Shown piece after piece: positions 1 to 64,000 of a DNA stretch of 64,000 bases. The position numbers and the translations under genes are program-made. Position 1 is the stretch's first letter, and each line of letters starts with the position of its first letter. The stretch covers positions 459,036 to 523,035 of the forward strand of contig QJNS01000019.1 of assembly GCA_004154925.1 (NCBI GenBank), in the 5' to 3' direction. This DNA comes from Monosporascus cannonballus. Its lineage: Eukaryota; Ascomycota; Sordariomycetes; Xylariales. Under the pieces are notes generated by a model. That model searched no databases. It was not told the origin of the DNA and was given only the letters and a program-made list of their open reading frames with translations.

Positions 1-917
1 CGGCAGGACTCCAAGTACGACGGCAGGCCGGCAGACGTGGTGCTGACGCACATCAAGGACCTCAGCTCGACCGCGGAGAATGGGGTCATCGGCAGCCCCG
101 CCTATACCACGGACAAGCAGGTCTTCCACACCGACTCGGGCGACATCGTGGCCCTGTTCGCCCTCGAGACGGCGGCGGAGGGGGGCGCGAGTAAGCTAGC
201 CAGCACGTGGAGGGTCTACAATGAAATCGCGCGTTCTAGGCCCGACCTCATCCATACATTGAGCCAGAACTGGGATGTCGAGGTGTAAGTTCGAGAGAGC
301 CTTGTCTTCTCCCCGGTTTACGGGCAGCAGGAAGAATTGACAAGGCTTGCTGCGCTCCAGGTTTACTCAGTCAGAAAAGGGGTACATTTCGCGGCCGCTA
401 CTGTACTTCCAGCCCGCGACAGCTGCTGCCCCCGAACGTGTCGTCTTGCAGTACGCCCGACGTTACTTCGTCGGCTTCGGCGCTCTCCCGCGAAGCGATA
501 ACATCCCACCCATCAGCGAAGCGCAGGCCGAAGCCCTGGACACGCTGCATTTCCTGGGCGAGAAGTTCTGTGTTTCCACCGACTTCCAGAAGGGCGATAT
601 CCAATACGTCAACAACTTAGCTCTGTTCCACGCCCGGGATGGCTTCACGAATGAGGGAAGCAAACAGTGAGTTCAGCTCCTGCCTGCTTCGACAAAACCC
701 CGATCTTCGTCCCCGTTTATCTCGATTCAACACGTTGGCTAACCCTTGCCGTAGACGACATCTTCTGAGGCTCTGGCTGCGAGACCCCGAGAATGCATGG
801 GAGACACCGGAGCCACTGAAACCGAAGTTTGCTGAGCTCTATGATGGTGTTACTCCTGAGGCACAGGTTCTACCCCTGGAGCCTTACATCCGAAGTGAAA
901 GCAACAAGGGGCGCTAA
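1..917 (+). CDS. TauD/TfdA-like Fe(II)/2-oxoglutarate-dependent dioxygenase, 5' partial
   Basis: The 3' portion of a dioxygenase gene, cut by the window start. Exons are 1-284, 361-666 and 755-917 (TAA), with introns GTAAGT...AG at 285-360 and GTGAGT...AG at 667-754; reading frame is kept across both, giving about 250 residues. The HxD metal-binding motif is HTD, with its His codon at 127-129. A distal His lies in LFHARDGF (codon 629-631), and the Arg-rich stretch RHLLRLWLRDPE in exon 3 should bind 2-oxoglutarate. These features and their order fit the TauD/TfdA family. Members oxidise small substrates such as taurine, sulfonates or alkyl sulfates with Fe(II), O2 and 2-oxoglutarate; many fungal paralogues have unknown substrates, so none is assigned. 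The N-terminus is outside the window. The neighbouring gene is a methionine-type permease, so a sulfur-related role is possible but only inferred. Confidence 0.88.
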
Positions 918-1594
918 ATCCCTGTGGTATATCAAACTGTAAGATATACGCAGAATATGCAGCTTAGACGGTCACATGCCGGTGTTGGCTGCATCACGCA
1001 AGCCGGCAGGGATAAAGAGCTTTCTCTCGCTTCTAGGTGTATGGGTTTTCTTCTTATCGCTAGGGCTGTAGCTAGGGTATTGAGAAACCAACCATGATGA
1101 AATCCACGAAGAAACCCATCTAGACTCCATTAATAAGTGTACATCCGAGTAGCCGGGCTTGTAAATATGCGCAAGAGCGGCTATGCCAAGAGCAGCACGT
1201 TAGCATACTTTAATAGTTGGTATGTTAGGTAGCCAAGGTCGCATTTGCACCTACCTCTTTATCTACAGTCTCCATCTCACGACGCATGGGCGTCATATCA
1301 GGAAGTATTGCGCAATGCTTGGCTTCCGGAACACGGCCGATCTACTAGTTGATAGCGGTATGACAAGTCTTGGGCGAGACCACAACGGATCTTGGAGCCT
1401 TGATTGTGCCATACCTTGCGGAAATAAGGTGATCCAATCAGGAAGATGAGAAAGGAAGCAGTTCCGTAGGGTTCAATGGCGTCAACTCATTCGCCGCATA
1501 AAAGGAATGCATATACACCACTCGCATCCTTTCTATCAAGGAAAGGATAGGCCTGATTCTCGTTTGAGGCCAACCCCGAGCGAACGCAGCCGCA
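918..1594. other. Intergenic: terminator of the dioxygenase and promoter of the permease
   Basis: No convincing gene. Open frames here are short and lack motifs. The sequence has normal base composition and should hold the 3' UTR of the upstream gene and the promoter and 5' leader of the permease that starts at 1595. I saw no clear TATA box or recognised operator. Confidence 0.5.
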
Positions 1595-4543
1595 ATGGGA
1601 GTTTCTAAGTTTTGGGCGAGGTCTGGTGGCCAACCCGATGAGCTCAACGTCATCGAGGCCAACGACACGTCCAGCGCCGACGTATCTGTCATCCGCGACG
1701 GTGGCCTGGCTTACACAGTTGAGAGAGCCGAGAATGGGTCGAAACCATCATGGCAAGAAGCCAACGGCGCGCCTGTGGAGTTGCGCTCGCCCCTAGGCTA
1801 CCATGTCGGGTGGCTGACAGTCATCTTCCTCAACGTCGTAAGCAACCTCACCCCAAAAGACACCCCCTACCCCGACAAGCCCCGGCCAAAATAGTCGAGC
1901 CACCTTTATGTCCACCAGCCGAAATATGGAAATGGGATAACGGAAATTAGCCGAAAGATATATTCGGCAATTGAACGATGGAAAATGCAGGCTGATGAGT
2001 ATTTGGTCCTTATTGGTGGCTCAACTGTTATTGGCAAGGCCTGCTGACTTCTCGCCATATTGCTATGGGACAACCACTCTTAACATTATATTGGCTTCAA
2101 GAACCAAATGATAGGGACCGGAATCTTCTCAACGCGTGAGGCTACTACCCCAGATGAGTTGTACCATAGAATCCGAAGACAATGCTAACAAGTCTCCCTT
2201 GTTTGTCTAGCTGGATCTATCCTTAACTCCACCGGTTCAGTCGGTCTTGCTCTAATCTATTGGTTCATCGGTTTTCTGATGGCCTGCTCTGGTGTCTGTG
2301 TCTTCCTCGAACTGGCCAGCTACTTCCCGAACCGGAGCGGTGCTGAGGTGGTTTATCTCGAACAAGCCTACCCGAGGCCGAAGCACTTCTTCCCGGTTGC
2401 GTTCGCCGTGCAGTCGGTCATCCTCTCTTTCAGCAGCAGCAATGCAGTTGGTGAGGCGCCCCTTCTCCTTGCCGGCACCCTGTTCTGCACATTAAGGCCC
2501 TAATCACTAACTCTACACAGTACTCTCTCGCTACGTGTGGAGAATCGCAGGCCGGACACCTACGGACTGGGAAATGAAGGGCATAGCACTTGCCGCCTAT
2601 ACCTTTGCCGTCATACGTGAGTTGAAACGCAAGAGACCTGCTTGTTCTGTAAACTGACACTACTTAGTCGTCATTGTCCATAACAAGTACTCGCTCTGGC
2701 TAACGAACATTTTCGGCGGCATCAAGATCATCACCCTCGTTTTGTAGGTGCCAGATCCGATATTTAGTTGGCTAACATTCGCTGACGGGGGAGCGCGACG
2801 TAGCATTTCCATCACGGGCTTCGTGGTGCTGGGCGGGGGCGCCTCGCGCATCGGGGACTCGCGCGTGAACTTCCGCAACTCGTTCGAGGGCATGACGAAC
2901 AACGGCAACGACCTCGCGAACGCGCTCGTCAATATCGTGTTCTCGTACACCGGCTATAATAATGCGTTCAATGTCGTCAACGAAATCAAGAACCCCATCC
3001 CGACATTGAAGAGGAACGTGACGATATCCGTCTGCCTCGTGGCGGTCCTATACATGCTCTGCAATATCGCCTACTTTGCTGCCGGTAAGTATATGTTCTT
3101 CTCGGGGACTTGGTCTTTATCACAGGCAGGTTGTGGCCATATTAGTTAAGCCATCTTTGACCGCCTACGTATATTCCATCGATATTATAAGCTCTATATT
3201 CCTATGGAAATTCCGTTTAGGAGAATCGGAATACTGACAGAGTTTTATCATGCTGTTCAAATGATGAGCCAGAATTATTGGACGGACATGGATCTTTCAA
3301 TTTTCATATTTAGCCCCTATATATCATCAAGGGCGGCTCAACTATGTTGTCCAGAACCCGGCAGGTTAGAAGACACTAACACCGACGGTAGTGCCAAAGC
3401 AAGAATTTGCGGAATCCAAAGAGATCGCTGCCGCGGTGTTCTTCACTGCAGTCTTCGGGCGAGGCGGTGCCGAGCAGGCGCTGAACGTCCTCGTCCTGCT
3501 CAGCGCTTTCGGCAATCTGCTGGCTGTGCTGATCGGTCAGTCGCGAATTATCCGCGAGATCGGCCGGTAAGTTTGCGTTTTACGGCGCGAAGCTACCCCT
3601 TGTTTAAGGCACACCGGATGGATATTGATACCTATCCCCGCAGACAGGGTGTTTTGCCATTTACACCATTCTGGGTCTCGACGAAGCCATTCGGAACCCC
3701 TCTGGGTCCTTACCTGCTGAAATGGGTGATGACTTTCATAATGATCGTAGCACCCCCGGCTGGCGATGCGTTCACTTTCGGTCAGTGCCACATCTCACAT
3801 TTCTCTGGGTATAATCTAACTAGTCAAATAGTTGTTAGTTTGAGGAGCTATCCTCAAGGCCTCTTTTATCTTGCGATGGCTATCGGGGTCTACGTAAGTC
3901 ACCCTCGGCATCGATCCTAGGCTCTACTAGTTCAGTTCGCGAAAGACTCTGCTCCATAGAGGTCCCGGCTCACTTCGGCTCTGGAAGTTAATAATGTTAT
4001 GGCTGCTAATTGATACGTTCAGCTCATCCGGTATCGACACAAGCGGGCGGGCCGCCAACCTCCGGAGTTCAGAACATGGGATCCAGTCTTGATCTTCTTC
4101 ACCTTGATCCAGGTCTACATCATCGCTATGCCGTGGTGGCCGCCGGCTGGAGGGCCGTACGCTGGCGACGTGAGCTTCTGGTATGCGACGTACTGTGTCG
4201 TCGGTATTGCCGTGTAAGTGTAGCCTCGGTCGCTCTCTTCCTTGCGCCCTTGCTCTTCTTTATGCTAGTATATGCACTGACGAATCTGAACAATAGGATA
4301 GTGCTATGCGCGGTGTACTACGTCATCTGGATGCATCTGCTGCCCAAATGGCGAGGCTACAGGATCAGGACAGAAGTCCTGGCCGTCGACGACAACGGGG
4401 CGAACACGCACCGACTCATACAGGTTCCGCTCAGCGAACTTGCAGCATGGGATCGAGACCATGATGATGCTGGGCGACTTCGTCGGCGCCATGCTGCTGA
4501 CTCTGATGCGACATCGCGAGGCGGAACCCCGGATGCGAAGTAA
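1595..4543 (+). CDS. Methionine permease-type amino acid transporter (APC superfamily, MUP1/MUP3-like)
   Basis: Plasma-membrane amino acid/proton symporter of the fungal MUP group. I reconstruct 11 exons: 1595-1837, 2102-2135, 2211-2450, 2521-2616, 2668-2743, 2804-3084, 3392-3566, 3644-3780, 3832-3893, 4023-4213, 4297-4543. All introns start GT and end AG and phases agree, giving 1,782 nt or 593 residues. Family landmarks in order: GYHVGWLTVIFLNV at the end of exon 1; MIGTGIFST in the 34-nt exon 2 (first transmembrane helix, the unwound substrate-site region of APC proteins); FLELASYFPNRSGAEVVYLE; VNIVFSYTGYNNAFNVVNEI; SAFGNLLAVLIGQSR; GVLPFTPFWVSTKPFGTPLG; MPWWPPAGGPYAGD. About 12 membrane helices and a hydrophilic tail are expected. 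Two introns are long for this gene (1838-2101, 264 nt; 3085-3391, 307 nt). The ATG at 1595 is the first in frame. Methionine as substrate is inferred from family membership. Confidence 0.9.
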
Positions 4544-4988
4544 TGATACTGAGCAGGGCTGCATTCTGTTGTCCACTCGCTCAGGGTTACCTGTCGAATA
4601 GCCAATATTCCAGACGCTGTTAGGCACTGATCTGGGTAGCCAGGATATCCTGGCCCCTTATTACATAAGCATCCAAGGTCATATTCCCAATTATTTTTGT
4701 ATTCAAGCAGGAAGATAATTATAGTATATTACGTTGGATCGCTATGTTGCATAATTCTTTAGCATAAAACCCGTGGAATGGAAGCCTCAACGATATCGAC
4801 CAGTGCCCACCTGTCTATAAACTTAAGGGAAAGGTTAGCCAGCCTTCCCAACTACGTAAGCAAGCATCTATTTATGCTAATTTTACGTCCATCCCCCTGT
4901 TTCCGGATGCCAAGACCATGTATTCAGCTACGGCTTACCAACATCACTTATGAAGCGCTACGGAGTGTGAATACCAAGCAAGCTTAGC
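4544..4988. other. Intergenic, no gene seen
   Basis: Normal to slightly AT-rich sequence downstream of the permease stop. I see no motif-bearing ORF. It should contain the permease 3' UTR. Confidence 0.45.
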
Positions 4989-5012
4989 TTTTTTTTTTTT
5001 TTTTTTTTTTTT
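4989..5012 (-). repeat. 24-base poly(T) run, poly(A) on the minus strand
   Basis: An uninterrupted run of 24 T. On the minus strand it is a poly(A) tract starting about 65 nt downstream of the stop codon of the decayed coding fragment at 5077-5449. That layout resembles the tail of a reverse-transcribed insertion. A six-base match, CTTAGC, lies directly left of the run and again near 5529-5534. It could be a target duplication but is too short to trust. Confidence 0.6.
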
Positions 5013-5076
5013 CTTTTTGGCATATATGGCTCGTCTGGAGAGCTGTTTCCATCGTCTTGCAATTAATATTCTTTGG

Positions 5077-5449
5077 TCAATGTATCTGCTCAAGCATCGT
5101 TTTGTCCATAATCTCGTCTATATTTGTCAAAACTCCTCCATCCATTGGATAATGTATCTTAATTTGTCCCCTTTCTCTGAAGCGTTTCACCCATTTCGCG
5201 ACCAATTCACCAGTACTAGCCTTTAAATCCTCCACAACGTTGTGTTTAGACCATACCATGGACCGTGAATACATTGCGATGGGACATCCTAGATCGCCAA
5301 ACGGGACTGTAACCCACCCGTTTATCTCCTTCGAGGCTGCCGGTGGAACCGAAGCCGCAACTCAAACTCTCGATTATTCCACTGGAAGCTTTGTGGTTTC
5401 TGGCGTAATCTCTGGTAGTATTGACTCGAGAGCGAGTCTTTTATGATGA
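5077..5449 (-). pseudogene. Decayed coding fragment followed by poly(A), possible retroposed gene or LINE tail
   Basis: On the minus strand a frame with protein-like composition ends at a TGA at 5077-5079 and can be read upstream to about 5449 through two stops (TAA and TGA near 5370-5385). The open part, 5274 to 5077, encodes 65 residues including ELVAKWVKRFRERGQIKIHY and GGVLTNIDEIMDK, which look like real protein sequence. I do not recognise the family. About 65 nt after the stop comes the A24 tract. This may be a retroposed 3' gene fragment, the end of a non-LTR element, or a relic gene. Confidence 0.35.
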
Positions 5450-5529
5450 CCCCCCTCTAGAACCAAGTTACAGATAAGTAGCTCAAGAAGACAAACCCGT
5501 GCTCACAGGCAGAGCCATTGCCATTCTAT

Positions 5530-6960
5530 GAACTTAGCGAATAACCTGTACCGCGCTCCCCACAAGCTAGTAGCATCTCATTGGAGAGGCGAGGGTCCAA
5601 TTTGCCAATAATTCTCTCCCAAGAGCAGATCATCCCCGAAGGCTGAAGCAATCCAGCCTTAGAACAAAAGACCAATAGATGCCACGACCGGGAGCGGGAA
5701 GTAAGCGCTAGGATATGGTCCAGCTGTAAGGCCTTGGCCAGGAAACACCATCGGGTGTTCCGTCTCAAGATGAAGCTGTACACCCTTTGCACTAGATGCG
5801 GGAGGGGCCAGCTAAAAGAAAAATGAAGCCCTTGCTGTAAGTGTCGCTACCATGCTATTGAATGGTCGAAAGGTCAATAGGCGCAAGCGAATTGATGATT
5901 CTGTGCTATCTTAGGCCGGCTATGGAGTAACTAAGAGCATGCATCCCCTCCGCAGGATCGTCGAATGGGGATATTGATACCTAATGGGCAAATTCGGAAT
6001 TTCTAGTATCCCTTTACATTGCTATCTTGTATAAATTAATATAGGATCCCACAGCGCACCGGAGCGCGTGTAAGTAGATCTTAATGAAAGTATATAGGAT
6101 TATAAGGGGTGCCTCGCTTGTGAATCACCTAGGTAGCAATAAACTTCAATATAACGGACGTTACCCCTTTCCGATTCACGTATACGAAGTAGATGTCCAA
6201 CAGAAAGTATGTTGAATTGTGATTTGTGCGTTTTCCCGCTAGCCCCCTGCCTATCCTTGGCAACTAGAGCCATCATCCGCACTGCACTCTCTGGGTTAGC
6301 CTCCGTGCAGCGACGGCCTGTGACCCGGCGTTAGGTTTCCTGTTCGGGAATGTGATCGGCGCCCCCCTTATCGGTTTCTTCGGGCCATCTCTCCCCCGCC
6401 CCGGTCTTGGACGCTAGCAATCGGCATGGTCGACGGGTCCTGGCGGAGATGCAATCATCCTTCGTTGAAACATCAAACATCGTTGCAGGGGATTTAATTC
6501 TTAGTCCGCAAATTATTAGACTCGTCCGCTCGATGAACTGGGAGTTACGCGGCTACACTTAGGTTATCGTTATGATGATAACAGTGCAGCTCGCGGGACA
6601 AAGCGCCTCTCAATCCTCGAGTGATGCTGCAATAGGAAACTACAGTACCTGAAGCGATTGCTGATTCTAAGAATACAAGATGCGATCTTAACATCCTGTA
6701 GGAATGAGTCATCTGGGGGGAGAGTCTTCGCGCGCTGGATCAGTGCCAAGATAAGAAGCCGTCACTCCGTGTGGGTCGTCTTGGTGTTTCATTCTCCTTG
6801 TCTCTTCATCTATTTTGAACGCGCCCCCTTACCAAGAAACCGTTGGGCGACTCCTAAAATAATAACGAGAATGGAGAGTGAGCGTCACGCTCTCGTCCAA
6901 GCCGCCGCCAAGCGACTGGCCGGCGCGTCCAGCCTTCTTGGAGTCCCGGAGCATCAAGCG
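5530..6960. other. Gene-poor stretch upstream of the AA9 gene
   Basis: No supported gene. ORFs on both strands are short, lack motifs and start at arbitrary places. Base composition is ordinary, so this is not RIP-mutated repeat. The distal part (from about 6700) should be the promoter of the AA9 gene. One CTGGGG at 6713-6718 fits the CreA/Cre1 SYGGRG consensus, but such sites are common by chance. Confidence 0.4.
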
Positions 6961-6969
6961 CCGAACTTG

Positions 6970-6975
6970 TATAAA
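6970..6975 (+). promoter_or_regulatory. TATA box of the AA9 LPMO gene
   Basis: TATAAA lies 108 nt upstream of the ATG at 7083, a usual distance for secreted fungal enzymes. The start codon has a favourable CCACCATGA context. Confidence 0.55.
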
Positions 6976-7082
6976 GATGTCGTGATATTCCACTCCCGGA
7001 GAGCTGTCGAACCCTCATCCTCACGCTCATTATTCAGCTGGACTGTCATTCCTTACACCGATCCCTCAGCCGCATTTCCACC

Positions 7083-7995
7083 ATGAAGGCCGTCGCCGCT
7101 ACCCTCGCACTCGCCGCAGCCGCTCAGGCTCACTGTGAGTCGTCCCTGATGCTCCGAGGCCTCGGATATAGATAGCTAACACTACGCAGACACATTCCCG
7201 GGTCTTATCTACAATGGAGTGACCGAGGCTGACTGGGCGTGAGTTTCCCTCACCACCACAAGCACAACCCCCTTCGTCCAGACAGAGGGCGGGGGCCTAA
7301 AAAGAGAAGAGAGAGAGAGAGATGGCTAACCATCTCCACTCATAGCTACGTCCGCAAGACGACCAACTTCAACAGCCACGGCCCCGTGGAGGACGTGACG
7401 TCGGACCAGATCCGGTGCTACGAGAACGAGCCGGGCTCGAACGGGGCGGCGATCAAGACGGTCAAGGCGGGCGACAAGGTGGGGTTCCGCGTGGACGGGG
7501 GCATCCAGCACCCGGGGCCGCTGGCCTTCTACATGGCGAAGGCGCCGGCGGGCGAGACGGCCGAGACGTTCACGGGAGAGGGCGACGTCTGGTTCAAGAT
7601 ATACCATGACGGGCCCGCGTTCGGCGGCGCCGAGATCACCTGGCCCTCGGACGGCCTCGACGAGGTCTCCGTCACCGTCCCCGAGTGCCTCGCCGAGGGC
7701 GACTACCTGCTGCGCGTCGAGCACATCGGCCTGCACAGCGCCGGCAGCGAGGGCGGCGCCCAGTTCTACCAGGCCTGCGCTCAGCTGCACGTCACCGGCG
7801 GCGGCTCCAAGACGTTCCCCGGCGTGTCTCTGCCTGGCGCATACAAGGTAGGATTTCGTCGTCTTGCCGTAGCATCCTCGTTTGCCTATACTAATCGCGT
7901 ACGCACAGTCGACCGACCCGGGAATTCTCTTCCAGCTGTACTGGCCGGTTCCAACCAGCTACGTCAATCCTGGCCCCGACCCGGTTTCTTGTTAG
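7083..7995 (+). CDS. AA9 lytic polysaccharide monooxygenase (former GH61), secreted, single domain
   Basis: Secreted copper enzyme that oxidatively cleaves cellulose or related beta-glucans. Exons are 7083-7134, 7190-7238, 7346-7847 and 7909-7995 (TAG); introns are GT-AG and the product is 229 residues. The signal peptide MKAVAATLALAAAAQA is followed by His17, which becomes the N-terminal His1 of the histidine brace. The second copper His is His89 in IQHPGP. The axial Tyr is Tyr175 in GGAQFYQACAQL, with Gln173 and second-sphere His164 in place. Cys58 and Cys178 can form the conserved disulfide. The protein ends YVNPGPDPVSC with no linker and no CBM1, so it is a minimal catalytic-domain enzyme. 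C1/C4 regioselectivity cannot be told from this. It is convergent with the P450 gene, with 176 bp between stop codons, so their 3' UTRs may overlap. Confidence 0.95.
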
Positions 7996-8171
7996 GCTGG
8001 ATGAATGAGGTACGGGCCCTTTAAAATTCGAAGCGATACCGGTTGTTTGGGTTGGGATTTGAACATAGCTTTCTTTCAAGTATATATTATTCGAGATCAA
8101 TGAAAAATTGATCATTAGAAACGTCTACGTACTAATTGACTCGCTGCTATGTACGAGCCCACACCGTAGTC

Positions 8172-9707
8172 TTATTGGCGGCGCTTCAGTCCAATTTCCA
8201 GCCCCAGGGGCTTCCTCAGGAATCCCTCGCGCGTTTCCAGCGCCTCCTGTCTCAGGAAGACGTCGTATCTCCGGATCCAGGTCGCCGCGATCATCTTCAT
8301 CTCCATCTCCGCGACGTTCCGGCCGACGCACGCCCTCGGCCCGTAGCTGAAGGGGATGAAGGCGTTCTTCTGGCGGGGCGTCAGGCTCTCCCACCGCTCG
8401 GGCCGGAACTCGTCGGCGTCCGGGCCCCATATCTCCTTGGAGTGGTGGATAGTGTAAGAAGGGACGCTGAGGACGGTGCCCGCGGGGAAGTGGTGTCCCA
8501 TCAAGGTGACGCCTGGAGAATCCGGGGGAACATGGCGTGGAAGCCCGATCCCGGATGTCGAATGATACCGCAGCGTTTCGTTGATGACGGCTTCCAGATA
8601 GGGCAGGTTCCTGATGGCCTCGTAGGCGGGCACCAATGTATGTCCGTCTTGGATAGCTGAATCGAGCTCCTTCCGTAATTTCGGAAGTACGCCTGGAGTC
8701 CGAGCGACGTGATAGAGGAGCGCGCAGGATGAATTGGACGTCGTGTCGGACCCCGCGATGAGCTGCGTCAGGGCCTCGGCGGTCAGCTCCTCGAAGCCGA
8801 GCGGCTCGCCCTTCTCGTCGCGTCCCTCCTGGAGGCGCGCCAGGAGGTCCGTCCGGTTGATATCGGGCGGGTTCTCGAGGCGATCCTTGACGCGCGCGAT
8901 GGCGATGCCCGCCAGGTTCTGCACAGCGGTGAGGCCCTTGCTGAAGAAGGGATCAGGCAGCCATCTCGCGTAGGGCTTGAGCTGGGGCAGGCAGCCGAGC
9001 GTGGCCGAGACCTCGCCGCGGCGGTTCAGGATCTCGACGGCCGAGGCGTAGATCGGCGTGCTGTCGCGGGACATGCGGACCTCGGCGATGTCGGCCCCGG
9101 CCCTAAGCATCCCGAACGGGGCCCCGAAGGCCAAGTCCCCTATCGTGTCGAAGGCGACATAGTTGAACCACTTCAGGCAGTCGACGTGCGCGGTGCCGCC
9201 GGCCCCGGGAGACTCCGCGATCAGCTCGTCCCACCTCTGAATGAACAGCTCGAGGTTCTGGCGGATGTAGGGCTCGAACTGGAGCACGGACTTGGGAGCG
9301 AAGGTGTTGGAGACCAGCTTCCGCTTGCGGGTGTGCTCGGCCCTGTCTCTCGTGTTGAACAGTCCACGCCTTATCGACACGAACGCGTCGTAGAACTCGG
9401 ACTTGAGGAAGCCGTTCCCGTGGCCGTATATGGCCTGGATCGCCCCGTCGTCGGCGATGCTGACATGGTTCGGCTGGATCCGCACGACGGGGCCCAGCCT
9501 CTTGTGGACTTGGTCCACGATAAGGTAGCGCTTGCCCCGCCTGCACACGGAGAGAAGCCACAAGTTCGTGAACTGCGCTGGAAAGGGGGCGGGAATCCCC
9601 TTTAGGTAGCCGTAGGTGACGAAATATGGGTAGATGAAGTAAGCCACCAGACATGCCACGCCTGCGACCAGTGCCCACGGCGAGAAGATTCTCTCTGCGA
9701 TGGCCAT
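8172..9707 (-). CDS. CYP53: Cytochrome P450, CYP53-like benzoate 4-monooxygenase
   Basis: Intronless gene for a 511-residue microsomal P450. An N-terminal membrane anchor (about residues 8-31) is followed by a proline-rich hinge. The I-helix oxygen-binding motif AGSDTT is at 318-323, ExxR at Glu377-Arg380 (ETLR), PERW about 55 residues further, and the heme motif FSYGPRACVGRN with heme-ligand Cys460. The stretches ADDGAIQAIYGHGNGFLKS and FNTRDRAEHTRKRK are typical of CYP53, which para-hydroxylates benzoate in the beta-ketoadipate route and detoxifies aromatic acids. The ATG at 9707 is chosen because the longer frame (to 9755) has no upstream ATG and would start before the likely TATA box. Only 177 bp separates the start codon from the end of a large transposon nest, so the upstream promoter has been displaced. 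No stops or RIP-like damage are seen in the ORF. Confidence 0.92.
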   Translation of the reverse strand: MAIAERIFSPWALVAGVACLVAYFIYPYFVTYGYLKGIPAPFPAQFTNLWLLSVCRRGKRYLIVDQVHKRLGPVVRIQPNHVSIADDGAIQAIYGHGNGFLKSEFYDAFVSIRRGLFNTRDRAEHTRKRKLVSNTFAPKSVLQFEPYIRQNLELFIQRWDELIAESPGAGGTAHVDCLKWFNYVAFDTIGDLAFGAPFGMLRAGADIAEVRMSRDSTPIYASAVEILNRRGEVSATLGCLPQLKPYARWLPDPFFSKGLTAVQNLAGIAIARVKDRLENPPDINRTDLLARLQEGRDEKGEPLGFEELTAEALTQLIAGSDTTSNSSCALLYHVARTPGVLPKLRKELDSAIQDGHTLVPAYEAIRNLPYLEAVINETLRYHSTSGIGLPRHVPPDSPGVTLMGHHFPAGTVLSVPSYTIHHSKEIWGPDADEFRPERWESLTPRQKNAFIPFSYGPRACVGRNVAEMEMKMIAATWIRRYDVFLRQEALETREGFLRKPLGLEIGLKRRQ

Positions 9708-9770
9708 TTCCTTCTTGTTATGAGGCGCCAGTGACCATTGGTTTGTGAATGTCAACTAGGTGAGTTGCGG

Positions 9771-9780
9771 TGCTATTTAA
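9771..9780 (-). promoter_or_regulatory. TATA-like element of the CYP53 gene
   Basis: On the minus strand TTAAATAGCA lies about 65-75 nt upstream of the ATG at 9707, allowing a leader of roughly 40 nt. It is the only TATA-like site between the gene and the transposon end at 9885. Confidence 0.4.
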
Positions 9781-10005
9781 CGCAGAGATCACCTCACCAT
9801 CTTCCGTGCAATTGGCGAAGATCCACTGCTTGAGCTTGGGTGCTCGGGTCTCGGGTTATCGTGCAAAATTTCAAGACAAAGTTATCCGACGGAGGGCCAT
9901 AAGGCGTAGCGCTAACAATTTTTTCTGAAGGTGGGCAGCTCCCAATTTTTATTCGCCCACACTAACCAATCAACTTCGGCAGGAAAAGCTACCTTTAGCC
10001 ACACC

Positions 10006-10589
10006 TTATCTCGCGCTATGATACAAGTACCAACACCGGTCGTTATTACAAATCGCTACATCACATTCCGCACAACGAGACGTTGTCCATCGGGCTCGCT
10101 GCCGATTCACAACACTATCACCTGCAACCTAAAGCCCTAATTGCCGCGTACCACGATAAAAGTGCCCTAAATAAACATGATACCTTAAAACGGACTTCCC
10201 TAAAACCCTATGGTACTAATTTACAGGGATTTCCATATTACCAATACGGAATAAGCTCCTCGAAGTTTTTTGGCGACCGTTAAAAAATGACCCGAAATAT
10301 TGAATACTTTTATCAATAAATGCTTTTCGAAAAAACGCAACACTTTCGTAAGTTTTCCATAATAAATTCCCTTATTTCTGTAAAAGGAAGCAATTATTAA
10401 CGATAACGTAAGGCAAAAAATTATATATAAAAACTTACGTTGCGTTATATCGAAAATTATAATCCTATTTAAATCTAAATTTTCGCTAATTACTAAAATT
10501 AACGCCGTTTATATTAAGATTATATTTATAAGCAATTCGAAATATTATAATCGTTTTTTCCGCCTGATTTTCGAAAAAATTACGGGCAA
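10006..10589 (-). pseudogene. piggyBac-like transposase pseudogene, C-terminal part
   Basis: Continuation of the transposase at 42,412-43,652. With one AAATT copy removed, the codons join without frameshift (YKIFARNFFEN across the junction). The block IIIFRIAYKYNLNINGVN is the piggyBac motif R-I-x-x-x-Y-N-x-x-M-x-x-x-D with RIP changes. The C-terminus holds a Cys-rich RCAECDVAICNNDRC segment, as in the zinc-binding tail of piggyBac transposases. It ends with TAA at 10,006-10,008. Only about four in-frame stops remain here, so the C-terminal part is much less mutated than the rest. Confidence 0.7.
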
Positions 10590-10594
10590 AAATT

Positions 10595-10784
10595 TGTAAC
10601 GGGCACAATACGTAGATTAAACGGAGACACGGCTCAACAAAGGTTTATATTCAAGGTAAGGAGGGAAGGGGAGAAACGGCTAGCCACCAGCAAGGTGGCT
10701 GCTCCCTATATATATATGGGTGAGCTCGGGCTAAAGAGCTCGCTCCGTAAGCCCAAGCTGCCCTATAGGCTTTAACCTATAACA
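10595..10784 (-). repeat. 3' LTR of outer Gypsy (left copy)
   Basis: Starts TGTAACGGGCACAATACG and ends CTTTAACCTATAACA. It has near-normal GC and few RIP changes, in contrast to its partner at 42,217. The interior contains TATATATATA next to a GGTGGCTGC/CACCAGC-type stem. Confidence 0.85.
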
Positions 10785-10843
10785 TTACCCCCTTCTTCGC
10801 CCTTAGGGAGTAACGAGGCTGCGGCGAGGCTTGCCTCATCGTG

Positions 10844-11009
10844 ATCAGGACCCCATTTTGGAGGTTGTGGCTGCGCCTGCGGCGCAGCAGCCGTAGCCAC
10901 AGCTATAGCTTTTGATCAAGAAGTATCTGTCAGGGGTCCAATGTATCAGCTAAACTCCTTTAAGAATAATACCCACAAAAACAACAAAACCTCCAAAATA
11001 GGGCCTGAT
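10844..11009. repeat. Terminal palindrome of RecQ segment copy I
   Basis: Arms 10,844-10,870 (ATCAGGACCCCATTTTGGAG and on) and 10,982-11,009 (complementary, ending GGGCCTGAT) are inverted repeats. A tight GC-rich hairpin GCTGCGCCTGCGGCGCAGC sits at 10,870-10,888. The same structure, RIP-mutated on one arm, ends copy II near 55,455-55,620. It is far less RIP-mutated than the adjoining helicase gene. Confidence 0.75.
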
Positions 11010-11629
11010 GGTAAGTTGTGATTTTTTCGTTCCGTTTGGTGCGCTCTTATACAAATTTGCAGAAATCATCAATATTAACTTTGGCAATATATATTAATTA
11101 TAAAGCTCCTAGCACTTTAACCTACATAATTTAACGCAAAATTAAAATCTTTATCTTTTAATATAATAATGGTCCTAATTAATACGAAATAAAAACTGCT
11201 ATAGTAAAAAAATGGCCCAAAATCCCGATTAGTACATATTATAACCTTTTACCCTCCTTAGGCCAGTACGATAATAATATAATCTTATAAGCCAAAATAA
11301 TAATATATAAGGTTTAAGATCGCTCGTAATAAATCCCGAAATATATTTTTTTCTTAATTAGTTAAATATAGGTAATATACTTAAAGGTTTAAGGTAAATA
11401 TTCTAAATTTTCGAGCATTTAATTTTTCAAAGCGAAATATTTATTTTTATCCGATACCTTTATTGGTTTTTTATTAATATAAACGTAATTAACTTATATG
11501 TTAATATTATGTATACGGCCGATAACCTTATAGAAATTTTGCGCCGTTAATTTATTCGCCTTATATTAAGCGTTATATTTAACAGGCAAGGCCGTATTTT
11601 ACGGAAAAAATAAGTCGATATAATATATA

Positions 11630-12253
11630 ATCTGATTTTCGGAAAACTTAATTTTTTTTTATTATTAAGATAAATTTTGGGAAACCTTTAATTATTTAAG
11701 CTTTTTTATTAATAACCGACTTAATTATTATCTAAATTGCATTATTAATTAAGTTAGCAGAAAAATAACGAACTTTTATATTAATAATTTTAAATTTTAT
11801 TTTTATCTTAATATTTGCAGATACGAAAAAGCTTAATTTAAAAATGTTTAACCGTATAACTGCTAAATAATATAATTATATTATTTTTGATTTTAAATAA
11901 ATATTGAGTAATTAATTTTAAATTGTTATATTAAATTTTATTTTCGAATAATAATATGGTTTAGTTATTATCGACGAAATATATTTATTATTAGAATAAA
12001 AAGATTTCCGGCCTAAATATATTAATATCCGCAATTTGCGTTTTATTTTCCTTGCCTATATATATTGGTTTGCATATATAACACCTGCTAATAATACTAC
12101 AGAGAAAAAAATCGCGAAATATAGCGGTTTTCGTCAAATCGGCGGCCTAACTGGATATGGTTATAAGGCGGAGGTCCGGCGTTTCAATGTTAATCGTTCC
12201 GAAATCGACATTGTTATTTTCCCCATACCCAGAGGTTAACGTTCGAATTGGGG
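11630..12253 (+). pseudogene. RecQ-like helicase pseudogene, fragment 1 (motifs I-III)
   Basis: RIP-mutated helicase core on the plus strand. Motif II reads VIIDEIYLLLE at 11,964-11,996; DEIY is what C-to-T and G-to-A changes make of DEAH. Motif III appears as ITPANNTTE near 12,075-12,100. A GKT/GKS-like motif I is probable near 11,634-11,650, about 108 codons upstream of motif II as in RecQ, though its frame is unclear. The fragment stops at 12,253, where a Gypsy element entered, and continues in frame at 19,612. Confidence 0.65.
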
Positions 12254-12459
12254 TGTAAGATAATGGATAGCTGTAAGCTGGGTGAGGTGATCTCCGACCA
12301 GTCGTAAAGCAGATTCCAAGAAGTAAGTATATTAAGTTATTTTTATCTAGCGTTTCCTACTAGCTGCCAGATAGTAGATTTATATTAATAAGTAGGTCGG
12401 TAGTTGATCGGTAACTGGTCGGCTACCAACTTTATTTTTATAAGGGCTATATTTTTATA
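12254..12459 (-). repeat. 3' LTR of Gypsy copy 1
   Basis: Starts TGTAAGATAATGG and ends in TATA (CACA in the less mutated copy at 33,427, read on the other strand). Preceded by TSD TGGGG. Confidence 0.88.
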
Positions 12460-15400
12460 ATTATTTCCTTTTTTTAAGCTATTAATCCTTAATAATATTA
12501 TTATTAATTTAATATAATATGTTTTATAAATTTAATTACGTATATTTATTAATAATTTACTATTATATTATGTTATAAATAATTGCCGTAATAATTAATA
12601 CGTATTATATTATGTAATTAATTATGTTTTACTTAATTTTTTATTATAATCCGTTTTTAATTTTACTTTATTTACCTTTTTTTTGGGCTTATATTTTTTT
12701 TTTTACGTACGCGTTTTATTTAGTTTTTCGTTTTTTTATTCTTATTTCGCCTTTTGCGTCTGTTTTACGTATTATCTTTATTCGCCATATTTTTTTTTCG
12801 TAAGGAATTCCAAAAGAAATAATATTTTAATATTAAAAAGGATTAGGATTTTTTTTAATATTATTCCTTTAACGTTAATAATAAAATAAATATTAATTAT
12901 ATTATGGATAGTAATAAATTATATTATATTTATATAATATAATATTATTTCGATTACCGTACGATTTACGTTTAAATTCCGGACGTTTTAAATTATGTCG
13001 TAATTAATTATTATTATAAATTTTTTACATAATAAATAATTATTTTTAATATTATTAATATCGTTATTTAATTTTTATTTAAATTTTAATCGTTTTTAAA
13101 AATGCCGCCTAAATAATTTTTTAATTTAATACTAATAATTAGAAATTAATCGATAAACTTAAAAAAATTCGATTTGCGAATATTTAATATAAACGTTTTA
13201 ATATAATTATAGTTAATTATTAATTTGATATTTTTCGTAAAACCGAATTTGCTCTTAATACGATTATTATTAGGGAATATCGTTTTTTTAATATAATTAA
13301 ACTTAATTTCGAATTATCCGTTATAATTATAAAAATCTAATTTTAATGCCGTTTTATAAATTTGCAAATTTAAATCTTTTTTGTAAATATTATAATTTTT
13401 TTATTTCGCGATTAATTTTCGATTAAATGCAATTTTAAGGTACCTTTATAAATAAAGTAATTTTCGAAAGTTATTATGCCGTTATATTCCCCGCTTATAA
13501 GCATTTTCCGTTCGTTTTTCGACGTTTTAACGAAATTTTGATATTTTTTAAAAATTATAATTAAAAAATAGCTTTATTTAGCAAAATTATTACTAAATTT
13601 AAACATATTAAATATTTTAAAAACAGCGCCTTATTTTCGATTAATAACAAATTATATTCTAATTATTTAAACCTTATTTTTCGTAAAAAATAAAATGTTT
13701 TTAAATTTTTTTCAGATTTTATACTTACTAAATTTAATAAATATGCTTATGTTTTGCTATTATATATTTTTCGATTATTTTCCGATATTTTTATATTAAT
13801 TTCCTTAATACGTTTATTAAAAATTAATTAACGTAAAATTTAATAATTAAATACAAAAATTTATTTTCGAAATAAAAATTTAATTTTTTTACGTTATTTA
13901 TAAGTTTTCGATTAATATATAATAAAGTAATTATTTGTTAAAGGCTTAAAAATAATTATATAATTAAATAATATTTTAATATTAATATTTTAATTTTGTT
14001 TGGAATTATTTTTTATAATTTTTATAATTAATAAGCGATTAATTTCTGATTAGGTTATTATTATTTTGCGGTTTTTAAGTCGTTTTATTTTCTATATACG
14101 TATTTAACTTTTTTCCGTAACGTTATAATATTTTAAATACGTATTCGAAATATTTTCGAGATTTTTACGTGTTATATTTAATAAATTAATTTTTTTATTT
14201 AATTAAATATTTCTATTGCCCCCGGTTATTTCGGTAACGGACGATATTTTTCATTATTCTTTTTGTTTTTTTATTAAATTTAATAATATTATTTAAACGT
14301 TATCCCATTTTCGGTTACATTACGGTTTTAATAAAAATATTAGAAATATATTATATATCCGTTAATATTTAATAAAACAACTTATTTTATACACTTAAAG
14401 ACCTATTTATTCCTTAATTATAACCCGAATATAAATAAATATAAATTTTTAATTAATAAATTTATTTATTACTTTAATTAAAAATTATAAACGTATAACA
14501 TTAATTATAATATTTTTTAAGTTATCGTTATTTTTTTTAATATTTATATATTATTCGACAAATAACCGTCATTTTTTCGAAATATTTTTTAATTCTTTAT
14601 ATTTATTTTTTAAATCTTTATAAAAAGTATTTTATTATTTTTAAATAATATTTATATAAGGTTTCGAACGAAAAACGGCGGATAAACGCGTTTTACGTAT
14701 TATTATATACGAATTCCGTATTTTGCAATAATTCTATCCAATTATCTTAATATTTATTAACGTAATTACAGAAATAATATTTTAAAACCTAATAAATATA
14801 TTCCGTTTGCTTATCGGTTTACGGATAATAAACGGTTAATATTTGCCGTTTTATTTTTTATTTTTTATAAAATTTTATCCAAAATTAATTCGTTAATAAT
14901 TTATCTTTATCGCTAATAATTCCGACTGGCGTACCGAATTTCTATTTAATTTCGTGGTAAAATAATCGGATTAATTTGGTTATAATTAAGGTTTTAACCG
15001 TAAAAATAAATAATTTTAATTTCGTAAAAAAATTAATAATTATTAGAATTATATTATATTTTAACCCGTTTAAACTTAGGCTTTTGGAAAATCCCGTAAT
15101 AAAATTTAACGAAATTTTTTAAAAGGATTGCTTAGATAACGGTAAAATCTATAATTATCCATATAATTTATAGCGTAATTTTATTATATTCTGGTAATTT
15201 GGATATTATTTAATATATTTTCGAATATTGTTCGCCATATTTTCCTAATAAAACTTTTTAATTATTAATTTTAACGTACGGATATATTTTATATATTTTG
15301 CTTTTAAATTATTATAGTATTAATTAATTAATTATTTTCGTAAAATACCTTATAACGGAATTATAAATTCATTTTAATAATATAAAACTTTATTTAAATT

Positions 15401-18400
15401 TAAAAAATATTCTTTTTTTTATTCCGGTTTAGCGTTTAATTATTTATATGAATTTTATAATATTTAAGTTCTTAATTTATAATTTTCGAACTTAATTATA
15501 AAATTATCGGAAAATTTTCGGTTAAAATGCCGTTTTGTTTTTAAATAATTTTTTTGTTAAAGGGCGTAAAATGTATTAATTATAAATAATAATTTTAATA
15601 TTAATTTTATTTTTTTTAAATTTTTCGAAATCTAATTGTAATATGGTTATAATTTGCAATTACCGTTATTTAATCGTTAATCGTATTATTATTATAATTC
15701 GCATTTATATTATTATTCGTAAATAATAAATTTGATAAATATATAATTTTTTATTTTCTTTTTTTAATTTTTTTTATAACTATATAATAAAGGTTTTTCG
15801 GTTTTTTATGCGGATAATAATTATTTAAATTTTCGCCACTTATAATTTATTTAAGAATTTTATAACGAACGTATTTTACGTTATTTTTATAAGGCCTTTT
15901 ACTTTTTTATAATATTTTAAATCGTACTATATATTTATAACTGTTTTTCGTACGTTTTCCGACATATTATTTGTAAATCCGAATTTTTTAAATAACATAA
16001 AGATTACGTTTCCATATGCAATTTTCCTTAATATATAATCCGGATATTTAAATAGCTTATTCGCCGGATTAATAATATTCGGTTAGTATTAAATCTTAAA
16101 ATCAAATTATATAAAACGGTAAACTTATCGGGTTAACTTTTTTTAAAGTTATATGTTAATGCTTTTATTATATTTTTAATGCTATATAATTAATAAATAT
16201 TAAAAAATTCTTTTCCGTACTCTTAAAGTATTATCGTTAATATTTTAAGTTTTTTATAATTGCTAATAATTTTTATTATTTTATAATTTACCGTTTTTCG
16301 ATTTAACTTAATTTTTATAATTAATATATAATTAAACGTTAATGTTTTTCGTATTTTTATAAAAATATCCCTGATATAACTTTTATTAAAACATTTATTT
16401 TAACCTTGGTATTTTTGGTATTATTTTAATATTAAAAAATGGTCGCCGATTAAAAAATATCTTTTAAGTTTTAAAATATTTTTTTAACTTTTTCGGGCTA
16501 CCGAAATTCTGTTATTTTTTCTTTTACCTTGCGCCTTTTTTAAAAGTTTAATAATAAGTTCGATAATACGTAAATAATAGGCGATAAATTTCCGATAAAA
16601 ATTTATAAATTCCAAAAATATTTAAATATTATAAATTAATTTTGGTTTTGGCCATATTTTAATAGTATTAACCCGTTAACGGTTTATTTCTAAAATATTT
16701 ATATTAATTATAAATTTTAAAACCTTTATCCTTTTTTAAAAAATTCATATTTAAATATTTTAATAAATAATTAATATTAAAATAGCCGTTCGTAAATTAA
16801 TTAAAGATATTTCGTATATTTTTTTTGTTATCCGAATAAATAATTATATTATTTAGATATATTACGTATATATAATTAATTAATTTAATTAATACTTTAT
16901 ATATATAAGCTAAAACGTAATTAACGTATTTATAAAATTAAATAATATAACCGTATATTCGAATTGCTTATATTACGTTTAAAAACGGTTTTTTATTAAA
17001 CGCTTTTTTTAATTTTAATACAATAATAAATATTTTTAAAATTAATTTTCGAATATATTTTAATTAATTTTAAGCAATTTATTATTTTTAAAATTAAGGG
17101 TAAAAGGTATTAATTCTTTATTATTACCCGATTAAACCTTTTATAATTAACGTATAATCGGAAACTGTCGTCTTTTTTAAGTACAAATAATATTAATATT
17201 TTTGCGTCCGTTTTCGAATAACGTATCCGGTTTATTTTTAGATTTTTTCGGATATATTTTTCGAATATTTTTCTTTAAGTTTTTAAAATAAGGTAAATTA
17301 GGCCGTATATAAACGTTTTCCCTGGGATTAAATTTATTGCATATTTTGCTCTTAATAATTAAAGTATTTTTTTTTATTTTTTCGAAATATATTCGCCGGA
17401 AATTCTTTAAGTATATAAAAAAATTAATTATTTTTTATTCTTATTATTTCTCGAATTCCAAAATATTTAGCTTTTCGATTAAACTTATTAAATTAATAGT
17501 ATAAATTTATTTATTAAAAAATGCTAAGTTTGCAATTTTTTATTTATTAACTTTTTATAATAATTTGTATAATTATTAATATATAATTATATTTAGCAAA
17601 ATTTTTAATTTATTTATTCCGGATTTAAATAATAAAAAATCGGGCGTTTTTCGATTACGGTATATTATAAAGTAAATTTACTTAAATTTTCGTTTATTTC
17701 CGTTATTATTTATTATGTTAATAGAAATTTCGTAAACCTTATAATATTTGATATACGTACCGTTAATACCGATAAGGCCCGGAATATTTACGGAAATTAG
17801 TTAAAAGTTAAGTTTTTTTGCTAAATTTCTGCTTATAGTATTTATCTGTGTTCCGGTATTTATGTCCATTTATATTATTACGTTTCTCGTACTTTTTTTA
17901 ATAAATGCCTTTTTTTAAAAGGCGGCTTTATTCCGACCGTTTTACAGTTATTAACCGAAATAAATTAGATATATACGTTTATTCTAGCTCCTTTTTTAGG
18001 TTTACGTTTAAGGATTGGTTTGATTTATCGTTATATATTATAACGTTTTATACGGCTTTCGGAAGTCGGTTTCCGTATAACTAGGATAATAAAGTTTTTA
18101 TATTTTTTTGAATTATAATTTATGTTTTTATAATTTAATTTTTTAAAGTTATAATATTTAAGTAGACCTTTATAAAAATTAAGGGTGTTAAATTATACGG
18201 ATTTATTCCGATCGGAATTAAATTGGCGGTTATTTACTTTCCGAATATAAAAACGCCCGTGGTTTTTATTATTTCCGTACGGCATTTTTAATTTGTTCTA
18301 GGGAAATTTTTTTCCGAAAATATTAAAATAAAATCGTTTATCCTTATTGGTATTTTTAGCGGAAAATAATCGGTTTTTTTCGTTTTTTCCAGGCGTTTTG

Positions 18401-19400
18401 GTAACGTTTTACTTTATTTGCTATGTTATTAATTCGTTTTAATTTAACGTTTTTTCGTAATAAAGTATTTCGTAACCTTAATATTAATTTGTAAAAGTAA
18501 TTAAAAGTAAAATATTTATTATTTTGATTATTTTTCGAATTAAAAACGTTCGTAAGTTTTATTTTATAAATTAAAAACTTTTATTTAATATAAAAGTTTA
18601 ATAACGATTAATCGGATCGTTATTATAATTTTATAAATTGTTTTTTATATTCCTTATTAAAAAAATTAAGATTTACGTAATTTTTCTTAATAAAAATTTA
18701 TAAGCTTTTTATTTTTAATTTTTTTCGTAATTAAAATAATTAAATATAACGTAATATAATTGCTAAATATTCGTAATAAAAACGTTTATATGGCCTATAA
18801 CCTATTAAATATAAATAAAGGTATTTTGCTTTAGCCTTTCGGCGTAAATTTCCGTAATAACTTTTATTTAATTTTTTTAATCGATATACGTTCGAAAAAT
18901 TTCGAATAATTATAATATAATATTTACTTATTGCCTTTAGGTTTTTATAACAATATTATAATCAATTTATAAAATTTTATTTTTTTAACTTATATTATTA
19001 TTTATTATTCGGTTAATTATCGGAATAATTCCGAATATTATTTATTTTATTAATAAATAATTTCCAAAATCTGGTTATTATTAAAAGGTTTAATCTTTTT
19101 TTGCTTTGAATTTCGGAACGTATTTATTATATTATACCCGTTTTCCGACCGTTTAATTAACGGTTATTAGGACGTATTCTTATTATATATATAAGGTAAT
19201 TCGGGATCTCGGAAATTATGGTTCTTTGCCCGTTAAAGTTTCGTTATAAACTTTTTCGCCTATTTCCGTACCGTAATCGATCGTTTATTAATTAGGTTCC
19301 GATCGGCAATTTTCTCGACTAATAACCTAAGTTCGTTTTGCAGTTGGCGAACTTCACTTCTGGTAGTTATCGCGTTATTTTTTATAGCAGATGGAAAAAT

Positions 19401-19606
19401 TGTAAAATAATAAATAATTATAAACTGGATAAGGTGATTTCCGACCAATCGTAAAACAGATTTTAAAAAGTAAATATATTAAGTTATTTCCATCTGGCGT
19501 TTTCTACTAACTGCCAGATGGTGGATTTATATTAATAAGTAGGTCGGTAGCTGATCGGTAGCTGGTCGGCTACCAGCCTTATCCTTATAAGGGCTGTATT
19601 CTTATA
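19401..19606 (-). repeat. 5' LTR of Gypsy copy 1
   Basis: Same 206-bp length as the left LTR, followed by TSD TAGGG. Contains a stem CCATCTGGC / GCCAGATGG and repeats of GGTAGCTG(G/A)TCGG. Confidence 0.88.
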
Positions 19607-19611
19607 TAGGG

Positions 19612-19950
19612 GTACTTAAATTTTCTAATAATTAATGCATTCGGGCCATTAAGTAATATCCTCTTAATTCAGCTTAATAACTTGCGTTCTATTACTAAAA
19701 TTATTATTTATGTTAATAACAGGGCGAAAATTATGGACATCCGTAACCATTTAATCAAGATTATAATAAACCGAGGGTATTTGTTAAAGGTTATGAAAAA
19801 AGCTATTAAGTTTTATAATTCCGAAATACCTTACGAGGACCAAATTCGCGTATATAATAACTTAAAACAATCGGATAGTTTTATTTATATTATCGTATCC
19901 ACTATTACTTTTAAATTAGGCATAGATATCCCGAATATTAATCGAACAAT
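19612..19950 (+). pseudogene. RecQ-like helicase pseudogene, fragment 2 (motifs IV-V)
   Basis: Joins fragment 1 in frame once the Gypsy element and one TSD copy are removed. Contains KIIIYVNNRAKI (motif IV), IPYEDQIRVYNNLKQSDSFI, and VSTITFKLGIDIPNINRT (motif V, usually VSTIAFGMGID). This is the best preserved part of the gene, with no stop from 19,682 to 19,950. It is interrupted at 19,950 by the next Gypsy insertion. Confidence 0.8.
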
Positions 19951-20373
19951 TGTAACGAACCTGTCATACATCCACCTGGAGGTATAAGCAGTATCCGAAA
20001 TGGGGTTTTGATTTGCAGGTAACAATAGGGCGAGAAATAATTTACTAAGGGTCTATTCGTTAAAAAGATTTAAAAACTTTTCCCTTAATTAAAGAACGGT
20101 ATAATTATCTTTAAATTAAAAGTTTAAATTAATAACTAAAAAGCGAAACTAAGTAAGTGCTATTTACATAAAAAACCGATTTATTATATATCCTGATTTT
20201 CAAAGTAAATATATCATAAATCTGTTAAATCTGTATAATCTGGTCCCCAGATTACCTAGATTAACCAGATCACCTTAAGAACCAGGCTTTCCGTCCGGAA
20301 TTTAGCCGTAACAGATCCGCGTTAGGCCTTAAAGGTTGGTTTCCTCGAAATAGGAACCCCTGTTCCTGTAACA
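19951..20373 (-). repeat. 3' LTR of chromodomain Gypsy
   Basis: 423 bp, TG...CA ends, preceded by TSD ACAAT. The first part resembles the solo LTR at 37,023. Confidence 0.9.
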
Positions 20374-20396
20374 TTATTTTCCCTTTCTAAAGATTT

Positions 20397-21190
20397 TTGT
20401 CCCTAAAGATAAGAATTGTAGGTCGCCACTTTGTTTTGTTGGAAAAAGTTGGAGATATTTTAGCTGATTTTATCATAATAGGTTGTATTCAGAAAGAAAA
20501 AAGAAAACCTCGGTTGAATCAACGCGGCTTTCGTAATACCCGTGTTAATTTAATTGAAAAATTTGGCATTAAGGCTTTTTTTTATTTGAATTGTGTCCGT
20601 TTTAACGAAACTAATTGTTTTTACGTTCCGGAATACCTAAGTTGCAGCTATTATGTCTGTCGGCAACGTCCCTCCTGTAACGTTTTAATTATAAATTCGC
20701 TGCAGAAAATAAACGAAACGCAAAACCGTTTGTTACGTGAGCAGTATGAAACTAAAAATAGTTTTTTAACATATTAAGAAGTTGCAAAAAGGGAATAAAA
20801 GGCGGTGGAAAAAAGGTTAGCCGAATTGCGCCGTTAATAGAATAAAAAGTCGAAGGAATTTGTTAGAAAACTAAGGCGCTTGTGCTTTTAATAAGACTTT
20901 TTTAAGAAAAGGGCGGTAGAGTTGTTAAAAGAAGGTTTGGAATTGGACTAGTTAGAAAAACGGGAAAAAATGGAAGAAGAGCGGCGTTACGTAAACGCAA
21001 AGCAAGTACAGTTTGCTTTTGAGATGGACGCCGTTTTGGAGGCGTTTATTTTTTTCGATTAGGACGCCGAAAGTTTGGATTTAAGCGGAAGACCGTTATC
21101 GCCTACGACCTTGGCCGTATTAAAAACGGTCGGTTAGGATTCTGGCGGTAAAACGTCTTAATTAGGTTTATCGCATTCGTTAAATGGTTA
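20397..21190 (+). pseudogene. Antisense reading frame between chromodomain and 3' LTR
   Basis: On the plus strand, opposite to gag-pol, an open frame of 126 codons (20,397-20,777) continues with RIP-type stops to about 21,190. Its later part is protein-like and charged: KRLAELRR, VRKLRRLC, ELLKEGLELD, EKMEEERRYVNAKQVQFAFE, DLSGRPLSPTTLAVLKTVG. It contains CSYYVCRQRPSCNV. It is probably an antisense accessory gene of this retrotransposon. Family not recognised. The first part may not be its true start. Confidence 0.45.
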
Positions 21191-21228
21191 AATGGTTTCT
21201 AAATATTTTTTTTATATAAGTATTTTTC

Positions 21229-24200
21229 CTATTTAATTAAGTATTGAACTTTGTTTTTAATTATTCTGGAATTTAATATTTGTTTGATTTCGTATTCGTC
21301 GGAATCTTTTTCAAATTCCAAATTTGTTTTTAACGGGGCGTTTTTGGGTATTGGTTTAAGTAAAGAAATGTGGAAAATAGGGTGTATTTTTATATTTTTG
21401 GGTAACGACAATCGGTAGTTAATTTTAGAAATGATTTTATCGACCTTGAACGGGCTAAACTTTTTAAAATCGAACTTATTATTAGGTTTTTTCGTTTTGA
21501 TTTATAAGATATTTAAGGTTGCGTTTTGTTTCTGGCGTAGTAAATAAATTTTGTTTCCTTTCGTTAAAATTAATCCCTTAATTTTTTTCTTATTATAATA
21601 TTAGGTTATACGTTATTAAAGGAATCGCAATTCGTTTTAGAAACGGGTTTGGATTATCTTGATTTTTATTGTTAATGTTTTTGCTTTTGGGGTAATTATA
21701 ATAATTTTTGGTATTTTGTTAAATAATTATTTAAATCGTTTTATTTTTATATCGTATCCGTATATAATTGTATAAGGAAATATGCTTATATTTTCGTTAA
21801 TAGATATATTATAGGCGATTTGCGCTAATAATAAAAGTTTTACCTAGTTATTTTGCTGGTAATTAATATAATTTCGAAAGTATTATTTTAAGGTTTGGTT
21901 TAGCTTTTCGGTTTAACCGTCCGTTTAAAGGTAATAAGCTGTAAAAAATTTAAGCTTAACACCAATTTATTTAAAGAAATTAGTACCAAATTTTAAAGTA
22001 AATAACGTATCTTTATCGGAAATAATCTTTTCGGATATTTTATATTTATCGAAGTAATATCTAATAAAAGCGTAAGTTAATTGTTTTGCCGTTACGTTTT
22101 TTCTGAAAAGTAAAAAGTATTTATATTTAGTAAATTTGTTAACAATTACCCATATTCCGTCGTATTCGATTTTAATAATTGGGGTTTTAAATGGAAATAA
22201 ATTAATAATGAAATCCCAAGCTATGGTATTCTATATTTTGTTAAAAATGTCGGTAGGTTGCAGTAGCCCGTAGGGCTTATGGCGTATTATTTTGGCTTTG
22301 TTGCAAATATTGCAATCCTTAATTACTTTTTTAATTATTCGTCGTAGTTCCAGAAAGTTATATTTTTCTTGAAGCCGTCTGGTGGTTTTGAAGATTTCTT
22401 GGTATTCGTATAACGGGTTTTCGTAAAATTCTTTTACAAACCGTTCCTATTGATCTTTTAGAATATAAATTTTGCCATAGTACAGTAGTTAATCCTTTAG
22501 TTATCCTTTTAGCTATTAGATCTTTTTTTATTTTTCCGTATCGTAAGAATTTCGGAATTATGTCAAAAGTTCGGATATTGGTTTTTTTACTATTTTATAT
22601 AACTGTATAATGTTATCCTGGTTATATTATAATATTTGTATATTTTTTGGGAACTTTTAAGTCGTAATCGCTTTTGCGGCTGAAAATATTTGCCTGGATA
22701 TTTTTTTTCCCTTTAATATAATGTATTTTGAAGTTAAATCTTATTAAGAAAATTATTTAAGTTTTATGTTTTTTAATTTAATTCTTATGCTTTCATAAAT
22801 CGGGTAAAGTTTTTATAATCGGAGTAAATGTCGAAAAGTTTTTTTATTCCGTTAAGGAAAAGTTCTTATTCTTTAAGAGCTTTGACGATAGCCAGCAACT
22901 TTTCGTTGTAAATCGGGTATTTAAGTTCTGTATTTCGGAATGTTTTTAAGTAATATGCCACTGGGTACCATTTGCCGTTATTTTTTTAACTGTTTTAGAA
23001 CGGCTTTTAATACGTAATCTAAAGCATCCGTCTTTAGGCATTTTCTTTTATCGGCGTTAGGTAATTTTATTATGGGTCCGTTAGTAATCGCATCTTTTAA
23101 GATTTAAAACGTTTTCTTTGCTTTTTCGGGGAGTTTAAATTCCTTTCTTATATATTCTTTAGTAATAAGTTTCGTTAATGGCCTAATTATATCTCCGTAT
23201 CCCTTAATTAGGCCGCGTACGTAACTCGTAAATCCTAAGATTTGCCGGATATTTATAACGGTCGTCTTATTAGAGATAAGCCAGTTTTTAACTGCTTCTA
23301 TCTTAAAGCGTTAAATCTGGATTTGGCCGAAGGTAAGAGTATATCCTAAAAAGTCCAGTTTTTATATATGCCATATGCTTTTGGCTGGGTTAATTCGGAT
23401 GTTTACTTCGTTTAGCGTTTGGAGTACATGGGCGATTTGCTTCCTGTGCTTTTCGAAAATCTCAGAGTAAATAAGGATGTCGTCGAGATAAACGAATATA
23501 AATTTATCCAGAAATTTTCTGAAAATGGTTATAATTAAGCGTTGGAAATTAGCGGGAGCATTAGTAAATCCTATAGGCATTATTTTGTATTCGTAAAATC
23601 CGTATATTGTTCTAAATGCCGTTTTCCATTTTTTTCCTTTGGTTATTTTGATACGGTAATAACCGTTTTGAAGATTAAGTACGGTAAATTATTTAACTTT
23701 GCTAACGTTTTCTTTTAACGTATTTATAAGAATTAAAGGATATCCATTTTTGATTATGATATGGTTTAGCTGTTTGTAGTTAATTATTTTTCTAAAAACC
23801 AGATCTTCGTTTTCGTTAATTTTTTGCTTTCCATCTTTGATTTTTAGTATTATAAGGACGGGGTATCCAGCGGGAGAATCAAAGGGTTGGATATATCCTC
23901 TTTTTAGGTCAAGTTAAATGCTTTTCCATAAAGCTTTCGACTTGTTGGAATTTATGTAATAAATTTTGTGAAGTTTAGGATAATGTTTTTTTAATAGGTA
24001 TTTTATGATTTTATTAACTATGTAATAATAGCTTATAGTCTTTTTTGTCCTTAAATAGTTTTTTAAATTGTCGATATTCAGGTAATATTGTGAAGGTTTG
24101 ATTTGCAATCTGGATTTCCTTGACGATATAACAGATTTTTTGGTTTTTTCCTTTGGGTGGCTTATTTTCTTATAAAAACGTCTGATATTTCCAGTTAATA

Positions 24201-24700
24201 TGCGGATTATTAGATCTGAGTTACGGTATTCCTAAAATAATGTTATGCCTAGAAATATTAGTAATGTCCAGCGAAATCCATTTTTGGTATTTTTGAATTT
24301 TTACTGGGAGTTTTTCAGTTTTTCGAAAAATTCGTCCGTTATCGTATATAAATAAGCTTCCGTCCATTATACGTAATTTATAGGATTTTAATTTGTATTT
24401 CTAAGGAATCTGATATTTTTCTGCTATTGTAAAAAAGATAAAATTACCTTCAGCTTCTAAGTCGATTATGATTTTAAACGTTTTGCTTTCGTATCGAAAA
24501 GGAATTTCTATTTGGCTGCGTAATCCTTTTATTATTTCGCATAAGGTTTTGTAAATTGGAGCTTTTCGATACCTTAGTTTCGAAGGCCTTTATAGTTTTT
24601 TGATTAGCGTAACCTGCTTGCGAAAAGGCGTTTCTATTTTCGAGCCTTTTTGGCCGCGTGCTTGGTATAATGGTTGTCCATGTACTTGTACTATTTTTTT
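21229..24700 (-). pseudogene. pol remnant of chromodomain Gypsy (protease-RT-RNase H-integrase-chromodomain)
   Basis: RT: MPIGFTNAPANFQRL followed by KFIFVYLDDILIYSE at 23,362-23,580, with the catalytic YLDD intact. Integrase zinc-binding part: CNICNKAK near 22,283-22,325, the Cys pair of an HHCC motif. C-terminal: HPIFHISLLKP then DEYEIKQILNSR at 21,229-21,411, the GPY/F-to-chromodomain transition. In-frame stops between these blocks mean no functional polyprotein. Chromodomains direct integration to H3K9-methylated chromatin in related elements, which fits its place inside an older repeat. Confidence 0.75.
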
Positions 24701-25439
24701 CTGCCTAACCGACATCTTAAAATAATTGTTTTTTTTTGGCTTATTTTTTAGTTTTATGTTTTTTAAGTTATAAGGTCGGAAAGGTATATCTCCGAAAAAG
24801 GTATTCCTATATTTAGGAGTTCGTGTTAAATATAAAGCGTCGGGGCGTAATATAAGTATTTTTACGATATGGCCTTCCGATTCCGTTCTAAATTTGGATA
24901 TAAGTAATAAAACTTAGGATATTTTGGTTATCGAAAGGTTTCTGTATATCTGCATTTATTATTAGGTTCGGTAAGTATTTTTTCGTTTTATTTAAACTAA
25001 AAGTTATTATTTTTTTTAGCTTTGAAATAAACGAAATAATCGTTTTGATAACAAGCGGTAAAATGTAGCAAATTATAAGGGTTTACCGATAATATCTTCT
25101 GGTAAATGGTGTATTTTGGGAATTTGCAAAGTTCCGGGGATAATTATCCGTAATTACTAATATTTGATCGAAATTAACCGTTTGTATCGTATATTTCACA
25201 TTTTTATATATTAAGATAACAAAGATATCTTAGTTTTATAATTATTTTGAAAGCCGTTTATCCTGGATAATATTCGTAAGTTTTAACCTTAAAGTCCTAA
25301 TAAATTGGATATTTTTCGTACTTTGGAATGTCGTTTTGGATTTGAATAGTTATAGTAATAGTGAACTCGGGCTAGGAAGTAATCGAATTAACTTTTTTCT
25401 TTTTTTTTTTTTGCCTTATTGTTAGTTTTTTATTCAATT

Positions 25440-26400
25440 ATTTTGACTTTTTTCTGGGATTAAGGAATTTTTTCCCTTTTTGGAGTTCCTTTTGGCAGGA
25501 AAACGGCATTTATTCTTAAAATATCCCTTTTTGCCACAGTTAAAACATTCCATTTTGGATTTATTTTTCTTGGGTTTTTTTGAAGCGGTACTTGCTTTTT
25601 TCTAAGGTTTGCCCTTATTTTTCTTATTTCGGCTACTAAAGCCTTTATTATTATTCCATTTATTAATTTTTTTTTCGAAGTATTAATCGAAAATACGTCG
25701 GTCGGCAATAATAGCCTTATCGGTATATTCCGGGAAGGATCCAACTTTTGGTTTTTTATATATCTTATTTTTAACTAGGGGCTTTAGGCCGTTATAATAG
25801 GGGTAAAATAACGCGTTTTCCGATAAATTGAAAATGGCGGCAAGGCGGTTGAACTTTGTCGTATACTTGGCGGCTGACTTGGTCTATTAAAAAAGGTGTA
25901 ATTACTTAATAGCGTTTTGCTTTTTATTGGGGTTTCCGAATAAGGTTTATATCCGTTTTTCGAAATGGTCGTATTTGTTGAAAATATAATTAATTATGTC
26001 CGAAAAATCGTCCGGGTAATTTTTTAAGTAATTTTTCATAATAAGTTCGAATTATAAAAATACTTTCCCGATAAGTAATTATAAGATAGTTATTATTTTT
26101 TAATAGTTTTCGGTTAAAGAATTCTTATAAAATTTGAGGTAAAATCTGGCTTAAACCAGGAATCCTTCCGGGTCCTTAAATTTATCATAAGGTTTAGGGG
26201 GGTTCGGCTTGTAGCCCTTAATATCTGGCATTCCTTGGTAGCTGGGAAATGGAATAATTTTTTTGCGTATTTAGTTTGTTCCGAATAATGGCAGAATCGA
26301 GATTTTTTTTGGAATTTGTTTTGCTCCGAATGAAGGTGGTCGAAAACCACTTTTTTGGCTTCGTCCTTTGGGAGAGCCAAACTGAGAAAAAGTCGTTTTC
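25440..26400 (-). pseudogene. gag remnant of chromodomain Gypsy, with zinc knuckle
   Basis: Frame with few stops on the minus strand. At 25,547-25,506 it reads CFNCGKKGYFKNKC, a CX2CX4HX4C zinc knuckle in which the His is now Tyr, as RIP of CAC would give. A basic tail follows (PAKRNSKKGK). Open segments of 88 and 94 codons exist in different frames, so the gene is broken. Confidence 0.6.
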
Positions 26401-26866
26401 TTTCTTTTGGCGAATCGAATGTTTTTTTCCTTTAGGCTTTTAACTTTTTATGCTAAAAGGTTTAATTTTTCTTCTATAATAAGTTCTCTTTTTTTTCCCT
26501 TTAGGACCTCGGTTCCATACTTTTTTTCAGCCCTTTCCTTAGTTACTTTTTCCTCCGACTCCTTTCCTTGGATTTCAATGGTATTCTTAGGGGTTAGGGT
26601 AGGTTACTATCTGGGCTATAAGGATGGTTTTTCTTAAGATCGAATAATAAAAGGTGTTATATTATTAATTAATTGAAGAACTTTTTCGATAAAGGGTAAA
26701 TTATCTAATTTAATTATTAATCCCTTACTGGCTAATAACGGGGGTTAGGTATATTATTTGTTTTTTAAATGTTGTTTTATAATATCGTTTTTATTGAGTT
26801 TAAAAGAACTTATGCTTAATTAGGCCTTAAATTATTTGTTAGCTATTAATCAAAAAGTTATTAAAA

Positions 26867-27289
26867 TGTAACGAACTTATTATATATCTACCTGGAGGTA
26901 TAAGCAATATCCGAAATGGAATCTTGATTTACAGGTAATAATAAGGCGAGAAATAATTTATTAAGGGTTTATTTATTAAAAAGATTTAAAAACTTTTCCC
27001 TTAATTAAAGAACGGTATAATTATTTTTAAATTAAAAGCTTAAATTAATAATTAAAAAGCGAAATTAAATAAGTGCTATTTATATAAAAGACCGATTTAT
27101 TATATATCCTAATTTCCAAAATAAGTATATCGTGGATTTGTTGGATTTGTATGATTTGGTCCCCAGATTACTCAGATTAATCAGATTACCTTAAGAGCCA
27201 GGCTTCCCGTCCGGAGTTTAGCCGTGACAGATCCGCGCTAGGCCTTAAAGGTTGGTCTCCTCGAGACAGGAACCCCTGTTCCTGTAACA
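26867..27289 (-). repeat. 5' LTR of chromodomain Gypsy
   Basis: 423 bp, same ends as the left LTR, followed by TSD ACAAT. The two LTRs differ mostly by transitions. Confidence 0.9.
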
Positions 27290-27294
27290 ACAAT

Positions 27295-28580
27295 GCAATA
27301 AGATATACCGTAAAGTTTTTCGATTAAGGATTTATAGTAACAATTCGGTCGAGCGGTTCGTAGTTATAAGCGATTAAATATAATTAGCTATGGATAAGCC
27401 ATATTATTTATATCTTATTGAGCGTTCGATAAATATGGAACTAAGTTATTTATTTCGGAAAAAGTTAAAATAACAAAAATGATCTAGGCCCGGCAAGCCA
27501 AAAACCGTATTATCTATAAAAATATAAAGGTCGTAATAAAAACCGACGTAACGGATTCGGATAATAAGGAGAATAATACGTAATTTATTGCGAATAATTT
27601 CGATTAAGACGAAATAATTATCGAATTTCAGTTTTAGCTTTCGGCCGGTTAAGTTATTACCCGTAAATTTCCGAAATAAAGCAATTTTAACCTGCGACAC
27701 CAGACAAAAATAAGACCTTAATAATACGTATTATTTAACGGCAAATATATGCGTAAGGCGATTTTGGCATATCTGAAAAAAAACGAAATTATTATGCTGG
27801 AAAAAAACCGTAATAATTCAATTCCGACTGAACCTTGTTATAATATATATATGCCTAATTTCCTCTATATATCCGAACCTTTAAATTCGAAAATATTTAC
27901 ATAAAAATAATTAAAAGCCGGTTCGGTAAAAGTGTTTACTTGGGAAATAATAAAGTTTTAATGTAAACGACGCGCGAACGAATTACTTTTTGTACGGTCG
28001 TTTCTGCTTGGCGGTAAAAGAGCAAAATAGATATTTATTTCCATTAAATTTAAACGGTTTTTACTTAATAAATTCCTGAATAAATTAAACGAAATTAAAA
28101 ATTTTTATTTAATTTAAAATATAATCGAATTAATTAAGGCGGTCCCCAGTTTCGATAAATGGCAGTATTGGGACATTTTGAAAAACCGTCTATTTTTTGC
28201 GTTATATATAATATACGAAAAAGTTATATTTTCGATTTTATAGAAAATATAGGTAATTTTTCGCAAGTAACGGAATTCGCTTAATCGGAAATAACGGCGT
28301 TATATTCCTATATCGCAAACCGATCTATATAGATTACGGATTATTATTACGTTATAAGTTCGACAGATATTAAAAAAAATTACAAAGCCGCCTTAAATCG
28401 CGCTCCGTCCTAATCAAAGCATACCGCATACGGTCGTTCGGTTTAAATTAGTAATTAACGGTTTAACGGTAATTCCAGCAGTTCAAATATTAAACCGATA
28501 TACGGTTTATACGTTTTTGCGATTTGGAATCGCAATTTCGGTTATGGCGACGCCTCTATTTATACGCGTAGTTCGTAACG
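27295..28580 (+). pseudogene. RecQ-like helicase pseudogene, fragment 3 (motif VI and C-terminal region)
   Basis: Resumes in frame after the second Gypsy: QFGRAVR at 27,341-27,361 is motif VI (QxGRAGR in RecQ). Downstream protein-like blocks include KYMRKAILAYLKKNEI, as in the RecQ-Ct region, and FDKWQYWDILKNRL. Stops from CAA/CAG/TGG-to-TAA/TAG are frequent. The gene seems to end near 28,500-28,600. A RecQ-type 3'-5' DNA helicase that is probably not functional. Confidence 0.7.
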
Positions 28581-29589
28581 TATTAGGTAATCCTAATTAA
28601 GAGTTTACCTTATTCCCTTTATTTGTAACATCGACGTAAAATTTATCGTTTCTAAATATTTTTAATTTCTTAACCCCGTTTTCGTTACCGTATCCATATT
28701 TGTATAATTTATTTATTTTTATATCGTTACCGGAATCGCCGGTATTGCCAAAATGTAATAATCCGTAACCCGACGTTATAAGTAATATATCGGAAAAGGA
28801 AATCGAAATAATAATCCTTATCGAAATTAAAAAATTACGCGTTAAAAGTAAACGGTACTTATCGGATAATAGCATTAATAGCAAATTAAAAAATAATTGC
28901 GATATTAAATTAAAAAATAAAAAACGAAATTCCGTTGGTCCTAATTAAGGCCGACAGTAAAAAACGTATTCGGTTTCGGTACGGCATTATAATCGTAAAA
29001 CGCAATAATTATCAATATTTACATTAATTAAAATTATTAATATATTATTTATTTATTAAATTTATTAAATTTATTAATTTTTAATTCGTTAAACTTTATA
29101 CGAAATATTAATCCGTTTTAATTCGGATTAATTATATGCCATAATAAATATGTAATAAAATTTTTTAGCTAAAAATTAACGAAATTTTGTATTATGCGAT
29201 TCGAATTATAATTTATTACGGTTATTAATAAATTATTCTTTTAACTTTTAGCCTTTAATCCATAACGCCGAATTAGAATTTTTTAAATCTTATTTTCCGG
29301 TTTTTTTTTAAATTTGTCGTACTAGCTCTTAAAATATTTTTATTTTTTCTAACCTTTAAAGTATTTTAACTTAGGTCGAATAATTGGAATAAGTAATTAA
29401 TTATGCGGGTAAATAAATAATATGAATAATTTTTCGCCAATATCAAAAAGGCTATTTTTTCGCCATTAATATAGTTATTTCGGCGTCCGCTTTTCTTTAA
29501 ATATTAATTCGAAACGTTTAAGATCTCGAATTTGTAATAAATCTTTATTAATTACGTTTTATAACTTTGTTTTTTTGTAATTAGGATTA

Positions 29590-30700
29590 ATATCTGTCGG
29601 CGTACAGTTCTGATCAATATTTTTCGAAGCCGTTCGTATATTTTGTCGTTATTTTGTTAAAGATTTTGGTAGTTATTTTTTTTCGAATTAGGGCTTTTTG
29701 GTTCCTTTAATAAAAGTTAACGGCCGGATTTAATTTTTTTCCCCTTGCCGCGTTTTCTCTTTGTCGGCGTAACTAAATCCCCGGCTAGTTTTAAAAATTT
29801 CTTTGTATCAAAATCCTACATAGATGTAATAATAGTCGGATATTTCGAGTAACCGCCGAAATCCTTAGCATTAGTACCGAATATATCGCGATACTTAAAA
29901 ATCTAATCTTTGTATAAAGTTATTTATTCGGCAGTTAATTACGCATAATTACGGACTTTCTTTTCGTTTAATATTATAAAAATAACGTCCATATAATATA
30001 TATTATAGAATATATTACGGGTTTATATTCCTCTTAATTAGAACCATAAAATTATTATATTTCTAATATTATTTAGATTATGTAAATCGTTATAAATTAT
30101 AAATTTTCGAAAACAGCTAGTGGCCCGAATTATACGGTTTTTTAAAGAATATATGCCGGTTAAATCTATAATATAAAGGACGTTTATTTTGCGGTTTTAA
30201 AAATTTATTATTTAATAATTCGTATTATCTGTATCGGTAACTTTATTACTATATTTTAATATAAAAAAAACGAATAATATTATATGTTATCTTATAACTT
30301 TTTCGAGATCTGGTAAAAACGAAATTTAAAAATCGTTAAAATATATAAATGCATTTTTTATTAACTTTTTATAGATTATATATATATAGTTGAAATCCCA
30401 AAATGTTATTCCGAAATTATCGTAAGTAAAATATACGTTAATATATATATAACGGTAAGCAATTTATGCTTTTTGGCATATAGTAATAAAATTTATTCGA
30501 TAAAAACCTTATAGTATTAGGATTTTATCGAATAATCCTCTGACTTAAAAAAGTTTATTTTATAAGCTGGGACAGGGTTTAGAAAAACGGTATATATAAC
30601 AGGAAATAAAATACGGAAAATAACGCCGCAATTAATATAATTCGTATCGAAAACCAACCTAACGCCGTTACGATTTTTATATACGCTTTAATTTTTTGCT
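29590..30700 (-). pseudogene. ORF2 of the RecQ segment, copy I, unknown product
   Basis: On the minus strand a protein-like frame includes DIFGTNAKDFGGYSKY (29,836-29,900), then a basic GDLVTPTKRKRGKGKKIKSG stretch. Copy II has GINIKDFGGYSEY and a similar basic tract on the plus strand; the differences fit RIP changes. Conservation of protein-like sequence and of the basic tail suggests a real gene before RIP. It converges on the helicase. I do not recognise the family; a DNA-binding or recombinase role would be guesswork. Confidence 0.45.
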
Positions 30701-31134
30701 AAATCGTCATATATTTTCTAAATACGATTACCGTATTTTGCTTTATTAAACGGCGGTAATATTATTATAATAATTGCATAATATTAAGTATATATAAATA
30801 AGTAATTATAATTAGGAAATTTAATAATATTATAAGCTTACCGATATAAATTCGACTTAATTAAAACTAGAAATACAAATAAAAAATATAAAATTTAATA
30901 AATAAGGTAAAATTTATATATTAAATAATTATCGAATATATTCATAATATAAGTAAAAGATATGTAAAGATTTATAATATACGAATAGAACTTACGGATA
31001 ATTAATAAATTATAAAGATATTTTAAAATAATATATATAATTAAAATTAAGATATATATAAACTTTAGGATTATATAATTATAAATATGTAAATTGCTAA
31101 GTTTATATAAGTTATTAAATATAAATAAAAAAAT

Positions 31135-33421
31135 CGTAAAAAAACTAATTAATTTTAAAATTTCTTTTTCTATTTTATTAATATTTTAATAATAATTAAT
31201 AAGTTTTTATTATATATTTTACAATTATATTTAATTAATAATAGTTTTTTTAAGAAATATATAATTAATTATAAATGCTTAATTAAATTAAATTAAATTA
31301 AACATTTTTAATTATTTAATCGGAATAATTTACCTTTATTATTATTGTTTTTTCGGGGTATTAATAAGTAAAAATAAGCGTTATAATAAATTTTTTTAAA
31401 TCGATCGAAAATTTAATATTTTTCGTTTTTTTTAGCGAAAAAAGGTCCCTTTTCGAAGTAATTATAAAAAAGAAGCTATTATTTTGTTAAAAATTTTTAT
31501 AAAGGTTTAGTAAAAATTGGCGAACTTGATAAAATTCTTAACCTTTTTTACGTTAATAAAGGCCTTTTATTCCCAAATAATAATTATCTTTTTAAAATTA
31601 ATATTTAAATTTTTTTTTGATAATAAACTTTAAGTATTTTATTTTTTAAATTAAAAACTCATATTTATTCAAATTTAATTTTAATTTTGCTTTTATTAAA
31701 CGGTGGAATATTAATTTAATTTTAATTATATAATTAATTCGAAACCCGGATAAATAAATTAATATATCGTTTATATATACGAAACAAACATTATTAAAAT
31801 AATATTTTAATGTAATATTAATATAATGTTAAAAAATAACCGGTATACCCTTAAAATCGAATAAATATATTAATTATTTAAAAAACCCAAAACGTATACG
31901 GAATGCAATTTTTTATTTATTTTCCTAATAAATACGTAATTAGTAAAAAGCTGTTCGAACGTCGAATTTCGTAAATTACCAGGCCTATAATAAAATTCGT
32001 AACGTTTTTTTATTAACGGAAAAAAATAACGGTTTCGTTTCGTAATCTTATTTAATTCTTTATAATTTATGCAAAACCGTAAATCTCTATTAAATTTTTT
32101 TAATAAATAATACCGAGGTATTTATAAGAAAATTATTAATTTAAATTTAATTTTTATTAAATAAATTTATAAATATTTTGCATAAAATTAAAAATTTTTT
32201 TAATATCTCGTATAAAGGTTTTTATAAAATTAATTTTTTTAACTTAAAATATTTATTTTTAAATTTATCGTTACGTCGTTATTATTATGATAAAATAATA
32301 ATAATAAATTTTCGTTATATATAAAAAAAATTTCGGAATTTTCGTATTGTTTTAAAAAAAACCTTCCGTTATATTTTTAGAAATTAATTACAATTTTATT
32401 TTAAAGCTTTATTAATATTTTTTATAAAAATTGCAAATAATTATATTTCGTTTTTCTTATAACGGTTTTGCTGCGTTATTGCTGCGAAAATCATAGCTGT
32501 TATTAAGCGGGCTTTTTTATATTTTTATAACCGTCTTTTTAGGCGGTTTTTAAATTTTTATTAAATTATCTTTTTTTACGTAATATGGGCGCGATAACGT
32601 TATTTGCGAAACGAATAAACTGTTATTTTGCTTTATATATAATATTATTATATTTTATTTAAAATTTTCTCAAAATAAAAAAATAAAAAAAGTTTTTAAT
32701 TACGTATTTCTAAATTCGTTTTAAGCGGTTATTTAAATTTACGTTAATGTAAATAGTTTTTCGGATTATAATTATTATAAGTTCGTTATTTTTCGTTAAT
32801 TTTAATCGATAAGATATAATAAGTATATGTTATAACTTTAAATGGCGAATTAGCCGTTAATTAAATATAAAATAATAAATATATTTCTTAATAATTAAAA
32901 TATTTATATATATAATATTATTAATTTTTTATAATTTTTCCTTTCTTACGTTTTTTATTAATAATTTTTAATAAAAAATATTTTTTTAAATTTTCGTTAT
33001 TCAAATTATTATCTTTATTAATAGCATTTCGCAAATTCGTTACCGTAATTTCCGTTTTAACAGGACGAAACCGTTTTACCAGTTTATATTTAAGGTATTC
33101 CTAATTCGAATAATTTGTGGCGGCGTAACAGAAATATTATTTTTTCCGTTTCCGAACTTTTATTTCGTTATCGAAAAATTATTTCGCATAAGGCCGGTTA
33201 TCCAAACCTTATCCCGAACCATTTTCGGATCGGTTTCTTTAATTACCTTATTATTAATTCATAAATTTACATATTAATATAATTAATTAATTAATATATA
33301 TTATAAATATATTTCTTTAAACGTTTATTATTTAGGCCGATTTATTAATTTAGCCAATATATTATTATTAATTAATTAATTTTTTTTTACCAAAATACCA
33401 AATTATTATTTTTTTGTCTAT
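31135..33421 (-). pseudogene. Reverse transcriptase region of the outer Gypsy (RIP-mutated)
   Basis: On the minus strand around 32,036-32,095 the sequence reads DLRFCINYKELNKITKRNRY, the Gypsy RT motif near its start. Around 31,760-31,790 SYINDILIYL stands where YLDDILIYS is expected, a RIP-degraded catalytic YxDD. Many stops interrupt the frame. The upstream part was separated from gag by the 33,427-41,265 element. At about 31,134 the homology changes abruptly to the RecQ segment, so RNase H is incomplete and integrase missing. Confidence 0.65.
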
Positions 33422-33426
33422 ATAAT

Positions 33427-33632
33427 TGTGAAAATACAGCCCCTATAAAGATAAGGCTGGTAACCGACCAGCTACCAATTAACCACCGACATACTTATTA
33501 ATATAAATCCACCATCTGGCAGCTAATAGGAAACGTTAAATAGAAATAACCTAATACATTTATTTCTTAAAATCTGCTTTACGATTAATCGAAAATCACT
33601 TTACTTAACTTATAGTTATTTATTATTTTACA
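33427..33632 (+). repeat. 5' LTR of Gypsy copy 2
   Basis: Starts TGTGAAAATACAGCCCC and ends TTATTTTACA; preceded by TSD ATAAT. Confidence 0.88.
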
Positions 33633-36600
33633 ATTTTTCTATCTGCTATAAAAGGTAATGCAATAATTATTAAAAACAGAGCTTGCCGACTGCAAAACGA
33701 ACCTAAGTTACCAGTCGAAAAGACCGCCAATCGGAACCTAATTAACGAACGATCGATTACGGTACGGAAATAGGCGAAAAAGCCTATAACGGAGCCCCAA
33801 CGGGCAAAGGACCATGGTTCCCGAAATTCTAAATCCCCTTATACATATAATAAGGATACGTCCCGATAACCGTCAATTAAACGGTTAAAGAACGGGCGTA
33901 ACATAATAAACGTATCCCGAAATTCAAAACAAAAAAGGGTTAAACCCTTTAATAATAACCAGATCTTAAAAATTATTCGTTAACAAAACAAATAGCATTT
34001 GGAATTATTCCGATAATTAGCCGAATAATAGGTAATAACATAAGTTAAAAAAGCAAAGCTTTATAAGTTAATTACGATATCGTTATAAAAGCCTAAAGGC
34101 GATAAGCAATTACCGTATTATAATTACTCGAAACTTTCCGAACGCGCATTAATCAAAAAGAAAAAAAATAAATAAAAGCTATTACGGAAGCTTACGTCGA
34201 AAAGCCAAAACAAAATATCTTTATTTATATCTAATAAGCCATAGGCTATATAAACGTTTTTATTGCAAATATTTAATAATTATACCGCATTATGCTTAAT
34301 TACTTTAATTACGAAAAAAAACTAAAAATAAAAAACTTATAGATTTTTATTAGAAAAGGTTACGTAAATCCTAATTTTGACAATAGGAAATATAAGGAAC
34401 AATTTATGGAACTGCGATAACGGTCCAATTAATTACCGTTAAATTTTTATGCTAAATAAAAACTCCTAGTTTATAAAACAAAACTTACGAACGTTTTCAA
34501 CTCGGAAAACGATCGGAATAATAAATATTTTGCTTTTAATTATTTTTATAAATTAATATCAAGGTTACAAAATACCTTATTACGAAAAAACATTAAGCTA
34601 AAACGAGCTAATAACGTGGCAAATAAGGCAAAATACTGCCAGAACGCCTGAAAAAAGGCGAAAAAAAACCAATCATCTTCTGCCAAAGGTACCAATAAAG
34701 ATAAACGATCCTATTTTAACGCTTTCGAAAAAAAAGATCCCCAAAGCAAATTAGAGGCGCCGTACGGAAACAATAAGGACCGCGGGCGTTCTTATATTCG
34801 GAAGGCAAATAATCGCCGATTTAATTTCGATCGGAGCAAATCCGTACGACCTAATACCCTTAATTTTCATAAGGGCCCATTTAAATGTTATAATTGTAAA
34901 AAACCAGGCCACAAAAACGTAAATTGCAAATCAAAAAAGGATACGAAAACCTTACCATCTCGGCTATACGGAAACCGACTTCCGAAAGCCGTACAAAATG
35001 TTATAATGTATAACGACAAATTAAACCAATCCTTAGACGTAAATCTAAAAAAGGAGCCGGAATAGGCGTATACGTTTAGTTTATTTTGGCTGATAATTAC
35101 AAAACGGTCGGAACAAAGCCGTCTTTTAAAAAGAAGGCACTTATTGAAAGAAATACGGGGGACGTAACGGTACAAATAGATATAAATACCGGAGTACAGG
35201 TAAACATTATAAGCAAAAGATTAACGAAAAAGCTTAATTTCTAATCAATTTCTGTAAATATTTCGGGCTTTATTAACGTTAATAACGCGTATATTAAATG
35301 TTATAGGGCTTACGAAATTTTTATTAACATAATAAATAATAACGAAAATAAACGAAAGTTTAAGTAAATTTATTTTGTAATATGCCGTAATCGGAAAACG
35401 CTCAATTTTTTATTATTTAAACCCAGAATAAGTAAATTAAAGATTTTATTAAATATAATTATATATTAATAATTATACGAATTATTATAAAAGGTTAATA
35501 AATAAAAAATCGCAAATCTAACGTTTTCCGATAAGCAAATTTATACCGTTAACCTAATAAACTTAGCCGAAAAATTAAATATTCCGGAATTCGGGGAACA
35601 ATAAAAATAAGAGATAACCGATTTCCTTATATACCTAAAGAATTTCCGGCGAATATATTCCGAAAAAATAACGAAAAAGATATTTTAATTATTAAGGCCG
35701 AAATATGTAATAAACCTAATCCCAAAGAAAATATCTTTATTTAGCTTAATTTACCTTATTTCAAAGGTTTAAAAGAAAGTATTTAAAAAATATATCCGAG
35801 AAAACCTAAAAATAGGCCAAATACGTTATTTAAAAACGGACGTAAAGGTATTAATATTATTTGTGCCTAAGAAAAACGGTAATTTCCGACTATATATTAA
35901 TTGTAAAAGGTTAAATCGGATAATAATAAAAAACCGATACTTTTTACCTTTAATTTTAAAAGTAATAAATCGTTTAAGATTAATTAAGGTACTTTCGAAA
36001 ATTAATTTTAAAGATATTTATTATCGTATTAAAATTAAAAAAAGCGATTAATAAAAAAACCGTTTTCCAAACGCGGTACAGATAATTCAAATATACGGTT
36101 ATATTATTTAATTTTATTAACGCGTTAATTACGTTTTAGGTTTATATATATAAGGTATTAGCTGAATTAATTAATTATATATATATGGTATATTTAAATA
36201 AAATAATTATTTATTCGGATAATAAAAAAAATATACAAAATATTTTTAGTTGGTTTACGAACGGTTATTTTAATATTAATTATTTATTAAAACGTTTAAA
36301 TGCGAATTTTTTTTAAAAAAAATAGAGTTCTTAAAATTTGTAATTAGTATTAATAATTTAGAAATAAACCGCCAACGGATTAATATTATTAAAGCATAAC
36401 CAAAGCCAAAATTAATTTATAATATTTAAATATTTCTGGGATTCGTAAATTTTTATCGAAAGTTTATCGCCCATTATTCGCGTATTACCGAACCTATTAT
36501 TAGATTTTTAAAAAAGGCGCAAAATAAAAGAAAAACAACAGAATTCCGGTAGCCCGAAAAAGTTAAAAAGGCGTTTTAAAATTTAAAAAATATTTTTCAG

Positions 36601-37022
36601 TCGACGATTATTCTCCGATATTAAAATAACGCCAAAAATACCAAGATTAAAATAAACGTCTCGGTAAAAGCTATATCAGAAATATTTTTACAGAAATACG
36701 AAAAATATTAACGCCTAATCGTATATTGGTTGCGAAAATTAAATCTAATTAAAAATAATAGATTACAAAGTAATAAAAATTATTAATAATTATAAAAAAC
36801 CTAAAATATTAATAATAATATCTTAAAAATACGGAAAAACATTTTTAGTACTTATTAATTATATAACGTTAAAAAATATAATAAAGGCGCCGGCGCGTAA
36901 CTTTAAAAGGAAGTTAATTCGATAGGTTTACCGCTTTACGTAATTTGATTTTGAGATTTAATACCAATCGGATACCGCCAACCCGGCAGATAAATTATTT
37001 AAACGTCCGGATTACATATTAA

Positions 37023-37441
37023 TGTAACGAACCTGTCATACATCCACCTGGAGGTATGAACAGTATCCGAAAAGGGTCTTGATTTGCAGATAACAATAAG
37101 GCGAGGAATGATTCAGTATGTTCGTTAAGGAGATTTCAAGGTACTCCTCTCTCAATCAGAGAACGGTATAGTAACCTCTGGCTAAGAGCTTAGATTAATA
37201 GCTAAAGAGCGGAATTAAGTAGGTGGCTATTTACATAGGAAACCTAAAGTCTTATACCTTTTTCCATTTTATTAATATGATACTGATTTCTTAAATCTAT
37301 TAGATTACCCAGATCACAGTGATCTATGTAATCTAATAGATCAGTTAAATCACTTTAAGTCACGTGACTTAAAGTGTGGAGCTTTTCCCTTTTCTGCAGC
37401 CCTGGGGCCTCCAGAACGGGTCTACTTGGGGATCCGTAACA
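37023..37441. mobile_element. Solo LTR, scarcely RIP-mutated, inside Gypsy copy 2
   Basis: 419 bp from TGTAACGAACCTGTCATACA to GGGGATCCGTAACA, flanked by a perfect TSD ATTAA (37,018-37,022 and 37,442-37,446). Its first ~200 bp resembles the 423-bp LTR of the chromodomain Gypsy; the second half differs. GC is near normal in the middle of very AT-rich sequence. It presumably arose by recombination between the two LTRs of a full element. Confidence 0.88.
37351..37376. repeat. 26-bp perfect palindrome in the solo LTR
   Basis: CACTTTAAGTCAC followed directly by its exact complement GTGACTTAAAGTG. A second inverted repeat (TAATCTATTAGATTAC / GTAATCTAATAGATCA-like) lies just upstream at about 37,296-37,342. 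Confidence 0.85.
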
Positions 37442-40400
37442 ATTAAGGGAAATCGCATATAAAAACGTAATTCTTACGTTATTCAAAAAACTCGGACTTA
37501 TAAATAACATGCCGGAAAACGTACGGAAAACGGTCGTAAATATATAACGTAACTTAAAGCATTATAAAAGAATAAAAGGCCTTATAAAAATAACGCAAAA
37601 TTCGCTTGCTGCAAAATTCTTAAACAGATTTTAAGTAATAAAAATTTAAATAATTATTATCCGCGTAAAAAAAATAAAAAACTTTCGTTATACAATTATA
37701 AGAAATTTTCGAAAAAAAAGAAAAATAAGGAATTATGTATCTGCCGAATTTATTATTTGCAAATAATAATACAAATACGAATCGCAATAATAATACGATT
37801 AATGGTTAAATAATAATAACCGCAAATTATAACCGTATTACAATTAGATTCCGAAAAATCTAAAAAGGACGAAATTAATATTAAAATTATTATTTATAAC
37901 TAATACGTTTTACGTTTTTTTGGCGAAAAAGCTAGCCAAAAACGAAATGGCATTTTAGCCGAAAACTTTTTAATAATTTTACGATCAGGTTCGAAAATTA
38001 CAAATGAAGGACTAAAATATTATAAAATTAATACGGATAGCTAAATCTTAAACTGGAATAAAAAAAGAATATTTCCTGGACCTAAATAAGGCCTTATATT
38101 ATCGGGATAAATTCGTAATCCCATTATAAAGCGCTTTACGAAAATAATTAATTAATTAGTATTATAATAATTTAAAGGTAAGATATATAAGATATATCCG
38201 TATGCTAAAATTAATAATTAAAAAGTTTTACTGGGAAAATATGGCAAACAAATATCCGAAAATATATCAAATAATATCCGAATTATTAAGACATAATAAA
38301 GCCATATTATAAACTATATAGATAATTATAACCCTTACCATTATTTAAATAATTTTTCTAAAAAATCTTATTGAATTTTATTATAGGATTTCTTAAAAAC
38401 CTAAGTTTAAATAAGTTAAAGTACGACGTAATTCTGATAATTATTAACCGTTTTACGAAATTAAAATTATTTATCTTCATAATTAAAATTTTAATTGTAA
38501 CCAAATTAATCCGATTATTTTATAATAAAGTTAAATATAAATTCGGTACGTTAATCGGAATTATTAACGATAAAAATAAGTTATTAATAAATTAATTCTG
38601 GGCGAAATTTTATAAAAAACGAAAAATAAAGCGGCAAATATTAACCGTTTATTATCCGCAAATCGATAAATAAACGGAACGTACTTATTAAATTTTAAAA
38701 TATTATTTCCGTAATTACGTTAATAAATATTAAAATAATTAAATAAAGTTATTACGAAATATGGAATTCGCATATAATAATATATAAAACGCATTTATTA
38801 GCCGTTTTCCGTTCGAAACCCTATATAAGTATTATCCAAAAATAATAAAATACCTTTTATAAAGATTTAAGGAATAAATATAAGAAATTAAGAAACGTTT
38901 CGAAAAAATAACGGTTATTCGTCGAATAATATACGAATATTAAAAAAAGTAACAATAATTTTAAAAAATATTATAATTAACGTTATACGCTTATAGAATT
39001 TTAATTAAGATAATAAATAAATTGATCGATTAAAAACTTTAAATTTAAAAATAAAAAGTTCGTATTTATTTATATCCGGGTTACGATTAAAAAATGAATA
39101 AATTTCCAGGTATATAAAATAATCCCTTTTATTAAATATTAACGGATATATAATATATTTTTAATATCTTTATTAAAATCGTAATATAACCGAGAATTAG
39201 ATAACGTTTAAATAACGTTATTAGATTTAATAAAAAAAACAGGAAAAATAAGTAATAAAGGATATCGTTTATTACCGAAATAACCGGAAATAATGCGAAT
39301 ATCTAATTAAATAAAAAGGTTAGCTTCCTAAATATAATATGTAAAAGTTTCGAAAATACTTCGAATACGTACTTAAAATATTATAACGATATAAAAAAAA
39401 TTAAATACGTATATAAAAAATAAAACGATTTAAAAACCGTAAAATAATAATAATCCGATTAAACATTAATTACTTAATAATTATAAAAATTATAAAAAAT
39501 AATTTTAAACAAAACTAAAATATTAATATTAAAGTATTATTTAAATATATAATTATTTTTAAAATTTTAACGAATAATTATTTTATCGTATACCGATTAA
39601 AAACTTATAAGTAATATAAAAGGAATTAAATTTTTATTTCGAAAATAAAATTTTGCGCTTAATTATTAAGTTTTACGTTAATTAATTTTTAATAAACGTA
39701 TTAAAGAAATTAATATAGAAATATCGGAAAATAATCGGAAAATATATAACGGCAAAAAATAAGTACGCTTATTAAATTTATTAAGCGTAAAACTCAGAAA
39801 AAATTTAAAAACGTTCTATTTTTTACGAAAAATAAGGCCTAAATAATCGGAATATAATTTGTTATTAATCGAAAATAAGGCGCTGTTTTTAAAATATTTA
39901 ATATACTTAAATTTAGTGATAATTTTGCTAAATAAAGCTATTTTTTAATTATAATTTTTAATAAATATCAAAATTTCGTTAAAACGTCGAAAAACGAACG
40001 GAAAATGCTTATAAGCGGGAATATAACGGCATAATAACTTTCGAAAATTACTTTATTTATAAAGGTACCATAAAATTATGCCTAATCGGAAATTAATTAC
40101 GGAATAATAAGAAAAAAACCGTAATATTTACAAAAAAGATTTAAATTTGCAAATTTATAAAACAGTATTAAAATTAGATTTTTGCAGTTATAACAGATAA
40201 TCGGAAATCGACTTTAATTATATTAAGAAAATAATATTTCTTAATAATAACCGTATTAAAGGCAAATTCGGTTTTGCGAAAAACGTCAAGTCGACGACCG
40301 ACCATAACCACGTCGGAATACTTATATTAAATATTTACAGTACGAATTTTCTCGAATTCGTTAATTAACTCCTAATTATCGGTACCGAATTAAAACACCG

Positions 40401-41059
40401 TTTGGGCGGTACTTTTAAAAATAATCGAAATTTAAACGAAAATTAAATAATAATATTAATAATATTAAAAATAATTATTTATTACGTAAAAAATCGTATA
40501 ATAATAATTAATTATAACGTAATTTAAGGTATCCGGAATTTAAATATAAATCGTACGGTAATCGAAATAATGTTATATTACATAAATATAATACGGTTTA
40601 TTATTATCCATAATACGATTAATATTTATTTTATTATCGGTATTAAAGAGATAACATTAAAGGAAATCTTAATTTTTCTTAATATCAAAATATTATTTCT
40701 TTTGAAATTCTTTATAAAAAATATAATAAACGGAAATAATATATAAAATAAACGGAAAAAGCGAAATAAAAATAAAGAAAAACAGAAAACCGAATAAAAT
40801 ACGTATACAGAAAAAATAAAAATAAAGGTACGAAAAAAAAAGATAAATAAGATAAAATTAAAAACGGATTATAATAAAGAATTAGGTAAAACATAATTAA
40901 TTAATTAATATAATATATATTAATTATTACGGTAATTATTTATAATATAATATAACAGTAAATTATTATTAAATATATATAATTAGATTTGTAAAATACA
41001 TTATATTAAATTAATAATAATATTATTAAGGATTAATAATTTAAAAAGAGGAAAATAAT

Positions 41060-41265
41060 TATAAAAATATAACCTTTATAAAAATAAAGTTGGTAACCGA
41101 CCAGCTACCGATTAGCTATTAACCTATTTATTAATATAAATCCACCATCTGGTAGCTAATAGGAAACGCCAGATGGAAGTAATCTAATACACTTATTTTT
41201 TGGAATCTGCTTTACAACTGGTCGGAGATCACCTTATCCAGCTCACAGCTATTTATTATCTTACA
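41060..41265 (+). repeat. 3' LTR of Gypsy copy 2
   Basis: Starts TATAAAAATATAACC (RIP version of TGTGAAAATACAGCC), ends TTATCTTACA; followed by TSD ATAAT. Confidence 0.88.
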
Positions 41266-41270
41266 ATAAT

Positions 41271-42216
41271 AATTAAATAAAATTTTTAAACGATTAATTT
41301 TTATTTTATTTTACGTACTTAATAATTATAATTATTGTAAAATATATTTTTCGTAATTAACGTATTATAAAATTACGTATTAATACCGGCATTTAAAGAA
41401 ACCACCTTAATTATTAAAGATTACGTAAGTTTTTATATTTGGCCAATTTAAGTTTAAAATTTAATAAGTAATCCTAAAACCGTTAATTATTATTTTATTT
41501 TATACGTTATAATTATTTCTTAATAAATTATATTATTTACTTATTTTCGAATTACTTTTTTATATAAAAAAATTATTAACGTCAAAATCTTTTTATAATT
41601 CTTTTATTTTAAACTTATAATTAAACCGTAATTATTTTTTAATAAATACAGATATTATAATACTTAAGTAGGTTATTATAAAAAAACCGGAAATAAATTA
41701 GTTTTCTTTTATTTTCGTATAAAATATTGCGAAAAACAAACGGAATATTTTTTATTTTCCGTTTTACGAAAGCCATTTTATAAATTTACGATTCGCTCTT
41801 ATAAACGCATTATTAAACGGCGGGCCTACCGTAAATTTTTAGCGAAACAAATCTTATTTTATACAGGTTTTTTCTTTTTCCGTTTTTATAAAAAATATTT
41901 TTTCATTTCCGTTATCTAGTTAAATAAGTTATTTATTATTTCGTTACGACTAAAAATTAATTTAATAAATTTTTCCTATTATATATTAAGTTTTTAAAGC
42001 ATATTTACGAATAATTAATATTATAAATTTTTTTTAATAATTCCGGATAAAATTAATGCCGTAAATTCGCTTATAATTTTGTTAATTATATTATTTTATA
42101 ACTATTTCGTTATAAAACTTTTTTTGGCTTATTATCCATAATTAAGGTATTTTTGGAAAATATTTCGCTTTTATTTAATTTTTTAAAAGCTATAATAAAT
42201 TATAACTTTAAATATA
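41271..42216 (-). pseudogene. gag-side remnant of the outer Gypsy
   Basis: Sequence between the 5' LTR and the right end of the second Gypsy. Reading on the minus strand gives broken protein-like segments, but no diagnostic motif such as a zinc knuckle was recognised. Assignment rests on position between 5' LTR and RT. Confidence 0.4.
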
Positions 42217-42406
42217 TATAACGAGTATAATATATAAGTTAAACGAAAGTAAGGCCTAATAAAGGTTTATATTCAAGGTAAGAAAAAAAAGGGAAAAACA
42301 GCTAGTTACTAACGAGGTGGCTGCTCCCTATATATATATGGGTGAGTTCGGGCTAAGAAGCTCGTTCCGTAAGCCCGAGCTGCTCTATAGGCTTTAGCCT
42401 GTAACA
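42217..42406 (-). repeat. 5' LTR of outer Gypsy (right copy)
   Basis: Same length as the left LTR. The first base pairs read TATAACGAG where the left copy has TGTAACGGG, consistent with RIP. Followed by TSD copy AAATT at 42,407-42,411. Confidence 0.85.
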
Positions 42407-42411
42407 AAATT

Positions 42412-43652
42412 TTATATTTACTTTTTACTTTAGGCTTTTTCCGAATTAATGAAATTCGTTTTTTCGCCGTCTACTTAATATTAAAAAATAAAGCGATAAA
42501 ATTATTCGCTTAAATAACCTGATTTATTTTATTATTAAACGTTAAAAATTCTATAACTTGGTTATATAGCAAAGGAATACCTTTAACTTTTTTCAAATCA
42601 ATAAATTATTTCGCCATTTTACTTTTTTTTCTGGCAATTTTTATTACTTTTAATTAGTTTATTATTTTGTTATTCGGAACTTTTTTCGTGCTATATCTGT
42701 TATTGCCAGTCCTTTTTTATGTAATTACAAAAATCGTTATAACGAAAAAAATTATTAAAAAATATATAATACGGAAAATTATAAATATTTTAAAACTTAT
42801 TTTCAAGATAAATTATTATACGTTAAATTAGATTTAATAAATCGTTGCTTTTTCTGTCGATTTTTCTAATTTTTAACTATAAAACGTTTATAAGATTGCC
42901 GCCTTTGTCTGGATAATAACTTATTTATATTACGAATAACCCGTAATAAGCTAAAACCCAGGTTTTAAAGCCGGTATTATTAGCTTTATTTGGGATCGTG
43001 GTATTAAAAAACGATTTGCCGTTATACCTTACGATATACTTATTTATATTAATATTAAACTTGAAAACGTAAAATTTAAATATTTTTTTATATTTATTTA
43101 GCTTATTTATTATAACATTCGAAACGTAATTTAGGTTAACGTTTTTAATTTTAAATCCGAAACCGACGATAAATAACTTATTATCGATTCCGAAAAAAAA
43201 GTTAATAATTAAGTAATACGATAAAAAGCTTAAATTTATCTAATACGAATCGATCGACAGTTTTGTATAATTATATATATAAATTAAAATAAAAAAATAA
43301 ATATAATTTTTTAATATACGTATTGTATTATTAATAACTGCAGAAACCTGGCTTTTCTTTTTTTTATTAAGGCTTATAATTATTCGTCTATTAAACATAT
43401 TTATTAATTAATCAAAGTAGTATAAAAAAGAAAAATAATCTTAATGAAATAAATAATAACGGCCTTACTTAAATTTCGTATTTACCGATAATTAATAATT
43501 TAAAGTAAATCCTAATTAACGGATTAAATGGCGCATTAAGGCTAAAAATGCCTTTATTTATAGAGTTTTTTTTCATACGTATTAGGGTTCAGCTATATAG
43601 CTAAAATTTGTAATTCTATTTTAACGTCTGCAGCTTTCCGTTTCGGGCCCAT
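42412..43652 (-). pseudogene. piggyBac-like transposase pseudogene, N-terminal and catalytic part
   Basis: Begins MGPKRKAADVKIELQ at 43652 on the minus strand and runs left with many stops created by RIP. The best preserved block, around 42,930-43,100, reads YIVRYNGKSFFNTTIPNKAN then GFKTWVLAYYG. It matches the DDE_Tnp_1_7 pattern of piggyBac transposases, in which a conserved core of this kind (RxxGRS...PNKP...GFKxW) surrounds a catalytic Asp. The gene is broken at 42,411 by the 190-bp-LTR Gypsy insertion and resumes in frame at 10,589. A cDNA-like length of about 610 residues is implied for the whole. Confidence 0.7.
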
Positions 43653-43871
43653 TTTTGGCCTGATTTTATACCGAAAATTGGCAGGAAACCTGGTGTTAAA
43701 CGAAAGGAAAAAACAGCAATATCGTTGACGTCGATATTTGGAACACCCCCGCACATACGTTTCTGTGAAGTAGCGCAACTTAGTGGAGCTTTAGTGGGTT
43801 TAGTTGCTGTTCTAGGCTAATTGGCCCACTAAAAAATTGTTGCAACTAACTCCCTATGGCCCTCCGTCGGA

Positions 43872-45055
43872 TAGGAACTCTGCCTACTGATATTCACTCA
43901 CCACGCGCCGCCAATGACAGAGCGCTGTGTCGCGCTGGATGGCGCTCCCGATTCTGTGAGGTGTTCGTAATTCGTACGTGAGAATTGCGTGTGATTGCTG
44001 CGATTGGCAGATGGAGCGATGTGTGCGAGGGACAAATAAGGAAGAGATCCGGTCCGTGTTCGTGATAAGTTTGAGCTTCATATCTAACGTTAGAATACGC
44101 AGTACTTGGTAGGTAACGGACATAAACCCTAAATATCGTTTTACAATTTTACATATAGCCGCTTTGACTATAACGAATTGAAGCGGCTCTGGAACAAAAT
44201 ACTCCGCGATTTTTGTAAGTATATAGGGCGCAATTCATTTCACTCCGCCGCTCCGAGGTTGCTCGGTCTTCAAAATCCCGGGACCCTTTAACAACAACCT
44301 TCACCCCACTTCATTCCCTATCGACCGCCCAGCGCCGCCCTAGTGCGGATTCGGCCCTGGCGCACACTCCCAGCCAGCTCCAGCTTCGAGCCAATCACCG
44401 CCGGGACGGACGAAGCTCCCCCCCGGACCGGCCATGTTGGCTCTTTTTTCACTAGCATCAGTAACCCTAATCCTTACCCGTGCTGGCAGCTTCATCTATC
44501 CACGGCGACGGTTCTTTACTGTGGTAATCCGTATACACGCGTGTACAACCTATCACCACGTGCGTTGGTCATGACGTGGATAGCACTTGGAATATACAAA
44601 GTTGGAAGGGGGCAGCATATTCTGCCGAAGAGTTACACATATGCAAATTTACGACCGTGATCTACGAAGTTATTAAGTGTCTATCTACCTGACCAGTTGC
44701 GCAACACGTGCAATCGTGCATAAGAGGCGCTCGACTGGTAGGATTTTTAGGGATATGCTTGCTACAATAGCTTTCCTAGGCTCTCTCTGAGGGCGCAGGA
44801 TCGAGATTGGATATGTCTGGATTTGTTAAAAGCTGCAGCAACATGTGCATATCAATTCCCGAATAGGACGTTTAGCGATCAGCTCAAGACACTAAAATCG
44901 ACGCTACTAAGCAGTCGACGTCGGCTTATGTAACATACGAGCCCTAATTCTATGCATACAATACCTACTACCTTGAACGTACCTTACCTCAGCTAGCTCA
45001 GGCCTCCCTGGCTCGTTTTCCCAATTTCTTCAAAGTTACTCAAATACCGCTCCAT
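43872..45055. other. Normal-GC island between two RIP-mutated blocks
   Basis: About 1.2 kb of ordinary composition. A TATA-like GTATATAGGG at about 44,219-44,228 is followed by pyrimidine-rich sequence. No ORF with recognisable motifs was found (the longest, 105 codons at 44,343-44,660, is not convincing). It may be the original unique DNA, with the remains of a promoter or truncated gene. Confidence 0.4.
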
Positions 45056-48000
45056 AACATTAAATATTAATTAATCAAATCCCAAATCCCCGTAACGAAT
45101 TAATACGGCCTAAGTTACAATTACGTAAAAATAATTTCGTTTAATATATTTATTTTTCTAAAAAAACGAAAATCCGTAATAATTTAATAACAAAACGTTT
45201 TTTTAAATATATATATATATATATATATTGTTATTTTTATTTTGGCTTATTATTAATATTACTTTAATTTTAATTAAAATTAATTTGTTATTTTTAAATT
45301 TTAATATATATAATAATTATAATTCGAACCAGTTACATTATTATTCTTTTTTTAAAATATAATAAATTCAATTTTTTTTTAATTTTACCGGATTACATTT
45401 TTAAAATAAAATATACGTATATATATTTTAAATTTTTGGTATTAATATAAAAAAATTAATATAATATTTAAGAATTTTATGTGTAATTAATTTTTTTATA
45501 ATAATTTAAATTAAATTATTAATTCGATTATTCGGGTTAATTAATTAATTAATATTTTTAAAAAAATAAATATACGAAAAATTATTAATATATAAAAATT
45601 CATAAAACTTTTTAATTTCGGTTAATTAAAATCCCATTATACGTAAATATTATAATATATTATACGAAAAACTTATAATTATTATAAAAAAACTTAAATT
45701 TTATTATTTATTGGAAAAAATATTATTCGAAATTAAAATAATTTATATTATTTTAAATAAAAATTAGTATTTTACAAAAATATTTACTTTTAATTAATTT
45801 AAATTTTTAAATTAAAAAATTATATATTTTTTAAAAAATAATAATTATATAATATAAAACGAAAAACGAAATGGTTTCGTAATAATAATAATTCGAATAT
45901 TTATATATATATTTTATGATTTTAATTATTATAATTAGAATAATTTTTAAAGTTTACGGCAATTACTTATCTTATTTATTAAGCAAATTTTTGTTATTTG
46001 CAAATTTATTATAAAATAATATCGATATATTAAAAAGGTTAAATATTTACAAAAATTATTTTATATTAAATAAAAATATAATTTAATTAGTAAAAAATAA
46101 TTATAATAATTTTAATATTTAAAATTATGTTTATAATATAATGCTTTAATATAATATTATTATACAAAATATTATTACCGTTTTTATCCGTTATTATAAT
46201 CGTATTTTTTTTAAAAAAAAAATTAAAATAATTTATATTTTGGTTTAATTAATATTATAAAATAAAATAATTTTATAAAACGTTATAATAATATTTAATA
46301 TTATTTAATATTTTTTATTAATTCGTAATTAATATACTCCGAATTTTATTTTTTATTTTTATTAATATATTTTATAAATATAATAAATAAAAATTTTCCG
46401 GTTTTTTTAAATTAAAACGTATTCCGTATAATAAATATTATTTAATTTCGTTAAATATAATTAATAAAAATAAAGGTATTATTAACGGTATTTATAATAT
46501 TTATCGAAAACTTTTTTAAAAAATATATAAATTTAAAAGTTTTTTTTATTAATTTTCGAAATATTTTAATTATATTTATAAAAATGAAAAAATAATTAAT
46601 TATATTTGGTAAATATAGGCCAATTAAGCCGAAATAACCGATTTATACGATAAAAAACGATAATTTGTTTATTTTTATTTTATTTTATATATAAATAAAT
46701 TTGTTATTTATATTTATACGTATTTATTGGCCGATAATATAACCGGGACATATAAAATATAAATAATTTTAAATACAAATTGTTAAGTTTTTAATAAAAT
46801 AATATAATTATATTAAAAATTATCAAAATTTTATTTTTTTAAAATTTTTATTTTATATATATATAATATTTATATACTTACGTTATTTTTGCAAAAATTA
46901 CGTACTCGATACGAATTATTTATAATAAATGCGTTTAATGTATATAAAGTTTTTCGGAATATTTTAATCGAAACCCTTTTTTCAAAAACTGAATTTACCG
47001 AATTTATAAAATATATATATTTCTGATTACCTATTACCGAATTTGAATTTATCGCATATAAAATAATTTATAAATATTTTAATTATATTAAATAAATAAA
47101 GGAAATAATATAAAATCTTAATTAAAACGTATTAATAAATAAGAATTTTTTAACGAAACTCTTCTGTTATTATTTATTAATAATATATTATTTAATAATA
47201 TAAATAATTTAACGAATAATTCGTAAATATTTTTTTAATTTAAAAATATAATTTATTTATATTACTTTTTAAATAATACGGTTTTAATTAAAACGTATCG
47301 AATAAAGCTTTTTTATCGGATAATTATAAAATTAAAAATAATAATCAACCGTTTCTCGATATTATTTTTATTAATAAAAAATTTCGAAATTATTATTATT
47401 TTGTTAAAAAACTTAAGTTTATTTATATTTTTTATATATTATATAATATAGCGATATTAATTATATGAAATAATTAATATCGATATTATTAGTTTTTTTA
47501 TAAAATCGGTTAATTTAATTACGGTAAAAAATTATTATATTTCGATTAAATATTTCGTTTTGCAATATTAAATCAAATATTTATTAAATCGATTTTAATA
47601 TTAAATTTAATTCTAATAAAATGCAAGGAAATAATATAAAAATTATTTAATCGAAAAGGTAAATATTATAATTTATAATTTATTAACGAATTCCGCCGGT
47701 CGAAAAATAATATATATAATATTAATATTATTTTTTTTCGAAATTCGTTTTTAATTAAATATTATATATCTTTATAATGCCAATTTTATGCCCATTATAT
47801 TTTTTTGCAAAATAAACGTTACGTTATTTGGAATTTTCGTAACGAAATCCTTAAACGCGTTTATTTTTTTGCTTCGAAATTTTTGACTTATTAAAAGATA
47901 TGCGTTTCGGATTTAAAAGGACGTCTAAAATTTTACAAATATTTTGGCCGTAAGTCGTAAAATTATAAAAATTAAATGTATTAATTTTAATAATACCATA

Positions 48001-50196
48001 CTTAATATTAACGATATAAATAAATTTAATTAATTAAATACACCAAAAAGTAAAAATTAACTTATTAATAATTTTAATATAATTACCCCAAACGTTTTTA
48101 ATACCGAATTTATTAAAAAATAATTTTGTTCCGGATAACTGTAATATTTTGCATATAAAAAATTATAATTTTATAATACATATTATTAATAATTTAATTA
48201 ATAATTTAAATTAAAACGGTTCGTTTTTGTCGTTGTTATTATTAAATAAATAAAATAAAGATTTATTAAACGAAAATAAACCGTTAATATAATTTTTTAC
48301 TTTTTTATTACTTTATATTTTTTACAACTAATATAATGTTTATATTATAATTTTAATATTAATATAACTTTATTATTTGCGTAATTTTAATTAATCAATT
48401 TCGGGATTATTTTATATATTATCGTAATTATTTAATTATTATATTAATATAATTTATTTACTATTAGTAATAAAATTATAAATACAAAAATAATATTTTA
48501 TGATTCGATATATAATATAATTATTAAGGAAATTAATATAAATAATTAAGTTTATACTTTATGTAATTTTAATTAATTATATTCTATTTAAACGTTTTAT
48601 TTTTCGTAAAATTATATTAAAATATTATATTATATATAATTCAATATAACGTATAATTTTGGATTAACCCGTATATCTTTTTTATAATTAATTTATTAAT
48701 TAATATTTTTAAATATTTTCTGAAATCTGTTTTTCGTTTTACCTTTTTTCGCGCGTTATTATAACTTATATATTAATAACTTCTTTTATATTTTTAGGAT
48801 TTAAAATCTTATTCGTTTTAAGCGTAATATTTACGTTTAAATTTTTTTAAAATGTTTTATTCAAATTATATAATAATTTTAAATATTTAAAAATTACGTA
48901 TAAATAATTTTCGTTACGTTTTTATACGTAACTTACATATTTATTACCTATATAATTCCGTAAATTATAATATTTCTAAAATAATTATATAATATATATT
49001 TCTTAATTAGGCGGCCTGGTTTATAAAATTATAAACTTTTTTTATATTATTTATATAATATTTAATTTATATAATTTCTTTAATAAATTATAAAAACCGT
49101 AATGAATTAAAAATCCATAATTAATTTAATAATTTAATAAGTTATAAGGCCAGTATAATCCGTTATAACGTAAATTCTATTTTGTCGATTATTATAATAG
49201 AAAATATCCCGAATTATATTATTAATATTTAATATTTATATAAATATCGTATTTTTCCGTAATAAAAAATCTTATTTATAATATAAACCTTTTGTAATAT
49301 TATCGAATCTATAAATTTTTAATAATTATAAGATTCTCTTAATTAATATATATTCGTATTAATATTAAAACATAAAATATTTATTTTTGTTTTTAATTTT
49401 TTATTATATTACTATAATTTTATAATATGTATTTAATATTTAAAATTAGTTACGTATAATATATATTTTCCATAAAAATATTTTATATCTTAAGATAATT
49501 AAATATTATTTAATTAATACGAAAATATTTTAATTAGGATTACGTTATTACTTTCGCCTTATCGCAAATTATTTTAATATTAGTTTTGATTATTTTTTAA
49601 TTAAAAATTTTATTACCCGTTTTTAAAATTATTTTTCGGAAGCAAATTATTTTTGTTTTAATATTTATTTCGGTTATTTTTTGGTTCGAAATTTTATTAT
49701 CAGTTTTTTAGGTTATTTTTCAAAGATAAATTATTTTTCGGTAATAAATTATTTTTCGAGAATATTATTAATAAATTTAATTTTTTTAACCGAGCGAATA
49801 AGTTTTTTTTAAGTTTATTTAAAATATATTATTAAAAGTTATAACGAAAATTACCTTTGTTATATCGGCAGAAAATTTATTTACCCTTTATAATATCGTA
49901 AAATATATAAAGATATATATTATAATATAAATTTCGGATATTAAGTAAAAAAAATTAATTAATAATTATTACATCGTAAATAACTTAATTTTATATATTA
50001 AAATATAATAAATATTTGAAATTATAAAAATCTTTAGTTAAATAAATAATATTAATTATATGTTAAATAATTATAATAATTATATTTAATACAAATACAT
50101 TCATAATAAATTTATAAATTATATGAAAAATTATATAATAAAATATAAATTTTGTATAATTTATATATAATTATTTTATTATAAAAAATAATGTTA
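45056..50196. other. Extremely AT-rich, RIP-degraded tract of unknown origin
   Basis: About 5.1 kb with stops in every frame. It is likely repeat-derived because of the RIP-like composition. I could not find LTRs, terminal inverted repeats or a recognisable protein. An (AT)n run lies at about 45,210-45,230. It may be a further part of the RecQ segment not present in copy I, or another element. Confidence 0.4.
49572..49741. repeat. Two tandem ~85-bp units, diverged by transitions
   Basis: Units 49,572-49,655 and 49,656-49,741 both begin TTTTAATATT and end in AAATTATTTTT(C)G. Most differences are C/T or G/A. A partial third unit (AAATTATTTTTCGAG) follows. Confidence 0.5.
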
Positions 50197-51359
50197 ATTT
50201 TTTTATTTATATTTAATAACTTATATAAATTTAATAATTTATATATTAATAATTATATATATTATTTTAAAATATTTTTTAATTTATTAATTATCTGTAA
50301 ATTTTATTTATATAGTATAAATTTTTATATATTTCTTATTTAAATTAATAATATATTTGGTAATTATTTAATATATAAATTTTATTTTATTTATTATATT
50401 TATATTTTTAGTTATATTTTTAATTTTAATTAAACGAAATTTACATCGGTAAACCTATAATATTATTAAATCTTTTAATTATAATTATCTATTTATATAT
50501 ATTTAATATTATTTAATTATTATAATAATATTATTATTATTTAATCAAATAAAATACGGTAATTATATTTAGAAAATATATAACGATTTAACAAAAAAAT
50601 AAAATATATATAAAAATTATAATAATATTAAATTAATTACAGCGTTATTTTCCGTATTTTATTTTTTATTATATATATTATTTTTTTAAATCTTATTTTA
50701 ATTTCCAAAATAAAGTGTTCTTAAGTTAAATAATTATTTAATAAAATTTTACTATTATAAAATCCTTATAAAGTAAATTTTATTACAATATATTAAAAAA
50801 CGTAAATTATTTACCGTTATATATATATTAATATATATTTTATTTAGGACAATTTCGCAATAATATTTAAATAAATATTCTGGAACTTTAATTATTTATA
50901 TATAATTTATAAAAAGTTAATAAAAATATATTTATATATTTTAATAATTTTTAAACCTTATTTTTATTAGATTTCAAAAGATTTATTAAATAATGTATAA
51001 TATTATTCGTTTTGTTTTCTTATATTAAAATATAATAATAAAATTATAGATACGGATAATACGAATTATTAAAGAATAGGTTTTTAAAATCGCAAAATAA
51101 ACGTTTTTTATATTATAAATTTAACCGGCGTATATTTTTTTTAAAAAACGGTATAATTTAGACCGTTAGCCGTTTTCGGGAATTTATAATTTATAATAAT
51201 TTATATAATATAAATAATATTAAAAATATGACAATTTTGTGGTTTTAATTAGGAAAATTATAAAACTGTAATATATCTTATAATATATATTATATAAACG
51301 TTATTTTTATAATATTAAAGGAAAGAAAAATCCGAAATTTTACGTAATTAATTATTAAA

Positions 51360-51720
51360 AAAATAAATTTATATAAAGATTAAATTTTTAAGTATTATGG
51401 CATATTCGGTATTAATATTAAGGATTTTGGCGGTTACTCGGAATATTTAACTATTATTATACTTATGTAAAATCCTGATATAAAGCAATTTCTAAAACCA
51501 GCCGAAGACCTAATTACGCCGACAAAGGGAAAACGCAACAAAGGAAAAAAAGCCAAATCCGGCCGTCGACTTTTATTAAGGGAATTAAAAATTTTCAATT
51601 CGAAAAAAAAAACAATTACTAAAATTTATAATAAAATAATAATAAAATATATAAGCGGTTTCGAAAAATATTAATTAAAATCGTACGTCAATAACTACTA
51701 ATCTTAATTATAAGAAAAAT
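51360..51720 (+). pseudogene. ORF2 of the RecQ segment, copy II
   Basis: Plus-strand homologue of 29,590-29,960 (minus). Contains GINIKDFGGYSEY and a basic run similar to KGKRNKGKKAKSGRR, then KIFNSKKK. Unknown product; see copy I. Confidence 0.4.
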
Positions 51721-53099
51721 AAAATTATAAAATATAATTAATAAGGATTTATTATAAACCCGGAATTTTAAACATTTCGAGTTAATATTTAAAAAACAAA
51801 ATAAACGCCGGAATAATTACATTAATAACGAAAAAATAATTTTCTTAATATTAACGAAAAATTATTTATATTATGTATTTACCTATATAATTAATTATTT
51901 ATTTTAATTATTCGACCCGAATTAAGGTATTTTAAAAATTGAAAAAAGAAATAAAAGTATTTTAAGAATTAACATAATAATTTCAAAAAAACGGAAAATA
52001 AAATTTAAAAAACTTTAATTTAATATTATAAATTAAAGACTAAAAATTAAAAAAATGATTTATTAATAATTATAATAAATTATATTTTAAATTATATAAT
52101 ATAAAATTCCGTTAATTCTTTTAATTGAAAAAAATCTATTAAATATTTATTACAATATATAATTAATACGAATTAAAATAAATGAATATTTTATATAAAA
52201 TTTACTAAATTAAGAATTTAAAAAAATACTAAATTTAATAAATTTTATAATATATTAATAATTTTAATTTATATTATATAAATACTTGTAATTATTACGT
52301 TTTATAATTATAACGTTATATTAAAACCAAACGCGTTTTTTATTATCGGTTTTAATTAAAACCGATAAAAATTAGTTTTTTATTTTTTAACTTAATATCG
52401 TAATTATTTTTTAATTTATTATTAATATTATTATTTAATAAATACCATTTATTTTTAATACGAAATTTTTTAATATCGATAAGATTTATTAATTTGATTT
52501 TTTTCCGATATATTATTTATAATATTAGGTTACAAATTACTACGTTTTAATAATACCGGCGACTTCGATACTAATATAAAAATAAACGAATTATACAAAT
52601 ATAAATATAATAACGAAAATAAGGCTAAAAATTAAAAATATTTCAAAATAATAAATTTTACGCTAACGTTATAAATTAAAAAAATAAAGTAAATTTTTAT
52701 TTAAAATTACTTAATATATTATAAATAACGTATATAAATATAAATATTATTATAACTAAAATTATAATTTTAAATTATAAAAATATATAAATTATATATA
52801 AATTTAATATATAAATTATTAAGATTATCGTTAAACCGTTAATTATAAATTTAAACCGAATAATTATATACGATATATTTTAATTAAAATAAAATATAAT
52901 TTAAAACGGATGTATAATTTTTTTAATATTTGTTAAATTTATAACGTAATAATAATTTATAATTTATATAAATCGGTTTATAATATGGAAATATAACGCC
53001 GTTATTTCCGATTAAACGAATTTCGTTATTTCCGAAAAATTATTTATATTTTTTATAAAATCGAAAATATAATTTTTTGTATATTATATATAATATAAA

Positions 53100-55000
53100 A
53101 AATAATTTCTTTTTTAAAATATCTTAATATTATTATTTATTAAAATTAAAAACCGTTGTAATTAATTCGATTATATTTTAAATTAAATATAAACCTTTAA
53201 TTTTATTTAATTTATTTGAAAATTTATTAAATAAACGCTATTTAAATTTAATAAAAATAAATATTTATTTTGTTTTTTTACCACCAAACAAAAATAATTA
53301 CATAAAAAATAATTCATTCGCCTGTTATTTATATTAAAACTTTATTATTTCCCAAATCACCGCCTTTATCGAATCGGTTTTTAATTATTTTATGCAAATA
53401 TTTTCGAATTTAAAAATTTAGATATATCAAGGAAATTAAGCGTATATATATTATAATAAAATTTAGACGAAATTAAATTATTACGGTTTTTTTCTAATAT
53501 AATAATTTTATTTTTTTTAAATATATTAAAATCGCTTTATGTATATATTTGCCGTTAAATAACGCATATTATTAAGGCTTTAGTTTTATCCGATATCGTA
53601 AATTAAAATTATTTTATTTCAAAAATTTACAAATAATATTATAACCGGTTAAAAATTAAAATTAAAATTTAATAATTATTTTATTTCAATTAAAATTATT
53701 CGTAATAAATTATATATTATTTTTTTATTATCTGAATTTATTATATTACTTTTTATTATAACTTTTATATTTTTATAAATAATACGGTTTTTCGTTTATC
53801 GGATTTAAATTGTTTTCATTATTATAATTTTCTTAAAATAAATAATTTAATTCTGTATTTATTAAATAATTAATAAAATATAAATAATATAATTTATTTA
53901 TAATTAATTATATTTAAGCGCTTATAATTATAAAATATTTAAATAAATTATTATTATAAAATTTTAATTGAAACATTTTGTTATATATTTTATTATATTA
54001 TTTAATTAATATTCCGAATATTTATATTTAATTTAACAATAATAAAAAATATAAGAATATAAATAAAATTATTTAATTATTTTTAATTATTATATATTCA
54101 AATTTTATTTCAGTAAATTATTTAGAAATTATAAAATTTAATAATTTTTTATAACTTTTAATAAATATCCTTAATTTATTATAATTTTAATTAAATAATT
54201 ACAGATATTTACAATTTTTATTTTATTGTTAATATAAATAATAATTTTAATAATAAAATATAAATTATTAAATTAAATTAAGAATATTAATTCATAATTT
54301 GGATATATTAATTATTAAAAGATTTAAATATTTTTAATTTAACCGTTAATTTTTAAATATAAGGAAAATAATATTATTCATTTCGGAACGATTAATATTA
54401 AAATATTAAATTTTCGCTTTATGATTATGTTTAATTAAATTATTAATTTAACGAAAACCGTTATATTTCGCAATTTCTTTTATAATATTATTAATAATTA
54501 TTATACACATATATTAATATATTTAAATCCGAAATTCTCTTTCAATAACAAATATATTTCGTTAATAATAATTAAATTATATTATTATATAAAAACAAAA
54601 TTTAATATAATAATTTAAAATTATAAATATTATAATTAAATTATTTAATAATTATATAATTAAATATTTTTAAATTAAGTTTTTATATATTTATAAAATA
54701 TAAAATTATTAATATAAAAAATTATTTTTTTAATTAACTTAATTAATCATATAACGTAAATAATAATTAAATTAATTATTAATACAAAAAAATTAAAATC
54801 ATTAAGAATTTTTTAACATTTATTTTAATAATAAAAAAATATTAAATTTTTTGAAAATTAAATTATATATCGTATTAATTTCTTTTTCCGTAAAATATAA
54901 TATTATTTATTAAATATAATATTAAATATAAGGCGAATAAATCGATAATATAAAATTTTTATAAGATTATCAGCCGTATATATAATATTGATATATAGGT
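53100..55000 (-). pseudogene. RecQ-like helicase pseudogene of copy II
   Basis: Minus-strand homologue of the three fragments in copy I. Motif II region at about 54,552-54,563 reads NEIY (from DEAH) and is preceded and followed by sequence alignable with 11,940-12,030. More heavily RIP-mutated than copy I, with few long open stretches. Limits are approximate. Confidence 0.5.
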
Positions 55001-55640
55001 TAATTACGTTTATATTAATAAAAAACCAGTAAAAATATTAAATAAAAATAAATATTTTGCTTTAAAAAATAAAATATATAAAATTTTAAAATATTTATTT
55101 TAAAATTTTAAATATATTACCCGTATCTAGCTAATTGAAAAAATATATATTTCGAGATTTATTATAAACGACTTTAAAGTTTATATATTATTATTATATT
55201 AATTTTAAAAAATAAAAAATTATAATATATATTAATCGAAATTTTGAAGTATTTTTTATTTAATATTTTTTATTTTATATTAATTAAAATTATTCTTATA
55301 TTAACAAATAAAAATTTTAATTTTTTATTAAATTATACAGGTTAAAATATTAAAAGTTTTGTAATTAATATATATTACTAAAATTCATATTAATAATTTT
55401 TGCGAATTTATATAAAATATATTAAACGGAATTAAAAAATCATAATTTGTTATTAAGCTTTATTTTAAAGGTTTTATTATTTTTGTAGGTATTATTTTTA
55501 AAGGAATTTAGCTGATATATTGGACCTCTGACAAATATTTCTTGATCAAAAGCTATAGCTGTGATTATGGCTGCTGCGCCGCAGGCGCAGCCACAACCTC
55601 CAAAATGGAGTCCTGATCACGATGAGGCAAAATGCACCTA

Positions 55641-57048
55641 TAATGAGGGGCCAAAATAATCCGGCCCAACCCCACAACTTTTAGCCACACCCATATTCAT
55701 CAACAATTTCATATATACATATTTCAATCAAATAAAATCGTAAAAATAAACGGGCTTTAATACTGTATTCGTCTATTTCTAAGCTTTAAAACCGTATATA
55801 CCAACTTTTAGCCTCCTTAACAGCCCGCAACCGTTTCCCTATAAACATAATAATCTTTATTATAAAAGCTTCCGGGATAATTTCTTACGCTTTATATAAA
55901 CATTCGATAAAACGAGTGGTATCCAACTTATTATTTTAAAGCTCCCAAAGGTCCGGAAATATCTTTTTCAAGTTTTTTTTAAATGCAGCCCATATATATT
56001 TAATTAGGTTAAGGTTAGGGCTATATGGTAACCAATTCGAAAAAACCTTTATAACGTTATTTATTAACTAATTTAAGAATTTTTCGCAAACGTATATAAT
56101 GGCGTTATTCTGTTAGAAAAAACGCCAGGACTTATAAATCGGTAATAATCTTTCGCTTAAAACTATCCAATAACTTTAATTATTAATTTTTTGTTTGAAA
56201 CTATTTGATTTTGGAGTTAAATCGCGTTATATAACGATAAAAGGCGTACGGCACCTTTTCCTATCCGTCTCGATCTATATCCCACTTTAAATTATGATGG
56301 ATATATTCGTTTTAACGTGGTTTTTGAAATTAACGAACTCTTTATTCCATTTTTTCGGACGGGAAACGGAATATTTAAGCCGTTAGGCTGCTGGAGGAAT
56401 TTTAGCAAGAAAATTCGTTAGAAAATATAACCTAGAATCGTTAATTAAAAGTTATATTAATTTTAACGTTACGTACCTATAACAAATCTTAAAGGTAATT
56501 AAATTAGTAACATATAAAGGTATATTTAGTTTTTGCCGTTTTTTTAAAAAGTGATATTTTTTAGGGATTTCTATTTGCGAAAGTTTTGTTCCTTTATAAT
56601 ACGCTTAATAGAACGGATGTTAATTTTGAACCCGATTATTTTCCAAATATCTTTATACGCAATTTTTCGGTTTTTTTTATAAAATAAAACAATTTACCTT
56701 TTTTAACGCCTCGAAAAGCTCGGACAACTTTTTTTTGTTTCGGATTAAAAATACGGCCATTTTTTAATCGTTAATAATAAAAGTAATAACGGATTTTAAA
56801 ATTTTAAATAAATCCGCTAAATAATATTTTAATATCCCAAACTTATTTACGATAATAATGCAAGCCTTTTTCCTAGGAGTAAATTCCTGACCTTTGTAAC
56901 GACCGGCAGCTAATTCGGCACAAAAAGCTTCGAAATCGTCCATGATTTAAAGAAGTTATGAATTTTGGAAAGTTGAGTATCATCGAGAAGTGGTTCTGAA
57001 AATCGGGTGGCTGGGAAGCTTGGGCCGGATTATTTTGGCCCCTCACTG
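55641..57048 (-). mobile_element. Tc1/mariner-type DNA transposon (1,408 bp)
   Basis: Terminal inverted repeats of 29 bp: the left end reads TAATGAGGGGCCAAAATAAT and the right end, complemented, CAGTGAGGGGCCAAAATAAT. The two differences are C-to-T and G-to-A. TA flanks both ends (55,639-55,640 and 57,049-57,050). Interior RIP-mutated. Confidence 0.85.
55681..56943 (-). pseudogene. Tc1-like transposase pseudogene
   Basis: Starts MDDFEAFCAELAAG at 56,943. Near 55,990-56,120 the minus strand reads NNAIIYVCEKFLN then FSNWLPYSPNLNLIKYIWAA. This corresponds to the second and third catalytic regions of Tc1/mariner DDE transposases (DxPPYSPDLNPIEHxW), with the catalytic Asp and Glu changed to Asn and Lys. 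Several in-frame stops. It ends EYGCG near 55,681. Not functional. Confidence 0.8.
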
Positions 57049-57209
57049 TAGGTCCTCGAGTAGTCGGTGCGTGTCTCCAGATTTCGAGTCGCGCCCCAAA
57101 TATCCCGCCCCTCTCCTCCCCCCTCCTCCCCTCTCCGCCATCCGTTGTTACGTAGGGTAGTCTTCTAATTCGGTGCTTCGTCCAGCCTACCTTACATGCC
57201 TACCACCTA

Positions 57210-59041
57210 ACCTCGGACCCCACCTAATGAATTACCCTAGCAATGAATAAAACTTTTCTCCACAACAACCACCACCCCTTATAATAACATTCTGCGATAA
57301 CTCCCCAACCCTGTAATTAATTAATTTCGAATAAAGATGGTTGGTTTCGACCGTAAACGCAAAATTTAGGATGCCAAGGATTTTATTGCGGAAGGTAATT
57401 CCGAGGCCCTGGCGAACGCGCAATTCGAAATATCCCAGTCGACCTTGTTATACCGCGTTTATGGCATTAAACCGTATTCCGAAACCTAAAGTAACGCGCG
57501 TAAATTATCGGATTAAGAAAAAATAAATTTATTAATTAAATATTATATAAAAAAGTATACGGCCGTGCCCTTATAAAAATCTAAGTTTATTAAATAATAA
57601 AAATCTTATTAGGCCCTAAAAGAACCGTCGAAAAAAATTAAATTAATTATTTTATTATATATTACGTTAAAATATATATATAAAAATGATTTATGCTTTA
57701 GGACCGCCTAAAGGTACGTAATTATAACGATATTTGCGAATTTTTCCCTTTTTTTACCGTTATCCAAATTAAATATAAAATTAAGCCTGCGAATAAATAT
57801 AATATAAATAAAACGGGCGTTTAAAAAAGGGAACAAATTAATAAAACAATTATAGGATTTTCAAAAACGATTTACGTAAGGCTTAAAAATCGGAAATAAC
57901 GTTATAAATATTTATTTTCGAATATATCGGCTTCATATACGAAAAAAGTACAACCGCATATATCTTTAATAATTTTACCGTTTAAAAATAATAATTATTT
58001 AAATATATCGAAAAAACCGAATATACGATAATTTCGAAAAAATAAATTAATAACGTTATTATATTAAAATAATTAAAATTTATTTTTTCCCGGAAATTAA
58101 ATTCCGTTTTTATAATAAATAACGGTTATTTATTTTAAATAATTATATTATATATATATCCTTTATTTTTATATAGAAATATTTTAAAAACAAAATTACC
58201 CTTATATATTTTTTATCTTATTCGAATAATAACTTTTAATTAGTCGACGTTACCGTATTTTCCGTACTTAAAAAGGAATATCGTATTATTTTGCGAAAAA
58301 CCGGCGGATTATTCGTAATAATTCCCGAATATAAACGCCATATATTAAAAACGTATCGCAAGATTGCCGAAATCGCCTTTATCGACAAAAATATTAAAGT
58401 TGGATAATATTATATCGGTTTACTTCTTTTTAAACTCGAAATAATATTAAAAAATCCCAAAATAATATTCCAGCTAGCCCTTAAACTAAAAATATCTCTG
58501 GGATAAATAATTAATAACTAAAACGAAATCGTACATATTTTTATAAGGCCTTAAAATTACGAAAAAAAAATATGCGAACGGCTTTATATAATTAGACGGT
58601 GGCGTTTTGCGATATATAAAAAGTAATAATTAAAGTTATTAAAAAGTTTAATAATCTTAATATCGAAAACGTTATTTTTCGTTATAATAATTAATTTTTG
58701 CAAACGAAATTCGAAAAATAAGAAAATCGTAAACGTTAAATTATTATTAAATAATCGAATAAAACTTTTGCAAATTTATCGAATATCAGGTCGGTTGAAA
58801 ACAAAGTTATTAAGCGTTTAAAGCCTATAAAGACTGGTAATCAGATTCCAATTAACAGTTATATTAAAAAGTAGCCTGTTAAAAAAAGACAGCGCAAATC
58901 TAAATAGCCTAAATAGTTTTATTTTTATTAAGAAATACGTTATTGCGTTGTTAAAAGGCTTTGGAATATGCAGGTTATTATCAATTTGTATATGTTTTGG
59001 CTATTCATTGCTAGGGTAATTCATTAGGTGGGGTCCGAGGT
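57210..59041 (+). mobile_element. Fot1/pogo-like DNA transposon (1,832 bp) with perfect 40-bp inverted repeats
   Basis: Ends 57,210-57,249 and 59,002-59,041 are exact inverted repeats of 40 bp, starting ACCTCGGACCCCACCTAATG. TA flanks both sides (57,208-57,209 and 59,042-59,043). The interior is AT-rich and full of stops, whereas the repeats carry no RIP changes. Confidence 0.9.
57337..58950 (+). pseudogene. Fot1/pogo-like transposase pseudogene
   Basis: Starts MVGFDRKRKI then, after a stop, DAKDFIAEGNSEALANAQFE, a psq/CENP-B-type helix-turn-helix beginning. Near 58,238-58,420 the plus strand reads DVTVFSVLKKEYRIIL, KRHILKTYRKIAEIAFIDKN and YYIGLLLFKLE. This is the region after the DDE core in Fot1/pogo transposases (LDVGVFxPLKxxYxxxL). 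Many RIP-type stops. Confidence 0.75.
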
Positions 59042-59043
59042 TA

Positions 59044-59718
59044 ACTGCCCAGCACCTATCCGGTATACATACTAGTACCTCCTCCATATACGTCGTACCG
59101 GCCAGCCAATAAATAGGTGATGTATTTGTTCTTTCCCCCTTCCTGGGGTAGGTACGTCAAACTTCTATCATATCCATCTCCTTTCCTTCCTTATTTTCGA
59201 CCTCCTCTCTCCAAACATCGCATGCCTCACTCATCTTAAAACTTCTCTTTCTCCTCAGTCCATCGAGTAATCTTCTTACCCCGGTGTATTGATCGGTTGA
59301 ATACTTCAACGAGATCCCCGGCCTCCCAAAGACATTATTAATTCTGAACTACCGTAGAGCGACTTGGCCCACACACCCCGACTCCTTCCTCGCCCTTTTC
59401 CTACTCGATTCCCTAGCGGGCGTCTCCACGTCCACCTCCTGTCTTCCGCGCTTCGAATCTTATAAATCATTTTAGACTAGATTGCCGGTCGCCTACGAGG
59501 CTACTACCGCCGCGCCTAATTTTCGCAGAAAGACGGCCGTGGTTCGATACATAGAGACTAGAAGCTTCTAGCAGCTGCTTGAAACAATTCGGTGTCGGGT
59601 CGCCCTCGTCCCTGCGCCCGACTCCCCTACGTAGGCGGCCGGCATCGGGCTCCGAGTCCTGGGGGGGCCGGGGGATCAGATAAGTCATCGCGACACAGCG
59701 CGCTCTGAATCTCCGAGC
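59044..59718. other. Promoter and leader region of the Zn2Cys6 gene
   Basis: Normal GC, with long pyrimidine-rich stretches (59,140-59,260) typical of fungal core promoters. A TCTCCTCAG at about 59,250 could be the acceptor of a leader intron. No coding gene is supported. Confidence 0.45.
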
Positions 59719-59754
59719 ATGTTTAGCACTGCGGCATTCGCATTACATCACTAG
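59719..59754 (+). promoter_or_regulatory. Upstream ORF in the leader of the Zn2Cys6 gene
   Basis: ATG at 59,719 opens an 11-codon ORF (MFSTAAFALHH) ending TAG at 59,752-59,754, 15 nt before the main ATG. If transcription starts upstream of 59,719 this uORF should reduce translation of the regulator. Confidence 0.45.
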
Positions 59755-59769
59755 TCGGAGACGGACTCG

Positions 59770-62700
59770 ATGGAGGAGGATCCGAAGAGCGCAACCGAAC
59801 CTCGCTCCGAGGCGACTTCTCAACCTTCCTCGTCCTCCGGGGCCGGGGCCGGGGCCGGGCAGAAGCACGAGGCGCCCCAGCCGCCTGCCCGCTCTGCTTC
59901 CGGGAGCACCGACCCCGCCGCCGGCCAACAACAATCCAAGCGCCGGAGAGGGTTGGGCGTTATCACCCCCAATGCTTGCACCGAATGTAGAAAGAAGCGT
60001 GCCAAAGTACGTTCTCTGCTTAGATATTTGCATCTCCAACCCGTGTCTTCCCATGCGCGCGCGCCTTTCTTCGGCACGCTGCGAGCCGACGTATATGTTA
60101 TATCGTCACTCTTCTTGTACCCACGCTGACTCGTATCCGCTTTTCGCCTCGCAGTGCGACGGTCAGAAACCGTGTAGCAGGTGTAAGTCGCAAAAGGACG
60201 TGCAGTGTATATACGAGGTCCCCGTGCGCCAGTCTAAGGGGAATCTACGTCACGAGATCGAATCCCTCCGTCAACAAAAGCGTCAGAGCGAGTCCGTCTT
60301 AGAAGCCCTCTGTCGACCAGAGCTCTGGAGCGAGGTGCTCAACAAGTTACAGAATAAGCAGTCGATCGAGAGCATCTCCGAATGGCTAGCTAATAATCCG
60401 CCCACGTCCGCCACCGTCGCCGCGGGCGGGGCGTCGGGCCTCCTCATGGGCACCTTCGCTCCGCCGCCCGAGAGTCGTCCTGGTGCCAACCTGTCACCCT
60501 TGGCAACTTTCGACGGTCTTCCCTCGAGCGCCGAGGGTTACGGGGGTGTCCACACCATGAGCCCCATGACGGCCCAACCGCTGAGCGCCGCCAAGCCAGA
60601 TTTTGGTATGAATAGCCCCTGGAATTTCTCGGCGAGCCGGAGCCAGAGCCAGACGGTATCTACGAGGAGCGACTCCCATCCGGATATAAGACAGTGGATC
60701 GCCGAGCCGCATACGCGCGTGGGTATGTGGGTTCAGGACCAGTCAACAACCGAGTCCGCCTTCTCCGGGGCGGACCAGATCCTTGCGCCGTTAGAAGACT
60801 GGTCCGACATGAAGCTACCTCCTAACACGTGGACCACGGTCACCAGTGATGTCAACTTGGTGCGCCACCTGTTGGCCTTGTATTTCTGTTGGGAGTATCC
60901 GACATTTGCGTCGCTCAGCAAAGAGCACTTCCTTAAAGACTTCAACGCTGGCCGTCATAGATATTGCTCGCCGATCCTGGTCAACGCCCTTTTGGCCCTT
61001 GGCTGCCGCTTCTCGGAACAGCCAAAGACGCGTACGGATCCCAATAATCCCCATACGTCCGGCGACCATTTCTTCAAGGAGGCGCTTCGGCTCTTATCAA
61101 GGGAGAGTAATCACCACAACCTGACCACGATCCAAGCTCTGGGAATAATGTCCATTCGCGAGGCGAGTTGCGGGAGGGACTCGGAATCTTGGTACTACGC
61201 GGGCCAAAGCATCCGCCTGACGATCGAAATGGGGCTGCACCGCCTGGCCGGAGACGGTGACGCCGACGAATTGGCTGTTCAGGCCGCGACCTTCTGGGGA
61301 GCTTTCGCGCTCGATCAGTGAGTCGACGTGCGCATCTCTCGAGCGGGCCCCCCCCCCCTTTGGCTAATCCCATCACAGCGCGTGGTCCCTGGCGACCGGG
61401 TCGTTGCCGCAGTGTTCTGCTTTCCCCCAGCTTCCGCCAAAGCCCGCCATCATCGACGATATAGAGGCTTCTCTGTGGATACCGTATACTGATGACGGTA
61501 TGCTAGTCTCCCCTACCTTACTGACTCCTCGGTTCTTAAGAGGGGGGTGTATGGAAAAGATCTAACATTCTAGGTGCACCGCTGGCACGATCCTGCGAGC
61601 AACCATCCAATGTGCGATCGGTATATAAATGTTTCTGCGAACTGAGCGAGCTGGTCCACAAATCTTTATATGTCCTACATTCTCCCGTCCAGCCTGTCAC
61701 GAGTCGGGACCTGCTCTATATCTACCACGAATACCTGAACTGGTATGACAGGATACCAGAGGTTCTGCGGCTCGGCCACAATTTCACCCCGGCTGTGCTT
61801 TTCGCCCAGTGAGTGATCCGCCCCCCCCCCCCTTTCCCAAGTTAACGAACGAGACAGGCCCGCTCACATCTCCGCAGCATGTACTATCATTTCGCCATCC
61901 TCCTTCTGTTCCGTCCGCTCATCAAGCTCCGCATAATCGGTTCGTACGTCCTCCCTCGCGACGTCTGCACACAGGCCGCCGACGCCATTCAGGGACTGTT
62001 GCGTTCCTATGCTCAGTTATATACTCTCAAGCGCACGCCGTCGTTTGTACCTTATTTCGTACTCACGTCAACAATTATGCATCTCGCCAGCGGCGACGCC
62101 TGGAGAAGCGGGCCAACTACGTCCCCAGCAGCAGAATCTAGTTCGTCCACAGTCAAGCCCGAGGGCGGAAGGGCCGGCCACGGGAATGCCGGAGCGTCTT
62201 CTGGTGCCAACCAACCCGAAACGACATCCCCGTCGAGCACGACGGCGTCAAAGCTCAACGCTCGAGCAGCAGAGGCATTAAATCAGGGTATCGCCGATCT
62301 AGCGGAGATGGCGCCTTGCCATCACTTTGCGAAGCAAGCGTTGAGCATCCTACGATACCTCGCCAAGAAGTGGAACGTTGCCGTCGACATCCCACGGAAC
62401 TACCCCGCGGCTTCCGATGATGACGACGATGCCGTGCGGACGGCGACCAGCAGCCTGAACTTCTTCGCCCCCAGCGTCGATGAGTCGGACTTCATCTGCA
62501 ACTGGGGGCCCGAGCAACCCGGCAGGCCGGCGGACGCCGGTCATCGCCGACCATCGCAGCGGCAGCACCAGCAGCAGCAGAATCAGCAGATACCCCAGGG
62601 GAAGAACGTCGACAGCCGCATGGGCGGCATGGAGGCCTTAGAGGGCATCGAGGGCGGCCAGTCGGACTTGATGGCGTCACAGCCGATGGGGCGGGGCGCG

Positions 62701-62829
62701 AGCGGCGGCCCCGTGGCGCACAATGTCAGGGGTTTCGAGAACCCCCTGTTCTGGACCTTTCCCATGCAGGGCCGGCCCATGTTGCCCGTGGGCCCGCTGC
62801 TCGCGAAGGCGGGCTTCGAGCCGCTCTGA
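59770..62829 (+). CDS. Zn(II)2Cys6 transcription factor with fungal-specific transcription factor domain
   Basis: Nuclear DNA-binding regulator of 901 residues. Exons are 59,770-60,006, 60,155-61,317, 61,379-61,497, 61,574-61,808 and 61,878-62,829 (TGA); introns GT-AG, frame kept. The binuclear zinc cluster is C70-X2-C73-X6-C80-X5-C86-X2-C89-X7-C97, with an intron exactly between residues 79 and 80. A likely coiled coil follows (about 108-130, LRHEIESLRQQKRQ), as in dimeric cluster proteins. The middle homology region includes LVRHLLALYFCWEYPTF near residue 314 and FWGAFALDHAWSLATG near 460-475. The C-terminal third is low-complexity, with SDDDDD, a Gln-rich QRQHQQQQNQQ and Gly/Pro-rich stretches that may activate transcription. 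Target genes cannot be told from sequence; resemblance to NIT4/NirA-type regulators is only general. Confidence 0.92.
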
Positions 62830-64000
62830 GGCCCAGCTGCTGTCGTTGGTGTGGTTCTATAGCCATCTACTCCTGATGGCGACCGGTTCCAACCCGGGAC
62901 GGTTCCCACCAATCATATCACCCCGACCGCATCCACGGGGCTCACGGCCATTTAAGGGGCAAACAGCACTTCACCCTTGGGCGAGCGATGAGGCGGGTTA
63001 TCCACCACCACCATTGCCGTCGTCACTATAGGGAAGACGTTAATTCGTCCATCGATTCACGTGTCTAAATTCCATTCCAACCGCGAGCATGGATGAACAT
63101 TACTCGAAGTAAGAGCGATGGCGTCATCGGGGGTTGTTGTCCATGTTGCGATAAGAGGAAAGAATTCTACTCCTGCTCAACCCGGGCACCGGGTTCTACT
63201 CTTGCTGTTGATGCTGCTTCTGCTGTTAGGGGGATGAGGTTCCATGTCCCGGGGTCGAGGGCGAGAGCGCGTTCGCTTCACACGGTGACTGCCGCCCATC
63301 CCTGCCATTTCCCCCGAATGTGGGGTTCTAGTTTTGGCTGTTTTGGTTCCACTCGCGAGGAGCAAGCAGGCCCTGTTACCCTGATTGTATGTGTGTCAGG
63401 CGGTTGGAGGCGAGAGAGATTGGGGATGGGACGTGTGATGCCATAATGCGATACCCATCAGAGCATGAATGCCTGGATGTAAGACTATGGGGCGCTGGTT
63501 TTCGTACGTCGTGATCGCAATAGGCGAGAGCGAGAAGCGTGAGATGTTCTTGGGTGCGCGTGCGTGTGTGTGTGTGTGAAGGAGCTCGTGTGGAGCGAAT
63601 AATGTTAATTTATGGCAAATGCGAGGGCAGCTAGATGGTCACAACATGTCGAGGTGGAAGTATATCGGCCAACTCGCGAGACGCATAGCAGGGAAAGCAA
63701 CGAGAAAGTGGAATTAACGGAGACGGGGAAGCATAGAAATGTATAATGGTCGCGGGTGAAGCGGATGTCTCCTGTTCTATCTTCGGCCCCTGGCCCGAGT
63801 GTAAATATGCCAGCGAGCGCGAGGTCTGCCCGTCACCGGAGATTTCATATGGCGAGCGCGAGGCGGGCCGCTAGTAATAGGGACACTGCTTTTATTCCGA
63901 ACCTGTCGTTTGGATATTTGGTTGGGCCGAATCTAGGTGCATCTTGGGGTGCCGTTATAATTTGTCACGTATGGGATATGGGAAGCCAGCGTAAGAAGGG
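62830..64000. other. 3' UTR and intergenic sequence, no gene seen
   Basis: Normal GC. ORFs present (for example 63,093-63,446) have no motif and an unlikely composition. A (GT)n microsatellite sits at 63,564-63,578. Confidence 0.45.

What the first reader, a model, noticed from the sequence alone, without database searches (positions are those of the whole stretch)
10831..55630. Two inverted copies of a RecQ-helicase-bearing segment with a palindromic end
Sequence shows two ~5.5-kb homologous segments in opposite orientation (10,831-31,134 less two nested elements; 50,197-55,630). Both carry a RecQ-like helicase (DEAH-derived motif II, STITFKLGID motif V, QFGRAVR motif VI), a convergent ORF2, and one GC-rich end formed by a ~166-bp palindrome with the hairpin GCTGCGCCTGCGGCGCAGC. 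Flanks differ outside the shared end, and copy I sits inside a Gypsy element, so the segment appears to have moved. It has no RT, no DDE transposase and no Rep/Pif1 helicase that I can see. Fungal RecQ genes of this kind are often subtelomeric (telomere-linked helicases). Either this is an undescribed mobile element using a RecQ helicase, or it is a copied subtelomeric gene block.
Basis: partly seen in the sequence, partly recalled or inferred. Interest (0 to 1): 0.88.

Follow-up and report, generated by a model that had tools for sequence, protein, structure and literature searches.

The report
RecQ-carrying DNA transposon in a fungus
The repeated segment is one end of a large, mutation-ruined jumping gene, present in hundreds of copies in this fungal genome, that carries a DNA-unwinding enzyme (RecQ helicase) and leaves the footprint of cut-and-paste insertion.

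Summary
The two ~5.5-kb inverted segments are real, but they are the right half of a longer unit. The complete copy is window 44984-55630 (10,647 bp). It has sharp ends, imperfect terminal inverted repeats (TTACCTCA...; 14 of 19 bp in this copy) and an 8-bp target-site duplication, found in 12 of 14 loci whose two flanks could be read and in 4 of 4 shorter (~2.38-kb) copies with the same ends. The left end occurs 332 times in the 88.8-Mb genome, the reversed control 0 times. Copies are dispersed, not confined to telomeres. So it is a high-copy TIR DNA transposon, not a subtelomeric gene block. The RecQ helicase is confirmed (Pfam Helicase_C 4.9e-6; NCBIfam RecQ 7.7e-4) and pairs with a left-half coding region at fixed spacing (67 pairs). 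All copies that I read are heavily degraded, with a RIP signature. The transposase was not identified; RIP reversal, which could name it, was left out and referred. The 8-bp duplication does not fit KolobokH (RecQ; TTAA) or Helitrons. Verdict: new variant of a known kind, a RecQ-bearing TIR transposon of unassigned superfamily.

The parts
44984..55630 (+). Complete copy of the transposon (10,647 bp; right end = the end with the hairpin)
   Evidence: Left end seen in 12 loci and 332 pattern hits; right end shared by 21 of 22 copies
44976..44983 (.). Left target-site duplication AACGTACC
   Evidence: 6 of 8 identical to 55631-55638, the two differences being transitions
55631..55638 (.). Right target-site duplication AATGCACC
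44984..45002 (+). Left terminal inverted repeat TTACCTCAGCTAGCTCAGG
   Evidence: 14 of 19 identical to this copy's right TIR (counted), 16 of 19 to the GATCAAGATGAGGTAA form of other copies
55612..55630 (-). Right terminal inverted repeat TTGCCTCATCGTGATCAGG
55573..55591 (+). Subterminal hairpin: arms 55573-55580 and 55584-55591, 3-nt loop, 39 bp from the right end
   Evidence: exact in 16 of 22 copies
53920..54600 (-). RecQ-like helicase core (motifs II to VI) of the full copy, broken by stops; limits approximate, the ORF extends beyond
   Evidence: Homologous to copy I around 11950-12028, 19616-19942 and 27340 onward
50507..51687 (+). Second coding region (ORF2, convergent with the helicase), broken by stops; limits approximate; lysine-rich piece at 51471-51671
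   Evidence: Stop-free pieces in the + strand recur across copies (12 of 22 copies viewed); no Pfam match above chance
45820..48926 (.). Left-half coding region(s), strand not settled; no known domain
   Evidence: Conserved piece in 150 scored places; one + frame has the fewest fixed stops, a weak sign; no Pfam match above chance
10831..31134 (-). Copy I: right end at 10831, interrupted by LTR-bounded insertions (~12254-19606, ~19948-27289), left half missing
   Evidence: weaker, AT-rich similarity to other copies continues to about 31320-31424
19610..19948 (+). RecQ helicase C-terminal lobe piece (113 aa, motifs IV-V) in copy I
   Evidence: Pfam Helicase_C E 4.9e-6; NCBIfam RecQ 7.7e-4; best PDB chain is RecQ but at E 0.11, not significant

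Best explanation
It is a high-copy TIR (class II) DNA transposon family of a filamentous fungus, about 10.65 kb long, that carries a RecQ-like helicase on one strand, a convergent second ORF and at least one further coding region in the left half. Shown: shared ends, TIRs, 8-bp TSDs, short copies with the same ends, dispersal, RIP-type decay. Inferred: an element-encoded DDE-type transposase, hidden in ORF2 or the left half, pairs the two ends, excises the element and inserts it through an 8-bp staggered cut. The ~2.38-kb copies would be internal deletions moved in trans through the same ends. The RecQ helicase would be an accessory that opens or processes DNA during excision, gap repair or replication-coupled copying. 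RIP then mutated the copies.
For: Sharp right end in 21 of 22 copies; left end alike in 12 loci, 11 of them chosen because their match began there, and 332 times genome-wide with up to 3 mismatches, 0 for the reversed pattern. 8-bp TSD at 6 or more of 8 positions in 12 of 14 readable loci (nine perfect), against 4 of 182 cross-pairs; 4 of 4 ~2.38-kb copies have TSDs, three perfect and one 7 of 8. Helicase piece in 150 scored places of 463 candidates, left-half piece in 150 of 319; 67 pairs on opposite strands 6.9-7.7 kb apart, 0 on the same strand. RIP substrate index 0.54 in the element against 1.12 and 1.11 in the gene-rich ends of the window; transitions to transversions 4.6 and 3.9 in the two alignments.
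Against: No transposase domain was recognised; PDB profile searches gave chance hits or nothing. The helicase is the only domain found. Two of 14 readable loci lack a TSD (C62, whose left flank is another copy, and C334), and four more could not be read by the patterns. Whether the helicase is needed for movement is untested.
Confidence: 0.82

Rival explanations
1. Non-autonomous passenger: a 10.65-kb element that captured a host or subtelomeric RecQ gene between TIRs and is moved by the transposase of another family.
For: No transposase recognised in it; short ~2.38-kb copies with TSDs suggest that the ends suffice in cis.
Against: A unit with at least three coding regions recurs at constant spacing (67 module pairs), more than captured cargo would need; weak evidence.
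Confidence: 0.2
2. A KolobokH element: fungal DNA transposon with a DDE transposase and a RecQ helicase.
For: RecQ helicase in a fungal DNA transposon, as described for KolobokH in PMC9587614 (passages read).
Against: Kolobok is said to make TTAA 4-bp TSDs and to have 5'-RR..YY-3' termini (PMC9587614 passages; KolobokP there shows 3-5 bp; the TSD of KolobokH itself was not in the passages). Here TSDs are 8 bp of mixed sequence and the termini are TT..AA.
Confidence: 0.03
3. A subtelomeric telomere-linked helicase block copied between chromosome ends.
For: Fungal subtelomeric RecQ genes are common; Colletotrichum higginsianum has 11.3-18.5-kb subtelomeric repeats with helicase and DUF3505 domains (PMC5576322 passages). 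Some copies here do lie near telomeric arrays: C342 at about 7 kb, C378 at about 22-36 kb.
Against: 332 left ends against telomeric arrays on 15 contigs; of 42 left ends on contigs of known length only 2 lie within 20 kb of a contig end, 6.0 expected if uniform; insertion-specific TSDs. The one OrsD (PF12013) place found lies in a locus whose OrsD part shows no similarity to the element.
Confidence: 0.02
4. A Helitron (rolling-circle) element with a 3' hairpin.
For: Subterminal hairpin 39 bp from one end, like Fusarium FoHeli1/2, whose hairpin lies 38-51 bp from the 3' end (PMC5148889 passages); a helicase is encoded.
Against: 8-bp TSDs are present, which Helitrons do not make (PMC4522978 passage). 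The helicase is RecQ-like and no Rep was seen, though pieces are degraded.
Confidence: 0.01

Closest known systems
KolobokH DNA transposons (fungi)
   Same: Fungal DNA transposon with a RecQ helicase (PMC9587614, passages)
   Different: Kolobok: TTAA 4-bp TSD and RR..YY termini; here 8-bp TSD and TT..AA termini. There the helicase is downstream of the transposase; here it is convergent with ORF2
Kolobok-1_CCri (red alga)
   Same: RecQ helicase on the complementary strand (PMC9587614, passage)
   Different: Kolobok superfamily; a red alga
AcademH
   Same: Helicase-encoding DNA transposon found in fungi (named in PMC10799480, passages; the original paper is not held)
   Different: Academ TSD of 3-4 bp is recalled, not checked; relation of the helicases not tested
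Zisupton/KDZ and hAT superfamilies
   Same: 8-bp TSDs (PMC12730594, passages)
   Different: KDZ domain: no match in the genome, but no control rang either. hAT dimer domain: 16 places, none inside an element copy that I could place by eye from partial lists
Subtelomeric telomere-linked RecQ helicases
   Same: Repeated RecQ helicase genes, some RIP-affected (PMC3017866, PMC5576322, PMC4522978 passages)
   Different: Those sit at chromosome ends; these are dispersed with TSDs

Membership tests
TIR (class II) DNA transposon | Terminal inverted repeats at fixed ends | tested here: met
   14 of 19 bp in the window copy, 16 of 19 with the other right-end form; ends shared
TIR (class II) DNA transposon | Target-site duplication of fixed length | tested here: met
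   8 bp in 12 of 14 readable loci and 4 of 4 short copies
TIR (class II) DNA transposon | DDE transposase encoded | tested here: inconclusive
   Degraded pieces match no family above chance; RIP can hide it
KolobokH | RecQ helicase | tested here: met
KolobokH | TTAA 4-bp TSD | tested here: not met
   8-bp TSDs
KolobokH | 5'-RR..YY-3' termini | tested here: not met
   5'-TT..AA-3'
Helitron | No TSD, no TIR | tested here: not met
   TSDs and TIRs present
Helitron | Rep/HUH nuclease | tested here: inconclusive
   None matched, pieces too degraded
Telomere-linked helicase | Location at chromosome ends | tested here: not met
   Dispersed, although a few copies are near telomeric arrays
hAT | 8-bp TSD | tested here: met
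hAT | hAT dimerisation domain | tested here: inconclusive
   16 places in the genome, none inside a copy placed by eye from partial lists; RIP could hide it
Zisupton/KDZ | 8-bp TSD | tested here: met
Zisupton/KDZ | KDZ transposase domain | tested here: inconclusive
   No match in the genome, and no control genome rang
AcademH | Academ transposase and Academ-type TSD | not tested
   Original paper not held

The most novel reading that the evidence does not exclude
A previously undescribed lineage, perhaps its own superfamily, of large TIR transposons with 8-bp TSDs and TTACCTCA ends, in which a RecQ helicase is an integral, conserved component beside at least two proteins of unknown kind; some 'subtelomeric RecQ' genes of fungi could be relics of such elements stranded near telomeres.
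Probability: 0.35. Interest if true: 0.75.

Novelty: new variant of a known kind. Interest (0 to 1): 0.52.

Why it matters
RecQ-bearing repeats in RIP-active fungi have been filed as transposon remnants or subtelomeric genes (PMC3017866, passages) or coded as Helitrons (PMC5576322, passages). Here one such family is shown by its ends and TSDs to be a TIR transposon with 332 left ends, at most about 3.5 Mb or 4% of the genome if all were full length. That gives an exact boundary and TSD test for other such repeats, and makes it testable whether fungal subtelomeric RecQ genes descend from transposons and what a RecQ helicase does for an element that moves by its inverted ends.

Tried and rejected
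Subtelomeric block: rejected for the family. Helitron, from the 3' hairpin: rejected by TSDs. KolobokH: rejected by TSD and termini. OrsD/RecQ architecture as in the C. higginsianum subtelomeric repeat: one OrsD place found (2 candidates scored); its locus L059 has only AT-rich similarity to the element (blastn without low-complexity filter, best E 1.2e-17, all outside the OrsD part). Homolog search in the large protein collection: 75 candidates, none at E 0.01. Domain scans of stop-free pieces: 77 of 622 pieces of 45 aa or more, then 10, 10 and 7 (NCBIfam); only the helicase scored above chance, the other hits having E 0.033 or worse. KDZ and hAT domains genome-wide: no KDZ match (no control rang either), no hAT match inside a placed copy. 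PDB profile searches with three piece alignments: chance hits or nothing. Coding-strand test by codon phase of transversions: no clear periodicity, so the strand of the left-half region stays open. The 166-bp palindrome: not supported.
Full report
Observation. Window self-comparison confirms the inverted homologous pair: 10831-31134, minus two LTR-bounded insertions, against 50197-55630; the three long pieces are 74-78% identical. The window belongs to an 88.8-Mb, 618-contig genome. The segment 50197-55630 finds 230 matches in it (1332 candidates, 24 scored); 18 listed matches, the window's own included, cover about 99% or more of the segment.

True boundaries. Aligned right ends of 22 copies stop at the same base in 21, followed by unrelated flanks; L023 stops 13 bp short. 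To the left, homology does not stop at 50197: 21 copies align well beyond it. A search with 44300-50300 lists 26 other places at length; in 18 the match begins at query 681-685, i.e. window 44980-44984, and in the other 8 further in. The left ends of 11 of those 18 and of the window copy were read: all 12 start TTACCTCAGCTAG, and 11 continue CTCAGG (L040 has CTGAG). The unit is therefore 44984-55630, 10,647 bp.

Ends and target sites. The termini are imperfect inverted repeats: 14 of 19 in the window copy (counted), 16 of 19 against the right-end form of several other copies. In the window the motif is found at 44984, 55612-55630 and 10831 only, with 0.01 expected. Both ends were sought in 18 loci, picked because both ends had matches or were expected from the spacing; 14 had both 8-bp flanks readable by pattern. 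In 12 of these the flanks agree at 6 or more of 8 positions (nine at 8, two at 7, the window copy at 6 with two transitions); C62 and C334 do not. Cross-pairs of different loci reach 6 in 4 of 182. The other four were C533 and C345 (right end not found), C242 (contig ends) and C597 (pattern missed); C597 shows GATCCAAC on both sides by eye. In C62 and C533 the left flank is another copy of the element. In four further loci the two ends lie ~2.38 kb apart; all four have TSDs, three perfect and one 7 of 8. These are probably internal-deletion derivatives, but their interiors could not be read.

Copy number and dispersal. The 32-base left end occurs 174 + 158 = 332 times with up to 3 mismatches; the reversed control occurs 0 times. 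At full length this would be about 3.5 Mb, an upper bound. Telomeric arrays were found on 15 contigs (59 hits; reversed control 3). Of 42 left ends on contigs whose length I knew (a subset), 2 lie within 20 kb of a contig end, where 6.0 are expected for uniform placement. Some copies are near telomeric arrays (a left-half piece on C342 about 7 kb away, pieces on C378 at about 22 and 36 kb). The family is not confined to chromosome ends.

Coding content. The RecQ-like helicase is on the minus strand of the element. The 113-aa piece 19610-19948 hits Pfam Helicase_C at 4.9e-6, over its cut-off, and NCBIfam RecQ at 7.7e-4, far under that model's full-length cut-off; the best PDB chain is RecQ at E 0.11, not significant. 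A RecQ-type IIDE...DFRPKY stretch and QFGRAVR are visible in copy I. The piece matched in all 150 scored places of 463 candidates. A left-half piece likewise matched in 150 scored places of 319 candidates. 67 of the 150 helicase hits have a left-half hit on the opposite strand 6.9-7.7 kb away, 9 have one at 13.7-19.6 kb and 74 have none within 20 kb (both lists are capped); no same-strand pair has the 6.9-7.7-kb spacing. A second region (ORF2, + strand, about 50507-51687) keeps one frame in the 12 of 22 copies viewed and has a lysine-rich stretch. None of the non-helicase pieces matched a known domain above chance, so the transposase is inferred, not shown.

Decay. The element has 13% G+C against 53 and 58% in the gene-rich ends of the window; the RIP substrate index is 0.54 against 1.12 and 1.11, with the AT-rich DNA next to the element in between (0.84 and 0.68). 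Transitions exceed transversions 4.6 and 3.9 to 1, summed over pairs of copies, in the two alignments. No clear codon-phase signal remains, as expected for copies that decayed without selection after insertion.

How it most likely works. The TIRs, the 8-bp duplication and short copies with the same ends are the marks of a DDE transposase acting on both ends. I place that enzyme in ORF2 or the left half (inferred). RecQ would then be an accessory, as in KolobokH (PMC9587614, passages read). The alternative that another element's transposase moves this family cannot be excluded.

Comparison with the literature. Ten searches were run, and passages of PMC10799480, PMC5576322, PMC5148889, PMC3017866, PMC4522978, PMC9587614, PMC10045372, PMC12730594 and PMC7473861 were read. 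None of what I saw describes a RecQ-bearing TIR transposon with 8-bp TSDs. The AcademH paper is not held and Repbase could not be searched, so prior description there is possible. The nearest described kind is KolobokH, which this fails on TSD and termini as given for Kolobok.

Noticed in passing
window 44984-45083 and 55511-55630: The outer ~100 bp at each end keep 39-48% G+C, and the 40 best-scored matches there are 93-97% identical, while the whole element is at 13% G+C and interior matches at about 75-81%: RIP seems to spare the termini.
   Followed up: partly
16 TSD loci: The TSD base next to the left TIR is C or G in 15 of 16 loci, a possible target preference.
   Followed up: no
L059 (C555:637500-643500): The one OrsD (PF12013) place found in the genome, E 2.7e-12, one stop inside, in GC-rich DNA; its OrsD part is not similar to the element.
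   Followed up: partly
window 12254-19606, 19948-27289, 33422-41267: Three LTR-bounded, AT-rich elements; the first two interrupt copy I. Their class was not tested.
   Followed up: no
window 10636-10784 and 42258-42406: Direct repeats of 149 bp (86%) just outside copy I and beyond the third LTR element; origin unexplained.
   Followed up: no
window 8172-9755: Cytochrome P450 gene on the minus strand with an open frame of 527 aa (Pfam 1.4e-80) in the gene-rich left part.
   Followed up: no
G000:C281:26731-26931: A hAT-dimer match inside an 858-aa open frame, the best hAT match in the genome; a possibly intact hAT element.
   Followed up: no
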